Shown: positions 1 to 64,000 of the stretch, in pieces | Layout of the letters: each line of letters starts with the position of its first letter | Numbering within the stretch: the first letter of the stretch is position 1 | From: Halorussus ruber | Lineage (GTDB): Archaea; Halobacteriota; Halobacteria; Halobacteriales; Haladaptataceae | Direction of reading: 5' to 3' | Length of the DNA: 64,000 nucleotides | NCBI RefSeq assembly: GCF_004765785.1 | Contig: NZ_SBIT01000002.1 | Coordinates: forward strand, 62,001-126,000 | Notes under the pieces: model-generated | Told to the model about the DNA's origin: nothing | Seen by the model: the letters and a program-made list of their open reading frames with translations, nothing else | The model's database searches: none | Made by a program: the position numbers and the translations under genes

Positions 1-1724
1 TGGCGGCCCTGACTCGTCGGCAACCGCGAGACGACCGCCTCGGTCCCCATCCGGAGGATGTGACCGCCGTCGAGCGGGAAGGCCGGGATGCAGTTGAAGA
101 ACCCGAGGTTGAGGTTCACCCACCCGGTCCAGAACAGCAGGTTGGCCAGCAGGAACAGTCCCCAGTCGCCGAGGAAGGAGAACGGCCCGCCCGCCGCGGT
201 GTAGAAGCCGCCGTTCCACGCGACGAACCCGGCGAAGTTGTACGAGGCCCCCAGCGAGACGCTGGCGAACGGGAGCAGGAGGACGCCGAAGATGCCCGAG
301 AGGAAGGACAGAATCGGACCGCCGATGCCCGCGAGTTCGCCGAAGCGACCGCCGAGCAGGCCGAGGTACTGACCCGCCGGGTAGAGTTCGACGCCGACGC
401 TGTTGAACGTCACGCCGCTGTAGCCTTGGACGGGAAGGACGCCGACGATGGCGTCGCCCGCGTTGTTCTCGCCGAGCGTGATGTCGTACTGCTGGCGCTC
501 GTAGCCGCCGGAGTTACTCGCGGCGTAGGCCGTGACGTTCACGGTCTCGCCCGATTCGTACCGGTCGGTCGCGGACCGCAGGTCGCTGGCGTTGAGGATT
601 CGCTGGCCGTCGAGCGACGTGACGACGACCGACTCGCCCGACGGAAGCCCTGCCTGCGCCAAGGGACCGTCGGACTGGACCGTCGCCAACACGCCGACGG
701 GACCAGTCGTCGTCTCGCCGCCCTCGGTTCGCAGGGTGACGACCTGCTTGTCCGCGAGCGCGTTCCGGAACTTCTCCTCGGTGTAGACCGTCGTGCCGTC
801 GACCGCGGCGACGGTCGTGGTGTCGTCCGCACTGACCGAAATCGCCGAGGAGAACGGCGAGTCGGGGTGGACGCCGGTCACGAGCAGGGAACGCTGTAAC
901 TGCTTTTCGGTCCCGTCCGCCAACGTCACCGACACCGTCCGACTCTCGGCGCGCGAGAGGACCGCGTCGAGGTCGGCGTTGCTCTCGACTTGCTCGCCGT
1001 CCACCGAGACGATCCGGTCGCCCGGCCCGATGTCGGCGGCCTCGGCGGCCGAACCGGGGAGCGACCCGCCGATGGCCGCGCCGGGCGCGACCGCGATGGA
1101 ACCGACGACCGGCCCGAACAGCAGGAGGAAGGCGACCAGCGTCACCGCGAAGTTGTTGGTGACGCCCGCGGCGAACATCCGGCTCTGGCTCCCGCGGTCG
1201 GCGTCGGCCCGGCTCTCCTCGTCGGGTTCCACGAACGCGCCGACCGGGAGGACGGCCAGCGCCGCGATGCCCATCGACTTGACCTCGATGTTCTCGACCC
1301 GACACATGACGCCGTGGCCGCCCTCGTGGACCACGAGGCCGACCAGCAGGCCGAACAGGATTTCGGGCGCGACGGAGAGCGGGAGGAACTGGTTGACGCC
1401 CGGAATCACGAGGACGTTCCGGGGCTGGGTCGCCGGGGTCGCTGGCGGCGGATTTCGGACGACCGCGATCGCCTGCACGAGGAGCAGCAGGAAAGTGCTG
1501 ACCATCACGACCAGCGCGATTCCGAGACCGAAGTTACCCCACGCGCGCCAGAAGCGTTTGGGCCTGGCGAGCCAGTTCAGCAGCTTCTTCCCGCGTTTGG
1601 TGTGAATCGTCAGAATAGGCCCCTGAAGTCCGATATACGACGGCAAAAGCCCTTGGGAGTCCAGCGCCAGCACTCCGAACCAGTAGAGTGCGATGCCGAC
1701 GACTACCCACACGAGCGTGTTCAT
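1..1724 (-). CDS. Site-2 protease family (M50) zinc metalloprotease with PDZ domains, 3' end beyond window
   Basis: Membrane-embedded zinc protease that would cut transmembrane substrates within the bilayer. The frame opens at ATG 1724 and runs off the left edge with 574 codons visible. Seen: hydrophobic segments near residues 1-20 and 65-88, the zinc motif HEGGH at 133-137 inside a membrane segment, two PDZ-like units in the middle (one has the pattern GPGDRIVSVDG), several more membrane segments, and the third-ligand motif LDGGH at 551-555. HExxH plus LDGGH defines the family. The substrate is unknown. In haloarchaea this architecture is common as a single-copy housekeeping gene. A second, shorter M50 protease lies at 15231, so the organism has at least two. 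Confidence 0.88.
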   Translation of the reverse strand, partial: MNTLVWVVVGIALYWFGVLALDSQGLLPSYIGLQGPILTIHTKRGKKLLNWLARPKRFWRAWGNFGLGIALVVMVSTFLLLLVQAIAVVRNPPPATPATQPRNVLVIPGVNQFLPLSVAPEILFGLLVGLVVHEGGHGVMCRVENIEVKSMGIAALAVLPVGAFVEPDEESRADADRGSQSRMFAAGVTNNFAVTLVAFLLLFGPVVGSIAVAPGAAIGGSLPGSAAEAADIGPGDRIVSVDGEQVESNADLDAVLSRAESRTVSVTLADGTEKQLQRSLLVTGVHPDSPFSSAISVSADDTTTVAAVDGTTVYTEEKFRNALADKQVVTLRTEGGETTTGPVGVLATVQSDGPLAQAGLPSGESVVVTSLDGQRILNASDLRSATDRYESGETVNVTAYAASNSGGYERQQYDITLGENNAGDAIVGVLPVQGYSGVTFNSVGVELYPAGQYLGLLGGRFGELAGIGGPILSFLSGIFGVLLLPFASVSLGASYNFAGFVAWNGGFYTAAGGPFSFLGDWGLFLLANLLFWTGWVNLNLGFFNCIPAFPLDGGHILRMGTEAVVSRLPTSQGR

Positions 1725-1804
1725 CGGGTGAAAAAAGGGACGCACCGGTCAAAGGCGTTTGGGAACGGCCCGAACCGACCGCAGTCGAGGGCCGTCTCGG
1801 TTAC

Positions 1805-1843
1805 CGACTGCGAGGACTACCTTACTTCGACTGCGAGGACTAC
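1805..1843. repeat. 16-bp direct repeat at a gene 3' end
   Basis: CGACTGCGAGGACTAC occurs at 1805-1820 and again at 1828-1843, 23 bp apart. The second copy contains the stop codon of the small acidic protein gene on the minus strand. It looks like a short local duplication. Confidence 0.8.
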
Positions 1844-2160
1844 TCGGCGGTCTGCCAGTCTTCTTCGAGTTCCTGTTGCTGGGACCCGGACTTGCGGCGC
1901 TGACGGAGCTTTCGGGCCGCGGCGACGCCCGCCGCGGTCCCGCCGAGGAGGACGGCCCGGCGACCGTACCGTCGGATGCGGCTCTTACCGCCCGACTCGG
2001 AGGACTCGTCCGCCTCCTCGATTTCGACCGACTCCGCGGCCTCGACGGCCTCGTCGGGGTTGACCGTGGCCTCGATCTGCTCTTCTTCGACCTGTTTCTC
2101 TTCGACCGATTCGACGCGCTTGAGCGCGGGTTTCTCGAGGTTGAGTTCGATTATCGCCAT
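1840..2160 (-). CDS. Small acidic protein with one membrane segment, haloarchaeal conserved hypothetical
   Basis: 106 residues. The first 70 are strongly acidic and probably extended. A basic stretch (KSRIRRYGRR) leads into one short hydrophobic helix (VLLGGTAAGVAAA), followed by a charged tail, so the protein is probably anchored with its acidic part on one side of the membrane. The frame is open further upstream, but ATG 2158-2160 is chosen because the acidic protein begins there and the upstream extension is basic and unlike haloarchaeal protein. It lies downstream of, and in the same orientation as, LysRS, but 320 bp away, so it is probably transcribed separately. The stop codon lies inside the second copy of a 16-bp direct repeat. 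No function can be assigned. Confidence 0.72.
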   Translation of the reverse strand: MAIIELNLEKPALKRVESVEEKQVEEEQIEATVNPDEAVEAAESVEIEEADESSESGGKSRIRRYGRRAVLLGGTAAGVAAARKLRQRRKSGSQQQELEEDWQTAE

Positions 2161-2483
2161 AGTATAATCTCCGTTGGGTCGGTGCGAGCGCCGACTGCAT
2201 CGCCCGACTTTCCAACTACAGTTAACCGCGGCTAACCACTTTGTTATGCTGGCCATACTTCGAGCGTCGCCGCCTACAGGGTGTGTATACGTCACACGGA
2301 CTCGTAAAGAGAGCTGATACTTTCGAACGAGAATCGGATATTTCGAAAGACACGCCAAAAAGGCGCTGCAATCGGCCGACGCGGCCTCTCGGAGTCGCGC
2401 TGGCGAGGAGGAGACGCGAGGTCGAGTTAGGCGCGAGCTAAACCCCCGAGCGACCCCCAGAAGGCAACGTCAAGTCGGCGGCG
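2161..2483. other. Gene-free stretch between the small acidic protein gene and lysS
   Basis: About 320 bp. It should hold the minus-strand promoter of the small acidic gene (AT-richer sequence around 2215-2345) and the 3' flank of lysS. I see no ORF with haloarchaeal composition, no tRNA and none of the hairpin repeats found elsewhere. Confidence 0.5.
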
Positions 2484-4286
2484 CTACTCCTCGCGCCGGA
2501 GGCGGGCCAGCACGAACTGTTTGTCGAGTTTGGCGAGGAAGGGACCCAACTTCGGCCCTTGGTCGTCGTCGAAGAAGAGCCGATAGCCGACCGAGAAGAA
2601 CTCGCCGATGTCGATGTCGTGGCGCTTGGCGGTCTCGTAGATTTCGCCCTGAATCTCGTCGGGGTCGTCGTGATTCTCCACGAAGTCCGCGAGTTCGTCC
2701 AGCGCGGCCTCCGTGTCGGCGTCCAAGTCCACGTAGGGCATCTCGGTGCGCTTGAGTTCGTAGTCGAACTCGTTGCCGGTCCGACGTGCCCACTCTCTGG
2801 CGCGTTCGACCCGCGAGAGCGCCATCTCGACCGCCCACTCGGGCTCCTCTGCGAGGTGGCCCTCGCGGCGGGCGATTGCCTCGCGGAGGTCCGGGTCGTC
2901 GGTCATGCCGAGGACCGCCGCGAAGGTGTAGGGCAGACGGACGCGACTGTGGAACGTCTCGTCTATCACTTCGTCGTAGGTCTCGCGGTCGGCGTCGGCG
3001 ACCGGCACGCTTCCGGTTTCGGGGTCGGCTATCGGGGTTCCGTCGGTCTCGAATCGGGCCGCGATGGTCGGCCGGACGACCGGCGGGTAGGCCGCCGCGG
3101 CGATTTCCTCGTCTGTCTCGCCCGACTCCTCGCCGAAGTAGGCGCGCTCGAAGGCGTCGAACTCGTCCACGAGTTGGTCCAAGTGTTCGACGCTGAAGTC
3201 CCGGGCCTTGCTCGGGTCCTTGGTGAAGAAGTACCGCAGGACCTCTGGTTCGAGCATTTCGAGCGTGTCCTGAACCATGATGACGTGGCCCGAGGACGAG
3301 GAGAACGGTTCGCCGTCGAGGGTGAACCACTCGTAGGCCATCGGGACCGGCGGCTCGATTTCGAAGACGTTGCGGGCCACGTCCGACCCGCTGGGCCACG
3401 AGCCTTCGGCGTGGTCCTTGCCGAAGGGTTCGTGGTCCACGCCGAGGACCTCCCACTGGGCGGGCCACTCGAAGCGCCACGGGAGTTTGCCCTCGCGGAA
3501 GGTGGCGGTGCCCTCGTGGCCGCATCCCTCGATGGTCTTGTCGCCAGCCTCCATGTCGGTGCAGACGTACTCGACGGTGCCCGCCTCGGTGTCCACCGAA
3601 GTCACGGTCTCGGTGATTTTGCCGCACTCCTCGCAGATGGGGTTGAAGGGGACGTAGTCTTCGTCCACCTTGTCCTGATAGTGGCCGAGGACTTCGCGGG
3701 CCTTCTGTTGGTTGTCGAGGAGGTACTCGGTCAGCTCCTCGAACTCGCCCGACTCGTAGAGTTCGGTGTTCGAGACCATCTCGACCGGGATGCCGAGCAG
3801 TTCGGCGCTCCGCTCGATGAGGTTCGAGAAGTGTTCGCCGTACGAATCACAGCACTCGAAGGGGTCGGGAATCGCGGTGTAGGGTTTGCCGAGGTTGCGC
3901 CCCAAGGCTCCGGCGTTCACGTCGCCGAGGTCCACGACGTTGCCGTCCAAGTCGGCGAGCTTTCGGGGGAGCTTGCGGAGCGGGTCGCGGTCGTCGGCGG
4001 TGAACACCTGCCGGACCTCTCGGCCCCGGTCACGGAGGGCCTCCGCGACGAAGTACCCCCGGACGATTTCGTTCATGTTGCCCAGATGCGGGACGCCCGA
4101 GGGCGAGATGCCGCCCTTGATGACGATGGGGTCGTCCGGGTCGCGGTCCAGAATCTTCTCGGCGACCGACTCTGCCCAGAACGGGTGGGGCTGTGGTCCC
4201 TGTAGGACGTAGGGGTCGTCCTCGGCGTGCATCTCGCGGGCAGTCGAATCAGCTTCCTCGCTGGACTCGGTTGCGTCGTCGCTCAT
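2484..4286 (-). CDS. lysS: Lysyl-tRNA synthetase, class I
   Basis: Charges tRNA-Lys with lysine in the cytoplasm. It belongs to the archaeal class I type, unrelated to bacterial class II LysRS. 600 residues, a normal length for haloarchaea. Seen: the class I nucleotide-binding motif SGVPHLGN around residues 63-70; a zinc-binding insertion with Cys pairs (ICEECGKI, then VCTD and GCGHEG) around 220-260; and a serine-rich KMSKS equivalent (FSSSSGHV) near 330. The helical C-terminal half is the anticodon-binding part. The start at 4286 gives a short acidic extension typical of halophiles. ATG 4286 overlaps the stop of the UMP kinase gene by 4 bp (ATGA), so the two are co-transcribed and probably translationally coupled. 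Confidence 0.96.
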   Translation of the reverse strand: MSDDATESSEEADSTAREMHAEDDPYVLQGPQPHPFWAESVAEKILDRDPDDPIVIKGGISPSGVPHLGNMNEIVRGYFVAEALRDRGREVRQVFTADDRDPLRKLPRKLADLDGNVVDLGDVNAGALGRNLGKPYTAIPDPFECCDSYGEHFSNLIERSAELLGIPVEMVSNTELYESGEFEELTEYLLDNQQKAREVLGHYQDKVDEDYVPFNPICEECGKITETVTSVDTEAGTVEYVCTDMEAGDKTIEGCGHEGTATFREGKLPWRFEWPAQWEVLGVDHEPFGKDHAEGSWPSGSDVARNVFEIEPPVPMAYEWFTLDGEPFSSSSGHVIMVQDTLEMLEPEVLRYFFTKDPSKARDFSVEHLDQLVDEFDAFERAYFGEESGETDEEIAAAAYPPVVRPTIAARFETDGTPIADPETGSVPVADADRETYDEVIDETFHSRVRLPYTFAAVLGMTDDPDLREAIARREGHLAEEPEWAVEMALSRVERAREWARRTGNEFDYELKRTEMPYVDLDADTEAALDELADFVENHDDPDEIQGEIYETAKRHDIDIGEFFSVGYRLFFDDDQGPKLGPFLAKLDKQFVLARLRREE

Positions 4287-5008
4287 TCTTCGTCTCGGAC
4301 CCAGTAGGTCATCTGGTCGTCCGCGCCTTCGGGCACGATGTCGGTGCCGTCGTGTTCGCCGTACCGGACCGCGTCGGCGATGCGCTCGGGTTCGGTGCCG
4401 TCTAAGACGATGGTTCGGACGCCGGACCGCTCGATGAGTTTGGCCGCGACCAAATCGACGGGGGCGGAACTCCCGGCGGTCAGTTCGATGCCCGCGATGA
4501 CGTCCACGAGTTCCCCGGCGTCGAGTTGGTCGAACTTCTGGGCGTCCTCGACCTCGTTGGGGTCGTCGCTGAAGACGCCGTTGACGCTGGTGGCGTAGAC
4601 CAACAGGTCGGCGTTGACGTACTCGGCGAGCGCCGCGCTCACGGCGTCGGTGGTCTGGCCGGGCGTGACGCCGCCCATGACAGCGATGTCTCCTCGGTGC
4701 ATCGCCGCGCCAGCGGACTCGTAGTCCTCGGGCGGACTCGGCGCGGCCTGCTCGGAGAGCGCCGCGATGAGGAGGCGGGCGTTCAGCCGCGTCACGTCGA
4801 TGCCGATGTCGTCGAGTTCGATCTCGTTGGCTCCCAAGTCGCGGGCCGCGCCGATGTACTCCCGCGCGACGCCACCGCCACCGACCACCGTTCCGACGGT
4901 GCAGCCTTCGGCGGCGAGGTCCTCGATTACGTCGGCGTGGTCGCGTACGCGCTCCGAGCCAAGGTCCGGCGCGAGTACGCTCCCGCCGATGGAGACGACT
5001 ACTTTCAT
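4283..5008 (-). CDS. pyrH: UMP kinase, archaeal type
   Basis: Phosphorylates UMP to UDP in pyrimidine nucleotide synthesis; amino acid kinase fold. 241 residues from ATG 5008. Seen: N-terminal KVVVSIGGSV (phosphate-binding lysine and glycine-rich loop), the loop VVGGGGVAREYIG near 36-48, and the DLLVYATSVNGVFSDDPN segment typical of UMP kinases. The frame is open 14 codons further up, but the conserved N-terminus starts at 5008, and a TATA-like CCTTAAGG at 5035-5042 puts the expected transcript start almost on that ATG, making it leaderless. First gene of a two-gene operon with lysS, overlapping it by 4 bp. Confidence 0.94.
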   Translation of the reverse strand: MKVVVSIGGSVLAPDLGSERVRDHADVIEDLAAEGCTVGTVVGGGGVAREYIGAARDLGANEIELDDIGIDVTRLNARLLIAALSEQAAPSPPEDYESAGAAMHRGDIAVMGGVTPGQTTDAVSAALAEYVNADLLVYATSVNGVFSDDPNEVEDAQKFDQLDAGELVDVIAGIELTAGSSAPVDLVAAKLIERSGVRTIVLDGTEPERIADAVRYGEHDGTDIVPEGADDQMTYWVRDEE

Positions 5009-5034
5009 TCTGTGGCCGAGTAGCCCGGTCGCGG

Positions 5035-5042
5035 CCTTAAGG
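5035..5042 (-). promoter_or_regulatory. TATA-like element for pyrH-lysS
   Basis: CCTTAAGG lies 27-34 bp upstream of ATG 5008, the spacing expected for a leaderless haloarchaeal transcript. Read by eye. Confidence 0.5.
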
Positions 5043-5296
5043 ATTGCCAACTGCCGGGACCAGCGCCCCAGTTTTCGTCACCCAATCGACGTTCTCGAAC
5101 GCGCCTCGGCCCCGGCAGGAATGGGTCTCGGTCACAGCGCACACGTCCGATTTGCGCGACCGAATCGCGGTGTGGCATCGGCAGAAACAATTGAATAGGT
5201 GTCTTAAACACTATTCTTCAATCGGTAAATAATTGTGTAGTTGTCTATCAGGCTCAAGACGGGCTTCCTTATCTTCTGGCGCGCGCTGTCGCGGTC

Positions 5297-5521
5297 GTCA
5301 CGAGCGAAGCGAGTGACTGCTCGGCGGACGCGGTTTGTCCGCCGGTGCCTCGTGCCGCGCCATCGGCGTGCGAGGTCTGCACGAGCGAAGCGAGTGCAGG
5401 CTCGGCAGACGCAGTTTGTCTGCCGGTGGACGTGGCCGCCTTGCGCGGCCACGAGGCTGGGGAGGCGTGAGGTCCGCGGTCGCGGTGGCGGTGACTATTT
5501 GGATTCGGCAGTAGCTAGCTC
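5297..5521 (+). repeat. Structured intergenic repeat: two tandem GNA-hairpin/GAC-hairpin modules and a GC-rich tail
   Basis: Gene-free 5009-5624 holds a dense array of hairpins. Module 1 is a hairpin at 5297-5317 (GTCAC / GA / GC / GAA / GC / GA / GTGAC) followed by one at 5322-5344 (8-bp stem CGGCGGAC, loop GCGGTTT). Module 2, 80 bp on, is the same pair at 5377-5399 (6-bp stem CTGCAC/GTGCAG around the same GA-GC-GAA-GC-GA core) and 5403-5425 (stem CGGCAGAC, loop GCAGTTT). The stems differ by compensatory changes. A 9-bp hairpin follows at 5431-5453. The tail (GGGGAGGCGTGAGG to AGTAGCTAGCT at 5510-5520) recurs inverted at 32926-33003. The rest of the gap, 5043-5296 and 5522-5624, shows no gene. 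Confidence 0.75.
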
Positions 5522-5624
5522 TCTCCGTCCTTCAGTCGAGAGTCGTGCCGACCGAACAAATTCTCGGCCCACGCCGTCCCCAGTCACCGAAGGCTACAAG
5601 CGCGCCGCAGTCCAAAATCGCGGC

Positions 5625-6479
5625 ATGCACGTACTGAGCGTGGTCGGCTCCGACGCGGCCGCCAGAGGAGTCGCCGACCGACTGGCGACCCGCCTCGGCG
5701 AGGCGGGGCGCGTCGCGGAGATTCACCGGACCGGAACCGACGCCGAGACCCACGACGAACCCGCGGACGCGAAGTACGAACTCGACTCCGGAGGCTGGTC
5801 GGCGACCGGCCACGAGCGGTCGCTCGGCGCTATTCTAGAGGACCTCGCGCCGCGCTACGACTACGCGCTCCTCGTCGGGTTCCCCGAGGCCGACGTGCCG
5901 CAAGTCGCGGTCGGGAATCCCGAGGCGGTGGACGCCGAGTCGCCGGAGAGCGAACTCACAGAAACCGAATTCGAGGAGTCCGAACCGGCGGGCGAGGTGC
6001 TGGTGCGCGCCGAGAGCGCCGCCGACGTGGACCCCGCCGAGGTCCGGCGACTCCTCGAGGAGACCGACCCCTACGAGACGCTCGAATCGCTCGTCGCCGA
6101 GGTCAAACGGTCCGAGGACGCGCCCTACTCCGGCGCTATCGCCACCTTCACCGGTCGGGTCCGAGCGAAGGAAGACGCCGACGACGAGCCGACAGAACTC
6201 CTCGAATTCGAGAAGTACGAAGGCGTGGCCGAACAGCGCATGGCCGCCATCAGCGCCGAACTGGAGGAGCGCGAGGGCGTCTACGAGGTGGTGATGCACC
6301 ACCGAACCGGCGTCATCGAATACGGTGAGGACATCGTCTTCGTGGTGGTGTTGGCAGGCCACCGCGAGGAGGCCTTCCGGACTGTCGAGGACGGTATCAA
6401 CCGGCTCAAAGACGAGGTTCCGATATTCAAGAAGGAGGTCACGACCGACGAACAGTTCTGGGTCCACGAGCGTTCCTGA
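5625..6479 (+). CDS. moaE: Molybdopterin synthase large subunit MoaE fused to an N-terminal MobB-like domain
   Basis: MoaE with MoaD inserts sulfur into precursor Z to make molybdopterin, the organic part of the molybdenum cofactor. 284 residues from ATG 5625. The N-terminal half (about 1-90) begins MHVLSVVGSDAAARGVA and resembles the MobB-type P-loop region but has no clear Walker A lysine, so it may be a degenerate nucleotide-binding domain. The C-terminal half (about 140-284) is MoaE: GAIATFTGRVR, KYEGVAEQRM, HRTGVIEYGEDIV and the catalytic lysine region VPIFKKEV. The start is fixed by the conserved N-terminus, because upstream codons run through the repeat array. The fusion is common in haloarchaea. 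It stands alone, flanked by gene-free DNA. Confidence 0.88.
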   Translation: MHVLSVVGSDAAARGVADRLATRLGEAGRVAEIHRTGTDAETHDEPADAKYELDSGGWSATGHERSLGAILEDLAPRYDYALLVGFPEADVPQVAVGNPEAVDAESPESELTETEFEESEPAGEVLVRAESAADVDPAEVRRLLEETDPYETLESLVAEVKRSEDAPYSGAIATFTGRVRAKEDADDEPTELLEFEKYEGVAEQRMAAISAELEEREGVYEVVMHHRTGVIEYGEDIVFVVVLAGHREEAFRTVEDGINRLKDEVPIFKKEVTTDEQFWVHERS

Positions 6480-6495
6480 CTGTTTATCTCTTTTT
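6480..6495 (+). terminator. T-rich terminator after moaE
   Basis: TGTTTATCTCTTTTTG starts right after the moaE stop codon. T-runs without a hairpin are the usual archaeal termination signal. Confidence 0.5.
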
Positions 6496-6781
6496 GAAAT
6501 CCGGGTTTCGGAAGGTATGACAAACTTTGTCAGCCCGTGCTGAGACCGTGATTTCTCCGTCGGTGTCAGTCGTTCGCATGACGTTTCCGACGCGATGCTG
6601 AAGCAGGGAAACAAAGAGCTAGAGGCGGTTTTAAACGATAAAAGAGTCGCAGAAAACGTCGTAAAAAGTGATTTTCACCCCATTTTCCCGCCTCGTGTCG
6701 AATCTGCAACCCAAATATTCGGAAAATCACCCTAACCGACTTCCCTTTATATCATCCCCCAACCCCTACGTGGAAACGAAG
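6496..6781 (+). promoter_or_regulatory. AT-rich gene-free stretch with promoter for the following small gene
   Basis: About 290 bp, markedly more AT-rich than its surroundings. A TATA box, CTTTATATC near 6742-6750, lies about 32 bp before ATG 6782 and predicts a nearly leaderless transcript. A short inverted repeat (GACAAACTTTGTC, 6518-6530) is visible upstream. No further ORF is convincing. Confidence 0.5.
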
Positions 6782-7033
6782 ATGAGCGCAACTACCCAGC
6801 CCTCCGACGCCCCCGAACCGCAGTCCAAGGAACAGCGCCTCAAGCAGTTCCTCCGGCGCAAGGCCGAGGACGGGGAGATGTACTTCAAGAGCAAGTTCAT
6901 CGCGGACGAAGTCGGCCTGTCGTCGAAGGAAATCGGCGCGCTGATGGTCAAACTCAAGGACTCGGCCACCGACCTCGAAATCGAGAAGTGGTCGTACACG
7001 AGTGCGACCACTTGGCGGGTCTGCTCGGCGTAA
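6782..7033 (+). CDS. Small winged-helix-like protein, probably the haloarchaeal DUF7123 group
   Basis: 83 residues. After a short Ser/Thr/Pro-rich start, the chain KEQRLKQFLRRKAEDGEMYF, then KSKFIADEVGLSSKEIGALM, has the helix-turn-helix spacing of a small winged-helix domain (helix, turn at LSSKEIG, recognition helix). It could bind DNA, but no ligand or cofactor motif is present. ATG 6782 is supported by a TATA box about 32 bp upstream; the longer frame to 6668 would begin upstream of that TATA and is rejected. It has its own promoter and no operon partner. The family name is from memory; the HTH reading is from the sequence. Confidence 0.72.
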   Translation: MSATTQPSDAPEPQSKEQRLKQFLRRKAEDGEMYFKSKFIADEVGLSSKEIGALMVKLKDSATDLEIEKWSYTSATTWRVCSA

Positions 7034-7216
7034 TCGTCCCAGTCGCGTGCGCTCCAGTCGAATCGTCGCGTGACGCTGTCCGATTGGTCCCTTTTCGGAC
7101 GGTCCCCCTTCTTCCACCCTTCGAACCAACGTCGCCGGACTACACCCTTCCAGACACTTATCTGACACACGACCGGAACCACGCTATTTTTCTCGCGGGG
7201 TCCCGTTGTCCCGGCC

Positions 7217-8311
7217 ATGAACCGGCGCGCGTACCTGCAGTCGCTGGTAGCGGCGGGAGCGGTCGGGACCGCCGGATGTCTGCGCACTGCCGGGAGCGAA
7301 CCCACGACCACGACCGAGGAGGGTCCCCAGTTCCGCATCCAGACCGTCACGATGGAACTGGAGGTGCCGTGGGGGACGGCGTTCGCGCCCGACGGCGACC
7401 TCTATCTCACCGAGCGTCCCGGCCGAGTCCAGCGCGTCGTCAGCGAGAGCAACCGGCAGGAACTGGTCGCCGACCTCACCGACACCGTGGCGGCCCGCGG
7501 CGAGGGCGGCCTGCTGGGGTTGGCTTTCCACCCCGACGATTCCGACTTGGCGTACACCTACCAGACCTACGAGGGCGACGGCGGTCTCGCCAACCGGGTC
7601 GTGCGCCACCGCGTCTCGGAGGACTTCGCGCGCGAGTCGATTATTCTCGACGGGATTCCGGCCTCGTCCATCCACGACGGCGGCCGCATCGCCTTCGGCC
7701 CGGACGGCGCGCTCTACGTCACGACCGGCGACGCGAGCAGGGGCGACCTCGCCCAGGACCGCGAGTCGCTGGCCGGGAAAGTCCTCAGGCTGACCCCCGA
7801 GGGCGAACCACACCCCGACAACCCCTTCGGCAACGCGGTGTTCACCTACGGCCATCGGAACCCGCAGGGGCTGGCGTGGCGGGACGGAACCCTGTTCGTC
7901 ACCGAACACGGCCCCTCGACCGACGACGAAATCAACCTTCTAGAAGCCGGGAACAACTACGGGTGGCCCCAAGCGAAGGGACCGACGGAGGGCGACAAAT
8001 TCACCGACCCCATCGCGGCCTACACGCCCACCATCGCGCCGGGAAGCGCGGCCTTCTACCGCGGCCCCGTCAGCGACTGGGAGGGCGATTTCTTCTTCGG
8101 CACGCTCGCCGGGACGCACCTCCACCGAGTCCGGATAAACGACCGAAACGAGGTTGTCGAGCAAGAGCGCCTCCTCGACGGGAAGTACGGCCGACTCCGG
8201 ACGGTCTTCACCGGGCCGGACGACCACCTCTACGTCACGACGAGCAACCGCGACGGGAGGGGGACGCCCGCGCCTCAAGACGACCGAGTGCTTCGGATTC
8301 AGCCGGTCTGA
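7217..8311 (+). CDS. PQQ-dependent sugar dehydrogenase family, Tat lipoprotein
   Basis: Glucose/sorbosone dehydrogenase-like six-bladed beta-propeller; family members oxidise aldose sugars outside the membrane with PQQ. 364 residues. The N-terminus has a twin-arginine start (NRRAYLQSLVAAGAVGTAGC) ending in a lipobox cysteine near residue 20, so the protein should be exported folded and lipid-anchored. Family motifs seen: VPWGTAFAPDGDLYLTERPG near 50-68, GLLGLAFHPD near 97, HDGGRIAFGPDGALYVTTGD near 153-171, and YGHRNPQGLAW near 212-222. Whether it binds PQQ is not shown; PQQ synthesis genes are not in the window. It has a single-gene layout and converges on the next gene. Confidence 0.88.
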   Translation: MNRRAYLQSLVAAGAVGTAGCLRTAGSEPTTTTEEGPQFRIQTVTMELEVPWGTAFAPDGDLYLTERPGRVQRVVSESNRQELVADLTDTVAARGEGGLLGLAFHPDDSDLAYTYQTYEGDGGLANRVVRHRVSEDFARESIILDGIPASSIHDGGRIAFGPDGALYVTTGDASRGDLAQDRESLAGKVLRLTPEGEPHPDNPFGNAVFTYGHRNPQGLAWRDGTLFVTEHGPSTDDEINLLEAGNNYGWPQAKGPTEGDKFTDPIAAYTPTIAPGSAAFYRGPVSDWEGDFFFGTLAGTHLHRVRINDRNEVVEQERLLDGKYGRLRTVFTGPDDHLYVTTSNRDGRGTPAPQDDRVLRIQPV

Positions 8312-8333
8312 GTTCGGATTCCGGCGGTCCGGG

Positions 8334-9602
8334 TTATTCGCCGCGGAGGACCGCCATTCCGAGTTCGAGGAGGAAGACGACCGCGCACAGCGCCATCCCG
8401 GCGAGCGTCAGCAGTTCCGGAAGTTTCACCCACGCGGGGAAAACGAACGCGGCGTAGGCTTCAGCCTGTTTGAGCGTACTCTGGAGGGTTCCGGTGCCTC
8501 GGTAGCGACTCCGGAGTTCCGTGCCGGGGACCGTCTCGTGGTCCTCCTCGGGAAGCGAGAGTCGGTCTGCGGTGTAGGGCATCTGGACGCCCGAGTACGA
8601 CCAGACGACTCTCCCGCGGTCGTTGATTTCCAGCACGCGGTTGTTGAACGTGTCCACGATGAGCGTGTTCCCGTTGGGCAGGCGGTCGGCGTCCCGCGGC
8701 CAGTGCAGGAGTCCTTTCCCGCCGTACTGCCAGACGATCTCGTTCGTCGTGGCGTTCAACTCGACCACGCGGTCGTTCCCGCTGTCGGCGACCAGCACCG
8801 TGCCGTTCCGGAGCTTGTAGGGGTTGTGCTGTTCGTTCAGGATGGTGTGGTTGCCGGGCTCGCCCACGACGTTCGTGATGTTGTCGGTCTCCGGGTCCAC
8901 TTCGATCACCACGTCGAAGTTCCGAACCGAGAGCTGGAAGTTGCCGTTGTCCAGCTTGTCGATGTCGTTCATGTGCGTCCAGTCGGCCTCCCCGCCGGGG
9001 TCGGGATGGCCGCCGTACTCCTCGTAGAACTCGGTTCCTTGCGCGAGGTGGTTCTCGGCGTGCCACTCCCAGACCACTCCTCCGGACTCGTTCACCACGA
9101 ACGCGCGGTCGTTGCCCATGTCCACGATGGCGGTATTGCCGTTGTCGAGGCGGTCGACGTCGTGGACCTCGTGGTGGGTGATGTACTCGTCGTACCACGA
9201 GTACTCCCAGACGACCTCCTTGGTCTCGTAGTCGAGTTCGAGGACCTTGGCCTCGATGCACTGGTCGGTGTTGACCACGAGGTGTTCGGCGGGGCACTCC
9301 GCGGGCGGGAGTTGGGTCGTCACCGCCACGAGGAAGTTGCCGTTGTCCAACTGTTCGGCGTCGAAGACTCTGGAGTTCGGCGGGTCGAACTCCCAGACGA
9401 CCTCGTTATTTTCGTCCACTTCGAGGAGTTTCCCGTCCAAGCCGTAGCTCTGGACGCTGATGAGGGTGTGGCCCTCGTAGGGTCCTTCCGCAGCCGAAGT
9501 CGCCGAGACGCCCTGCTTGGCGGCCAACCCCTGGGCCCCGAGGACCAGCCCGAGCAGAAGTGCAACCCACGCGAGATACCGCATCCGCCGTCGTCGCTCC
9601 AT
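8334..9602 (-). CDS. Arylsulfotransferase (ASST)-like beta-propeller protein, membrane-anchored
   Basis: 422 residues: signal/anchor helix at about 8-26, a repeat-rich domain (blades with the recurring patterns DRLDNGN, KLDNGNF, RLPNGNTLIVD, each near an aromatic ligand-like residue), and a C-terminal membrane helix near 393-412. Repeated 'LDNGN' motifs with HDVD and DWTHMNDIDKL match the haloarchaeal arylsulfotransferase-like family. True sulfotransfer activity is not established for these homologues. A TATA-like CTTAAT on the minus strand near 9627-9632 predicts a leaderless start at ATG 9602; an alternative ATG is at 9584. A paralogue starts at 63119 and shares the DWTHxNDxDK segment. Confidence 0.8.
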   Translation of the reverse strand: MERRRRMRYLAWVALLLGLVLGAQGLAAKQGVSATSAAEGPYEGHTLISVQSYGLDGKLLEVDENNEVVWEFDPPNSRVFDAEQLDNGNFLVAVTTQLPPAECPAEHLVVNTDQCIEAKVLELDYETKEVVWEYSWYDEYITHHEVHDVDRLDNGNTAIVDMGNDRAFVVNESGGVVWEWHAENHLAQGTEFYEEYGGHPDPGGEADWTHMNDIDKLDNGNFQLSVRNFDVVIEVDPETDNITNVVGEPGNHTILNEQHNPYKLRNGTVLVADSGNDRVVELNATTNEIVWQYGGKGLLHWPRDADRLPNGNTLIVDTFNNRVLEINDRGRVVWSYSGVQMPYTADRLSLPEEDHETVPGTELRSRYRGTGTLQSTLKQAEAYAAFVFPAWVKLPELLTLAGMALCAVVFLLELGMAVLRGE

Positions 9603-9734
9603 ACACGTGCCTGTCTCCTCGGTGGATTAAGGGCTGCCGGTCTCGGTCGAAAGAGGCGAATCGACGGCCATCGACTCCGTCGCTCGGCCCGGACCGACAG
9701 AAGAGCAAAGTACCATGATACCGTATGACATGAT

Positions 9735-10007
9735 ATGGGCGTTTGGGGCTGGATAGTACTCTACGTACTCCTGTTCTCCCTGCTCCAGTTGCTCATCTAC
9801 CGATACCTCCGGAGCGACGAGGACGCGCCGCTGTTCCGCTCGACGCCGCCGAACCGGGAGACGGCCGCCATCGAGGAGGTTCGAGAACTGGAGGACCGAC
9901 ACCGGAGCGACGACCCCGCGGTGGTGGTCTGTCCGCGGTGCGGCACGGAGAACGAGACGGGATTCACCTACTGCCGGAGTTGCGTGAGTCCGATGACGGC
10001 ACGGTGA
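9735..10007 (+). CDS. Small membrane protein with C-terminal zinc ribbon
   Basis: 90 residues. One N-terminal membrane helix (WGWIVLYVLLFSLLQLLIY), an acidic linker, and a C-terminal zinc ribbon CPRCGTENETGFTYCRSC (CxxC, 10 residues, CxxC). The layout is common in haloarchaea (DUF7577-like from memory) and suggests a membrane-tethered ribbon facing the cytoplasm. It is divergent from the arylsulfotransferase-like gene, with a 132-bp AT-rich spacer holding both promoters. Function unknown. Confidence 0.78.
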   Translation: MGVWGWIVLYVLLFSLLQLLIYRYLRSDEDAPLFRSTPPNRETAAIEEVRELEDRHRSDDPAVVVCPRCGTENETGFTYCRSCVSPMTAR

Positions 10008-10100
10008 GAGGCCGGGAATCGAACCGGGAGCGTCGCGCCGGGGGCGACTACCGTCGAGTAACGACAGTCCTTTCTCGCTCGCCCCCGACTCAGTACCCGA

Positions 10101-10799
10101 ATGCCCCGCGCAGTCGCTATCAACGTCGGAGCCAACACCAACGCGCCCGGCGTCCGCGGTCCCATCTACCCGGACGGTTCGTTCGAGTTCGTGCCCATCC
10201 CCGAGGAGGCCCCGACCAGCGAACCCGTGCCGACCTACGCCGACCTGAATCTCGATACGGAAGTTCCGGCAGACGCAATCGACTCGCCGGTCCACTTAGA
10301 CCCGGAGTTCGCAGAGTATCCCGAGTGCGAATCGTACACCTACGGCGACCCCTACGGCGTGAAGGCCCGACCCCTGCTGGACCTCCGCGAGGGCGACTAC
10401 GCGCTGTTCTACGCCACGCTGACGACCCGCGGAACGCCCGAGCGAGAGTGGATTGCCCCCGACTGGGGCGCGTACCTCGTCGGGCAGTTCCGACTGGCGC
10501 GCGACCCGGTAGACGCCGAGGAGTACCGCGACCTGCCGGACGACGAGCGAGCGCGCTTCAGGTCCAACGCCCACGTCAAGCGCGAGGAGTTCGACGCCGC
10601 AGTGCTACTGCGAGGCGACGACGGCGAGTCGGGCCTCTACGAGACGGCGGTCCCGCTGAGTTCCCCCGAGAAGGGGTCGGAGGCGAACCGCGTCGTGACG
10701 GACCTGTCGAGCGACTCCGGCAAGGGACCGTGGTGGCGACGACCGATGAAGTTCGATGCGACCGCGACGGAGGAGGTTTTGGAATTGGCAAAGAAATAA
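10101..10799 (+). CDS. Nmad3-like protein (putative nucleotide modification associated domain 3)
   Basis: 232 residues, soluble, no signal. The opening has a conserved-looking strand (AVAINVGANTNAPGVRGPIY) followed by a PDGSFEFVPIPE segment, then a central LLDLREGDYALFYATLTT region, QFRLARDP, and a Lys-rich end. This order (start motif, 'P-I-x-P-D-G-x-x-x-x-x-P-I-P', then a 'GD-x-x-x-F-Y' strand) is what I recall of Nmad3, a domain predicted to act in DNA or RNA base modification. No modification enzyme adjoins it; the next features are a hairpin repeat and a lipoprotein. It could equally be a general nucleotide-binding protein. The call rests on remembered motifs. Confidence 0.55.
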   Translation: MPRAVAINVGANTNAPGVRGPIYPDGSFEFVPIPEEAPTSEPVPTYADLNLDTEVPADAIDSPVHLDPEFAEYPECESYTYGDPYGVKARPLLDLREGDYALFYATLTTRGTPEREWIAPDWGAYLVGQFRLARDPVDAEEYRDLPDDERARFRSNAHVKREEFDAAVLLRGDDGESGLYETAVPLSSPEKGSEANRVVTDLSSDSGKGPWWRRPMKFDATATEEVLELAKK

Positions 10800-10865
10800 A
10801 ATCCTATTTTTAGGAAATAGAATTGTTTCTTTCGGGCGTTCGGATGCGCTTGGCTGACCAACCGG

Positions 10866-11070
10866 TGGGGTGGGATGAAGGGGCCGCCCGGTCGCGGTCA
10901 CGCGAGGGAACCGAGCGTGACCGCGACCGGGCGGGGGCTTCAAGAAAACATCACAACGAGGGTACTGCTGTTCGTGGTTCTACTCACACCGAGACAAAGC
11001 GGGCGAGGGCTTCAAGAAGACACCACGACCCTCATTCTGCGGTTCGGAGTAGCGGTTACACCGAAAGGTC
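10866..11070 (+). repeat. Compact copy of the structured repeat, plus a 72-bp tandem duplication of its right flank
   Basis: Terminal GAAG (10877-10880) and CTTC (10938-10941) bracket a 19-bp perfect stem (10885-10903 with 10915-10933) closed by the GA-GG-GAA-CC-GA loop (10904-10914). This is the shortest full copy of the family, 65 bp. Downstream, the right flank starting GGGCTTCAAGA is repeated imperfectly: unit 1 from 10935 and unit 2 from 11007, period 72 bp. The gene-free stretch 10800-11153 contains nothing else except the promoter of the next gene. Confidence 0.8.
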
Positions 11071-11153
11071 TGGTGCTGACTTCTCACAGTCGTACTAAAA
11101 CGGATGTCCGAACCACCCACAAGGCACTTTAGCGACGACACGAACCACACCTC

Positions 11154-11843
11154 ATGTCGAGGCTCGCGGTCGTGGCGCTACTCGCCTGCCTTCTCCTCGC
11201 CGGATGCAGCGGACCGCTGGGCGAGAGTACCACGACCGACGCGGAGACGACCGCGAACGCGACCAGAGCAATCGCCGCGCCGGTTTCCGAGACCGGAGTG
11301 ACCGAGACGACCGAAGCGACCGGTGAATCGACCACCGAGCAGACCGCGACCAGTGCTACGTCTGCCGAGGAGACCGCGGCCGAGGAAACGGCCGCCGACG
11401 AGACAGTCGCCGAAATCGAGGAAGCCAGCGCGTCCGGCGGAACCGCCGGGGTTGATGCCGCCGAAGTCACTACTCGGACCGCCCCGCCCGAGACGACCAA
11501 CGGGACCGCGACGAATCAGACCACCACCGAGACCTACGAGCGCAACATGCCCTACGAGGTCCGCGTCTCGAACTCCGGGACGGCCCACCGGAACATCACG
11601 GTCAGCGTCACGGCCGTAAACGACTCCGTCGCCGTGTTCGAGGTCTCGACGCGATTCGCACCGAACGAGACCCGCGAGTTCGACTTCACCGTCGCCGACC
11701 CCGGCGAGTACGAGGCCCGAGTCGAAGTCGAGGGGAGCGTCACGACGAAGCGGTGGGACATCGAAACGCGGGACCCCAAGCGGGCGCTCTCGGTCCACGT
11801 CTCCTCGGACGGGAGAGTCTACGTCGGCTTCCTCGATATTTGA
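11154..11843 (+). CDS. Lipoprotein with Thr/Glu-rich linker and Ig-like C-terminal domain
   Basis: 229 residues. Signal peptide with lipobox (CLLLAGCSG, Cys near residue 19), then a long low-complexity linker of Thr, Glu and Ala (about 25-125) likely to be glycosylated or extended, then a compact beta-rich domain (about 127-229: EVRVSNSGTAHRNITVSVT, RFAPNETREFDFTVADPGEYEARV) resembling CARDB/DUF-type immunoglobulin folds. The predicted place is the outer face of the membrane. It is preceded by repeat DNA and has its own promoter. The function is unknown; such proteins often bind extracellular ligands or act as surface spacers. Confidence 0.75.
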   Translation: MSRLAVVALLACLLLAGCSGPLGESTTTDAETTANATRAIAAPVSETGVTETTEATGESTTEQTATSATSAEETAAEETAADETVAEIEEASASGGTAGVDAAEVTTRTAPPETTNGTATNQTTTETYERNMPYEVRVSNSGTAHRNITVSVTAVNDSVAVFEVSTRFAPNETREFDFTVADPGEYEARVEVEGSVTTKRWDIETRDPKRALSVHVSSDGRVYVGFLDI

Positions 11844-12113
11844 GTTCCACCTACACTAACGTCGCCTGATACGATTTCCCCACTATTCTCGAATAGAGAG
11901 GTTCTTCAGCAATTGTCGATTGGAGCCGATAGAAATCGTCGTGTGCTTTTTAGCCTCCTCCCGGCGACGGTGTTCGGAGTCGCTGGGAATCTGATTCAAG
12001 ACCTCGCGTATCTGGTTCTCGACCCACGGACAGACACGGAATGAAGGTCGCACTTTTTAGAAGCGAACGTCGGGAACAGAACTTTCATCTGTACCTCGGA
12101 AAATCGTATTCGC

Positions 12114-13361
12114 ATGGCTAGCGCGGCGCAGAATCTCACGGAACCCCGCGTTCTCGCGCACACGAAGCGTCGCCTCTTTCCCGACGATAGCGCCGACGAT
12201 TCGTACGCCGTCGTGGATACCCAGTTCACCGCCGACCGATGGCTCGCCGAGGAGCGACTCGACCGAGAACTCGCCGAGGTTCTGGCCCCCTTCAATCACG
12301 TTCGAGTCGGTAGCGGATATCCTGACCTCGTCGGCGTCAGACTCCTCGACGACGAGTTCCTCGCGGTCGAGCGATTCGGTGACGACCCACCATTAGTTGC
12401 GATAGAAGCCAAGGGGTACACCGAAAGCGGACGCGTCGGAGTCGAACGAGGCGTCGTTCAAGCGTACGACCGTCTCCACGAGGCGAACGCGGCCTACGTC
12501 GCGGCTCCCGCCAAAGCGGTGTCCCAATCGGCGCGGACCCTCGCCCGCGAACTGAACGTCGGCGTTCTCGGCGTCGAAGCCGACGGCTCGGTCGAGCCGC
12601 TGGAAACGCCCCGGCTCGTGGGCAGTCGAACGACGACGGAAACCTCGGCGATTCGATTTCAGGCGAGTGCGCAAGGCGTTGCGAACAAGTCCTTCGGCCT
12701 CAACCATCCGAAGAACTACCTCGGGTACCCGCTCGCCCACTACGCGGACGGCCCGACAGCGGAGTTGATGAAAGAGAACAAAGTCGTTCGAGAGGTCGAT
12801 AGCGCACGGCAGGGAGCCGCGTTTCTGAACCTCGTCGACGACCGGCCCGAAGGCGTTCGACTGACGCCGCTCGGTCGGGAGGTGGTCCGATTCGCTCTGC
12901 ACCGCTACGACTCCGCCGAAGACGCGCTAGCGACGTTCCCGAACTGGTATCGAAAGTCGAAGTGCTTCTACGACCTCGCGCCATCGTGGGGGCAACTCAC
13001 CCGACGAGTCGTCTTCGCGTATCCCGCGACGCAACTCCTCGTCGAGGAGATACAGCACCTCCACGAGGATGGGTTCCCCGAGCCGATGCTCGTCGACCTC
13101 GTCGAGTACCTTCACGAACTTCATCCGTCCTTCACTGTCGAGTTGTTCATCCGGGGGACCGACGACGCCAGAGAGCGCGTTCTAGACCGAGACGGTGAAC
13201 TCCGGACCGCACCGTTAGCCGATGGGAATATCTACCACTCTCCGACCGTGTTCCAACTGAAAGCGATGCTGTTCCACGCCGGGATTCTGACCGAGAGAGG
13301 CGCAGAACCCTCCAATCTCGATCCGGAGAGCGACCTCTGGGCGCTCCGTGAACCGCTGTAA
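12114..13361 (+). CDS. Uncharacterised protein with N-terminal PD-(D/E)XK nuclease-like domain
   Basis: 415 residues, no signal or membrane segment. The N-terminal 150 residues carry the layout of a restriction-endonuclease fold: RVGSGYPDLVGVRLL near 60-74 gives the 'PD' strand, and PPLVAIEAKGY near 90-101 the 'E-x-K' strand, followed by a helix (RGVVQAYDRLHEANAAYVAAP) as in Mrr/Holliday-resolvase-like proteins. Residues about 170-415 are mostly helical and contain an LTPLGREVVRFAL stretch like the wing/helix of a winged helix. It is solitary, with about 270 bp of gene-free DNA upstream and tRNA-Gly immediately downstream. It could be a defence or repair nuclease; no partner gene supports either. 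I do not recognise a named family. Confidence 0.65.
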   Translation: MASAAQNLTEPRVLAHTKRRLFPDDSADDSYAVVDTQFTADRWLAEERLDRELAEVLAPFNHVRVGSGYPDLVGVRLLDDEFLAVERFGDDPPLVAIEAKGYTESGRVGVERGVVQAYDRLHEANAAYVAAPAKAVSQSARTLARELNVGVLGVEADGSVEPLETPRLVGSRTTTETSAIRFQASAQGVANKSFGLNHPKNYLGYPLAHYADGPTAELMKENKVVREVDSARQGAAFLNLVDDRPEGVRLTPLGREVVRFALHRYDSAEDALATFPNWYRKSKCFYDLAPSWGQLTRRVVFAYPATQLLVEEIQHLHEDGFPEPMLVDLVEYLHELHPSFTVELFIRGTDDARERVLDRDGELRTAPLADGNIYHSPTVFQLKAMLFHAGILTERGAEPSNLDPESDLWALREPL

Positions 13362-13376
13362 CTCGTTCGACAGAAA

Positions 13377-13447
13377 TGCGCCGACCGGGAATTGAACCCG
13401 GGCTATGAGCTTGGGAAGCTCATGTCCTACCACTAGACCACCGGCGC
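13377..13447 (-). tRNA. tRNA-Gly (anticodon CCC)
   Basis: 71 nt including the discriminator A. Acceptor GCGCCGG pairs with TCGGCGC (one G-U), D arm with GGTA loop, anticodon stem TGAGC/GCTCA with loop TTCCCAA (anticodon CCC), T arm CCGGG/CCCGG with loop TTCAATT. No intron; CCA is not encoded. It ends 15 bp after the solitary nuclease-like gene. An 11-bp copy of its 5' end (ACCACCGGCGC) recurs at 13505-13515. Confidence 0.95.
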
Positions 13448-13515
13448 ACTACGTTCGCTTCGCTCACTTGTGCCCCGAGGCTCGAAAACGCTTCGCGTTT
13501 TCTCACCACCGGCGC
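13437..13515 (-). repeat. Hairpin insert flanked by a duplicated tRNA-Gly 5' end
   Basis: ACCACCGGCGC at 13437-13447 (inside the tRNA gene) is repeated at 13505-13515. Between the copies are two GNA hairpins read on the minus strand: one around 13453-13467 (GT-GA-GC-GAA-GC-GA-AC) and an 8-bp perfect stem at 13484-13502 with a GAA triloop. The 68-bp unit looks like an insertion that duplicated the tRNA edge. The remaining sequence to 13652 shows no gene. Confidence 0.6.
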
Positions 13516-13652
13516 TTGCTCGTCTTTTCTCCCTGCCCGCACTTCAACGTAGCGCTTCAGCCCACCCCTACAACACGCACAGGCCTGCCCATTCGTCCAG
13601 AAATCGAAACCTGACACACGTCTTTTAGTCTCCTCCCTCCCTAGACCAATCC

Positions 13653-14450
13653 ATGATAGACCTCCGATTCTCCGAGGAGGAACTCGAAGCGCGCCGAGAC
13701 CACGTCGTCCAGTTCGTCCGCGAGACCGCCGAGGACGCCGGAACCGACCGGGCGGTCCTCGGCCTCTCGGGTGGCATCGACAGCACGCTCACGGCCTACC
13801 TCGCCGTCGAGGCGCTGGGCGAGGAGAACCTCCACGGCCTCGTCATGCCGGGCGCGGTCAGCCGCGAGGAGAACATGAGCGACGCCGAGTGGGTCGCTCA
13901 GGAGCTGGAAATCCCCTACGACGTGTTTGAAATCAATCCCATCGTGGACAAACTGCTGGACGCCTACTCCGAGGCTGAGGGCGACCAGTTGGCGGTCGGC
14001 AACGCCAGAGCGCGGACCCGAGCGGTCCTGAACTACCTCGTCGCCAACCACGAGGACGCGCTGGTGTTGGGGACGGGCAACCGGAGCGAGGCGCTGGTCG
14101 GCTACTTCACCAAGTACGGCGACGGCGCGGTCGATTGCCACCCGCTGGGGAACCTCTACAAACAGCAGGTACGCCAACTGGCGACCCACGTCGGCGTGCC
14201 CGACGAGTTGGTCGAGAAGCCGCCGACCGCGGGCCTCTGGGCGGACCAGACCGACGAGGAGGAGATGGGCATCGGCTACGACAGCCTCGACGCGATTCTC
14301 GCGCTCCACGTCGACGGCCCGTTGTCGGTCACCGCCACCGCGCGAGAAGTCGAGGAAGTGACCGTGGAGCAGGTCGAGCGCGTCCGGCAGATGTACGAAC
14401 GGAGCGAACACAAGCGCCGGGTTCCGCCAGCGCCCGAGCCGCTGGAGTAA
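13653..14450 (+). CDS. nadE: NAD+ synthetase, ammonia-dependent
   Basis: Last step of NAD synthesis: amidation of deamido-NAD with ATP. 265 residues, the size of the ammonia-dependent type without a glutaminase domain. Seen: PP-loop VLGLSGGIDSTLTAYL near 38-53, LVMPGAVSREEN near 70, LVLGTGNRSEALVGYFTKYGDGAVD near 135-160, and KPPTAGLWADQTDEEEMGI near 190-208. All are family signatures. The start at 13653 fits the conserved N-terminus. It stands alone, between tRNA-Gly and a convergent zinc-finger membrane protein. Confidence 0.95.
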   Translation: MIDLRFSEEELEARRDHVVQFVRETAEDAGTDRAVLGLSGGIDSTLTAYLAVEALGEENLHGLVMPGAVSREENMSDAEWVAQELEIPYDVFEINPIVDKLLDAYSEAEGDQLAVGNARARTRAVLNYLVANHEDALVLGTGNRSEALVGYFTKYGDGAVDCHPLGNLYKQQVRQLATHVGVPDELVEKPPTAGLWADQTDEEEMGIGYDSLDAILALHVDGPLSVTATAREVEEVTVEQVERVRQMYERSEHKRRVPPAPEPLE

Positions 14451-14505
14451 CCGAATCGCTGGAGTAGCCAAACCGCTGGAACAGCCGAACGGCTGGAGTT
14501 GATTT

Positions 14506-15126
14506 TCAGCTACTGGACTGGTTCGCCACGATTCGGACGCTGTCGCCTTTTTTCAGGACGTACTCCGTGGGGTTCACCGACTCGCCGTTGACCTGCACGA
14601 CGGCGGTCTCGTTCGGGTCGTCGCCGTAGGTCGTCCCGTCGTAGGCGACGGTCCCGCCGGTCACGTCGATACCGAGCGTCTGCATCGCGTAGGCCAGCGT
14701 GACCTGCTCGGCGTGGACGTGCCACCGCTCGCCCTTCCCGTTCTCGAAGTGGAAGGCGTCGGCCTGTAGCTGGAACTTTTGGCGACCGAAGTCGAGTTCC
14801 TGCCCGCCGACGGTGGCGTCGATGGTGCCGTGGTAGTGGACCGACCCGACGTTCGTCGGTTGGGTCAGACCGCCGGTGTTCGGGTCGCTGGCTCCGCTCC
14901 CGCCCGAGAAAAACAGGACGTAGCCCAGCAGTCCGGCCAGCAGGAGGCCGCCGACGAGCGCCCCGAACATCGCGGCGGTCGGGGTCTCGTCGTCGGACTC
15001 CAGTTCGGCCACGCGGCGCTGTTCTATCGGCCCGAGTTCGCCCCGATGCTCGTCTCGAAGGTGTCGCAGGTACTGTTCGTCCTCCTGGAACGATGCTCCG
15101 CAGTACGCACACTCCCCCGTCCCCAT
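14506..15126 (-). CDS. Membrane protein with N-terminal C2H2 zinc finger and extracytoplasmic domain
   Basis: 206 residues. The N-terminus is a single C2H2-type finger (CAYCGASFQEDEQYLRHLRDEH, Cys-x2-Cys then His-x4-His), followed by an acidic linker, one membrane helix (AMFGALVGGLLLAGLLGYVLFF, about 52-74) and a C-terminal domain of about 125 residues with HYHGTIDATV, ENGKGERWHVHAEQVTL and ALGI-type beta strands that ends in a ubiquitin-like 'YVLKKGDSVRIV' turn. The predicted topology is finger inside, beta domain outside. I do not recognise the outer domain. Divergent from the M50 protease gene at 15231, with a shared promoter region of about 100 bp. Confidence 0.72.
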   Translation of the reverse strand: MGTGECAYCGASFQEDEQYLRHLRDEHRGELGPIEQRRVAELESDDETPTAAMFGALVGGLLLAGLLGYVLFFSGGSGASDPNTGGLTQPTNVGSVHYHGTIDATVGGQELDFGRQKFQLQADAFHFENGKGERWHVHAEQVTLAYAMQTLGIDVTGGTVAYDGTTYGDDPNETAVVQVNGESVNPTEYVLKKGDSVRIVANQSSS

Positions 15127-15230
15127 GAAACCCTGATACGCGCCGAAACCATTCAGTCTTTGCGCCGGGAGCTATATTTCCGGCGTTCCGTCCGGGGGTT
15201 TATCAACATTCGCGCCGTAGCGTGCGGTGA

Positions 15231-16349
15231 ATGGGTTCGACCGACCCGCCCGCTGACGGTCCGTCGTTGGAGCGACTGAGTGCCGTATTTCGCGTCTACG
15301 AGGCCCGCCGCGACGGCGACCAGTTGGTGTACTACGGCGAACCGCTGGTCCCCCGCGAGCGACTGCTGGAGACCGCGTGGCCTCTGTTCAAGGAACACGG
15401 CTACGAGGTCGAGTTGACCACCGACACGGGCGAGTACGTGCTGGTGGCCCAACCCGCGGACAACAGCATCGACGGGATTCCGTGGACCAACGTCGTGCTG
15501 TTCCTGCTGACGGTCGTCTCAACGCTCTATGCCGGTAGCCAGTGGTATCACCTTCACCCCTTTGAGAACCCTACCCAGATTATCCGAGCGTGGCCATTCA
15601 CCGTGGCAATCCTTGGTGTACTGCTCGCCCACGAACTCGGTCACTATGTTATGACTCGGTATCACGGCGTAGATGCGACCCTACCGTACTTTATTCCAAT
15701 ACCATCACTTATTGGGACGATGGGCGCGGTCATCCGGATGAAGGGCCAGATGCCCGACCGCGAGGCGCTGTTCGATATCGGGGTCGCTGGTCCCTTAGCA
15801 GGGCTAATAGCGACAATTCTCGTGACCGCAATCGGCGTGAGCCTTCCAGCTGAACCTGTACCGGTCGAGTATATCAATGGTACGAGCACAATCGAGGTTG
15901 AGTTCGGGTATCCACCACTATTAAAGCTAATCGCGTGGGCACTTGGCGAGCCGCTCGTCTATGATGACCCAACAAAGATGGTCAACCCCGTCGTCATCGG
16001 CGGCTGGGTCGGGATGTTCATCACCTTCCTGAACCTCATCCCGGTCGGCCAGTTGGACGGCGGCCACATCGTCCGGGCGATTCTGGGCGAGCAACAGGAG
16101 CGCATCGCCGCGCTGGTCCCGGTCGCGCTGTTCGGCCTCGCGGCCTACGTCTTCTACATCGAGGAGGTGAGCAACGCCTCGGTGCTGTGGGTGTTCTGGG
16201 GGCTGTTGACCACCTACGTCGCCTACGTCGGCCCGGCCAACCCCATCGACGACGAGGGGTTGGACCCCAAGCGCAAGGCCATCGGGATTCTGACGTTCGT
16301 GCTGGGCGTGCTGTGCTTCACGCCGGTTCCCATCGAGATTATCACGTAG
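15231..16349 (+). CDS. Site-2 protease family (M50) zinc metalloprotease, short form
   Basis: 372 residues. A soluble N-terminal domain (about 1-80) precedes 6-7 membrane segments. Seen: HELGHYVMTRYHG near 127-139 (HExxH) and NLIPVGQLDGGHIVRAILG near 264-282 (third ligand D). It would cleave membrane proteins within the bilayer. No PDZ domain, unlike the protease at position 1. Odd: from about 15535 to 15990 codons use clearly more A and T in third positions than the flanking parts of the same gene, while the reading frame and motifs stay intact. This suggests that the middle was replaced by homologous recombination with a more AT-rich relative. Confidence 0.9.
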   Translation: MGSTDPPADGPSLERLSAVFRVYEARRDGDQLVYYGEPLVPRERLLETAWPLFKEHGYEVELTTDTGEYVLVAQPADNSIDGIPWTNVVLFLLTVVSTLYAGSQWYHLHPFENPTQIIRAWPFTVAILGVLLAHELGHYVMTRYHGVDATLPYFIPIPSLIGTMGAVIRMKGQMPDREALFDIGVAGPLAGLIATILVTAIGVSLPAEPVPVEYINGTSTIEVEFGYPPLLKLIAWALGEPLVYDDPTKMVNPVVIGGWVGMFITFLNLIPVGQLDGGHIVRAILGEQQERIAALVPVALFGLAAYVFYIEEVSNASVLWVFWGLLTTYVAYVGPANPIDDEGLDPKRKAIGILTFVLGVLCFTPVPIEIIT

Positions 16350-16587
16350 AGGTCTGCTTGCGATATTTTCGGTCATTTTCTGCTCTCGCAGATGTTTCTC
16401 TCCCGAAGGTTTATGTTGTAAGCGTTGTAAGGATGTGATATGCTTACAGCGACGATGAGTGTCGTGGAGCCAAAAAATGCCTCGACTCTCGGCACCAAAA
16501 CCGCTGTAAGTAGGAGTGCTACCCCAATGTGTGACCAACCTGACCAACGTGTGTGCGTGCCCAATCTTCGAGGCAAGGGAGGTGCGT
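16350..16587. other. AT-richer intergenic stretch before the toxin-antitoxin pair
   Basis: Lower GC than the surroundings. It holds the promoter of the pair and a small open frame 16440-16598 (52 codons, starting MLTATMSVVEPKNAST) that overlaps the antitoxin start out of frame. I cannot tell whether that frame is a gene remnant or chance. GTTGTAAG occurs twice in tandem near 16414-16430, and an inverted CTTACA occurs at 16443. Confidence 0.4.
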
Positions 16588-16797
16588 ATGTCGGCTGATA
16601 AACGCATCCCCACCACCGAAGAAACATGGAAAGAGTTGCACGAATTAAAGGAACCCGGACAGACATTCGACGAACTCCTGACGGAACTGATTCAGGAGCA
16701 TCGAGAGCGTCAGCTCGCCGAGCGAGCGCGCGAGGTCCGAGAAGCGGACCGGGAGGAGCTGACGAGTCTCGATGAGTTACGAAGTACTACTGAGTGA
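16588..16797 (+). CDS. Antitoxin of a RelE/ParE-type module (short ribbon-helix-helix-like protein)
   Basis: 69 residues. The N-terminal part (KRIPTTEETWKELHELKEPGQTFDELLTELI) has the strand-helix-helix pattern of small haloarchaeal antitoxins (DUF7557/VapB-like); the C-terminal half is a long charged helix (EHRERQLAERAREVREADREE) that would wrap the toxin. ATG 16588 is used because the fold begins there and a GGAGGTG ribosome-binding sequence ends 4 nt upstream; the frame opens earlier at 16516 with non-haloarchaeal sequence. It overlaps the toxin gene by 26 bp, which ties the two translationally. It should repress its own promoter. Confidence 0.82.
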   Translation: MSADKRIPTTEETWKELHELKEPGQTFDELLTELIQEHRERQLAERAREVREADREELTSLDELRSTTE

Positions 16798-17059
16798 AGA
16801 AGCGCGAGACTTCTTCACCACACTTGACGAGAAAAGCCAGCGTATCTGCACCGAGACGCTCGGCTATCTCGAAGAGAACCCGTATCCGGGCCGCGGGCAG
16901 GGCGACAAGAAGAAACTGAAGGCGCAAGACGAAGAAATCTACCGGATACACGTCGGCCGGTCGTACACGGCGTTCTACGTCGTGCTGGAAGACGAGAAGG
17001 AAGTGCGCGTCACCGACCTGCTGGACATCGACAAAGCCCACAAGGAATACGACCGGTAG
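16772..17059 (+). CDS. RelE/ParE superfamily toxin
   Basis: 95 residues. Signature order: SYEVLLSEEARDFFTTLDEKSQRIC (helical N-terminus), a short loop with NPYPGRGQGDKKKLKA, then EIYRIHVGRSYTAFYVVLEDEKEVRVTDLLDIDKAHKEY (the four-strand sheet with R-I-x-x-G and the C-terminal Lys/His/Tyr tail). RelE members cut mRNA on the ribosome; ParE members poison gyrase; the sequence alone does not decide which. It overlaps the antitoxin gene. The module sits in a lower-GC patch next to the mosaic protease gene, which fits recent transfer. Confidence 0.87.
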   Translation: MSYEVLLSEEARDFFTTLDEKSQRICTETLGYLEENPYPGRGQGDKKKLKAQDEEIYRIHVGRSYTAFYVVLEDEKEVRVTDLLDIDKAHKEYDR

Positions 17060-17115
17060 GCGTCCATTCTGGCGGTTTTTCGTCGGAAACTGTTGGCCGA
17101 TAGCAACAAGTCTGG

Positions 17116-18015
17116 TTAATCGCCGCCGTGCGTGAACCCGCGGTCCGGTAACTCCTCGCCGTCCATCTCGACACCTGACTCGGTAACTTCCCCAATCATC
17201 GAAATCGGCGTCGGCGATTCGTTCCGAATCGCCGACAAGTCGTCCTCAGCAATCGTAAACACCAGTTCGAAGTCTTCGCCGAAGAACAGCGAGCATTCGC
17301 GCTCGTCGGCCTCGTCTTCGGCCACTTCGCGGACCGCCTCGGCGACCGGCACGCTGTCCCACGAAATCGAGAACCCGCAGTCGCTGGCCTCGGCGAGTTG
17401 GTGGAGCGAGCGCGCGAGGCCGTCGCTGGAGTCCATCATCGCGGTGGCGTGGGTGGCGAGCGCTCGGCCCGCCGTGACTCGCGGCTCGAAGCGGAACAGG
17501 TCGTTTGCGCGCTCGATTTCTGCGTCGTCGTTCTCGGGCGCGCCGAGCTCGAACAGTTCGAGCGCCGCGGCGGTCCGCCCGAGCGTGCCGGTGACGCAGA
17601 CGACCTCGCCCGGACTCGCGCCGGAGCGGTAGACGGGGTCGTCGGTCGCGCCGAGTGCAGTCGTGGCGGTGGTGAACTCCCGGCTCTCGTCCAAGTCGCC
17701 GCCGACGTACTCCGCGCCGACCGCCTCGCAGACGTCGCTCGCGCCAGCGACGAACTCCGCGAGGTCGGCCTCCTCGAACTCCGGCGCGGCGTAGACCGCG
17801 ACCGCGGCGGTGGCCTCGGCACCCATCGCGGCCACGTCCGAGAGGGAGGCACCGACCGATCGCCAGCCAGCGGTGTACCGGGTCGTTCCGGCGGGGAAGT
17901 CAGTGGTCTCGTGGAGCATGTCGGTCGTCAGCACGTGTCCGTCTACGACCGCCGCGTCGTCACCGGCGCGAGGCAGTCGGTCGGCGAGGAGCGACAATGC
18001 GGCCCGCTCGTCCAT
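17116..18015 (-). CDS. thiL: Thiamine-monophosphate kinase
   Basis: Phosphorylates thiamine monophosphate to the active cofactor thiamine diphosphate. 299 residues from ATG 18015. Seen: GDDAAVVDGHVLTTDMLHETTDF near 18-40, the RSVGASLSDVAAMGAEATAAV dimer segment, EYVGGDLDES near 112, the MDSSDGLARSL motif near 204-214, and FGEDFELVFTI near 254. All are ThiL signatures. The frame is open upstream to 18138, but that part is basic and belongs to the repeat-containing gap. Monocistronic, convergent with the toxin gene. Confidence 0.93.
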   Translation of the reverse strand: MDERAALSLLADRLPRAGDDAAVVDGHVLTTDMLHETTDFPAGTTRYTAGWRSVGASLSDVAAMGAEATAAVAVYAAPEFEEADLAEFVAGASDVCEAVGAEYVGGDLDESREFTTATTALGATDDPVYRSGASPGEVVCVTGTLGRTAAALELFELGAPENDDAEIERANDLFRFEPRVTAGRALATHATAMMDSSDGLARSLHQLAEASDCGFSISWDSVPVAEAVREVAEDEADERECSLFFGEDFELVFTIAEDDLSAIRNESPTPISMIGEVTESGVEMDGEELPDRGFTHGGD

Positions 18016-18164
18016 GCCTTCGGGTTGTCGGGCCGCGGTGAAAGGTCTGCGGTTTACAAATTTGGAGGTTGGAAGTCGGTCCGTTAGAGAGTAGAACTTC
18101 GTTTCAGAAAGCTCTCGCCCGGTCGCTTTGCCCCACAACAGTTTCCGCAGTGACCAGAGTCGTG

Positions 18165-18350
18165 AACGTCTCTTGAAGCCCCGCCCGAACTATCGGCTGT
18201 GTCACGGAGCATTAGCCGGTGGGAAGTCCCACCGAGCGCGGGCCTCACACCTCCCCAACCTCTTCCCTCACTCCCTCCGGTCGTTTCGGTCATCCCTCGC
18301 GCGACGATGGTGCGGCACAGGGCCGCGCCAGCGCGCGCCGGAGCAAGACA
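18165..18350 (-). repeat. Composite structured repeat: inverted right end fused to a GC-rich tail
   Basis: Inside gene-free 18016-18505. Read on the minus strand, the family right end GGGCGGGGCTTCAAGAGACG lies at about 18170-18189. Next to it is a 7-bp hairpin (18217-18234, CGGTGGG/CCCACCG) and a TCCCACCGAGCGCG motif that recurs near 59110. Further on (18248-18345) is a stretch shared with 32988-33100: CCTCCCCAACC, TCATCCCTCGC, CGATGG, GCGGC, GCCGCGCCAGCGCGCGCCGG. It therefore joins pieces that are separate at other copies. The AT-rich part, 18350-18430, is the promoter region of the next gene. Confidence 0.6.
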
Positions 18351-18505
18351 GATACATCGTTATTAGATAATTGTTCTGTTATCCTAAACAAACAATTTAA
18401 TTTCTTTCCGGTTCCCGATAAGCAAACCCTACCCGACGCGACCGCCACCGACTCGATGCTCGTCTTCGGTGGCTTCAAGCCGTGACCGGTCGTCGGTGGG
18501 AGTCG

Positions 18506-19549
18506 ATGGACGTAGATTTCGGGGACGCGCGCTCGATACTCGTCGGGTTCGGCGCTGGCGTCGTCGTCCTGCTGGCGCTGTACTCGCTGGTCGGACTGGA
18601 GGACGTGCTGTCCGCGCTCTCGCGGGCCGACCCCCTGCTGGTCGGGGCGGTCTGCGCCGCGGCGGTCGCGTGGCTGTTCGCGTGGGGGTTGGCGCTCCGA
18701 ACCGTCCTCGGCGTCATCGCTGTGCAGGTGACGATGTGGCGCTCGTTCCTGCTGTTCTCCGGGGCGACGTTCGCCAACAACGTCACGCCGTTCGGGCAGG
18801 CGGGCGGCGAACCCTTCAGCGCCCTGCTGGTCTCGCGCTCGACCGGGACCGAGTACGAGAACGGCCTCGCGGCGGTCGCCAGCGTGGACACGCTCAACTT
18901 CGTCCCCTCCATCTCGTTCGCGCTCCTCGGCGTGGGCTACTACGCGACCCAGTTCACGGTCGGCGACCGCGTCGAGTTCGCGGCGGTCGCGCTCCTCGCG
19001 CTGGCGCTGGCGGTACCGATTGGGGCCTATCTCGGGTGGCGCAACCGCCACCCCATCTCGGACCTCGTGGTCGGCGTCGTGATTTCGGCCGGAGGAGCAA
19101 TCGGCCGGGTCGTCCCTCGCGTCGAGGCCCCCGAGGAGTCCCGGGTTCGGGACCGCATCGAGGGCTTCTTCGCGGCCTTGGAACGAGTCGCGGGCGACCA
19201 CCACCAGTTGGCACTCGCGCTCTCGTTCTCGGCGCTCGGGTGGTTCCTGCTGTCGGTGTCGCTGTGGCTCTCGCTGGGCGCGCTCGGCCACTGGGTCCCG
19301 TTCGCGGCCGCGCTGTTCATCGTGCCGCTCGGGAGCGTGGCGGGCGTCACGCCCCTGCCCGGCGGCCTCGGCGGTATCGAGGCCGCGCTGGTCCTCCTCA
19401 TCGTCCCCATCACGGGCGTCGACGCCCAGACCGCGGCCGCCGCGGCGCTCCTCCACCGCGGCGCGACCTACTGGCTCCCGGTTCTGCTCGGCGGGAGCGC
19501 GACCGCGATGCTGGAGGCCGACAACGTCCAAGAGTCGCCCAGCGACTGA
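18506..19549 (+). CDS. Lysylphosphatidylglycerol synthase transmembrane-type (flippase-like, UPF0104) protein
   Basis: 347 residues from ATG 18506 (a GTG at 18482 would add 8). Eight or so membrane helices. The family pattern FSGATFANNVTPFGQAGGEPFSALLVSR near 86-113 and the second signature PLGSVAGVTPLPGGLGGIEAALV near 272-294 identify the MprF-type membrane domain (also seen in archaeal AglD-like proteins). Members move or build lipid-linked molecules; the substrate here is unknown. Upstream is a repeat-rich gap with an AT-rich promoter. Downstream, 68 bp separates it from S19e, which has its own TATA box, so the two are probably separate units. Confidence 0.85.
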   Translation: MDVDFGDARSILVGFGAGVVVLLALYSLVGLEDVLSALSRADPLLVGAVCAAAVAWLFAWGLALRTVLGVIAVQVTMWRSFLLFSGATFANNVTPFGQAGGEPFSALLVSRSTGTEYENGLAAVASVDTLNFVPSISFALLGVGYYATQFTVGDRVEFAAVALLALALAVPIGAYLGWRNRHPISDLVVGVVISAGGAIGRVVPRVEAPEESRVRDRIEGFFAALERVAGDHHQLALALSFSALGWFLLSVSLWLSLGALGHWVPFAAALFIVPLGSVAGVTPLPGGLGGIEAALVLLIVPITGVDAQTAAAAALLHRGATYWLPVLLGGSATAMLEADNVQESPSD

Positions 19550-19585
19550 CAACGATTCGCAAATCCGCCACGTTTCGTAACGATG

Positions 19586-19594
19586 CTTTTAAAC
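19586..19594 (+). promoter_or_regulatory. TATA box of the S19e gene
   Basis: CTTTTAAAC lies 24-32 bp upstream of ATG 19618, predicting a leaderless or nearly leaderless mRNA. Confidence 0.6.
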
Positions 19595-19617
19595 GCCGCG
19601 GACGGGAATTCGTGGGT

Positions 19618-20073
19618 ATGACGACGCTCTACGACGTTCCCGCGGACGACCTCATCGACGCGGTCGCCGCGAAACTGGAGGACCGATTCGACCAACCCGA
19701 CTGGGCCGAGTACGTCAAGACCGGCGAGAGCCGCGAGCTTCCGCCCCAGCAGGAGAACTTCTGGCACCGACGCGCCGCCAGCCTCCTCCGCAAAGTCGCC
19801 ACCGACGGCCCGGTCGGCGTCGAGCGACTCTCGACGGAGTACGGCGACAAGAAGGACGGCTCGAACCGCTACCAGGTCGCGCCCGAACACCGCACCGACG
19901 GGAGCCAGAAGGTCATCCGGACCATGCTTCAGCAGCTCGAAGACGAGGACCTCGTCGACACCGAGGGCAACGCGGGCCGCATCGCTACCGGCGAGGGTCG
20001 CAGTCTGCTCGACGACACCGCGGGCGAGGTCATGGAGGACCTCGACCGTCCCGAACTCGAACGCTACGCCTGA
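19618..20073 (+). CDS. rps19e: 30S ribosomal protein S19e
   Basis: Archaeal/eukaryotic-type small-subunit protein. 151 residues. It opens [19 protein letters not shown] and contains [31 protein letters not shown], and [19 protein letters not shown], all typical S19e segments. The start is supported by the upstream TATA box and by full-length conservation. First of a run of same-strand information-processing genes (S19e, PDCD5-like, PP-loop ATPase, HisRS) spanning 19.6-22.5 kb, an order commonly seen in archaea. Confidence 0.96.
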
Positions 20074-20192
20074 CGACCGACGAGAGTCGCAGATTTTTCC
20101 GACGACCGACTGCTTGGGAGCGGCGAGCCTCTCGAAAACCGTCCTCGCTCCGTAATCATTTTTGGCCGCGGGCGTTAACTACGAGACAACAC

Positions 20193-20534
20193 ATGAGTGA
20201 CCAGCCCGACGACGAGCGACTCGAAGAACTCCGCAAGCAGAAGATGCAGGAGATGCAGGAGCAGGGCGACCAGAGCGAGGCCCAAGAGCAGGCCCAGCAA
20301 CAGGCCGACGCCCAGAAGCAGGCGATGCTCCGCAAGCACCTCACCGACGGCGCGCGCAAGCGACTCAACTCCGTCCGGATGAGCAAGCCCGACTTCGCCG
20401 ACAAAGTCGAGCGCCAAATCCTCGCGCTGGCCCAGAGCGGCCGCGTCAGCGGCAAAATCGACGAAGACAAGATGAAGGAGTTGCTCCGCGAACTCAAGCC
20501 CGATTCCAAGAGCTTCAACATCCGCCGTCGGTGA
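20193..20534 (+). CDS. PDCD5/TFAR19-family DNA-binding protein
   Basis: 113 residues, helical. An acidic/Gln-rich N-terminal helix ([20 protein letters not shown]) is followed by the conserved core: [40 protein letters not shown], ending in a basic tail FNIRRR. Archaeal members bind DNA weakly; their function is not settled. The next gene starts 2 bp after the stop codon at 20536, so the two are co-transcribed. The basic tail is probably the nucleic-acid contact. Confidence 0.94.
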
Positions 20535-20535
20535 G

Positions 20536-21195
20536 ATGGACCTCGGGCTACTCTACAGCGGCGGGAAGGACTCGACGCTCGCCGCCCTCCTACTCGAAGA
20601 TTTCTACGACGTAACGCTCGTTACGGCCACCTTCGGCATCGCCGACGCGTGGGACCACGCCCGACGGACCGCCGACGCGGTCGGGTTCGACTTCGAGACG
20701 GTCGAGATGGACCAATCGGTGGCCGAGGAGGCGGTCGAGCAGATGGTCGAGGACGGCTACCCCCGCAACGGCATCCAGAAAGTCCACCTCCACGCGCTCG
20801 AAGTCGTCGCGGGCATGGACTTCGACGCGGTGGCCGACGGTACCCGGCGCGACGACCGCGTGCCATCGGTCTCTCGGGCGCAGGCCCAGAGCCTCGAAGA
20901 CCGCCACGGAATCGAGTACATCGTCCCGCTGGCCGGGTTCGGCCGGGGCGCGGTCGATTCGCTGGTCGAGGAGACGCTCGAGGTGACGACCGGTCCGAGC
21001 GAGCAGATTCCGAAGGCCGACTACGAGGCGGAACTCCGCGCCCTGCTGGTGCGAGAACACGGCGAGGAGGCCGTCAGCGAGGTGTTCCCTGACCACACCC
21101 AGACCTACGTTCAGGGATTCGCGCGGGCCGACGACGCGTCGGAGAGCGACGCCGAAGCGCCGACCGCCGGGTCCGGCAAGACCGACGCGAAGTAA
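20536..21195 (+). CDS. PP-loop ATPase of the diphthine-ammonia-ligase-like/alpha hydrolase group
   Basis: 219 residues. An N-terminal PP-loop LGLLYSGGKDSTLAALLL near 3-20 marks an ATP pyrophosphatase that activates a substrate by adenylation; HLHALEVVAGMDFDAVADGTRRDDRVPSVSR near 86-116 is the second conserved block. It lacks the long C-terminal part of Dph6 and is a haloarchaeal short form (DUF7411-like from memory). Co-transcribed with the PDCD5-like gene, with only 1 bp between stop and start. The likely role is in tRNA or protein modification, given the neighbours, but the substrate is unknown. The last 25 residues are a variable acidic tail. Confidence 0.82.
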   Translation: MDLGLLYSGGKDSTLAALLLEDFYDVTLVTATFGIADAWDHARRTADAVGFDFETVEMDQSVAEEAVEQMVEDGYPRNGIQKVHLHALEVVAGMDFDAVADGTRRDDRVPSVSRAQAQSLEDRHGIEYIVPLAGFGRGAVDSLVEETLEVTTGPSEQIPKADYEAELRALLVREHGEEAVSEVFPDHTQTYVQGFARADDASESDAEAPTAGSGKTDAK

Positions 21196-21229
21196 AAGTT
21201 TCAAGCGCGCGCTCCTCTAACGCTCCCTC

Positions 21230-22537
21230 ATGTACGACCGCATCAAGGGCTTCCGCGACTTCTACCCCGGCGAGATGGGGGCGCGCAGGGAGACGTTCGA
21301 CGCGCTCGAGTCGACCGCGCGCCGGTACGGCTTCCGAGAAATCGGGACGCCCGCGATGGAGCGCACGGAGATGTACGTGGACAAGAGCGGCGAGGAAATC
21401 GTCGAGGAACTCTACAGCTTCGAAGATCAGGGCGGGCGCGACGTGGCGCTGACGCCGGAACTCACGCCGACGGTCGCCCGGATGGTCGTGGCGAAACAGC
21501 AGGAGCTATCCAAGCCCATCAAGTGGTTCTCGACTCGGCCCTTCTGGCGCTACGAGGAGCCCCAGAGCGGTCGCAAGCGGGAGTTCTACCAGACCAACGT
21601 GGACATCTTCGGCTCCTCGGAACCCGAGTCCGACGCCGAACTGCTGGCGTGCGCCGCCGACGCGCTCACCGACCTCGGGTTGACGAGCGAGGACTTCGAG
21701 TTCCGGGTCAGCCACCGCGACATTCTGGGCGGTCTGCTCGAAGCCTTCGACGCCGACGTGGACACCGAGGCCGCGATTCGCGCGGTGGACAAAAACGAGA
21801 AGGTCAGCCAAGACGAGTTCTACGGCCTGCTCAACGACGCCGGACTCTCCTACGACCAAGCGCGGGAGTTCGACGGCCTGCTGGACACGCCCGAGGAGGA
21901 ACTCGACGACCTCGTGGCGTTCGCCGAGACCCAGCGCGTCGAGGAGGCGGTCGAAAACCTGACCGACGTGCTGGACGCCGCCGACGACTTCGGCGCGCGA
22001 GACTACTGCACGCTCTCGCTGGACACCGCCCGCGGTCTGGACTACTACACCGGGGTCGTCTTCGAGTGCTTCGACTCGACGGGCGACGTGAGTCGGTCCA
22101 TCTTCGGCGGCGGGCGCTACGACGACCTCATCGAAGGCTTCGGCGGTCAGCCCACCCCCGCAGTCGGGTTCGCGGTCGGCGACGCGACGCTGACGCTCCT
22201 GCTCCAGCGCGCTGGCGTCTGGCCGGACGAGGAGCTTTCGACCGACTACTACGTCCTGCAAGTCGGCGACACCCGCGACGTGGCGGCCGAGATTACCAGA
22301 GAGCTTCGGGGAGAAGGCCACGTCGTCGAGACCGACGTGTCGGGCCGGAGCTTCGGCGGGCAACTCGACTACGCCGACTCCATCGGCGCTGAGACGGTGG
22401 TCATCGTCGGCGAGCAGGACCTCGCCGACGGCAACGTGACGGTCAAGGACATGAACTCGGGCGACCAGACGCAGGTCCCGGTCGAGGACTTCCCGCCCGA
22501 AGACGAACCGCGACCGACCTACGAGGACTTCGAGTAA
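21230..22537 (+). CDS. hisS: Histidyl-tRNA synthetase
   Basis: Class II synthetase charging tRNA-His. 435 residues, usual for haloarchaea. Seen: motif 1 region around EIGTPAMERTEMY; motif 2 WFSTRPFWRYEEPQSGRKREFYQTNVDIFG near 98-127; the HisRS-specific loop TARGLDYYTGVVFECF near 264-279; motif 3 SIFGGGRYDDLIEGFGGQPTPAVGFAVG near 288-315; and an anticodon-binding C-terminal domain. It follows the PP-loop gene by 34 bp and probably continues that transcript. A T-tract CCTTTTTAG right after the stop (22549-22557) is a plausible terminator. Confidence 0.97.
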   Translation: MYDRIKGFRDFYPGEMGARRETFDALESTARRYGFREIGTPAMERTEMYVDKSGEEIVEELYSFEDQGGRDVALTPELTPTVARMVVAKQQELSKPIKWFSTRPFWRYEEPQSGRKREFYQTNVDIFGSSEPESDAELLACAADALTDLGLTSEDFEFRVSHRDILGGLLEAFDADVDTEAAIRAVDKNEKVSQDEFYGLLNDAGLSYDQAREFDGLLDTPEEELDDLVAFAETQRVEEAVENLTDVLDAADDFGARDYCTLSLDTARGLDYYTGVVFECFDSTGDVSRSIFGGGRYDDLIEGFGGQPTPAVGFAVGDATLTLLLQRAGVWPDEELSTDYYVLQVGDTRDVAAEITRELRGEGHVVETDVSGRSFGGQLDYADSIGAETVVIVGEQDLADGNVTVKDMNSGDQTQVPVEDFPPEDEPRPTYEDFE

Positions 22538-22582
22538 CCGAACAGTTCAACCTTTTTAGCACCGTCCGTCCTACCACCGGAC

Positions 22583-22969
22583 ATGCACGAGCGTTCGGTA
22601 CAGTTCGAGAAGAAGCGACTCCTCGGCACGCTGTCGGTCCTGACGTTCGGCCTGACGGCCCTCGCGGCGGTGTTGCACCTGGATTTCATCGTCCCGGTCA
22701 TCTTCGTGCTGGGCTACTTCGTCCTCGTTCCGATGGTAGCGATGCTGGGCGACTCACTCCCGATGGTCGCAAGCGAGAGCGACGAAGACGCCGCTGTCGA
22801 ATCGGTGCAGTCGGCGTCGTCCGGCGACGACGCGATAGACGAACTCCGGGCGCGCTACGCCAGAGGAGAACTCACCGACGCGGAGTTCGAGCGACGACTC
22901 GAACGACTGATAGAGACAGAGGACGCCGACGCCAAGCGGTCGAAAGAGCGCGTCTTCGACCGCGAGTGA
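22583..22969 (+). CDS. SHOCT-domain membrane protein
   Basis: 128 residues. Two membrane helices (about 14-32 and 36-55), an acidic spacer, and a C-terminal SHOCT motif: IDELRARYARGELTDAEFERRLERLIE (residues about 87-113). SHOCT pieces are short helical adaptors found in many haloarchaeal membrane proteins, and the function of this class is unknown. The gene lies 45 bp after hisS, past a T-tract, so it probably has its own promoter. Confidence 0.85.
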   Translation: MHERSVQFEKKRLLGTLSVLTFGLTALAAVLHLDFIVPVIFVLGYFVLVPMVAMLGDSLPMVASESDEDAAVESVQSASSGDDAIDELRARYARGELTDAEFERRLERLIETEDADAKRSKERVFDRE

Positions 22970-23378
22970 GCGGTCTCCCGGGTGAACCAATCCGTTGCGG
23001 TCGCTCCGGACCGCCAGTCCGAAGCGACCGCTGGCGAGCGCGACAGGGAGCGAGACGAGAGGAGCGACTGTCGAAGTGGCGAACAGACGGCACGCGCGAG
23101 ACGCGGAGGAGGGTGCCGTGCAATCGCGGACTCCTCCGCGGCGGTTCTCAGGTCACGGACGGGGTTGGTCCCGTGTTCGTATTTAAATTCTCGCGCCGAC
23201 CGGGCGGTGGCGGTCGGGCGTCTCAGACCGGGCTGAGCGACTCAAGTGGAAATAAATACAATCGGTAAAGAATTATCCCTATGTCTTTAGTAAATATCTT
23301 GGTGTCTTTTGTCCCGCCTCGCGCGCGCCGGACGCCCTTCCCGCCGAATTAAGTGCCTCCGCGCTCGACTCCGAGTCG
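22970..23378. other. Gene-free stretch with one long hairpin and an AT-rich promoter end
   Basis: About 400 bp. At 22997-23031 a 9-bp stem (GCGGTCGCT/AGCGACCGC), one mismatch and an inner 5-bp stem CGGAC/GTCCG form a hairpin of the GAC/GTC type seen in the repeat family. The middle is GC-rich without recognised terminal motifs. The last 100 bp (AAATAAATACAATCGG to TTTAGTAAATATC) is AT-rich and probably carries the truA promoter. No convincing ORF. Confidence 0.5.
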
Positions 23379-24182
23379 ATGCGAGCCTTCCGGGTCGCCT
23401 ACGACGGTCGGCCGTTCCACGGCTTCCAGCGCCAGCCGGACGTGCCAACCGTCGAGGAGGCGATTTTCGACGCGGTCCGGGCGCTCGGCGTGGCCGACGG
23501 AAAGCCCGAGGGCTACGCCGCGGCGGGGCGGACCGACGCCGGGGTCTCGGCAGTCGCCCAGACCGTCGCCTTCGAGTGCCCCGACTGGCTGACCCCCGCC
23601 GCGTTGAACAGCGAACTCCCCGCCAGCGTCCGAGCGTGGGCCAGCGCCGAGGCCCCGCCGGGCTTCCACGCGACCCACCACGCCGAGTCGCGGGCCTACG
23701 TCTACCACCTCTACGCGCCCGACGCCGACCTCGGGCGGGCCGAGGAGGCCTTGTCGCGGCTCTGCGGCGGCGAGAACGACTTCCACAACCTCACGCCCGA
23801 CGACGAGAACACCGTCAGAGACCTCCGCGGCGAGGTCCACCGAGACGGCGAGTACCTCGTCTTCGAGCTCCGGGCTGGTGGGTTCGTCCGCGAGATGGTC
23901 CGGCGCGTCGTCTCGCTGGTCCGCGCCGTCGCGTCCGGCGACGCGGAGGTAGCGAAAGTCGAGCGCGTCCTCGGCCCGGAGCAAATCGACGGCCCGGCAG
24001 GTATCGCGCCCGCTCCGGCGTACCCGCTCGTGCTGGTCGATGCCGTCTACCCGCGACTCGACTTCTCGGTGGACGAGGAGGCCGCCGCGAGCGCGCGCGA
24101 GGTGTTCGAATCGCTGCGCGAAGAACGCGCGACGGGGGCACGAGTCGCGTCCGAGATTTCGACGCGAGTCGAGTCACCGTAA
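23379..24182 (+). CDS. truA: tRNA pseudouridine synthase A
   Basis: Converts uridines 38-40 in the tRNA anticodon arm to pseudouridine. 267 residues, a typical archaeal length. Seen: RVAYDGRPFHGFQRQPDVPTVEEAI near 5-29, the catalytic aspartate motif AAAGRTDAGVSAVAQ near 48-62, SRAYVYHLYAP near 105, NDFHNLTPDDENTVR near 131-145, and GFVREMVRRVVSLV near 168-181. It has an isolated transcription unit with an AT-rich upstream region. Confidence 0.95.
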   Translation: MRAFRVAYDGRPFHGFQRQPDVPTVEEAIFDAVRALGVADGKPEGYAAAGRTDAGVSAVAQTVAFECPDWLTPAALNSELPASVRAWASAEAPPGFHATHHAESRAYVYHLYAPDADLGRAEEALSRLCGGENDFHNLTPDDENTVRDLRGEVHRDGEYLVFELRAGGFVREMVRRVVSLVRAVASGDAEVAKVERVLGPEQIDGPAGIAPAPAYPLVLVDAVYPRLDFSVDEEAAASAREVFESLREERATGARVASEISTRVESP

Positions 24183-24417
24183 CGATAGATTACCGTTTCG
24201 GACTCTGGGATTCAGTCTGTCGTGGAATCGCCAGCAGAAAATAAGCCGTCTTTAAAATACCACGCTGGCAATTAGCGTTATTATCTCGGAGTCCGAAGGT
24301 GGAGGTGACGGTAGCGAGTGCTATCCCATGGCACCACCATTTCGGATACCGCACTCCTACCGTCGTTTTACGTGGCTTGGGAGCGTTCTCTCGTCGTTCC
24401 AGTGGTGTCGATGCCGG

Positions 24418-25059
24418 TCAGTCACGAGGATTCCGTATTCGAGGTCGCCGCTCTCGTGAATCGTCGGTTCGCTCTTCTCGGGAAGAGTCGTTTCCCTCGT
24501 CACCTCTCTCTGAGTTTTCCGTATGCTGGGCCGGTCCGGGAATCGCGGACAAAAACGGGAGCGACCGGAGCGCGACGAACGCGAAGCTGGCACCGTAGTA
24601 CCCCAACAGAAAGAACTGCACCGCCAGAACCCACGCTATCTCGTACCTCCGGTTCTGAATCGAGAAGAGCAAAGCGAGATAGAGGGCGATACCGAACATC
24701 GAAAGCCCCTTCGCGTGTTCCGCGAGTCGCTGGTTCGTCCGGTGGACAATTTGTCCGATGACGACCACGAACGCGAGTCGGCTGAGCTTCGGGATAATCA
24801 TGGCCTGCTCCGGTTCGACCGGGAAGATGGCTCGATATATCCGACGAGCGTCGCCGTCGTTGTCCGCTACGCCGCCGTTCCAGACCTCCGCGCCGCTCAG
24901 TATCGTCACCAGCCGGTCGAACGAGACGAGACTCGTCATCGTGACGAAGGTCGTGAGCAAGACGAATACGAACAGCGACAGGAGAGCGAGCTGTTCGGTC
25001 TCTACTCCGTCTATCCGGTCGGAGACCGTTCTCTTGACAGATTTACTGCCTGAAGCCAT
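24418..25059 (-). CDS. Polytopic membrane protein of unknown function
   Basis: 213 residues with about four membrane helices (near 25-47, 92-109, 122-140, 146-166) and a long charged, Arg/Glu/Ser-rich C-terminal tail that is probably disordered. The first loop carries a charged segment with no known motif. Codon use is slightly less GC-biased than in the flanking genes, which hints that it may be an accessory gene. The AT-rich upstream region (25060-25100) would hold the promoter; it is divergent from nothing and sits beside the peptidase gene. I do not recognise a family. Confidence 0.65.
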   Translation of the reverse strand: MASGSKSVKRTVSDRIDGVETEQLALLSLFVFVLLTTFVTMTSLVSFDRLVTILSGAEVWNGGVADNDGDARRIYRAIFPVEPEQAMIIPKLSRLAFVVVIGQIVHRTNQRLAEHAKGLSMFGIALYLALLFSIQNRRYEIAWVLAVQFFLLGYYGASFAFVALRSLPFLSAIPGPAQHTENSERGDEGNDSSREERTDDSRERRPRIRNPRD

Positions 25060-25111
25060 ACGATAGATTCGCTGCCACTCGACGAAAAAGTTTTTCAGCG
25101 TTTGAGCGGTC

Positions 25112-33904: not shown

Positions 33905-34603
33905 ATGGAAGCGGCCGTCCGGGCACGAAAAGCGGGACGACAGGCGGTTCGAGACGTGTCGCCCGACCCCCTCCGCGAGCGAATCTACGGGCTGTTGGAC
34001 GAGTCGGCGATGGTGCCGGGCGTGCTGGCGCTCACGTCGGCACGCGCTGTCGAGGGAGCGACGGCGACCAAACCGCCCGAGACCGCCGGGGGAAGCGGGA
34101 CTGTCGGCGTCGAGGACCGCGCCGCTGGCGTTCAACTCATCTACGAAGGCCTGCGCCTGACGCGGGCGCTCGCCGACGAACCGCCGTGGGAGCGCGACTC
34201 ACCGCACACCGACAGCAACATCGACATCCTCGCGGCCGACGTGATGGTCGCCCGCGGATTTTCGCTGTTGGCCCGAACCGAGGCCGCCGACAAGGCGGTC
34301 GAGACCGTCCAGTCGTTCGGCCGGAACGAGACCGACGACCAGCAGGGCCGACCCACCGCGCCCCACGCGCTGGAGACCGACGTCTTCGAGTTGGCGGTCC
34401 TCGCCGGTTCGACCGCGTTCGGCGCGAGTCCCACTGACTCGCTTTTGGCCTACGCGGCGGATTTGGCCGAATCGCTCGACGGCGACCACCCGGAACCGCC
34501 CGAGCCAGTCGCCGAGGAGGTCGAACAGGCCGTCTCGGACGCCCCGAACCCCCGGCAGTTCGCCCCGAGCGACGACCCCCGGCCCTCGGCGACCGACCCC
34601 TGA
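33905..34603 (+). CDS. Haloarchaeal all-helical protein (DUF7114-like), polyprenyl-synthase-like
   Basis: 232 residues from ATG 33905. Helix-rich with AAGVQLIYEGLRLTRALA, then DSNIDILAADVMVARGFSLLA (about 76-126). The 'aD-l-lA-D-v-ma-rg' stretch resembles a degenerate trans-prenyltransferase fold, but the Asp-rich motifs (DDxxD) are missing, so catalysis is doubtful. I recall this as DUF7114. The C-terminal 50 residues are Pro/Glu-rich. Divergent from the crotonase gene and followed by tRNA-Thr. Confidence 0.68.
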   Translation: MEAAVRARKAGRQAVRDVSPDPLRERIYGLLDESAMVPGVLALTSARAVEGATATKPPETAGGSGTVGVEDRAAGVQLIYEGLRLTRALADEPPWERDSPHTDSNIDILAADVMVARGFSLLARTEAADKAVETVQSFGRNETDDQQGRPTAPHALETDVFELAVLAGSTAFGASPTDSLLAYAADLAESLDGDHPEPPEPVAEEVEQAVSDAPNPRQFAPSDDPRPSATDP

Positions 34604-34668
34604 CTCGAATCGAAACTCCTAAAGAGGTTTCCGGTCATACCATGAAATGCGCAGAAGAAGCGGAGTGC

Positions 34669-34740
34669 GCCTGGGTAGCTTAGAGGTAAAGCGCGTCCTT
34701 GGTAAGGACGAGAGCCCGGGTTCAAATCCCGGCCTAGGCT
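34669..34740 (+). tRNA. tRNA-Thr (anticodon GGT)
   Basis: 72 nt. Acceptor GCCTGGG pairs with CCTAGGC (one G-U); the D arm reads TAGCTTAGAGGTAAAGC; anticodon stem CGTCC/GGACG with loop TTGGTAA (anticodon GGT, reads ACC/ACT); T arm CCGGG/CCCGG with loop TTCAAAT; discriminator T, as usual for archaeal tRNA-Thr. No intron, no encoded CCA. The nitrite reductase gene ends 82 bp downstream, so this tRNA marks the left border of the denitrification block. Confidence 0.96.
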
Positions 34741-34821
34741 CTTTCCTGCGGTTCACTTTCCTTCGTAGCATAACGACTGTCTCGTACCGCAAAAATTAGT
34801 GGAAAAGTCGCTACCCCGCCG

Positions 34822-35886
34822 TCACTTCTTCGGTTCGGGGTCGAAGATTTCGGGGCGCTCCTTCCCCTCGGCTTGGACGATAGCCATGCACCCCTTCCGT
34901 GCCACGCGACTCAGCGAGTGGTCGACCAGCTTGAAGTTGCCCGGAACCGGGAAGTTCATCGTGGCGACGGCGGTGCTACCGGGCGCGACCTGCTTGGTCT
35001 GGATGTGGGTCTGGGGCCGGGTGGTCAGCGACCCCTCGGGCCAGAGCTCCTCGAAGACGTTGCCGATAGGGTGGAAGCTACTGGTCAGGTTCGGGCCGCC
35101 CGTGACGAAGTACACCCGCGCGGTGTCGCCGGTCTCGACTTTTCCTGCGCCGCGCTTGCCCGGCGTGCAGGCGTACTTCTCGCCGTTCATCACGACGTAG
35201 GTCGGCTCCTCGCGCTTCATCGCCTCCATGTCGAAGTTGTGCTGGCCCTTCTCGCCGGGGCGCTTGTCGGTGTAGACCTCCATCTGGCCGAAGTAGAACT
35301 CGTGGTCCACTTCGGGCAGGCCCTCCTCGGGTTCGACGAGGATGATGCCGAACATCCCCGCCGAGATGTGCATGTCGAGGTTCGGAACCGCGCAGTGGTA
35401 GATGTACGCGCCGGGGTAGGTGGCCTTGAACTCCAGGTGGGTGGTCTCGCCCAGCGCGGTCATCGTGGCCTCGGCACCGCCGCCCGGCCCGGCGACCGCG
35501 TGGAAGTCCACGTTGTGAGGCATGTCGTTCTCGGCCGGGTTCTCGAAGGCCAGGTTGACCGTGTCGCCCCTCCGGACGCGGATGAACGGGCCGGGAACCT
35601 GCCCGTTGTAGGTCATGTAGTTGAACGTGACGCCCTCCTCGATTTCGGCCGTCATCTCCTCGGGCCGGAGAGTCACGTCCACCTCCTTGGGCTCGTCCCG
35701 GCTAATCGGGGACGGGATGTCTGTCGGGTCCGCGGCGACGCGCTCGGCCGTCTTCTGTTTCTGTTTGTTCATGGCTTTCTGCGTCTGGGTCGCTTTGGGC
35801 GCGGACTGCCCGGAACACCCCGCGAGGGTGGCCGCGCCACCGAGGCCGATACCTTGCAGGACCGTGCGACGACTGGTTGTAGGCAT
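34822..35886 (-). CDS. nirK: Copper-containing nitrite reductase NirK
   Basis: Reduces nitrite to nitric oxide outside the cytoplasmic membrane. 354 residues. N-terminus: twin-arginine motif (SRRTVLQGIG) ending in lipobox TLAGC (Cys 24), so it is exported folded and lipid-anchored. Two cupredoxin domains. Type 1 copper ligands: His in MPHNVDFHAV, then YHCAVP, HISAG and Met in GMFGI. Type 2 ligands: the second His of HNVDFH, the His of IYHC, and FHPIGN in domain 2. Electrons probably come from halocyanin (40503). The promoter carries a CGAAC-N2-GTTCG site at 35967-35978, about 34 bp above a weak TATA. Confidence 0.96.
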   Translation of the reverse strand: MPTTSRRTVLQGIGLGGAATLAGCSGQSAPKATQTQKAMNKQKQKTAERVAADPTDIPSPISRDEPKEVDVTLRPEEMTAEIEEGVTFNYMTYNGQVPGPFIRVRRGDTVNLAFENPAENDMPHNVDFHAVAGPGGGAEATMTALGETTHLEFKATYPGAYIYHCAVPNLDMHISAGMFGIILVEPEEGLPEVDHEFYFGQMEVYTDKRPGEKGQHNFDMEAMKREEPTYVVMNGEKYACTPGKRGAGKVETGDTARVYFVTGGPNLTSSFHPIGNVFEELWPEGSLTTRPQTHIQTKQVAPGSTAVATMNFPVPGNFKLVDHSLSRVARKGCMAIVQAEGKERPEIFDPEPKK

Positions 35887-35925
35887 TGGGAGTCACCGTA
35901 CAGGGATAGATAGTGCCCTCTCCAC

Positions 35926-35932
35926 CTTCAAA
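35926..35932 (-). promoter_or_regulatory. Probable TATA element of nirK
   Basis: TTTGAAG (minus strand), 40-46 bp upstream of ATG 35886. It is a weak match, but its distance to the CGAAC-N2-GTTCG site is the same as at norZ and halocyanin. Confidence 0.4.
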
Positions 35933-35966
35933 CGAGAACGCGATTCTCGGCCCGCAAGAAGGCTCA

Positions 35967-35978
35967 CGAACGTGTTCG
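35967..35978. promoter_or_regulatory. CGAAC-N2-GTTCG operator, nirK
   Basis: CGAACGTGTTCG. It starts 81 bp upstream of the nirK start and about 34 bp above its TATA element. One of six sites in the denitrification block. Confidence 0.75.
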
Positions 35979-36115
35979 CGGTATTCTCGCGTTCTGAAAA
36001 TGGCGCGGTCGAAGAAACGAATCGAGGAGGGAAACGGAGAAACGAGGAGGGAAACCGAGAAAGGAAACGTATCGGGAAAAGAGACCGGCGGTGGTTCAGT
36101 CCGCGGCGAGTCTCC

Positions 36116-38410
36116 TCAGTCGTCGGTCTCGACCGCGGGACCGGTCGTCACCGGGGCGTCGGTGGGCGCGTCGCTCGGCGTCGTCTCGCCCCGCGCAAGC
36201 ACCTTCTTGACCACGTCGTAGGTGAAGATGACCGTGCCGAGGATGACCAGCGTGTCGCCCGGCATCCGGAGCCAGAACAGCAGCTGGACCAGCTCGCCCT
36301 CGTAGAAGGCGAGGCTCCGGGCCGCGTCGTAGGTCTGAGTGAACGCGACCTCCAACTGGAGGAACCCGACCGGGAGGAGACTGAGCAGACACATCAGCGC
36401 GAGGCCGACGTTCCACGCCCAGAAGGCCCGCCGGAGGTTTGTGGGGTCCCACTCGGCCTCGGGCACCGCGATGCGGAGCATGTAGGTGACCATGCCGAGC
36501 GCGAGAAATCCGAACGCGCCGAACATCGCGGCGTGAGCGTGGGCCACCGTGAGGTAGGTGCCGTGCTCGAAGTAGTTGATGAACGGCAGGTTGATGAAGA
36601 ACCCCAGCACGCCAGCGCCGACGAAGTTCCAGACGCCGGAGGCGACGATGAACATGAACGGGAGGGTGTAGGGGAAGCCCTCGCCGCTGTTGGACATCGC
36701 GCGGTACTGGCCGATGGCCTCGTAGAGGATGAACACGAGGGGGATGAGTTCCAGCGTCGAGAACGCACTCCCGATGGGAACCCACATGTCGGGTTGGCCG
36801 ACCCACCAGTAGTGGTGGGAGACGCCGATGACGCCCGTGCCCATCACGAGGAGGGCCTGGACCATGACTGCCTTCTCCGCGGAGCGCTTTTTCAGCAGGT
36901 TCATGCTGACCAGCGTGAAGCCGACCAGCGCGACGATGAAGAACTCGAAGGCCCCCTCGACCCACATGTGGACGACCCACCAGCGCCAGAACTCGGTGAC
37001 GACGATGTTCGTCTGGGGCGTGTAGAGGAAGCCCGCGGTGAACAGCAGGGCGATGGAGCCGCCAGCGTACAGAATCATGTGGGCGAGGCCGTACCGGGGT
37101 TCGCGGTCGAGCAGCGGCTTGAGACCGCGGGCCGCGAGACCGGCCCACGCGAGGAAGCCCACGAGGATGCCGACCTGCCAGAGCCGACCGATTTCGAGGT
37201 ACTCCAGCCCCTCGTTGCCGAGGATCCACCAGAGGTCGTCGAAGTAGCCCTTCGACCCGAGCCAGATGCCCGCGAGGGCACCGACGACGACCACGACCAG
37301 CGTGCCCAAAAGCAGGTTGACGTACCGGCCCTGATTCTTCGGCTCGCGCTTGGTCAGCAGGGGCGGGAGGAACAGACCCGCGCCGAGCCAGAGCGTGGCA
37401 ATCCAGAGGATGCCCAAATCGAGGTGCCACGTCTTGGCGATGGCGAAGGGGAGCAACGACAGGAAGTCGATGCCCAGCATCTCGCCGAGGCCGAAGAAGC
37501 CTGCGCGCTCGATGTAGTAGTGTGCCAGCAAGCCGCCGAGCAGCACCTGTCCGAGAAACAGGCCAGCGCCGACGACCGCGAACCGGAGCGCCGCGGCCTG
37601 TCCGGGGAAGAGGTTGACCTCGTCGGGACTCGGGATGGTGACGCCCTCGGTCTCGGGTTCGGGAAGTTCGATGGACTTGTAGAGCCAGACGCCGACTCCG
37701 GCCCCGCCGACCAGCAGGACCATGGCGACGACGCTCCAAATCATCGACGCGCCGGTCGCGTCGTTACCGGCCGCTGGCTGGTAGGGCCACTCGTTGGTGT
37801 AACTGTGGTCGGTTCCGGGCCGGTCGGTGTGGGAAATCCACGCCGTCCAGAGCGCGAAGTCCGCGAAGCGCTCGGCCTCCTCCTCCGATTCTATCATCTC
37901 GGCGGGGACGCCGCGTTCGTGGCTCCCCTCGTGGTACCGCTCGACGTAGACTTGCTGGACCTGCTCGTGGGCGTAGGCCTCGGCGGCGGTGTACTCGATT
38001 TGTCCGCCGGGGGTGCCGTCGGTCAGGTCACCCTTCACGGCCACGTCCACGGTGGCCTGCTCGCTGGCCGAGAGGCCGCCGTAGTCGTCGGTCCCGTACT
38101 GTTCTCGGGCGTAGTACTGGCGCATGAACTGCACCTTCAAATCCAGCGTATCGGCGGTGTAGTCCTCGCCGTAGTACGCCCCGTTGCCGAGAATCGACCC
38201 GTGGTTCATCATGCCGTTCGACTGGAAGACGGTCTTGCCCTCGCGGACCTGCTCGGCCGTCACGACCGTCCGGCCGTTCGGTCCCTCGACCTCCTTGGGA
38301 ATCGGCGGGGCCTCCTGATAGGAGTACCACGCGCCGATACCCATCACGACCAGATTGACGACGAAGACCGTCGCAAGGATTTTCGCCAGCGTGCTACGTT
38401 TCACTCTCAT
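36116..38410 (-). CDS. norZ: Quinol-dependent nitric-oxide reductase (qNor type)
   Basis: Reduces two NO to N2O using quinol; removes the toxic product of NirK. 764 residues, the length of single-subunit qNor, in which a NorC-like N-terminal extension is fused to NorB. An N-terminal helix anchors an extracytoplasmic domain (about 40-215), then 12 or so membrane helices. Heme and FeB ligand segments seen: KTWHLDLGILW, WWVVHMWVEGAFEFF, GVSHHYWWVG and LTVAHAHAAMFGAFGF. A TATA box (38438-38443) predicts a leaderless start at ATG 38410. A CGAAC-N2-GTTCG site lies 34 bp above the TATA. Same strand as nirK but with a separate promoter. Confidence 0.95.
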   Translation of the reverse strand: MRVKRSTLAKILATVFVVNLVVMGIGAWYSYQEAPPIPKEVEGPNGRTVVTAEQVREGKTVFQSNGMMNHGSILGNGAYYGEDYTADTLDLKVQFMRQYYAREQYGTDDYGGLSASEQATVDVAVKGDLTDGTPGGQIEYTAAEAYAHEQVQQVYVERYHEGSHERGVPAEMIESEEEAERFADFALWTAWISHTDRPGTDHSYTNEWPYQPAAGNDATGASMIWSVVAMVLLVGGAGVGVWLYKSIELPEPETEGVTIPSPDEVNLFPGQAAALRFAVVGAGLFLGQVLLGGLLAHYYIERAGFFGLGEMLGIDFLSLLPFAIAKTWHLDLGILWIATLWLGAGLFLPPLLTKREPKNQGRYVNLLLGTLVVVVVGALAGIWLGSKGYFDDLWWILGNEGLEYLEIGRLWQVGILVGFLAWAGLAARGLKPLLDREPRYGLAHMILYAGGSIALLFTAGFLYTPQTNIVVTEFWRWWVVHMWVEGAFEFFIVALVGFTLVSMNLLKKRSAEKAVMVQALLVMGTGVIGVSHHYWWVGQPDMWVPIGSAFSTLELIPLVFILYEAIGQYRAMSNSGEGFPYTLPFMFIVASGVWNFVGAGVLGFFINLPFINYFEHGTYLTVAHAHAAMFGAFGFLALGMVTYMLRIAVPEAEWDPTNLRRAFWAWNVGLALMCLLSLLPVGFLQLEVAFTQTYDAARSLAFYEGELVQLLFWLRMPGDTLVILGTVIFTYDVVKKVLARGETTPSDAPTDAPVTTGPAVETDD

Positions 38411-38437
38411 ACAGGTCGAGGTTGCCCGTCAGGGGGC

Positions 38438-38443
38438 TTTTAA
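38438..38443 (-). promoter_or_regulatory. TATA box of norZ
   Basis: TTAAAA on the minus strand (within GGTTAAAAGCC), 28-33 bp upstream of ATG 38410. Predicts a leaderless transcript. Confidence 0.65.
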
Positions 38444-38474
38444 CCGGGACGCGATTGCTGTCCTCTGGGAACCC

Positions 38475-38492
38475 GGCCGAACGTGTTCGGCC
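38475..38492. promoter_or_regulatory. CGAAC-N2-GTTCG operator, norZ (longest arms)
   Basis: GGCCGAAC-GT-GTTCGGCC: 8-bp perfect arms, the most extended of the six sites (core 38478-38489). The core ends 34 bp above the norZ TATA box. Confidence 0.8.
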
Positions 38493-38616
38493 GAGGAAGA
38501 ACACCGGTGGGAAAGAGGCCGAGACGGCCCCGAGTCCAGCGCCTCGGACCGCGTCGAGTGGGGACCGCAATGGGATTTCGTAGTGGATTTCGTGGAGTGT
38601 GACCATCCACGGGATG

Positions 38617-38730
38617 CGCCCGCCGCGCGCAGTTCTGCGCGCGGCGGGCGGGGAGGTCCGGGGCGCGGTGCGGTCTGCGGTGGCGGAGCGGTGCTGTGCA
38701 GGTGCGGGGCGGTGCCGTCTTCAGTTGCTC
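38617..38730 (+). repeat. 15-bp perfect hairpin and GC-rich tail
   Basis: 38617-38631 pairs with 38636-38650 (CGCCCGCCGCGCGCA/TGCGCGCGGCGGGCG), loop GTTC. The same GCAGTTCTGC centre, inverted, occurs in the hairpin at 48898-48929. The following GGGGAGGTCC...GCGGTGCGGTCTGCGGTGG stretch resembles the tails at 5455-5490 and 32960-33000. Together with the operator this accounts for most of gene-free 38411-38835; the remainder shows nothing. Confidence 0.6.
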
Positions 38731-38835
38731 GAGGAGTCGTTCGCTTCGCGGACCAATCAGTTCACGCCAGCCTGTCGAACCAACTCGGTAATCGGAATAC
38801 TCGACAAAAGAGAACCCAAACCCCCCTGGCTTCTC

Positions 38836-39141
38836 CTACTCGTCCGCCCGAGGAGCCAGTACCAACAGCGCGGTGCTGTCCTCCTCGGCGGTCAGGACCA
38901 CCTCCTCCCGGCCGTCGAATCGCAGGAGGTCGCCGGATTCCAGCGCGTTCGACTCGCCGCCGACGGTCACGGCGAGTCGCCCCGAGAGACCGTGAATCAC
39001 GATGTGGCGCTCGGGGTGGCTGTGGGCCGGAATCTCCTCGCCCGCGTCGAGCGCGAGGCGAATCGTCCGAGGTTCGCTCCCCGGAAACACCAGCTCGCGG
39101 GGCGTCTCGGTCAGGTCGTCGAGCGAAGCGGTTTCGGGCAT
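38836..39141 (-). CDS. Small cupin-domain protein
   Basis: 101 residues, one cupin barrel. Motif 1: EEIPAHSHPERHIVIHGLSGRL (metal ligands His, His, His) around 35-56; motif 2: ALESGDLLRFDGREEVVLTA around 65-85, without a clear second-motif histidine, so only part of the metal site is present. It starts 1 bp after the stop of the DUF2249 gene and is co-transcribed with it behind a CGAAC-N2-GTTCG site. The place in the denitrification block suggests a role in handling copper or nitrosative damage; this is inference. Confidence 0.83.
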   Translation of the reverse strand: MPETASLDDLTETPRELVFPGSEPRTIRLALDAGEEIPAHSHPERHIVIHGLSGRLAVTVGGESNALESGDLLRFDGREEVVLTAEEDSTALLVLAPRADE

Positions 39142-39142
39142 G

Positions 39143-39370
39143 CTACTTCTTGGGGAAGGTGGCGACGAACTTCTCCTCGGCCTCTTGCTCGACGTCGTAA
39201 TTGTCGGCGTCGAACGACTCGACTTCGGCCTGCATCTCGTAGAACAGCGGCTTTGGGTCGTGGTCGTTGACGAGTTCGAGGACCTCGCCGCTGTCCAGCT
39301 CGGCGAAGGCGTCGTGAATCTCCGAATGGCGCTCCGGCGGCGGCATCTCGCGGACGTCCAGTCTCGGCAT
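39143..39370 (-). CDS. DUF2249 domain protein
   Basis: 75 residues. PRLDVREMPPPERHSEIHDAF and ELVNDHDPKPLFYEMQ are the family hallmarks (the conserved LVNDHDPxPLxY). DUF2249/TusA-like small proteins are often linked to NO and nitrite metabolism genes, but their chemistry is not settled. ATG 39370 is chosen because the family fold begins there. ATG 39415 is in frame but lies inside the CGAAC-N2-GTTCG palindrome, 39409-39420. A CTTTAG on the minus strand (39454-39459) could be the TATA box, which would put the operator at or after the transcript start. First gene of a two-gene unit with the cupin. Confidence 0.85.
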   Translation of the reverse strand: MPRLDVREMPPPERHSEIHDAFAELDSGEVLELVNDHDPKPLFYEMQAEVESFDADNYDVEQEAEEKFVATFPKK

Positions 39371-39408
39371 GAGGGACAGTTGTCGGGGCCGGGCCTTCGA
39401 GGTTGTGT

Positions 39409-39420
39409 CGAACATGTTCG
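39409..39420. promoter_or_regulatory. CGAAC-N2-GTTCG operator, DUF2249-cupin
   Basis: CGAACATGTTCG, 39-50 bp upstream of ATG 39370. The nearest TATA-like sequence is upstream of it, so here the site may lie near +10; the geometry differs from nirK, norZ and halocyanin. Confidence 0.65.
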
Positions 39421-39614
39421 GTTTCGGTGAGAGACGCGGGGTGGTCAGACGCACTAAAGACATTTTGTGTTTCTTTTGATAATTATCTATTGTGTCTTAG
39501 CCATCTATATACGCTCCTGGTGAAACGCAGACGGTGGATATTCGCTGGCGGAGAGCGTCAGTCACGGTCGGTGGAAACCACAGACTTACCCGCCAGACCT
39601 CGTATTGGCAGGAT

Positions 39615-40373
39615 ATGACAGCAGACGAATCAGTGCTGTTGGCCGAACGGACGTGGCCGGAGGTCGAATCGGCGCTCGAAGCGGGGACGCGGACCGCCGT
39701 CGTCGCGGTCGGCGCGGTCGAACAGCACGGCCCGCACCTGCCCCTGTTCGTGGACACGCTCGCTGGCGACGAACTCGCCGAGCGAATCGCCGCGAAGTTG
39801 GGCGACGCGCTGGCCGCGCCCACGATTCGGCCGGGGTGTTCGGGCCACCACATGGAGTTTCCGGGCACCATCACGATTCCCGCCGAGACCCTGATGGACC
39901 TGATTCGGGGCTACTGCCGGTCGCTCGACCGACACGGCTTCGAACACGTCGTCCTCGTGCCGACCCACGGCGGGAACTTCGCGCCGGTCAACACCGTCGC
40001 GCCCGAAATCGCCCACGAAATCGACGCGAGCGTCATCGCAGTCGCCGACCTCGGCGACTTGATGGACCTCCAGAACGAGGGGCTTCGAGAGGGCGGCGTC
40101 GAGTACGACGAGCCGGTCGTCCACGCCGGAGCGGTCGAGACCGCCATCGTGCTGGCGGTCGAGGAGGGACTGGTCCGGACCGACGAACTCGAAGTCGGCC
40201 ACGAGGGCGAGATTTCGACCGCGAGGCTCCTGAGCGAGGGATTCAAATCGATTACCGAGAACGGCGTCCTCGGCGACCCGCGCGAGGGGATCGGCGAGGC
40301 GGGCGAGGCGATTCTGGAGCGAATCACGACCGCCTACGCCGAGCGAATCGAGGCCGAGCGAGACGCGATTTGA
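39615..40373 (+). CDS. Creatininase family metal-dependent amidohydrolase
   Basis: 252 residues from ATG 39615. Metal-binding pattern of the family: VVAVGAVEQHGPHLPLFVDTLAGDELA near 28-54 (E, H, D), GHHMEFPGTITI near 78-89 (H), HGFEHVVLVPTHGGNFA near 109-125 (H), and AGAVETAIVLAV near 173 (E). Haloarchaeal members are used in nucleotide, flavin-like (ArfB-type) or amide metabolism, so the substrate is not predictable. A TATA-like CTATATAC at 39504-39511 lies over 100 bp above this ATG; a leaderless GTG at 39534 is therefore possible. It is inserted between denitrification genes but has no CGAAC site of its own. Confidence 0.83.
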   Translation: MTADESVLLAERTWPEVESALEAGTRTAVVAVGAVEQHGPHLPLFVDTLAGDELAERIAAKLGDALAAPTIRPGCSGHHMEFPGTITIPAETLMDLIRGYCRSLDRHGFEHVVLVPTHGGNFAPVNTVAPEIAHEIDASVIAVADLGDLMDLQNEGLREGGVEYDEPVVHAGAVETAIVLAVEEGLVRTDELEVGHEGEISTARLLSEGFKSITENGVLGDPREGIGEAGEAILERITTAYAERIEAERDAI

Positions 40374-40421
40374 CGGCGGGCCGACGAGTTCAGCGCGTGA
40401 AAACCCCAGCGCCGACTGACC

Positions 40422-40433
40422 CGAACACGTTCG
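40422..40433. promoter_or_regulatory. CGAAC-N2-GTTCG operator, halocyanin
   Basis: CGAACACGTTCG; 39 bp above the TATA-like TTTATG (40473-40478), and 70 bp above ATG 40503. Confidence 0.75.
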
Positions 40434-40472
40434 GATGGCATTTTCACCGAGTGGGAATCAGGGCTACCCCCA

Positions 40473-40478
40473 TTTATG
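40473..40478 (+). promoter_or_regulatory. TATA-like element of the halocyanin operon
   Basis: TTTATG within CCATTTATGTAG, 25-30 bp before ATG 40503; predicts a leaderless transcript. Confidence 0.55.
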
Positions 40479-40502
40479 TAGCCCTCAAAGCGGGAAACGA
40501 AG

Positions 40503-41036
40503 ATGAACCGAGATACCCTCTCCCGACGAACGATGGTGAAGACGATGGCTGTCGGCGCGACCAGCGTGGCGCTCGCTGGTTGTTCCAGCGGCGGCGGAGA
40601 TTCCGGCGGCGAGGACGGAAACGGCGGCGACGGCGGCGACTCTGGAAGCGGCGACTCCGGCGGTGACGGCGGCAGTTCCGGAAGCAACTCGATGAGCTTC
40701 GACGGCTGGTTCGACCAGACCTCGAACTACGACGGCGTGGTAGACAAGACCGGCGAGTCGGAGGTCACGGTCGAGGTCGGCGCGAAGGGCAACAACGGCA
40801 ACTTCGCGTTCTCGCCCGCCGCGGTCAAAGTCTCGAAGGGGACGAAGGTCGTCTGGGAGTGGAACGGCAAGGGCGGCAGTCACAACGTCGCGGCCGAGAA
40901 CGGCGACTTCGAGAGCGAGATGACGGGGACGAAGGGACACACTTTCTCCCAGACGTTCGACAGCGCAGGGACCTACAAGTACGTCTGCACGCCCCACAAG
41001 ACGATGGGCATGAAGGGCGCAATCGTCGTGGAGTAA
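40503..41036 (+). CDS. Halocyanin-type blue copper protein
   Basis: Membrane-attached electron carrier; the likely donor to NirK. 177 residues. Tat-like start (SRRTMVKTMAVGA), lipobox ALAGC (Cys near 27), a Gly/Ser/Asp-rich flexible linker (about 28-60), then one cupredoxin domain. Copper ligands: His in GSHNVAAE, then Cys, His and Met in YVCTPHKTMGM (C-x2-H-x2-M). The start is supported by the TATA-like element at 40473. Seven bp upstream of the radical SAM gene, so probably one operon. It carries a CGAAC-N2-GTTCG site like nirK and norZ. Confidence 0.93.
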   Translation: MNRDTLSRRTMVKTMAVGATSVALAGCSSGGGDSGGEDGNGGDGGDSGSGDSGGDGGSSGSNSMSFDGWFDQTSNYDGVVDKTGESEVTVEVGAKGNNGNFAFSPAAVKVSKGTKVVWEWNGKGGSHNVAAENGDFESEMTGTKGHTFSQTFDSAGTYKYVCTPHKTMGMKGAIVVE

Positions 41037-41043
41037 CCCCGCC

Positions 41044-42153
41044 ATGGCGACCACAAGGAATCGTTCCGCCGGGCCGCCACGCCGGGTAGACACCGACGAG
41101 CGTCCGTTCGTACTCATCTGGGAGTTGACCCAAGCCTGCGACTTGGCCTGCGAACACTGCCGAGCCGACGCTCAGCCGAACTGCCACCCCGGCGAACTCT
41201 CGACCGAGGAGGCCGAGTCGCTCCTCGACCGGACCCGCGAGTTCGGCGAGAACCAACTCGTCGTCTTCTCGGGCGGCGACCCCCTCAAGCGCGACGACGC
41301 CGCGGACCTCGTCGAGTACGGCACCGACATCGGCCTGAGCGTGACCATGACCCCGAGCGGGACCGCCGCGCTCTCGCCCGACGCCGTGGCCGACCTCGCG
41401 GACGCTGGCCTGCGCCGGATGGCGCTCAGCATCGACGGCGCGACCGCGGAGCGCCACGACGCCTTCCGAGGCGAGGAGGGGAGTTTCGCCGAGACGATGC
41501 AGGCCGCCCACGCCGCCCGCGACGAGGGCCTGCCCCTGCAGATCAACACTACGGTCTGTCGCCAGACCGTCTCGGACCTGCCCGAAATCGCGGACCTCGT
41601 GGCGGACCTCGGCGCGGTCCTCTGGAGCGTCTTCTTCCTCGTGCCGGTGGGCCGGGGCGCGGCGCTCGACCCAATCTCGCCGGACCGCGCCGAGCGCGTG
41701 ATGGAGTGGCTGGTCGAAAAGAGCGACGAGTGGCCCTTCGGCCTCAAGACGACCGAAGCGCCACACTATCGCCGAGTCGCGGTCCAGCAGACCGAGGCCA
41801 CCCCCGAGCGCCAGATGGGCATCACCGCGGGCGACGGCTTCGCCTTCGTGAGCCACCTCGGCGAGGTCTACCCCTCCGGGTTCCTGCCCGAGTCGGCGGG
41901 CAACGTCCGCGAGCGACCGATTACCGACATCTACCGGAACGCGGACCTCTTCGAGTCGCTCCGCGACGAGGACGCGCTCCGCGGCAAGTGCGGGGCCTGC
42001 CCCTACCGAAACGTCTGCGGCGGAAGCCGGTCCAGAGCCTACGCCACGACCGGCGACCCCCTCGAAAGCGACCCCCTCTGCTCGTTCGTCCCCGAGGACT
42101 ACGACGGTCCGCTCCCGTGGGAGGACGGCGAGTCCGTGACAGACACGTCGTAG
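41044..42153 (+). CDS. Radical SAM/SPASM protein (TIGR04053-like)
   Basis: 369 residues. The radical SAM cluster motif is TQACDLACEHCRADA (CxxxCxxC, about residues 31-38), followed by the SAM-binding FSGGDPLKRDD near 78-88. The C-terminal SPASM-type Cys cluster (CGACPYRNVCGGSRSRAYATTGDPLESDPLC, given here as C-x2-C-x5-C and a final C about 17 on) binds auxiliary Fe-S clusters. Relatives act in heme d1 or peptide modification. With a copper NirK, heme d1 is not needed, so it may mature or modify halocyanin or another partner encoded here. Co-transcribed with halocyanin. Confidence 0.86.
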   Translation: MATTRNRSAGPPRRVDTDERPFVLIWELTQACDLACEHCRADAQPNCHPGELSTEEAESLLDRTREFGENQLVVFSGGDPLKRDDAADLVEYGTDIGLSVTMTPSGTAALSPDAVADLADAGLRRMALSIDGATAERHDAFRGEEGSFAETMQAAHAARDEGLPLQINTTVCRQTVSDLPEIADLVADLGAVLWSVFFLVPVGRGAALDPISPDRAERVMEWLVEKSDEWPFGLKTTEAPHYRRVAVQQTEATPERQMGITAGDGFAFVSHLGEVYPSGFLPESAGNVRERPITDIYRNADLFESLRDEDALRGKCGACPYRNVCGGSRSRAYATTGDPLESDPLCSFVPEDYDGPLPWEDGESVTDTS

Positions 42154-42306
42154 GACTGCAGTCGGTGACCGAGACGGAATCTTCGTCTCGACCTTTCAAA
42201 TAGGTTGTTTCCCGCGCGTGACCGACACGTCCGCGGCAGTACGCAATCCCCAGAAAGCCCCGACATAACAAATTATTTGTTCAGTGATTGTTTTTATACT
42301 CTTAGC

Positions 42307-42927
42307 CTAACCACAGTATTCTTTGATAATCTTCTCCTCCACTCGATGAAGCGTCTCGCTCGCCGTGGACTTCGCCACGCCCGCTTGCTCGGCCAACTCC
42401 GTCAACGAACACTCGCGGGGCGTGTCGTAGTAGCCCTCCTCGACCGCCGCGTTCAGCAGTTCGCGCTGGCGCTGGGTCAGCAGGCTCTCGGAGTTGACCA
42501 TCTCGCGGACGTACTCCACGTCGAAGTCCATCTCGAAGGCTTCGAGTTGGGCGGTGAACGCCGAGAGGCGGTCGCGCGAGGCGGTCAGTTCCACCTCGGC
42601 CTCGCCGTCGATAATGGTGAACGGGAGTTCGAGCGGGAGGCCCGACTCCTGCACCGAGAACAGCAGCAGGGGCGCGGTCGTCTCGAACTCCATCAGCGCT
42701 GACTCGCCGGAGGCCTGCTGGAGGTCCAGACAGACGATGTCCTCGCGGTCCTCCATGTCAGCGACGACCGTCGGCAGTTTCGGGGAGGTGATTTCGAGGA
42801 GTCCCACCCCAGTCTCGTCGGCGGGGAAGGCCGCCAGCACGCGGAACTCGGCGTCCGGGTAGGCCGACGAAATCTCGGCGATCCAAACCTCGTCGGGGAG
42901 CGTGATGTGTAGCTTGGCTCGCGGCAT
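42307..42927 (-). CDS. Bat-type HTH transcriptional regulator, probable denitrification regulator
   Basis: 206 residues from ATG 42927. N-terminal ligand-sensing domain (about 1-145), C-terminal HTH_10 domain: ESLLTQRQRELLNAAVEEGYYDTPRECSLTELAEQAGVAKSTASETLHRVEEKII, the bacterio-opsin-activator type shared with DmsR and NarO. The N-terminal Cys-rich motif known from NarO is absent; the few Cys here are scattered. A TATA-like GTTATG on the minus strand (42958-42963) predicts a leaderless start at 42927. Two CGAAC-N2-GTTCG sites lie at 42970 and 43011, so it probably regulates itself along with nirK, norZ and halocyanin. Confidence 0.88.
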   Translation of the reverse strand: MPRAKLHITLPDEVWIAEISSAYPDAEFRVLAAFPADETGVGLLEITSPKLPTVVADMEDREDIVCLDLQQASGESALMEFETTAPLLLFSVQESGLPLELPFTIIDGEAEVELTASRDRLSAFTAQLEAFEMDFDVEYVREMVNSESLLTQRQRELLNAAVEEGYYDTPRECSLTELAEQAGVAKSTASETLHRVEEKIIKEYCG

Positions 42928-42969
42928 CGCTAGTCGAGACAACAGCACCCGCGAACGCATAACTCTTCC

Positions 42970-42981
42970 CGAACATGTTCG
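42970..42981. promoter_or_regulatory. CGAAC-N2-GTTCG operator, regulator gene, TATA-proximal
   Basis: CGAACATGTTCG (within CCCGAACATGTTCGGCC), only 6 bp above the TATA-like element of the regulator gene, where binding would block the basal factors. Confidence 0.75.
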
Positions 42982-43010
42982 GCCATGCCTGCGGCTATCG
43001 GAGGAACTGA

Positions 43011-43022
43011 CGAACGGGTTCG
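43011..43022. promoter_or_regulatory. CGAAC-N2-GTTCG operator, regulator gene, TATA-distal
   Basis: CGAACGGGTTCG, 41 bp upstream of the proximal site and 47 bp above the TATA-like element, close to the spacing of the activator-like sites. Confidence 0.65.
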
Positions 43023-43130
43023 GGAAAACCGGCTACGCGGGACGGGAGTTCGTCGCGTCCGACGCAGGAATTCGCGTCGAAAACAGGGTCGAACCGCCGA
43101 AATCGGGAAGAAAACTGGAGTGTGACCGAC

Positions 43131-43364
43131 TCATCGCATCGAGTCGAGTTCGACGTACGACCCCTCCTCGGCGGTAATCCACTCGGTTACGAGGTCCTCC
43201 TCGTCGGCGTCTTCGGGGTAGAGCGTACACGCGTCTAACTCGTCGTCGCGTTCGACCACGACCGCGGTCAGCGAATCGGGGCGGTCTGCGGGGGCGCGGT
43301 CGGCGAGCGGTTCCTCGGTCGGAGACGCGCTGTCGTCGTCGTTGGCGGGAGTCGTGTTCGTCAT
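43131..43364 (-). CDS. Small acidic protein (DUF7511-like)
   Basis: 77 residues, very acidic. The C-terminal half (LTAVVVERDDELDACTLYPEDADEEDLVTEWITAEEGSYVELDSMR) has the regular alternation and W-I-T-A-E-E-G-S-(Y/F)-V block that I associate with the haloarchaeal DUF7511. The N-terminal 30 residues are low-complexity. No catalytic residues. The stop lies 109 bp from the regulator's operators; the start lies 31 bp below the stress-protein gene on the same strand, so it may be transcribed with that. Confidence 0.75.
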   Translation of the reverse strand: MTNTTPANDDDSASPTEEPLADRAPADRPDSLTAVVVERDDELDACTLYPEDADEEDLVTEWITAEEGSYVELDSMR

Positions 43365-43394
43365 CGTTGAAATAGCGGAGTCCGTGAGTGGGAG

Positions 43395-43868
43395 TCAGTC
43401 GTCGTTCGCTTCGATGGCGGCGTCGAGGGCCGAGGGTTCGTCGTCGATTTCCGCGATGTTGACCGTCAACACCGGGACCGACGAGAGGGTCACGACCTTC
43501 TGGGAGACGCTACCGAGCATGTTCCGGGTCGGGTCGGCACCGTGGGTGCCCATGACCACGAGGTCGGCGTCGGACTCGTCGGCGGCCGCCAGAATCTCGT
43601 CTGCCGGGTTGCCCTGCCGAATCTCGGTGGTCACGTCCACGCCCTCGAAGGCGGCGGCGGCCTCGTCGGTCGCGCGCTCGCCCTCCTCGCAGAGTTCGTC
43701 GGTGACCTCGGGGATGCGCTCGTCGTCGAGGGTCAGGAAGGCACGGTCGTCCACGACGTAGAGGACGCGGACCTCGGCGTCACGCCGCTCGGCGACGTCG
43801 CGGGCGTGTTCGACCACAGTCTCCATAGCTTCGCTCCCGTCCGTCGGGAGCAGGACCGTCTCGTACAT
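43395..43868 (-). CDS. Universal stress protein A family
   Basis: 157 residues. YETVLLPTDGSEAMETVVEHA opens the fold; DADLVVMGTHGADPTRNMLGSVSQKVVTLSSVPVLTVN is the ATP-binding end (G-x2-G-x9-G-S/T pattern), so it should bind ATP. The role in stress survival is by family analogy. A strong TATA box (43896-43903) predicts a leaderless start at 43868. It is divergent from a second Usp-like gene at 44073. Confidence 0.92.
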   Translation of the reverse strand: MYETVLLPTDGSEAMETVVEHARDVAERRDAEVRVLYVVDDRAFLTLDDERIPEVTDELCEEGERATDEAAAAFEGVDVTTEIRQGNPADEILAAADESDADLVVMGTHGADPTRNMLGSVSQKVVTLSSVPVLTVNIAEIDDEPSALDAAIEANDD

Positions 43869-43895
43869 TACATTTCGTACTTGGCACCCAAGCAG

Positions 43896-43903
43896 TATAT
43901 AAA
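43896..43903 (-). promoter_or_regulatory. TATA box of the universal stress protein gene
   Basis: TTTATATA on the minus strand, 28-35 bp upstream of ATG 43868. The clearest TATA in the window. Confidence 0.75.
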
Positions 43904-44072
43904 CGTACAGTCGTTCCCACTCGGTGAAAACGACCCCGACTCCATCGTGCGAATCCGACCCGCTCGCGTTTCTCTCCTCGGCCAGTCGTGTTGAGCGATT
44001 AACAAAATTAACCGTTCCCAGCGATTGAGAAAAGAATGTACGGATATAACCCCGGAGAAATAAAATTTAAAT

Positions 44073-44546
44073 ATGACAATCGTAGTTCCGTTCGACGGCT
44101 CCGAACTCTCCGAGGCCGCGCTCGTCCGGGCGACCACCCTCGGAGACGCCTTCGAGGAGCGCGTCCTCGCGCTCACAATCGTCCCAGAGGGTGACGTACA
44201 GTACGCGCGCGAACGCGACTGGCTCGGGCCGGACGAGGAGTTCGACGTGCAGACCATCGTGGGGCGACTCCACGAGCGCGTCGCCGAGATGGCACCGCAG
44301 GCCGACTTCTGGCACGAGACGGTCGGTCGGTACGCTTCGTCGGGCACCATCGCCAGCGAGTTGCGCGGGGCCGCCAAAGACGCCGACGCCTCGCTGGTCG
44401 CCATCGGGAGCGACAACGCCGGGCACATGGTCACGTCGATACACAGCGTCGGCAGTACGGTCGCCTCCGACGAGTCCTTCGACGTTCTCATCGTCCGGTG
44501 TCCCGTCTCGGCCGGTTCGCCGGTCGAGGAACTCGACGGCTGGTAG
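44073..44546 (+). CDS. UspA-like protein
   Basis: 157 residues. TIVVPFDGSELSEAALVRATTL starts the Usp fold; the nucleotide loop is DASLVAIGSDNAGHMVTSIHSVGSTVAS, where GSDNAG replaces the usual GTHG/GSRG and the second glycine is kept. ATP binding is uncertain. It is shorter in charged loops than the neighbour at 43395 and probably a distant paralogue. AT-rich sequence (ATAAAATTTAAATATG) abuts the start codon. It is followed by the DoxX gene 100 bp on. Confidence 0.85.
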   Translation: MTIVVPFDGSELSEAALVRATTLGDAFEERVLALTIVPEGDVQYARERDWLGPDEEFDVQTIVGRLHERVAEMAPQADFWHETVGRYASSGTIASELRGAAKDADASLVAIGSDNAGHMVTSIHSVGSTVASDESFDVLIVRCPVSAGSPVEELDGW

Positions 44547-44645
44547 CGTCCAAAAACGCATCTGCTCCGATTTTCAAGGTCTGAGAATCGGTGGCGCGTT
44601 ATACCCTCACTGAGGAACGACGTTCTCCTGTAGGAGTGATTCGCT

Positions 44646-45218
44646 ATGGCCACCGACTCGTCCAAGTTCCGAACCGAGGCGAACGTCTTCGAGACCGACT
44701 TCGCGGGCATCACGGTCCGCGGCAAGGCCCACAGCCTGAGCGCGTGGTTCGTCGTCGCGCTGCGACTCATGATGGGCTACGCCTTCCTCCACGCCGGGTG
44801 GACCAAAATCGCGGCCGCCGAACCGTTCGACGCGACGGGCTACCTGACCCACGTCACGGCCGCCAGCCCCCTCTCGGACCTGTTCCACGCGATGGGCCAG
44901 ACCGGGTGGTTCGTGGAGTTCGTCAACCTCGCGGTCCCGTGGGGCGAGTTCCTCGTCGGGATGGCCCTGCTGGTGGGCGCGGCGACCCGCCTCGCGGCGT
45001 TCTTCGGCGCGTTCATGATGTTGCTGTTCTACTTCGGCAACTGGGAGGTCCAGCACGGGCTGGTCAACGGCGACTTCGCGTACATGCTGGTGTTCCTCGC
45101 GGTCGCGGCGCTCGGCGCGGGGCGACTCCTCGGACTGGACGCCCTCATCGAAAAGTACGACGCAGGCGGCGAGGCGTTGGTGGAACGCTACCCGAGGCTC
45201 CGGTACGTCCTCGGCTGA
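44646..45218 (+). CDS. DoxX family membrane protein
   Basis: 190 residues, four membrane helices. WFVVALRLMMGYAFLHAGWTKI near 33-54 and GEFLVGMALLVGAATRLAAFFGAFMMLLFYF near 100-130 are DoxX signatures. It is related to the DoxD subunit of thiosulfate:quinone oxidoreductase, but in haloarchaea mostly of unknown function. C-terminal tail charged and cytoplasmic. Monocistronic. Confidence 0.9.
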   Translation: MATDSSKFRTEANVFETDFAGITVRGKAHSLSAWFVVALRLMMGYAFLHAGWTKIAAAEPFDATGYLTHVTAASPLSDLFHAMGQTGWFVEFVNLAVPWGEFLVGMALLVGAATRLAAFFGAFMMLLFYFGNWEVQHGLVNGDFAYMLVFLAVAALGAGRLLGLDALIEKYDAGGEALVERYPRLRYVLG

Positions 45219-45306
45219 ACCGTCCGCGGTTCCGCACTCGGTTCTTCGGTCCCGTACCGAATCTGGTTCTTCGGTCCCGTTTCACTCGGTCGTCCGATTT
45301 CGTTCC

Positions 45307-45582
45307 TCACTCGGCGTACAGCGAGTAGAGGATGATAGCGAATCCGACCGCGGTCAGCGCGCTCTCGACGACCAGCGCCGACGTGCCCGCCGTATCCAAC
45401 AGGCGGTCTACGACCCCGGCCAACAGCGACCCGAGCGTGACTGTCCCGAATCCGAGCGCGAGGGCCCTGAGCGCTTGCGCGCCGGTCCGGCGGTAGGCCT
45501 TGAACGCGAAGTAGGTGATGAGACCGCCCAGCACGAGCGTTATCGTCTTGAGCGCGACGACAGTGGAGGGGATGTGTACCAT
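45307..45582 (-). CDS. Three-helix membrane protein paired with an HTH regulator (DUF7521-like)
   Basis: 91 residues, three membrane helices (about 9-27, 36-60, 66-88), almost no soluble part. It is separated by 1 bp from the upstream HTH gene at 45584. Regulator plus small multi-helix membrane protein is a pair seen repeatedly in haloarchaea (DUF7521-like from memory), and the membrane protein may control or sense for the regulator. No motif for transport is present. Confidence 0.78.
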   Translation of the reverse strand: MVHIPSTVVALKTITLVLGGLITYFAFKAYRRTGAQALRALALGFGTVTLGSLLAGVVDRLLDTAGTSALVVESALTAVGFAIILYSLYAE

Positions 45583-45583
45583 C

Positions 45584-45961
45584 TCAGGTCTCCTTGCGGA
45601 CCTCGGCCCAGAGGCCCGCGAGTTGCTCTTCGGCCGACTGGGTCGGCCGGGAAATCGACACCTCGAACTGGCGCTGTTCGTCCAAGAACACCTTGACCTC
45701 CTCGAACGCCAGCGTGTACTCCGAGGTGTGGTGGCCGTCGGTTCGGATGGCGGTCTGTTCGGTCAGAATCGAGGCGTCGGTGAGACGCTCTAGCTTGCGA
45801 TACGTCGTCGAAGTGGGGATGTCACATTCGGTCGAGATTTCGCTGGCAGTCATGGGTTCGTCGAGCTGTCGGACGATTCGCCTGCAATCGGAGTCGTTCA
45901 GCGCGTCGAGGACCGTCTGGAGTTCCGCCGGGTCCTCGGCTCCGAGCGGGTCGCGGACCAT
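45584..45961 (-). CDS. Winged-helix transcriptional regulator (ArsR-like)
   Basis: 125 residues. VLDALNDSDCRRIVRQLDEPMTASEISTECDIPTSTTYRKLERLTDASIL is a winged-helix domain (recognition helix IPTSTTYRKLERL). A C-terminal helix with KVFLDEQRQFEVSISRP probably dimerises. No metal-ligand Cys or His cluster is evident, so the effector is unknown. First gene of a two-gene unit with the three-helix membrane protein. Confidence 0.87.
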   Translation of the reverse strand: MVRDPLGAEDPAELQTVLDALNDSDCRRIVRQLDEPMTASEISTECDIPTSTTYRKLERLTDASILTEQTAIRTDGHHTSEYTLAFEEVKVFLDEQRQFEVSISRPTQSAEEQLAGLWAEVRKET

Positions 45962-46108
45962 CTACTGGGAGTGGCCCTGTCACGAATATAAGCAGTTCGA
46001 CTTCTACTCCGGTCGAAACGGACTGCAACGGTCTGCAACGAACCGGCTAATCGTTATCCTCCCAGACCCTGATACAGTCGAGGTCAGTCGGTACCGAGAG
46101 ACCACATC

Positions 46109-46468
46109 ATGTCAGATAATCCGGCAGTACTGGTAGTAGACGACAATCGCCCGCTCGCGGACGGATTCGCCAGTGCCCTCCCCGAGAGATACGAGGTCCA
46201 GACCGCCTACACCGCCGAGGAGGCCCGCGCATCCTTCCACGAGGAACTCGACGTGGTGCTGTTGGACCGCAATCTCCCAGACACCCACGGCGACAAACTC
46301 CTCGAAGAGATTCGGGACGCCGAGTGCGACTGCCGGGTCGCAGTCGTCCCTGCCGCCCAACCCACTTCGGACTTAGACTGCGACACCTACCTCACGAAAC
46401 CGCTTTCGGGCGTCGAGGCGGTCCGCGAGACGGTCGCCGACCTGCTCGACGGAAACATCTCGTGCTGA
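46109..46468 (+). CDS. Stand-alone response-regulator receiver with altered switch residue
   Basis: 119 residues, receiver domain only. Acidic pocket VVDDN (8-12), phospho-acceptor Asp in VLLDRNLPD (near 53), conserved Lys in YLTKPL (near 95). The strand that should end in the Thr/Ser switch reads RVAVVPAAQP, so a Pro stands where Thr is expected. HalX-type receivers in haloarchaea usually have MVTA here. The C-terminal HalX coiled coil is absent. Signalling may therefore be altered. It has no histidine kinase neighbour and its own promoter. Confidence 0.86.
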   Translation: MSDNPAVLVVDDNRPLADGFASALPERYEVQTAYTAEEARASFHEELDVVLLDRNLPDTHGDKLLEEIRDAECDCRVAVVPAAQPTSDLDCDTYLTKPLSGVEAVRETVADLLDGNISC

Positions 46469-46519
46469 GCGATTAGTTCGACGCGAACCCTTTTGGTCCT
46501 TCTCGGAGTACGTGACTCC

Positions 46520-47203
46520 ATGCGATTTGTTATCGTTGGTGCAGGCCGGGTCGGCCTGCGAACCGGCCGCATCCTACACGAGGAGGGACACGAAGTCACG
46601 GTGGTCGAAGACGACGCCGACAAGGCCGAACACGCCCGCAACGAGGGGTTCATGGTCATCGAAGGCGACGGTGCCAGCGAGGAGATTCTGACCCAGACCG
46701 ACCTCGGAACGACCGACGCCATCGCCGGGTTGACCGGCGACTTGAACGTCAATTTCGCGGCGTGCATGATTGGCAAGCACTACGACTGCCGGACGGTCCT
46801 GCGCATCGACGAGGACTACCGCGCGGACATCTACCACAAGTTCGCCGACGACGTGGACGAGGTGGTCTACCCCGAGCGCCTCGGCGCGGCCGGAGCGAAG
46901 ACGGCGCTCCTCGGTGGCAACTTCAACGTCATCGCCGACCTGACCGAGGAGCTACAGTTGACCACCGTGATGGTGCCCGACGAGTCGCCGGTCGTCGGCC
47001 AGCAGGTCAGCGCGGTCGAACTCCCCGAGGACGCCCGAATCTACGCTCACGGCAGAGAGCGCCAGCGCATGACGATTCCGCTCCCGAACGCGACGGTCGA
47101 GAGCGGCGACCAACTCGCGGTCATCGCCGAGCGCGACGCTCTCTCGGAGGTCCGAAAGCGATTGCAGGGCGATGCCGGAGGAGAAGCCGAAGCCGCAGAA
47201 TAA
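46520..47203 (+). CDS. trkA: TrkA-type potassium channel regulatory subunit
   Basis: 227 residues. RCK-N domain with Rossmann motif FVIVGAGRVGLRTGRIL near 3-19 (NAD/ATP binding), VVEDDADKAEHARNEGF, and GDGASEEILTQTDL; then an RCK-C domain (about 140-215). It controls a Trk/Ktr K+ uptake channel, important for osmotic balance in high-salt cells. The channel gene is not adjacent. ATG 46520 is set by the Rossmann start. It lies 51 bp after the receiver gene, possibly one transcript. Confidence 0.92.
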   Translation: MRFVIVGAGRVGLRTGRILHEEGHEVTVVEDDADKAEHARNEGFMVIEGDGASEEILTQTDLGTTDAIAGLTGDLNVNFAACMIGKHYDCRTVLRIDEDYRADIYHKFADDVDEVVYPERLGAAGAKTALLGGNFNVIADLTEELQLTTVMVPDESPVVGQQVSAVELPEDARIYAHGRERQRMTIPLPNATVESGDQLAVIAERDALSEVRKRLQGDAGGEAEAAE

Positions 47204-47917
47204 GCGGACGATACGCTGTGCTTGGGTGCAAGCTCCCGAAAAATGGCCGCGGAGGGCAGTAGGTAGCGCGGGGTCTTGGCAGGCACCCCGAGACGAGAAC
47301 TTTCGTGGGAGGGTTGGTGACACTTTGGCGAGAGGCCAGCCCGCCGCCAGGGCCTCCGGCGTCGTCGGGATGCCGACCGGGAGACTGCTGCACGCTTCGC
47401 GCCCGAGCCGTCGGGCGCATTTCTTTCATGGGCGGATTCGGACTTTGTTATGTGGCGGCTGAGCGGACGGTAGGCGCGGCGGACTCGGAAGCCCGCACCG
47501 GTCAAACAGCGCCTACGAGGACTGTAAGCAGTAGTTACTCGACCGAAATCGGGATTCGCGGTCCGAAATCCGGGTTCTGAGGGGGAACAGAAAGGGGGAC
47601 CGCCGAAGAGGGAACGAACGTCGTGAAGGCGTACTGCCGAAGGGGGAGAGGGTGTGGGGAGGTGTGGTGGTGTGCCGGGCGCGCGGTGTGGGAGGATGGG
47701 GGAAGAGAGGCCGTCAATGCGCGCCCAGTCGGGGGTGTGAACGGCATTAACTTAAAACTACGTCAGACGCTCGGCTGGTGGTCGGGGTGAAACGCCCGCG
47801 CCCTCTGGCGGACTGACCTCGACTAACCAGCGCCAGCGAATGCTCTGCCGGACGACGCAATCTCTCACGTTTGCCGACTCGCCTACCTTCAAGGTCACGC
47901 ACGCCGACTACGCGAGC
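47204..47917. other. Gene-free 700 bp, possibly a structured RNA at 47204-47460
   Basis: No ORF here has haloarchaeal composition: the frames are Arg/Pro/Ser-rich on both strands. The part 47215-47460 contains many complementary GC blocks (for example GGGCGC/GCGCCC near 47399 and 47414) and short conserved-looking loops such as GAAAGAAATGCG on the minus strand. I checked for RNase P (GGAAAGTCC, ACAGAA) and SRP (GGAAGGGAGCAGC) signatures and found no convincing match. 47580-47750 is G-rich. The last 100 bp holds the aldolase promoter. Confidence 0.35.
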
Positions 47918-48784
47918 ATGAACGGAACCGGCGTGCCGCTGCTCACGCCCTTCGACGAGGACGGGGACCTCGACGCCGAGGCGCTCCGAGAACTGGTCGA
48001 GTGGGTCGAGGAGGGCGGCGTGGACTTCATCGTCCCGTGCGGGTCGAACAGCGAGGCCGAACTGATGAGCGTCGAGGAGCGAACTCGCGTGGTCGAAATC
48101 GTCGCCGAGGAGGCCGAGGTCCCGGTCGTCGCGGGCACCGGCCACCCCGGACTCAAGGAGACGCTCCGCCAGACCGAGCGCGCCGCGGAAGTCGGCGCGG
48201 ACGCCGCGCTGGTCGTGACGCCGTTCTACTACGGCCACGACGACGCGGCGCTGGAGGACTACTACCGGGAAGTCGCCGACGAGAGTCCGATTCCGGTCTA
48301 CCTCTACAGCGTCCCGGCCTACACCGGCGTCAAGCTGAATCCCGAGGTCGTCGGGCGGCTCGCGGGCCACGACAACGTCGCCGGGATGAAAGACTCGTCG
48401 GGCGACATCGAGACCTTCCAGCGCGAGCGCCGCCTGACCGCCGACGAGGAGTTCGACCTGCTGGTCGGGAGCGGGAGCGTCTACGCCCACGCGCTCTCCT
48501 CGGGCGGCGACGGCGGAATTTTGGGACTGGCGAACGTCGCCCCGGCGCGCGCCGACGAGATTTTCGACCTGCACCGGATGGGCAAGGACGAGGAGGCCCG
48601 GCAACTCAACGCCGAGTTGGTGGAACTCAACCGCGCGGTCACGTCGAAGTACGGCGTGCCGGGCGCGAAGGCCGCGATGCGCTATCGGGGCGTCTCGGCG
48701 GGGTACGCGAGGAAACCCCATCGGGAGGTCGGCGACGAGGTGCGCGCCGAAATCGTGGAACTGGTCGAGGAGATGAAACCGTAG
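47918..48784 (+). CDS. DapA/NAL-family aldolase (dihydrodipicolinate synthase-like)
   Basis: Class I TIM-barrel aldolase using a Schiff-base lysine. 288 residues from ATG 47918. Seen: GTGVPLLTPFDEDGDLD near 3-19; CGSNSEAELMSVEER near 42-56 (the family G-T/S-x-G-E position carries NSEAE); VVTPFYYGHDD near 101; YLYSVPAYTGVKL near 128-140 (catalytic Tyr); and GMKDSSGD near 155-162 (Schiff-base Lys). DHDPS, N-acetylneuraminate lyase and 2-keto-3-deoxysugar aldolases share these. No lysine-synthesis neighbours, so a sugar-acid role is as likely as dapA. Stands alone beside repeat DNA. Confidence 0.84.
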   Translation: MNGTGVPLLTPFDEDGDLDAEALRELVEWVEEGGVDFIVPCGSNSEAELMSVEERTRVVEIVAEEAEVPVVAGTGHPGLKETLRQTERAAEVGADAALVVTPFYYGHDDAALEDYYREVADESPIPVYLYSVPAYTGVKLNPEVVGRLAGHDNVAGMKDSSGDIETFQRERRLTADEEFDLLVGSGSVYAHALSSGGDGGILGLANVAPARADEIFDLHRMGKDEEARQLNAELVELNRAVTSKYGVPGAKAAMRYRGVSAGYARKPHREVGDEVRAEIVELVEEMKP

Positions 48785-48854
48785 GCAGGGGAGAAAGCGC
48801 GATTCGACCGGTCCGGAGACAGGAACCGAACGCTGATTTCGAGCAGGGAGACGC

Positions 48855-49008
48855 AGGTTTCGAAAGCCCTCGCGCGGTTCTCGGTCGCTCAGCGACATAT
48901 CCGGGCGCGCAGAACTGCGCGCCCGGATAGTTCTGCGCGCCCGGATAGGGGTCGGCTGAGACGACTCAACTGGACGCGAACCGCGCTCGCCCTTTCAGTC
49001 CACCAGGA
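48855..49008 (-). repeat. Copy of the structured repeat family with a 15-bp palindrome
   Basis: Gene-free 48785-49080. Same ends as the copy at 28537-28680. Inside, 48898-48912 pairs with 48915-48929 (TATCCGGGCGCGCAG/CTGCGCGCCCGGATA); CTGCGCGCCCGGATAG then repeats directly at 48915-48930 and 48933-48948, an 18-bp period, as if half of the palindrome had been copied again. Confidence 0.72.
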
Positions 49009-49080
49009 GTGTGGATGGTTCACCGAGCGATGCGCGTGGAAAGCGAAGCTCGCTGACTCCAGAAAACGGCAACAGCGCGA

Positions 49081-50298
49081 CTAGCCCTTAGTGAGCGTCT
49101 GAAGCACGCCGCTCACGAAGGGCCGGGGGTCGTCCAGTCGCAGGAAGTCGAACCGGGGTTGGCGGAGCATCGACTCGCCGATTTCCAGCGCCGTCTCCGA
49201 GAGCGAGGGGCGCTCGACGTAGGGCGACTCGTCGCTGAGGACGCTGGCGAGGTAGCCCAGTTCGCCGTAGAGGAGGTGGCTCCCGACGCCGATTTCGAAG
49301 TCCGGGTCGATTTCCTCGCGGCGGTCGCGCGACTGGAGCCAGTAGTACAGCGGGAAGTCCGCGCCCGCCTGCACCGTCGAGGGGAGCGACTGCCACATCC
49401 GGGGGTTGATTTCGGTCAGGTAGTACTCGCCGGTCTCGTCGTGTTCCATGTACTCGATGCAGGCCAGCCCGTGCCAGTCGAGTTCGGCCAGCAGGTCCCG
49501 GGCGACCGCTTCGAGTTCCGGGTCGTACATCGATTCGCGGTAGACGCCACCGCCGCCGGTGTAGGAGTTGCCGCGAATCTGGCGGTGCTGGAAGGTGGCG
49601 ACCGGTTCGCCCTCGTCGTAGAGCGCCGCGAACATGTACTCGTCGCTGGCGGGGACGAACTCCTGCACGATGGGCGTGTGGTTCATCTCGGCGACCAGCT
49701 CGTCGCGGTCGGGTTCCTCGTCGGGGTGGACGTGGGTGACGTTGTTGACCTCCTCGCACTCGTTCGGGGCGTGGGTATCGACGTACTGGTCGGCCAGCAG
49801 GTTGTACCGGGACTTGACGAGGAGGTCGCCGGTCCAGTCCTCGACGGCGTCGAGCGTCCGGGTCTCGGGCACCGGGACGCCCGCCGATTCGGCCGCCTCC
49901 GCGAGTTTCACGCGGTCGTGGACCCGCTCCAGCGTCTCCATCGGCGGGACCTCGACCGCGGCGCGTTCCGCGAACTCCTCGCGGTAGCGCGACAGCAGGT
50001 AGGCGTCGTACTCACGAATCGGAATCACCGCCTGCACGTCCTCGCGCTCGGCGAGGTCCAACAGCGCGTTCTTGTACGCCAGCAGGTCCGCGTCGGGCGA
50101 GGGGAGTCGCGCCGTCTCGTCGCAGAACCGCGAGGAGAACACGGGCACGTGGTCGTGTTCCGAGGCCGCGATGGTGTGGACGCCGCGCCGCCCCAGCGAA
50201 CGCAGGCAGGGGTAACTGTACGGCGCGACGCCCGTTGGCACGAGAACCGACGGCGCGTCGTCGTTAGCCGGGGGCATACCCGCAGGTTCGGACGCCAC
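49081..50298 (-). CDS. ATP-grasp ligase (carboxylate-amine ligase-like)
   Basis: 405 residues. N-terminal Rossmann-like pre-ATP-grasp domain (SVLVPTGVAPYSYPCLRSLGRRGVHTIAAS near 17-46), then the ATP-grasp domain: GVPVPETRTLDAVEDW, LLVKSRYN (ATP-binding Lys), PIVQEFVP, and the metal-binding end CIEYMEHDETGEYYLTEINPRMWQSLP near 287-313 (E and N). It would join a carboxylate to an amine through an acyl phosphate. The substrate is unknown; surface polymer or osmolyte synthesis is possible. Haloarchaeal relatives sit near glycosyl or lipid genes, but no such context is here. Confidence 0.86.
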   Translation of the reverse strand: MASEPAGMPPANDDAPSVLVPTGVAPYSYPCLRSLGRRGVHTIAASEHDHVPVFSSRFCDETARLPSPDADLLAYKNALLDLAEREDVQAVIPIREYDAYLLSRYREEFAERAAVEVPPMETLERVHDRVKLAEAAESAGVPVPETRTLDAVEDWTGDLLVKSRYNLLADQYVDTHAPNECEEVNNVTHVHPDEEPDRDELVAEMNHTPIVQEFVPASDEYMFAALYDEGEPVATFQHRQIRGNSYTGGGGVYRESMYDPELEAVARDLLAELDWHGLACIEYMEHDETGEYYLTEINPRMWQSLPSTVQAGADFPLYYWLQSRDRREEIDPDFEIGVGSHLLYGELGYLASVLSDESPYVERPSLSETALEIGESMLRQPRFDFLRLDDPRPFVSGVLQTLTKG

Positions 50299-50460
50299 GT
50301 GTTTTAGTATGAGCCAGCAAAGCGTCTCCTCAGTCTTCGTAGGGCACTCCTGTCGCGCCGTAGGAGCGGTTTACGGCCGAGGAGTGTCCGGGTGTCGGGC
50401 AATACTCAAACGCCATTGAGTAACAAATACAATTCTTTAAACAATATAATTATTCCTCGG

Positions 50461-50479
50461 CCGGATTCTCCGAATCCGG
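50461..50479 (-). terminator. Hairpin terminator after the ModE-like gene
   Basis: CCGGATTC/GAATCCGG, an 8-bp perfect stem with a GGA triloop on the minus (sense) strand, followed by AT-rich sequence (GGAATAATTATATTG), 23 bp after the stop codon. It has the same GNA-triloop design as the repeat family. Confidence 0.6.
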
Positions 50480-50501
50480 TCGGCGTCCGGACAGGAACCG
50501 G

Positions 50502-51194
50502 CTACCAATCCTCGCCCGGACTCGCCCGCGTCGCGGTCGCCTTGAACGACGCGACGACCTCGCTCCCCGCCCGCAAGTCCAACTTCTCGACGCTCGACGC
50601 CGTGACCAGCGCGGAGAGGGTCGCGTCGGCACTCGCGTCCACGAGGACGCGGGCGACCTGCTCCCCGGCGTCGATGGCCGAGACGGTGCCCGCGAACCGG
50701 TTCCGGGCGCTGGTGGCCGCCTCGGCGGGGGCGTCCTCGGGCGCGTGGAGCGTCACGGCGTCGGCCCGGACGGCGACCTGCACCGCGTCGGTGTCGGCCT
50801 CGGGAGCGAGCGCGCGGACCCGCCCGGCGGAGGTCTCCACGGTGGCGAGTTCTCCCTCCCGAGCGACGACCCGGCCCGAGAGGACGGTCTCCTCGACCTC
50901 CGCGGTCCCCGTGAACTCCGCGCGGAGGCGCTCGAACCGGGCCAGCACGGCGCGGGCCTCGTCCGTGAGTTCCGAGCCACCGCCCCCGGACCCTCCTCGC
51001 TGGCGAGTCACGAGGGGGCCGAGCGCGTCTTCGAGCGCCGTGAGTCGCTGGTGAGCGCGGGAGTACGACCGGCCCAACTCGTCTGCGGCCCGGTTGAGCG
51101 ACCCCTCCCTGTCGACCGCCCGGAGGAGTTCGGCGTCGTCGGCGTCGAACTCCACTCCGTCGGCCCGGAGGTGAGTCTCGAATCCGGCGTCCAT
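50502..51194 (-). CDS. ModE-like regulator with two TOBE domains
   Basis: 230 residues. N-terminal winged helix typical of ModE (DDAELLRAVDREGSLNRAADELGRSYSRAHQRLTALEDALG, about 18-58), then two TOBE/MOP repeats (about 95-160 and 165-230: VLSGRVVAREGELATVETSAGRVRALAP and NRFAGTVSAIDAGEQVARVLV), which bind molybdate or tungstate. It should repress the divergent transporter when oxyanion is plentiful. The divergent spacer is 61 bp and has GTTATGTCTG twice (51226 and 51253). A hairpin terminator lies just downstream. Confidence 0.92.
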   Translation of the reverse strand: MDAGFETHLRADGVEFDADDAELLRAVDREGSLNRAADELGRSYSRAHQRLTALEDALGPLVTRQRGGSGGGGSELTDEARAVLARFERLRAEFTGTAEVEETVLSGRVVAREGELATVETSAGRVRALAPEADTDAVQVAVRADAVTLHAPEDAPAEAATSARNRFAGTVSAIDAGEQVARVLVDASADATLSALVTASSVEKLDLRAGSEVVASFKATATRASPGEDW

Positions 51195-51225
51195 ACCCTC
51201 GCCGACGGGACGAGCGAGCAAAACC

Positions 51226-51262
51226 GTTATGTCTGGCGCGATAGAACGCAGGGTTATGTCTG
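51226..51262. promoter_or_regulatory. Direct repeat in the divergent modE-transporter spacer
   Basis: GTTATGTCTG at 51226-51235 and 51253-51262, centres 27 bp apart (the second copy overlaps the transporter start codon). A candidate ModE-like site or double promoter element; not a match to the bacterial ModE consensus. Confidence 0.4.
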
Positions 51263-52347
51263 AGAGGGAACAACGGTCGAGACGGCGATTTCTGCGAGCG
51301 ACCGGCGCACTCGGCGCGGCCGGACTCACCGGCCTCGCGGGGTGTACGGCGAGTGAGCAGCCCATTGAAGGGACCACGACCGAGGGCGGCGACGGGACCG
51401 CGACGAGTGGCGAAGCCGCCGAGGGCGAGGAGGCCCGAACGCCCTCCTCGGACTCGCTGACCGCCTTCCACGCGGGGAGCCTCGCGCCGCCGTTCAGCGC
51501 GGCCGAACCCCAGTTCGAGGAGCAGTACGGCGTCACAGTCAACCGGGAGGCGAAGGGGTCGGTCGCCTCGACGAAGAAAATCACCACGCAGGGCCGGAAG
51601 GCCGACGTGCTGGGGGTCTCGGACTTCCGGCTCATCCGCGACATGGTCGTGCCCGACTACGGCGACTGGTACGCCGTCTTCGCCACCAACGCGATGTCGC
51701 TCCAGTACCGCGAGGACTCGCCCGGCGCGGACGAAATCGGTCCCGACAACTGGTGGGAGATTCTCAGCCGGGACGACGTGAAAGTCGGCCACAGCGACCC
51801 GGCCATCGACCCCGGCGGCTACCGCGCGGTCATGGCGATGCAGTTGGGCAAGGAGAAATTCGAGGGCGAGCGCCTCTACGACGAGCGGACCTTCCAGCAG
51901 ATTCGGGACAACATGACGATTCCGACCGGGACCGAGACCAAACTGGAGGGCCAACTCGAGTCGGGCAAACTCGACTACGCGCTCTACTACCGGTCTATCG
52001 CCTCCCAGTCGGGACTGCCCTACGTGGACCTCCAACCCCACGTGGACCTCTCGAAACTCACCACGAAGTACGCCGAACACTACGCCAAGGCCAAAGTCGA
52101 GGCGGGCGGCACCGAGTACGTCGGCGCGCCCATCGCCTACGGCGTGACGGTCCCGAGCGTGGCCGAGGCCCCGGTCCGGGGCGCTCAGTGGGTCGAGTAC
52201 ATGATTACCGAACCCGGTCGGAAGATTCTGCAGGAGAAGGGCCTCATCCCCAAGCAACCCGCCGTCGTCACGAAGGGCGGCGACGTGCCGCCTCGCGTCG
52301 CCAAGCACGCGGAGGCAAAGACTTCAATCGGTCCGCTCGAACTCTGA
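51256..52347 (+). CDS. Molybdate/tungstate ABC transporter, substrate-binding lipoprotein
   Basis: 363 residues. Tat signal (RRRFLRATGALGAAG), lipobox GLAGC (Cys 28 or so), a Thr/Gly/Glu-rich linker, then a two-lobed binding protein: TAFHAGSLAPPFSAAEPQFEEQYGVTV and REAKGSVASTKKI match WtpA/ModA, where Ser residues of these loops bind the oxyanion; GHSDPAIDPGGYRAVMAMQL near 175-195 is the second site. Whether molybdate or tungstate is preferred is not visible. Followed 3 bp on by the permease gene. Confidence 0.92.
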   Translation: MSEREQRSRRRFLRATGALGAAGLTGLAGCTASEQPIEGTTTEGGDGTATSGEAAEGEEARTPSSDSLTAFHAGSLAPPFSAAEPQFEEQYGVTVNREAKGSVASTKKITTQGRKADVLGVSDFRLIRDMVVPDYGDWYAVFATNAMSLQYREDSPGADEIGPDNWWEILSRDDVKVGHSDPAIDPGGYRAVMAMQLGKEKFEGERLYDERTFQQIRDNMTIPTGTETKLEGQLESGKLDYALYYRSIASQSGLPYVDLQPHVDLSKLTTKYAEHYAKAKVEAGGTEYVGAPIAYGVTVPSVAEAPVRGAQWVEYMITEPGRKILQEKGLIPKQPAVVTKGGDVPPRVAKHAEAKTSIGPLEL

Positions 52348-52350
52348 ATC

Positions 52351-53406
52351 GTGAGTACCGACACAGAGACCAGAACCGAGGGCGAGACCACCGCTCCCCG
52401 AGCGACCGATTCCGCCGACGAGTCGCTCGTCGGCGGCATCGGCACCGGAACCGCCCTCCTCGCGGTCGTCTCGGTCCAACTCGTCGCGTTCGCCGCGGCG
52501 GTCGGGGTCGGCTATCCGGGTGCCTACGCCGGGTTCGCGGTCCTCTCGGCCGGGGCCATCGCCGCCTACCGGAACCGAGGAGCCTTCGGGATTCTCTCGG
52601 CCACGCTCGGGACGGTCCTGTTGGTCGCGCTCGGGTTGCCCCTGCTGATGATGGTCGCCCGCCAGAACCCCGACCTCGTGGTCGAGATGGCCGCCGACCC
52701 CGGCGTCCAGCAGGCGCTCTACCTGTCGGTGTACGCGCCGCTACTGGCGGCCATCGTCAGCGTCGCGTTCGGCGTCCCGCTGGCGCTGGTCTTGGCTCGG
52801 GGGTTCCCCGGACAGGAACTGGTCGAGAGCCTCGTGGACCTGCCCCTCGTGGTCCCCCACAGCGTCGCTGGCCTCGCCATCCTGTTCGGGTTCGGCGAGG
52901 GCGGGGCGTTCGGCGGCGTCCAGTTCACCGTTCCCGTCATCGACTTCACGTTCACGTTCGCGGTCCTCCAGACCATGCTCGGGATGGTGCTGGCGATGAC
53001 GTTCGTCTCGGCCCCCTTCGCGGTCAACGCGGCCCGCGAGGCCTTCGAGTCGGTGCCGACCCGCGTCGAGTGGGCCGCGAGGACGCTGGGCGCGAACCGC
53101 TTCGAGACCTTCCGGCGCGTGACCGCCCCGCTGGCGTGGCGCGGCGTCCTGACCGGCGGGGTGCTGGCGTGGGCGAGAGCGGTCTCGGAGTTCGGCGCGG
53201 TCGCCATCGTCGCCTACAGCGTCGAGTTCTTCTACCCCTTGGAGGGGGAAATTTCGGCCCAACACGCCCCCGTCTTCATCTACAACACGTACCTCTCGGC
53301 CGGACTGGAGGAGTCGGGCGCGGTCGCCACCCTCCTGCTGGCGCTCTCGGCGGTCATCTTCCTGCTGGTTCGGACTGTCGCTTACGACGATGGAGGGTGG
53401 CCATGA
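52351..53406 (+). CDS. Molybdate/tungstate ABC transporter, permease
   Basis: 351 residues, GTG start. N-terminal acidic segment, then about nine hydrophobic segments; longer than most ModB/WtpB (about 250), with an extra N-terminal membrane part (about 30-110). The EAA-like loop that contacts the ATPase is EAFESVPTRVEWAARTLGANRFETFRRVTAPLAWRG near 230-265. VVPHSVAGLAILFGF near 166-180 is typical of molybdate permeases. Start codon 3 bp after the binding-protein stop. Confidence 0.9.
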   Translation: MSTDTETRTEGETTAPRATDSADESLVGGIGTGTALLAVVSVQLVAFAAAVGVGYPGAYAGFAVLSAGAIAAYRNRGAFGILSATLGTVLLVALGLPLLMMVARQNPDLVVEMAADPGVQQALYLSVYAPLLAAIVSVAFGVPLALVLARGFPGQELVESLVDLPLVVPHSVAGLAILFGFGEGGAFGGVQFTVPVIDFTFTFAVLQTMLGMVLAMTFVSAPFAVNAAREAFESVPTRVEWAARTLGANRFETFRRVTAPLAWRGVLTGGVLAWARAVSEFGAVAIVAYSVEFFYPLEGEISAQHAPVFIYNTYLSAGLEESGAVATLLLALSAVIFLLVRTVAYDDGGWP

Positions 53407-53417
53407 AGCCGGAAATC

Positions 53418-53425
53418 GGAGGTGA
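53418..53425 (+). promoter_or_regulatory. Strong Shine-Dalgarno before the ATPase gene
   Basis: GGAGGTGA, fully complementary to the expected 16S rRNA 3' end, 6 nt before GTG 53432. It decides this start within the operon. It lies in a 10-codon frame beginning ATG 53403 that overlaps the permease stop. Confidence 0.7.
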
Positions 53426-53431
53426 TTTGCC

Positions 53432-54436
53432 GTGACGCTGGACATCGACGTGTCCGCGACCTTCACCGCCGAAGGCGCAGACCGGTTCGAGGTCGCGGCC
53501 GACCTCTCTGTCGCCGACGGCGAGACACTGGTCGTCCTCGGCCCCAGCGGGTCGGGCAAGAGCCTGCTGCTGGAAACCGTGGCCGGGTTCCACGACCACG
53601 AGGGCCGGGTGGCGCTGGCGGACCGGGACCTGACCGGCGAACCGCCCGAGGAGCGCGGCCTCGGGTTCGTCTTCCAAGACTACGCGCTGTTCCCTCACAA
53701 GACGGTCCGCGAGAACGTCGCGTTCGGCGGGAGGTACCACGACATCCGGAACCCCGACGACCTGCTGACGGAGTTCGGGGTGGCGGACCTCGCCGACCGG
53801 TACCCGCCGACGCTCTCGGGCGGGGAGTCCCAGCGGGTCGCGCTGGCCCGCGCCCTCGCCGTCCGACCCGACGCCTTCCTGCTGGACGAGCCCCTCTCGG
53901 CGCTCGACGTGCCGACCCGCCAGACGCTCCGGGAGGTCCTCGCGGACGTGCTGGCCGACCAGACCGCGATGTACGTCACGCACAACCGGACGACGGCGCG
54001 GGCCATCGCCGACCGGGTGGCGGTGATTCGGGACGGGAGCATCGTCCAAATCGGCACGCCCGAGGAGATTTTCGAGCGCCCCGACTCGCCCTTCGTGGCC
54101 CGGTTCACGGGCGCGAACTGCCTCGAACTCGCCGACGACGCGCTGGCGACGCCCGAGGGCCGACTCGACTTCGACGGCACGGACGGACTGGGGACGACAG
54201 GCGACGACGCCACCCACCTCGCCATCCGACCGGAACACGTCGAACTGAACCCGGAGGGCCCCGCCGACGCCGACTTCTCGGCGTCGGTCGAGCGCGCGAT
54301 TCAGGAGGACGGCCGGTGTCTCCTCGCGCTCGACGTGGCGGGCCAGCGACTCGACGCCTACGCCTCCTCGCCGCCGGAGCGCGACGAGGTGGGGATTTCG
54401 CTCCCACGAGAGAGGGTGACGCTGTTGTCAGCGTAA
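53432..54436 (+). CDS. Molybdate/tungstate ABC transporter, ATPase
   Basis: 334 residues, GTG start set by a strong Shine-Dalgarno. Walker A GPSGSGKSLL near 36-45, Q-loop VFQDYALFPHKTVRENV near 75-91, ABC signature LSGGESQRVALARALA near 128-143, Walker B FLLDEPLSALD near 149-159, H-loop THNRTTARAIAD, and a C-terminal TOBE-type domain (about 230-334) that may sense the oxyanion and inhibit transport. The usual third gene of modABC/wtpABC operons. Confidence 0.93.
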   Translation: MTLDIDVSATFTAEGADRFEVAADLSVADGETLVVLGPSGSGKSLLLETVAGFHDHEGRVALADRDLTGEPPEERGLGFVFQDYALFPHKTVRENVAFGGRYHDIRNPDDLLTEFGVADLADRYPPTLSGGESQRVALARALAVRPDAFLLDEPLSALDVPTRQTLREVLADVLADQTAMYVTHNRTTARAIADRVAVIRDGSIVQIGTPEEIFERPDSPFVARFTGANCLELADDALATPEGRLDFDGTDGLGTTGDDATHLAIRPEHVELNPEGPADADFSASVERAIQEDGRCLLALDVAGQRLDAYASSPPERDEVGISLPRERVTLLSA

Positions 54437-54511
54437 TTTTTCTGCCACTATCCAAACTTCGCCACGCTCGCGCGAGAAACTTACTTAGGGGAGGCTTCGG
54501 AATCACTCCCT

Positions 54512-54601
54512 ATGGCACGCGAACAGCGAACTCAGACGGGGTGGACGAACGAGAGGGAGCAAACGAACAAGACGAACCGAACCGGCGAGGTAGGACGATG
54601 A
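54512..54601 (+). CDS. Short upstream ORF coupled to the LEA-like gene
   Basis: 29 codons (starts MAREQRTQTGWTNEREQTNK, ends VGR) whose TGA overlaps the ATG of the next gene by 4 bp (ATGA at 54598-54601). A TATA-like ACTTACTTAG near 54479-54488 lies about 25 bp before ATG 54512, so the transcript would be leaderless and begin with this ORF. Composition is hydrophilic, with no known motif. It could be a leader peptide that controls translation of the large gene, or simply a spacer. Confidence 0.5.
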   Translation: MAREQRTQTGWTNEREQTNKTNRTGEVGR

Positions 54602-56421
54602 GTCTGGTCGGCGGCACGCTCGGCAAAATCGGAGCGGTTCTGCTGGCAGGACTAGTCGTCTCGGCCGCAGGAGTCGGCGCGGCGGTCTCGACCGGCGTCG
54701 TCAGTCTCCAACCGCCCGCGGTCGAATCGGTCGAGAACGAGTGGGGCGAAGTGACGAAGGACGAGACCCAGATTCGGACGACAGTCGTGATGGACAACCC
54801 GAACAAAGTGGGCGTCCCGGGGGCCGCCAGCGTCACCTACGACGTGACGATGAACGACGTGACGATGGCAGAGGGGTCCAGCGGCGGCCTCTCGCTGTCG
54901 CCCGGTCGGAACGAAATCGCGCTGAAGACCGGCATCGACAACGAGAAGATTCCGGCGTGGTGGGCCAGCCACATCAACAACGGCGAGGAGACAACCCTCT
55001 CGGTCGAACCCTCGGCGAAGGTCGCCTTCGTCTCGAAGGGCCTGCCGTCGTTCGACCGCACCTTCGAGACAGACATGCTCTCGTCGTTCGACAGTCAGTC
55101 GGGCCAGTCGGTGCAGGTGGGCAACCGGACCCTGCTGACCGTCGAGGAGACCGAAGCGTCGTGGGGCCACGCGACCGAGGACGAGACGCCCCTCCGGTTC
55201 GCCGGAACGGTCCACAACCCCAACAGCGCGCCCATCACGTTCTCGAAAATCGGCTACGAGGTGTCGATGAACGACGTGACGGTGGCCGAGGGGACCACCG
55301 AGGGCGGCGTCGAGATTTCCGCGAACTCGACCGACACCATCCGAATCAACTCGACGCTGGACAACGGAAAGCTGGACGAGTGGTGGGTTAGCCACCTGAA
55401 CCGGGGCGAGCGGACCGACCTGAACGTCTCGGTGTTCGCCGTGGTCGAGGGCGAGGAGGGGACCCAGCGAGTCCCCCTGCCCTTCCTGAGCCAGCGCGTC
55501 GCGTTCGAGACCGACATTCTGGGCGGCGGAACCGCGACGACTCGCGCACTCGGCCCGCCGGGCGAGGAGAAGGGCCTCGGGGCCAGCCCGCCGCGAGTCG
55601 TCTCCATCGACCGCGACTGGGCCGCGACCGACTCGGGCACGCGATTCACCACGACCGTCGTCGTGGACAACCCCAACGCGGCGGATTCGCACCTCGGCAA
55701 CGTCTCGCTCGACGCGACCTACCGGGTGAGACTCAACGGGATGACGCTGATTCAGGACAGCCAAGAGACGACGCTCACGCCCGGCAGAAGCGAACTCACG
55801 GTCTCGAAGGGCGTTAGCGACGCCGCCATCCAGCGGTGGTGGATGAGCCACGTCCGGAACGGCGAGCGGACGAAGCTGACCACCGAGGGCCGGGCGCTCG
55901 CCGACCTCGGATTCGCCGAGGTGCCGGTGCCGCTCCCCAAGCAACACCAGACCTTCGAGACCGACATGCTCTCGGGCCTCCGGACGGGTAGCGAGACCGT
56001 CACGGTCCGCGGGCGGACGCTCGCCAAACTCCACGGCGTGAGCGCCGAGTGGGGCGAACCCACGATGAAGCGGACGCCGATAGCAATCGACGGGAAGGTG
56101 ACGAACGAGCGCGACGGCGAGCTGACCGTCAAGCGACTCGGCTACGAAATCGAGGCCAACGGCGTGGTGCTGGCCGACGACGAGACGAACGTCGGAACCA
56201 CGATTCCGGGCAAATCGACTCGCGCGATTTCGGCGACCGCGGGCCTCGACAACCAGCGAATCGACGACTGGTGGGTCAGCCACCTGACCAACGGCGAGGA
56301 GTCCGACCTCTCGGTCTCCTACTACGCCGTGGTGGAGTACCGCGGCAACCAGTTCACGGTCGAACTCGACTCGATGAGCTACGAGAAGACCATCGAGACG
56401 AGCGCCTTCGGTAGCACGTAG
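54598..56421 (+). CDS. Four-repeat LEA14/WHy-like membrane-anchored protein
   Basis: 607 residues. N-terminal membrane helix (IGAVLLAGLVVSAAGVGAAVS, about 11-31), then four LEA14-type immunoglobulin-like repeats of about 140 residues. Each has a start like ENEWGEVTKDET or SAEWGEPTMKRT, a VMDNPN/VHNPN/VVDNPN strand (degenerate KVTNERD in repeat four), and a closing WWxSHxxNGE block at about 121, 261, 421 and 561. The family (water stress and hypersensitive response domain) is tied to desiccation tolerance. Exposed outside the membrane by topology. The ATGA overlap with the short ORF upstream suggests coupled translation. Confidence 0.85.
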   Translation: MSLVGGTLGKIGAVLLAGLVVSAAGVGAAVSTGVVSLQPPAVESVENEWGEVTKDETQIRTTVVMDNPNKVGVPGAASVTYDVTMNDVTMAEGSSGGLSLSPGRNEIALKTGIDNEKIPAWWASHINNGEETTLSVEPSAKVAFVSKGLPSFDRTFETDMLSSFDSQSGQSVQVGNRTLLTVEETEASWGHATEDETPLRFAGTVHNPNSAPITFSKIGYEVSMNDVTVAEGTTEGGVEISANSTDTIRINSTLDNGKLDEWWVSHLNRGERTDLNVSVFAVVEGEEGTQRVPLPFLSQRVAFETDILGGGTATTRALGPPGEEKGLGASPPRVVSIDRDWAATDSGTRFTTTVVVDNPNAADSHLGNVSLDATYRVRLNGMTLIQDSQETTLTPGRSELTVSKGVSDAAIQRWWMSHVRNGERTKLTTEGRALADLGFAEVPVPLPKQHQTFETDMLSGLRTGSETVTVRGRTLAKLHGVSAEWGEPTMKRTPIAIDGKVTNERDGELTVKRLGYEIEANGVVLADDETNVGTTIPGKSTRAISATAGLDNQRIDDWWVSHLTNGEESDLSVSYYAVVEYRGNQFTVELDSMSYEKTIETSAFGST

Positions 56422-56549
56422 TGGAACGGGTGGAACAGGGAACCCCGCCACACCACCGTCAAACCACCAGACTACCACCCCACCACACACCGTCACACAC
56501 CACCGACAGCGATTTTTGACGGGGACGAGTCGAACCGAGACGGAGAGTC

Positions 56550-56999
56550 ATGCCTGAAGTCCGCGAGCTATCGCCCGAGGACGCGCCGGAACTGGTCGCG
56601 CTCTACGAGGAGTACGAATGGTGGGAGGACCGCGAGGAGGCGGGAGTCCGCGAGGCGCTGGCCGCGACGGAGGTCGCGCTGGGAGTGCAAGCAGACGGCG
56701 ACCTCGTGGCCGCGGCGCGAGTTCTGACCGATTACAACTACTACGCCACGGTCTTCGACGTGATTGTCGCGGCCGACCGGCGAGGCGAGGGCCTCGGCGA
56801 GACGCTGATGGAGGCGCTACTCGACCACCCCGACTTGCAGTCCGTGCCGGGCCTCTCGCTCCTCTGTCGGGAGGGGTTGGTGGGGTTCTACGAGTCGCTG
56901 GGCTTCGAGGTGTTCGGCCCGGAGTTCGAGGTGCCGGAGGGCGGCACGGAGGAGTTGGTCCGGATGACCTACGCCCACGACGACGAGTCTGATTCGTAG
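56550..56999 (+). CDS. GNAT-family N-acetyltransferase
   Basis: 149 residues. EVRELSPEDAPELVALYEEYEWW opens the fold; the acetyl-CoA site is VFDVIVAADRRGEGLGETLMEALLDHP near 69-95 (R-R-G-E-G-L-G, motif A), then GLSLLCREGLVGFYESLGFEVFGPEF near 104-129. The substrate is unknown. Monocistronic. Confidence 0.9.
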   Translation: MPEVRELSPEDAPELVALYEEYEWWEDREEAGVREALAATEVALGVQADGDLVAAARVLTDYNYYATVFDVIVAADRRGEGLGETLMEALLDHPDLQSVPGLSLLCREGLVGFYESLGFEVFGPEFEVPEGGTEELVRMTYAHDDESDS

Positions 57000-57113
57000 G
57001 CGAGAACTCTGATTCTGTCCGCGAAAACCACGGTAGCCGAGCGCCCACCACCCGGCGGGCGCTCGGCCGACCAACCGACAGGAATGCACTCAGCCAATCA
57101 AACCACCGTTTGG

Positions 57114-57350
57114 GTGGATGAAGGGGCCGCCCGGTCGCGCCAGAGGCTTGGTCGCTGGTCGGCCCCTATCCGAGGTCGGGCGGTGTCTCACCGAACGGAG
57201 TGAGGTGATGGCTCGGAAGACGCGGTTCGTCTTCCGGTGCGGAGAGACCGAGGATATGCCGACCAGCAACCGCCGGAGGACAAACCGCGTCCTCCGAGGT
57301 CTCGTTCGCTCCGCTCACGAGACCGCGACCGGGCGGGGCTTTCTAAAACA
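57114..57350 (+). repeat. Second large multibranched copy of the structured repeat (224-bp core)
   Basis: Core 57120-57343. Outer stem: 12 bp, 57128-57139 with 57324-57335. Second stem: 57154-57162 with 57259-57267. Third: 57167-57177 (TATCCGAGGTC) with 57246-57256, perfect apart from a central tandem G-A pair. Arms: 57188-57208 (TCACC-GA-AC-GGA-GT-GA-GGTGA), 57214-57236 (CGGAAGAC, loop GCGGTTC), 57274-57296 (CGGAGGAC, loop AAACCGC), 57298-57324 (8-bp stem; minus strand reads GA-GC-GGA-GC-GA). The same inner order as the copy at 32111, but the extra hairpin pair is on the right and inverted. It fills most of gene-free 57000-57464. Confidence 0.85.
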
Positions 57351-57464
57351 ACATCATAGACTTGTTCTCCGTGGTACAGGTTCTACTTCTTGAACTCGCA
57401 CCCCAAAGAACACATCATCCCCAGTAAAGCAGACTTTTCCTCACCCCCGCCCAAATCTCAGACC

Positions 57465-57596
57465 ATGAGTTGGGACGACCTCTTCGAGCGCGCCGAGGAG
57501 TACGAGACCGACGTCGAGACGATACGCGAGCGACTGGCCGCCCATCGAGAAGACGAGACGACCGAGAGCGACGAGCAGGAGGCCGACGATGCCTGA
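57465..57596 (+). CDS. Small acidic protein paired with the PIN-like protein
   Basis: 43 residues, almost all charged: SWDDLFERAEEYETDVETIRERLAAHREDE forms one amphipathic helix, followed by an acidic tail. It overlaps the PIN-like gene by 8 bp, so the two are translated together. The layout resembles a toxin-antitoxin operon, but the protein has no DNA-binding motif; it may be a helical cap. Start chosen at ATG 57465; the upstream frame is repeat-adjacent and non-acidic. Confidence 0.65.
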   Translation: MSWDDLFERAEEYETDVETIRERLAAHREDETTESDEQEADDA

Positions 57597-58068
57597 GACG
57601 CCGGAAACCAATCCGGCCCGCATCGTCGCTGATGCCGACGTCCTCGTCGCGGACCTCCTCGTCGGCGGACCGGCACGCGAGGCGATGGACGATATTCGGA
57701 GCCACTCGTGGGTCGAACTGGTCGCCAGCGACGCCCTCCTCGAGGACGCCGAGGAGGTAATTCGAGAGTTGGCCGACGAGGACCTCGCCGCGGCGTGGCG
57801 CGAGGAAATCGAGGCCCTGCGCGTCGAAGTCGAGCATCCCGAGGGCGACCACCCCGCCCTCGCCAGCGCGTACCGGTCGCAGGCCGCCCACATCCTGAGC
57901 TACGACGAGGGCCTGCGGAGCGCCGAGGCCAGCGCGGCGTTCGGGTCGCGCCTGAACGTCAGCGTCAAGACGCCCGCCGGGTTCGCGGGCCTGTTCGACG
58001 CCGCGTCGCTCTACGAGGCGGTCGAGGACGGCGAGTATCCGGGACCGGACCGGGACCCGCGAAAGTAG
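57589..58068 (+). CDS. PIN-domain-like protein (DUF7384-like)
   Basis: 159 residues. RIVADADVLVADLLVGGPAREAMDDI near 11-36 carries the first PIN acidic residue (DADVL), WVELVASDALLEDAEEVIREL follows, and SYDEGLRSAEASAAF near 103-117 carries the C-terminal Asp (hILSYDEGL, as in PIN 'h-h-T-x-D'). The middle acidic residues are less clear. PIN proteins are Mg-dependent RNases. Co-transcribed with the small acidic gene. A housekeeping role is as likely as a toxin role, as this pair is widespread in haloarchaea as far as I recall. Confidence 0.75.
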   Translation: MPETPETNPARIVADADVLVADLLVGGPAREAMDDIRSHSWVELVASDALLEDAEEVIRELADEDLAAAWREEIEALRVEVEHPEGDHPALASAYRSQAAHILSYDEGLRSAEASAAFGSRLNVSVKTPAGFAGLFDAASLYEAVEDGEYPGPDRDPRK

Positions 58069-58281
58069 CCCTCTCGTCGCGCTGGCGCTTTCGAGTAGTT
58101 TTACATTTCCTAAAGACAGGGGTAGTTGTCTTATCAATCGTTCTGGAAGGTTCGCTATCGAATCCACGATAGAACAGACAACCGTGTTACAGAACGCGAT
58201 TCCAGTAACGTCGACTACAGAAATATAGTTCAGATTACACTTTTGGGGTCGTGGTTCCTATCTACACGTGAGGAAAGACCG

Positions 58282-58563
58282 ATGAAACTCTACACCACGC
58301 TTCGGCGGGTCGCGCCAGCGACTCGGGCCGAACACGGCCGCATCGCTTCGGTTCTCACCCGCTTCACGCTCCCGCTCGCCACGCTGCTGTCGCTGGTGGC
58401 GTCGGCCCTGCTGACCGGCGCGACGTTCGCCACCGCGGCGGAGTTGGTCCCGATGACCGTCCCGACCCTGCTCGCTGGCTGGGTCGCCGCCATCGGCGCG
58501 ACGTTCGCACTCCCGCTGTTGGTCGTCCGCGGCGTGACCGCGGCGCTCGAACGACTCCAATAA
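58282..58563 (+). CDS. Small two-helix membrane protein
   Basis: 93 residues: a basic N-terminus (KLYTTLRRVAPATRAEHGR), two membrane helices (about 28-52 and 57-84), and a short tail. A TATA-rich stretch (AAATATAGTTCAGATTACAC) lies upstream. GAGGAAAG, ending 6 nt before ATG 58282, is a possible ribosome-binding site. No recognisable family. Monocistronic. Confidence 0.7.
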   Translation: MKLYTTLRRVAPATRAEHGRIASVLTRFTLPLATLLSLVASALLTGATFATAAELVPMTVPTLLAGWVAAIGATFALPLLVVRGVTAALERLQ

Positions 58564-58648
58564 GCGAATTGTTTTCGCGCCCGACGTGTCGCAGTGCGTC
58601 GAAAATTCTTATCGCGTTCGCCGATGCAGATTCGTGCGGGGAGATAGC

Positions 58649-58945
58649 ATGTGTCACAGACGCGGCGAGTGGTCACGAACGTCCAGCAGAGCCAGCGAAC
58701 CCGAGGAGGACCCCGACGAGAACTCGGCGTGGGTCGGCGCGCGAGCGAAGGACCTCCTCGTGACGTTCGTCTCGGGTGACGCCGACGAGACGCCGGAGCG
58801 CGAGAAACCCGAGGCTCCGACAATCGAGGCCGAGCCGGAGACACCCGAAACCGACCCGAAGACCCCGAGCGCAGACCCGACCGAGGTCGAGGAGGACGCC
58901 GAGGAACCAGAGCGCGAGGAGGACCCCATCTCGGCCGACGACTAG
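58649..58945 (+). CDS. Acidic low-complexity small protein
   Basis: 98 residues. A short Arg-rich start, a middle helix (SAWVGARAKDLLVTFVSG), then a Glu/Pro/Thr/Asp tail of about 50 residues that must be disordered. ATG 58649 is preceded by GGGGAGATAG. No family recognised. The frame has haloarchaeal acidity, which supports that it is real; the opposite-strand frame is only a shadow of it. Confidence 0.6.
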   Translation: MCHRRGEWSRTSSRASEPEEDPDENSAWVGARAKDLLVTFVSGDADETPEREKPEAPTIEAEPETPETDPKTPSADPTEVEEDAEEPEREEDPISADD

Positions 58946-59026
58946 CGATGTTTCTTTTTCGGGGTTCTGTACGGTCGTCGTAAAATAGAGGTGCTTTTAG
59001 GGATTCCTGTCTAGAATCAAAGAGAA

Positions 59027-59125
59027 ACGTTTCTTGAAGCCCCGCCCTGTCGGGTTCCCCGCCGAGCGCAGCCTCGTGGACGGTTCCACCGAGCGCGTCC
59101 CGGCGGTCGGTCCCACCGAGCGCGA
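59027..59125 (-). repeat. Right-end fragment of the structured repeat with tandem CCACCGAGCGCG units
   Basis: On the minus strand GGGCGGGGCTTCAAGAAACG (59028-59047) is the family right end. Next to it, the plus strand has GTTCCCCGCCGAGCGCAG, GTTCCACCGAGCGCGTC and GTCCCACCGAGCGCGAC (59054-59125), three related units; the last also occurs at 18227-18240. No left end is recognisable, so this is a truncated copy directly upstream of the DUF5787 gene. Confidence 0.6.
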
Positions 59126-59157
59126 CGTTTTTCTCCTCCGGGTCCCGAGTCGAGGAC

Positions 59158-60120
59158 GTGCGCGAGTATCCCTTCGAGTTGACGCTGTGCGCGCACCTCG
59201 AAGCCACCGAGGAGGCCATCGTCGCCCGCCAAATCGGCGGCGGCGTCCGAGCGCCCGCTAATCGCGTCCTCGACGTGGTCTGCGTCGAACCCGGCCCGGC
59301 GATGGCCGACCGGGCGGGCCTGACGCCCGAGACCATCCCCGACGCGGCAATCGAGAGCGAAGTCGGCGTCGGTCGAGCGCGCGACCCCGTCGAAGCAATC
59401 GACGCCTCGCCCGAACACGCCCGCCGAGTCGCCGAGCGCGCGGTCGAAATCGGCTTCTTCGAGCGCGCGGTCGGCGGGGGCGTCCGGCGGGTCGCCCGGT
59501 ACCCCGACGACTGGTTCGAGCGCATCGTCGCCGTCGAGAACAAGCCCGACTTGGGCGACCCCGGCGACCTCGAACTCCAACTTCGGAAGGACGCCGCGCT
59601 CGCGCTGGCCGACGAGGTCGCGCTGGCGACCGAGAGCTACGTCACCGGCGCGCACCTCAACCGGATTCCCGACTCGGTCGGCGTCTGGCGCTTTCACCCC
59701 GAGACCGGCGAGCGCGAGGAGATACGGGAGGCGACGCCCCTCTCCGCCGACGAGTCGGGCGTCGAGATTCTCTCCGAACACCCCCTGCGGACCGACGTGG
59801 CGCTCGTCTCGGCCGCCGAGAAGGCCCGTCGCCGCAGACGGATGGCCGAGGTCGCCTACGGCAAGGGCTGGCGGCCCGACGCCTTCCCCGCCTGCGCCGA
59901 GGCCGAGTCGGTCGAGCGCGAGGGGAGCGCCGGACTGCCCTACTGCGCGTGGAAGGGGCGATTCGTCAACCCCGCGACCTGCGGACCGGACTGCCCCGGC
60001 CACGACCCCGCCGACCCACCCGAAACCGACCATGATGAGGCCCGAGACGGTCGAACGCCGTGGGTCGCCGACCCCGAAGGGAAGGCGAGGCGGCAGTCGG
60101 GCCTCGACAGATTCGGGTGA
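59158..60120 (+). CDS. DUF5787 protein, possible PD-(D/E)XK Fe-S nuclease
   Basis: 320 residues, GTG start. Recognised as the haloarchaeal DUF5787. What can be seen: an early Cys in FELTLCAHLE (residue 11); ARYPDDWFERIVAVENKPDL near 119-138, which fits PD-x9-ExK of the PD-(D/E)XK nuclease fold, followed by a helix (ELQLRKDAALALADEVALAT); and a C-terminal Cys group (CAEAESVERE, YCAWKG, ATCGPDC) near 265-300. One early Cys plus three or four late Cys around a PD-(D/E)XK core is the layout of Cas4/AddB-type Fe-S nucleases. No Cas or recombination gene adjoins it. The nuclease reading is inference; the family assignment is firmer. Confidence 0.75.
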   Translation: MREYPFELTLCAHLEATEEAIVARQIGGGVRAPANRVLDVVCVEPGPAMADRAGLTPETIPDAAIESEVGVGRARDPVEAIDASPEHARRVAERAVEIGFFERAVGGGVRRVARYPDDWFERIVAVENKPDLGDPGDLELQLRKDAALALADEVALATESYVTGAHLNRIPDSVGVWRFHPETGEREEIREATPLSADESGVEILSEHPLRTDVALVSAAEKARRRRRMAEVAYGKGWRPDAFPACAEAESVEREGSAGLPYCAWKGRFVNPATCGPDCPGHDPADPPETDHDEARDGRTPWVADPEGKARRQSGLDRFG

Positions 60121-60189
60121 GTTCGGCGGAACGGAAGCGAGTTCTGCCCCACGGGAGCGTTTTTCTGTCTCAACGTCGAACGGAGGGGT

Positions 60190-60831
60190 ATGTACGACCG
60201 AATTCTGGTCCCGACCGACGGAACCGACCAGACCCCCGTGGTCGAACAGGCGCTGAACGTGGCCGAACTCGCCGACGCGACGGTCCACGCCCTCTACGTG
60301 GTCAACGAGAAGGCGCTGGACTACCAGCCCTCGGAGTCCGGCCGGAAGAAGACCCGCGACGCCCGACGCGAGGAGGGTGAAGAAGCGACCGCCGAAATCG
60401 TCGAGAAGGCCGAGGAGAGAGGTCTCGACGCCGTCACCGCCATCGAGGAGGGCAAGCCCGCCGCGACAATCGTGAACTACGCAGACGACGAGCAGATGGA
60501 CATGGTCGTGATGGGAACTCACGGTCGGTCGGGCGTGGACCGCTACGTCCTCGGGAGCGTGACCGAGCAGGTCGTCCGCAAGTCCGAGACCCCGGTGCTG
60601 ACGGTCAACCTCGCGCGCCAGCGCCGCGCGGTCCGGGACGACGAGACCGCAATCGAGCGCGCTCGGCAGGTGCTGGCCGACGAGGGCCACGAGGTCGCCG
60701 AGGTGCCCGAGGACCCCTACCGCGAGAGCAACACGTGGATAGTCCGCACCGAGACCGCGTCCGGCGAGACCTACAACGTCCACATCGACGCCGCCTCCGG
60801 CGAGGCCCGACTGGCCCGCATCGGGCGGTGA
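60190..60831 (+). CDS. Universal stress protein with C-terminal PepSY-like extension
   Basis: 213 residues. Usp domain about 1-145: YDRILVPTDGTDQTPVVEQAL; MDMVVMGTHGRSGVDRYVLGSVTEQVVRKSETPVLTVN (the ATP loop G-x2-G-x9-G-S is intact). A C-terminal 60-residue part (DPYRESNTWIVRTETASGETYNVHIDAASGEARLARIGR) looks like one small beta-alpha unit similar to PepSY. The fusion is common in haloarchaea. Monocistronic. Confidence 0.9.
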   Translation: MYDRILVPTDGTDQTPVVEQALNVAELADATVHALYVVNEKALDYQPSESGRKKTRDARREEGEEATAEIVEKAEERGLDAVTAIEEGKPAATIVNYADDEQMDMVVMGTHGRSGVDRYVLGSVTEQVVRKSETPVLTVNLARQRRAVRDDETAIERARQVLADEGHEVAEVPEDPYRESNTWIVRTETASGETYNVHIDAASGEARLARIGR

Positions 60832-60971
60832 GGTCGGACGCTGTTCTCCGCCCACAGATAGATATTCAATTGTTTAGAAAATATCCTGATTATTAGGGGC
60901 GTAGATAGTCATGTCCCCTCGCCTGTCAATCCGCCCCGGAGTATTTCACGCTGGCCGGTGAACGCCGGGAC

Positions 60972-61628
60972 GTGCCAGCGGCAGTCGTCCTCGCGGGCGG
61001 TCGCTCGACGCGGTTCGGCGAGGAGGACAAGGCAGTCGCCGACCTCGCGGGCGTCCCGATGATTCGCCGGGTGGCCGACCGCCTCTCGTCGGTCGTGGAC
61101 GTGCTGGTGGTCAACTGCCGGGCCGACCAGCGCGCCGCTATCGCGGACGCGCTCTCGGGCTACGACCGCCCGGTCCGGTTCGCAATCGACGCCGACCCCG
61201 ACGAGGGACCGATGGCGGGTATTCGGACCGGTCTCCGCGAAGTCGAGGCCACTGATTCCGAGTACGCCTTCGTCGCGGCCTGCGACATGCCCTTCCTCGA
61301 CGCCGACCTCGTCGCGCACCTCTTCGAGTCCGCCCGGAGTCCGAGCGAGGTCGCGGGAACCGACGACGCCACAGGGGCCTACGACGCCGCTGTCCCGCGA
61401 CCCACCGAGTGGTTCGAGACCACTCACGCGGTCTACCGCGCGGGACCGATGGCCGACGCCTGCGACGGGGCGCTGGCGGCGGGCGAGCGCAAAATCATCG
61501 CCCCCCTCTTCGAGTTGGACTTCGTCGCGGTCGGCGAGGAGGACCTCGACGAGTTCGATACGGATAGTTTCGAGAGCGTCGATACGCCGGAGGAGTTCGC
61601 GGCGGCCGAAGAGCGTCTGGGAGGGTGA
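60972..61628 (+). CDS. mobA: Molybdenum cofactor guanylyltransferase
   Basis: Adds GMP to molybdopterin to make MGD, needed by DMSO-reductase-family enzymes such as nitrate reductase. 218 residues, GTG start. AAVVLAGGRSTRFGEEDKAVADLAGVPMIRRV near 3-34 is the nucleotide-binding signature (L-A-G-G-x-S-x-R-x-G-x-x-K); DEGPMAGIRTGLR near 77-89 and AACDMPFLDADLV near 99-111 follow (metal-binding Asp). An AT-rich promoter region is upstream (60860-60900). Not linked to moaE or the transporter in the window. Confidence 0.92.
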   Translation: MPAAVVLAGGRSTRFGEEDKAVADLAGVPMIRRVADRLSSVVDVLVVNCRADQRAAIADALSGYDRPVRFAIDADPDEGPMAGIRTGLREVEATDSEYAFVAACDMPFLDADLVAHLFESARSPSEVAGTDDATGAYDAAVPRPTEWFETTHAVYRAGPMADACDGALAAGERKIIAPLFELDFVAVGEEDLDEFDTDSFESVDTPEEFAAAEERLGG

Positions 61629-61689
61629 TTTCGGGAGTTCTCAGATACGAGTCCCAACCACGGACTTCGCTCGGTGGACCGAACAACCG

Positions 61690-61860
61690 CCTTGGCGGAC
61701 TGAAAGGGCGACCGCCGGAAGTCAACCCGCGTCTTCCGAGGTGTTGCAAATCAAAGATTTGCCACATCACGAAAATCTCCGATTTTCGAAGACTGCACTC
61801 GCTACGCTCGCGCAGCCCTCGCGCGGTTCGGCGCGCTCACGCGAGAGCGCGCCAGCACGC
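61690..61860 (+). repeat. Degenerate copy of the structured repeat with AT-rich hairpins
   Basis: Gene-free 61629-61895. The left end is GGCGGACTGAAAGGGCGACCGC (61695-61716), as at other copies. Hairpins: 61716-61738 (CGGAAGTC/GTCTTCCG, one mismatch), 61746-61762 (GCAAATC-AAA-GATTTGC, perfect), 61770-61788 (CGAAAATC-TCC-GATTTTCG, perfect; GGA triloop on the minus strand), 61794-61814 (GA-GC-GTA-GC-GA core on the minus strand). The end GCCCTCGCGCGGTTC (61815-61829) is the family right-end sequence inverted. Two stems are AT-rich, unusual in this GC-rich genome. Confidence 0.72.
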
Positions 61861-61895
61861 GCCGGGTGGATTTCTCAGTCGGAGCGACCTCTGGC

Positions 61896-62639
61896 TCACG
61901 CCATCACCTCCACAACCGGGTCGTCGGCGACCATCCGGGCCAGCACGACGCGGGCCACCGAGTCGGGAGCGCGGGCCAGCACCTCCTCGGCGATTTCGCG
62001 GCCTACAGACTCCAAGCCGGGCGAATCGACCATGTTCACGACCGGAATCACCGTCGCGCCCTCGGGAACGTCCTTCAGACCGCCCTCGTCGCTGGCGAGG
62101 ACCGCGGCCACGTCCTCGGCGCGAATCTCGTCTCCTCGCTCGCACCCCGCCACCCCGGCCACGCGCTCCGGCCGATGGACGCGCTCCGCCGAGAGGAGTT
62201 CGCCGACGATGCGGGCGCTGGCGACGGGAATCACGGTGTCGGCGCTGGCCGGAATCTGCGGTTCGCGCTCGTTCGGAGCCTTGAGCCACCGAGTCCGCGC
62301 GCCGTCGGCCTTCACGAGGACGGGGCCGTCGTGGACCTCGGCGAGCGCGGCCACCGTCCCGGGGTCGTAGCCCCGGTAGCGGTCCGCTCGCTCGCGCTCC
62401 GGCACCAGACCGGCCGGGAAGCCCTCGACCGCGTCGAGGGCGGCCACGGGGTCCTCGGTGACACGGACCTCCTCGACCTCGGCGTCGAAAACCGGGATGC
62501 GGACCGTCGCCGTGACGACGGCATCTGAGAGTCCGCCAGCCAGCGCGTAGAGGGTCGTCTTCTTCCCGCCAGCGCCGACCACGCAGGTCAGGCCGGACTC
62601 GGCGTCGAGGGCTTCGGCGAGCGGGACGGGCGAGGTCAT
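61896..62639 (-). CDS. yqeC: YqeC-type selenium/molybdenum-cofactor-associated P-loop protein
   Basis: 247 residues. LTCVVGAGGKKTTLYALAGGL near 17-37 is a P-loop (GAGGKKT); VLVKADGARTRWLKAPNEREPQIP near 106-129 and DTVIPVASA near 133 are the YqeC signatures. The family accompanies selenium-dependent molybdenum hydroxylases in bacteria; in haloarchaea the link is to molybdenum hydroxylase maturation rather than selenium as far as known. It is convergent with mobA across a repeat element. Divergent from a small lipoprotein gene (60 bp). Confidence 0.85.
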   Translation of the reverse strand: MTSPVPLAEALDAESGLTCVVGAGGKKTTLYALAGGLSDAVVTATVRIPVFDAEVEEVRVTEDPVAALDAVEGFPAGLVPERERADRYRGYDPGTVAALAEVHDGPVLVKADGARTRWLKAPNEREPQIPASADTVIPVASARIVGELLSAERVHRPERVAGVAGCERGDEIRAEDVAAVLASDEGGLKDVPEGATVIPVVNMVDSPGLESVGREIAEEVLARAPDSVARVVLARMVADDPVVEVMA

Positions 62640-62699
62640 GCCGACCGAGTACGCCGACCGGACACAAAGTATTCACGTCGGAAATGCTACCATCCGAGC

Positions 62700-63071
62700 G
62701 TGCATCGCCGCCGCGCCCTCCGCGTCGTCGCCCTCGGAGCGTCTGCCAGCCTCGCAGGCTGTTTCGGCATGGCCCACCGGACCCCGCCCGAGGAGGGCGA
62801 ACTGACGGTCCGGAACATGGACGACGAACCCCACGAGGTCGCCCTGACGCTCTCGGACGGCGACGAAACCGTGCTGGAGGAGAGCTACGACCTCGACGCG
62901 GATCGGTCGAGTCCGAAGGCCATCGTCGAGCCAGCGACCTACGACCTGTCGGTGACCCTCGACGGCGGCCGGACCGAGCAGTTCGAGTGGGACGTGACGA
63001 GTTGCCGGAGCATCGGCTCCGTCCAGATTTGGGACGGCGGCGAGATTCGCTTCGAGACCAGTAATTGCTGA
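62700..63071 (+). CDS. Small Tat lipoprotein
   Basis: 123 residues, GTG start (no in-frame ATG nearby). Twin-arginine-like HRRRALRVVALGASASLAGC with lipobox cysteine near 21, then one small beta domain (ELTVRNMDDEPHEVALTLSDGDE, TYDLSVTLDGG, TEQFEWDVTSC) and a C-terminal Cys. The two late cysteines (in TSC and SNC) could form a disulfide. Extracytoplasmic; unknown function. It is followed 48 bp on by the second arylsulfotransferase-like gene, with its own TATA-like GTTAAAAA at 63086-63093. Confidence 0.78.
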   Translation: MHRRRALRVVALGASASLAGCFGMAHRTPPEEGELTVRNMDDEPHEVALTLSDGDETVLEESYDLDADRSSPKAIVEPATYDLSVTLDGGRTEQFEWDVTSCRSIGSVQIWDGGEIRFETSNC

Positions 63072-63118
63072 GTCGACAACCAGTAGTTAAAAACCGGACA
63101 ACCTCGATACCAGAATCC

Positions 63119-64000
63119 ATGCGAACGTCCGCCCGGCGGCCACTCGCCGCCACGGTAGCGCTTTTGTGTTGCCTCTCGATGATGACTCCCGTCGTCGCCA
63201 CGCCCGGCGGAGTTGGGTCCACCGACTCGGTTACGGCCCAAGACGGCGCGTCGAACCCCTGCGTGGGGAACATCACCCAGCCCGCGAACGGGACCACGGT
63301 CATCAGCGTGCAAGGGTTCAAGTTCGGCGAGGGCGGCGGGAAGCGCCCCGCCAAACTCGTCGGCGTCGGCCCGAGCGGCGAGGTCGAGTGGGTCCACCAG
63401 AGCGCCGAGAAGTACGGCGTGGTCTGGGGCTACGACGTTGACCCGATGGACAACGGGAACATCTTCGTCACAGCCACCCTGAAGAACCACCGGACGCTGG
63501 TCTACGAGTTCAATCCCGAGACGCAGGAGCGCGTCTGGTCGAAGACCTTCGACCTCGGGGACACCCACGACGCCGACCTCATCAACAACGGGTCCGAGAT
63601 TCTGCTGGCGAACATGCGCAACTACAACGCTACTGCCGAGCGCAACGACGACCGCATCTTCGTCTACAACCGCACGACCGACCGAATCGAGTGGGAGTGG
63701 CGCTTCGACGACCACTACGACCCCGAAAATCTGGAGGAGAACTACACCGACGACTGGACCCACGTCAACGACGTGGACAAAATCGGCGAGGGTCTCTATC
63801 TGGCCTCGCCCCGGAACTTCGACCAAGCCATCGTGGTCAATCGCTCCACGAACGAAATCGTCATGAAACTCGGCGAGGACGGCGAGAAGGACATTCTCGC
63901 CGAACAGCACAATCCCGACTACCTCGAAAGCGAGAACGGGACGCCGACCCTCATCGTCGGCGACAGCGAGAACGACCGCATCGTGGAGTACGCGAATCCC
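63119..64000 (+). CDS. Arylsulfotransferase (ASST)-like protein, 3' end beyond window
   Basis: 294 codons visible, no stop in the window. Signal peptide (LAATVALLCCLSMMTPVVAT), then a repeat-rich domain: DVDPMDNGNIFVTATL, TFDLGDTHDADLINNGSEILLANM and DDWTHVNDVDKIGEGLYLASPRNFDQAI. It shares the DWTHxNDxDK and SxRNFD/SPRNFD segments and the AEQHNP motif with the protein at 8334-9602. The two are diverged paralogues 54 kb apart. The C-terminal membrane helix seen in the first copy would lie outside the window. Catalytic histidines of bacterial ASST cannot be assigned by eye. Confidence 0.8.
   Translation, partial: MRTSARRPLAATVALLCCLSMMTPVVATPGGVGSTDSVTAQDGASNPCVGNITQPANGTTVISVQGFKFGEGGGKRPAKLVGVGPSGEVEWVHQSAEKYGVVWGYDVDPMDNGNIFVTATLKNHRTLVYEFNPETQERVWSKTFDLGDTHDADLINNGSEILLANMRNYNATAERNDDRIFVYNRTTDRIEWEWRFDDHYDPENLEENYTDDWTHVNDVDKIGEGLYLASPRNFDQAIVVNRSTNEIVMKLGEDGEKDILAEQHNPDYLESENGTPTLIVGDSENDRIVEYANP

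Follow-up and report, generated by a model that had tools for sequence, protein, structure and literature searches.

Hairpin elements in the window

The window, that is the whole 64-kb stretch of DNA analysed, contains copies and fragments of a structured element, here called E, together with a smaller two-hairpin module M that occurs both inside and outside E. In E a branched hairpin with helices P1, P2 and P3 is enclosed by a conserved frame, GGA-TGAAAGGGCGA ... GAGGGCTTTCGA or variants of it. The features are as follows, with bit scores given against the covariance model of E.

5297..5347, + strand: module M outside E, a hairpin with a GAGCGAAGCGAG loop and the hairpin GGCGGAC-GCGGTTT-GTCCGCC
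5377..5428, + strand: another M outside E, with the stem GGCAGAC/GTCTGCC
10872..10946, + strand: E copy, subfamily B, shortened, with P1 around one hairpin; 25.6 bits
28538..28672, − strand: E copy, subfamily A, simple form P1-P2-P3; 117.7 bits
32106..32344, + strand: E copy, subfamily B; 52.8 bits
48857..49001, − strand: E copy, subfamily A, simple form; 102.6 bits
57119..57343, + strand: E copy, subfamily B; 21.7 bits over 57137-57273
57270..57320, − strand: inverted module M, lying within the right arm of the E copy at 57119
61701..61830, + strand: degenerate E, a left end with an M-like fragment and further hairpins after it

The sequence-only reading had placed at least six copies here, and the left-end motif TGAARGGGC does sit at all six places that it named; the motif occurs 6 times in the window against 0.55 expected, and none of 100 shuffles gives as many. 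Of the six, five are detected by a covariance model trained on 21 copies from other parts of the genome; because the model rests on subfamily A alone, the subfamily B and shortened copies score low. The copy placed at 61695 stands only in part: its left end is present, but there is no right end within 400 nt and the model misses it. The CGGCGGAC/CGGCAGAC stems at 5322 and 5403, which had been taken as parts of the same element, belong instead to M, a separate unit of about 55 nt. By eye the element is longer than the ends first proposed: a 5' flank that contains small hairpins belongs to it, as does a 3' tail of about 45 nt. Two copies contain M, that at 32106..32344 with one module between P1 and P2 and another in the P3 apical loop, and that at 57119..57343 with one in the loop of P3 and another, inverted, in the right P1/P3 arm. 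The left P1 arm of the copy at 28538..28672 has a G.G mismatch common to a sublineage of copies, and a degenerate second right end lies 3' of the copy at 10872..10946 (about 10991-11019).

A search of the window with Rfam 15 at gathering score returned only two tRNAs and no match to E, and four other E loci gave no match at E-values up to 1. The titles and abstract openings of non-subscription literature held no account of E, in keeping with the earlier remark that no haloarchaeal element of this layout is known to have been described. One window copy found no match in a phage collection. E is unannotated and lacks an Rfam family. Its conserved fold, its scattering between the host's genes and its fixed place beside a plasmid gene in relatives make it look like a mobile structured element, not an ordinary repeat.

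Fold, numbers and spread of family E

That the window copies form one family was borne out, and the family is large. The host Halorussus genome has at least 145 model matches (145 of the 150 candidates scored), and counts in 17 other Halorussus genomes run from 0 to 96; with 150 candidates scored per genome, the top count is a floor. Genome-wide the two left-end variants match 99 and 115 times, the reversed patterns 1 and 0 times. The wider search proposed by the sequence-only reading gave matches in at least 105 of 391 genomes of the class, with 8 candidates scored per genome, and in 13 of a phylum sample of 294, all of the same order. The closest pairs of copies within a genome mostly share 80-95% identity across about two thirds of the length, which gives no hint of a very recent burst. 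Some sublineages have P1 mismatches that are fixed, and one genome (G022) has 8 P1 sequences.

Among 54 distinct copies from other genomes, 30 of 42 pairs are changed on both sides, and the covariation score of 0.360 stands against 0.101 for shuffled and at most 0.051 for slid controls, so that pairing is conserved well beyond both. Neither of the outcomes that the sequence-only reading had named as refuting was obtained. Of the original proposal, that covariation points to selection on a folded RNA or single-stranded DNA, the keeping of pairing is upheld; it does not tell the process, since part of the covariation can stem from swaps of whole well-paired interiors and not from point mutation. 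If E is mobile, it also serves as a warning that covarying stems need not mark an RNA gene and can come from a mobile family whose frame holds differing interiors. Folded as RNA, E has z-scores of −5.5 to −7.7.

Sites, interiors and plasmid context

No E copy overlaps a called gene among the 166 scored of 173 distinct copies (7 at locus ends were left out). Copies lie between convergent, divergent and co-directional genes alike, with 29 of 115 host copies, about a quarter, in divergent gaps, and the suggested nucleoid or transcription boundary role is unsupported by such mixed contexts, which also led to rejection of a terminator role. Between co-directional genes sense orientation exceeds antisense by 66 to 30 (p 0.0003). 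Ten proteins next to E were scanned and are unrelated.

Orthologous sites are found both filled and empty. The site of the window copy 28538..28672 is without E in all five relatives read that share its gene order, and the gap orthologous to the copy 32106..32344 has no E in four of five relatives read, a minimal E in the fifth and no frame motif in a sixth. The intergenic DNA of the relatives is too diverged for breakpoints to be aligned at these empty sites, where no precise boundary or target duplication could be made out. Nor could a transposition event of E be made out in the genomes compared.

At one orthologous locus in genus g6, E is present in 8 species and absent in 3, and unrelated interior types alternate within the same frame: one type in G120, G340, G061 and G373, another in G093 and G152, and a reduced interior in G256 and G267. 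This suggests interior exchange rather than two hits on one locus. Copies fall into size classes of 34, 46-71, 100-136, 162-191, 215-283 and more than 283 nt (20, 8, 89, 31, 17 and 2 copies respectively), and the steps match the length of M. These classes were used in place of a pattern count of M, which is inflated by at least four chance matches. The 34-nt form is core-deleted and includes 15 identical copies.

On plasmids E is associated with a gene, X, that is OB-fold-like, and a search of solved structures with X gave no match. E lies divergently upstream of X by about 0.5-0.75 kb on 11 of 12 Haloarcula plasmids read. The distance is 486-627 nt in these 11, and four of them carry a type IV secretion gene no more than about 5 kb away. 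In Halorussus 15 of 30 X loci have E placed in this way, every one of the 15 divergent and two of them identical. The same arrangement is found on Natrinema pJ7-1, and in Halorientalis at 1.1 kb. Beside E is a structured non-coding region, N, which has hairpin loops in common with E at the 24 loci compared, and for which Rfam gave only weak snoRNA-type matches under the gathering score. The association is not strict. Six further X plasmids include two (Halobacterium pHS2 and one of Halorubrum) with N and no E and two with neither, pHsi204 and one Salinibaculum plasmid have E and no X, and neither of the host genome's two X loci has an E model match. Counts of E and X do not correlate (rho −0.27, p 0.27); G017 and G019 have 4 and 2 X genes but 1 and 0 E matches, and X as a sufficient driver of E copy number is unsupported. 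In the plasmid records read E is almost without annotation, and the pNG500 copy is preceded, about 265 nt upstream, by a TATA-like box.

Proposed origin and movement of E

We read E, at a probability of about 60%, as a non-autonomous mobile hairpin element of the REPIN, ERIC or SMR type that is intergenic in Halobacteria. In the proposed unit the frame, with its G-rich internal loop, would close the long stem P1 around a branched interior of an optional P2 and a long P3, stem sequence being free to change so long as pairing holds. The element would spread to differing extents by lineage, with interiors and apical hairpins exchanged between copies and the smaller M modules seated inside E. The form acted on is probably the strand in frame direction, as single-stranded DNA or RNA, and an enzyme in trans, other than a Y1 transposase, would move it. 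Its candidate home is the plasmid module of X, N and E, in which X, a putative DNA-binding protein, or other plasmid machinery might act on E. The suggestion of a passive MITE-like element fared well, given the empty sites in relatives and 169 sampled left ends with no ORF-bearing copy between the ends, on which count an autonomous copy was rejected; as for inverted ends of the kind that a MITE has in common with an autonomous transposon, P1 supplies them in E. The mobile reading is favoured by the swings in copy number within Halorussus, the covarying fold, the intergenic siting, the filled and empty sites, the differing interiors at one locus, the size steps, the sense bias and the plasmid position. 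Weighing against it are that no event, precise boundary or target duplication could be made out, that no autonomous copy turned up in that sample, that E counts follow neither Y1 genes nor X, and that the copies show no recent burst, no strand clustering in G022 and some fixed P1 mismatches.

Movement by a Y1 transposase of the IS200/IS605 or RAYT kind, which would make E a REPIN- or PATE-like element, would account for the conserved ends and variable, compensating hairpin spacer, traits of REPINs in the available part of their description (PMC3116915) that are present in E, and the 34-nt form recalls the core deletions of PATEs in the part available of theirs (PMC3119063). Six Halorussus genomes with 82, 96, 26, 61, 71 and 36 E matches (G011, G013, G014, G015, G018 and G021) nevertheless gave no match to PF01797, the host's 7 Y1 loci have no E model match, flanks included, and E and Y1 counts do not correlate (rho 0.18, p 0.48). 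The sole Y1 subclass reported from archaea, as far as the accessible text of one source goes, is the IS200 type (PMC6006769). A Y1 enzyme may have been lost from E-bearing genomes; as a general explanation it was rejected on these searches, and we hold it decidedly improbable. Nor do the 85 copies on the main G022 contig cluster by strand at chromosome scale (p 0.37 and 0.20), which speaks against lagging-strand targeting, and a lagging-strand or replichore bias of the sort that would betray IS200-like insertion was rejected.

That E is instead a functional RNA element, either a small RNA or a signal in transcripts for processing, stability or translation, spread through its usefulness, would fit the sense-strand bias, the upstream box on pNG500 and a plus-strand RNA fold that is the more stable in 4 of 4 copies. 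It would fit also the fact that G-T pairs outnumber A-C pairs on the strand that was modelled, 53 to 19 in other genomes (31 to 12 in helices 1, 2 and 4 by hand count, p 0.005) and 100 to 70 in the host genome, although the host excess is uneven, with 28 G-T at one pair and 26 A-C at another, and an alignment fitted to structure may itself favour G-T pairs. A copy number running from 0 to 145 within one genus, unrelated adjoining proteins and the quarter or so of host copies in divergent gaps, where transcripts should be scarce, make this reading rather unlikely. Highly doubtful is that E serves a plasmid function, as a transfer origin or a single-strand initiation or replication site beside X, and that its chromosomal copies came from there as plasmids integrated and recombined. 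The constant distance and orientation to X on the Haloarcula plasmids, with type IV secretion genes near four, speak for it, as does the recurrence of the arrangement in Halorussus, Natrinema and Halorientalis; against it stand the X plasmids with no E, the two plasmids with E and no X, and the host X loci.

A more ambitious form of the mobile-element reading, speculative and on balance unlikely, is a hairpin-cassette system in which the frame would swap interiors and apical hairpins among hundreds of chromosomal copies and region N. The plasmid block of X, N and E would be source and cognate machinery, acting on a folded single strand in plasmid transfer or replication, with the chromosomal copies as dispersed targets and no Y1 transposase involved. 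If E is indeed a mobile hairpin element, some 150 loci in the genome of one common salt-loving archaeon are held by a structured element with no Rfam family, hairpin multiplication in archaea free of the transposase that explains the bacterial cases becomes testable, and a conserved plasmid gene and a further structured region lacking an Rfam match are drawn into that question.

Among known systems the bacterial REPIN/RAYT pairs resemble E in high copy number, intergenic siting, conserved ends, a compensating spacer and a hairpin as the presumed moving form; E differs in that no Y1 gene was found in the six Halorussus genomes, that its interior is branched and that its frame is longer and flanked. 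ERIC elements of enterobacteria are imperfect palindromes of about 127 bp. They too are intergenic, with a copy number that varies by species in the available part of one account (PMC10969869); on description alone E differs in belonging to another domain of life, with module insertion and differing interiors in one frame. SMR-A of Haloquadratum, in the portion of its description available (PMC3119063), is about 110 bp, transposase-free, at up to 54 copies per genome, with prominent inverted repeats, all of which recalls E. It inserts into PATE/IS605 palindromes according to that same portion, whereas here M sits inside E. PATEs and other IS200-IS605 derivatives share the lack of a transposase, near-terminal hairpins and core-deleted forms, and unlike them E has no Y1 association; PATEs are described as having no inverted terminal repeats in what is available of that source (PMC3119063).

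The hairpins of plasmid leading regions offer a likeness by position only: E too stands near a gene of single-strand-binding type on plasmids, and some of these plasmids carry type IV secretion genes. In conjugative plasmids these regions carry single-stranded promoters or initiation hairpins beside a gene of that type.

Anatomy and pairing of the element

The hairpin-built intergenic elements (E) would, on the sequence comparisons made here, be read most economically as a family of mobile hairpins that lack a transposase and whose parts can be exchanged. The left end TGAARGGGC, by which the sequence-only reading grouped its copies, does recur in the window, with six occurrences, far more than chance. 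In the draft Halorussus ruber assembly (the host; 4.32 Mb, 31 contigs) a search for the left end of subfamily A (TGAARGGGCGASCGCGGTTCG) that allowed up to 3 mismatches gave 99 matches, its reversed pattern 1; for the left end of subfamily B (GGATGAAGGGGCCGCCCGGTCGCG) the two counts were 115 and 0. Each of the 60 loci retrieved for the best-matching left ends had a right end downstream.

Simple form of E, taken from alignments
5' flank, outermost: small hairpins
Left end: GGYGGA-n-TGAARG
G-rich internal loop: GGCGA against GAGGG, or GGGC against GGGG
Stem P1: 11-12 bp
P2: small hairpin, optional
P3: long hairpin with a near-invariant asymmetric internal loop, CCNCTAT against ATAT
Right end: closing P1 arm, then GGGCTTTCGA or GGGCTTCAAGA
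3' tail: about 45 nt, in many copies with a second, degenerate right end inside it

The flank hairpins are tandem in some loci with a period, judged by eye, of about 27 nt; at L037, L032 and L059 tandem units of about 27 nt, CCGCCAGCGAACGCYCGRCTGACCAA-like, lie immediately 5' of E. RNA folding of four copies gave the expected shape on either strand (z-scores −5.5 to −7.7), more stably on the plus strand in every case, and DNA folding of three copies gave z-scores of −5.0 to −6.9. Among many copies the apical loop of P3 occurs both ways round, as GCAGTTCTGC and as GCAGAACTGC, as though it could flip.

The claim that stems change while pairing is kept is borne out beyond the host. With a covariance model (R1) built from 21 A-type copies, its structure named by the analyst, 94.7% of cells pair in 54 distinct matches from other genomes, and 30 of 42 pairs have changed on both sides. 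The covariation test that the earlier reading had called for scores 0.360, which none of 500 shuffles (0.101) equalled; with slid partners the score is at most 0.051. The alignment behind these values is fitted to R1, and rows from related copies do not count as independent. Entire stems differ while their pairing is retained, also among copies of a single genome: the 28 copies of G022 that were read carry eight P1 sequences, and P1 is perfectly complementary in 27 copies and has a single G-T pair in the other. Mismatches in P1 common to several host copies, such as G.G at one pair in 19 rows, speak against a simple perfection of pairing.

Interiors and modules, probably exchanged

At a locus in another genus (g6) where both flanking genes align, E is present in eight species and the site is empty in three (G395 left out), and G039 has other DNA without the frame motif. 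Here one frame holds the P2/P3 interior in four species, a type 2 interior (AAGCACYGC ... GCRCARCGAG, unrelated to P2/P3) in two and a reduced interior in two; counted by distinct frame, type 2 interiors occur in five from Halorussus and two from g6, seven in all. Host copies fall into sizes of 34 nt (20), 46-71 nt (8), 100-136 nt (89), 162-191 nt (31), 215-283 nt (17) and longer (2), and the step of about 55 nt between classes fits insertion of the two-hairpin module M. This module, for which the regular expression used over-counts, was seen following the left P1 arm, within the loop of P3, within the right arm in inverted orientation, and nested in another M. The core-deleted 34-nt form TGAAAGGGCGACCGCGAACCGCGCGAGGGCTTTC has 15 identical copies (L136, L141, L160, L174 and L176 among them). 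By eye its junction falls at a GCGA direct repeat, which would make it either a short form that is itself mobile or the product of a precise deletion that has recurred.

The window also holds an inverted pair (5482-5521 and 32925-32964) of a second repeat, around GAGCTAGCTACT/AGTAGCTAGCTC. A related GAAGCTAGCTTCAGGCTTGAG repeat lies just 3' of many copies of E elsewhere in the genome, not in the window.

Placement, strand and distribution

None of 166 scored copies (from 119 in the host and 54 elsewhere) overlaps a gene as called by the analyst's own caller, trained on the window. Reading by eye of congeners with the same gene order found the gap of the 28.5 kb copy without E in five of five and that of the 32.1 kb copy without it in four of five, the fifth having a minimal E including its tail; in a sixth, G018, the frame motif was not found at the 32.1 kb gap. 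Next to the 10877 copy, the gene at 10101-10799 has a match to the nucleotide-modification-associated domain Nmad3.

On the modelled strand G-T pairs outnumber A-C pairs by 53 to 19 in other genomes and by 100 to 70, unevenly spread, in the host. Between co-directional genes E runs with the genes in 42 cases vs 22 against in the host (p 0.017) and in 24 vs 8 elsewhere (p 0.007); pooled, p is 0.0003 for copies that are not fully independent. The G-T excess and this orientation bias suggest that one strand is preferred, in the form of folded RNA or folded single-stranded DNA.

Exact matches to a conserved part of E are mainly in Halorussus species, and also in Halopiger and one Halobacteriales metagenome bin. 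When 150 candidates were scored in each genome, R1 gave at least 145 matches in the host and 96, 95, 94, 82, 71, 68, 61, 50, 41, 36, 26, 25, 11, 9, 6, 1 and 0 in 17 other Halorussus genomes. Class-wide, with eight candidates scored per genome, matches turn up in 105 of 391 genomes, which span 38 of 86 genera; a phylum sample (matchless genomes partly listed) has them in 13 of 294 genomes, all 13 of the same order.

Candidate mobilisers

Mobilisation by a Y1 transposase, as in RAYT-type REPINs, fares poorly. PF01797 was not found in G011, G013, G014, G015, G018 or G021, which have 82, 96, 26, 61, 71 and 36 matches to E; the numbers of E and Y1 do not correlate (rho 0.18, p 0.48), and the flanks of the seven host Y1 loci hold no R1 match. 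E is therefore not placed among RAYT-type REPINs, and may still work in a REPIN-like way.

The best lead for what moves E is a plasmid block in which it stands upstream of an OB-fold-like gene (X), with a conserved structured region (N) between them. A Halopiger copy used as blastn query matched 19 plasmid records in four genera, with no annotation under the match in 18 and a hypothetical protein in one. Twelve distinct Haloarcula plasmids were read, and all but pHsi204 have E divergent to X at a distance of 486-627 nt from the annotated X start; four of these 11 also have a type IV secretion gene no more than about 5 kb away. On a Salinibaculum plasmid the neighbour is an unrelated one. The X protein has 348-383 aa in four translations, three of which have OB-fold matches in Pfam below cut-off. 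Six further plasmids with X include two with E (Natrinema pJ7-1 and Halorientalis) and four without. In Halorussus the X profile has 31 matches in 16 of 18 genomes, and 15 of 30 X loci have an R1 match (E-value up to 0.01). Every one of these is divergent and lies to the same side of X, at 548-743 nt beyond the end of the profile match rather than from the gene start; one pair among the 15 shows no difference across 2.4 kb. Numbers of X and E do not track each other (rho −0.27, p 0.27).

By motif within a position limit, N is present at 21 of 30 Halorussus loci (for example L308, L309, L313, L314, L318 and L329), a count that leaves out one further match, to the type 2 motif of E itself. Rfam gave no significant match for N at the loci tested. 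Some hairpin loops are common to N and E: the GGTGCGGAGAG type was counted in 41 of the 139 E bodies and in 10 of the 24 regions of N, and the GCAACYACGTCCG loop in 12 and five, with mononucleotide shuffles as the only control; there is also a 24-nt exact match between them. A third type of loop, frequent in E (25), is absent from all 24 N regions. N is also on plasmids of Halobacterium salinarum (pHS2, L336), Natrinema (pJ7-1, L337) and Halorubrum (L339). It is a hairpin-rich stretch of roughly 300 nt that, on haloarchaeal plasmids, precedes the gene for an OB-fold-like 'DNA-binding protein'.
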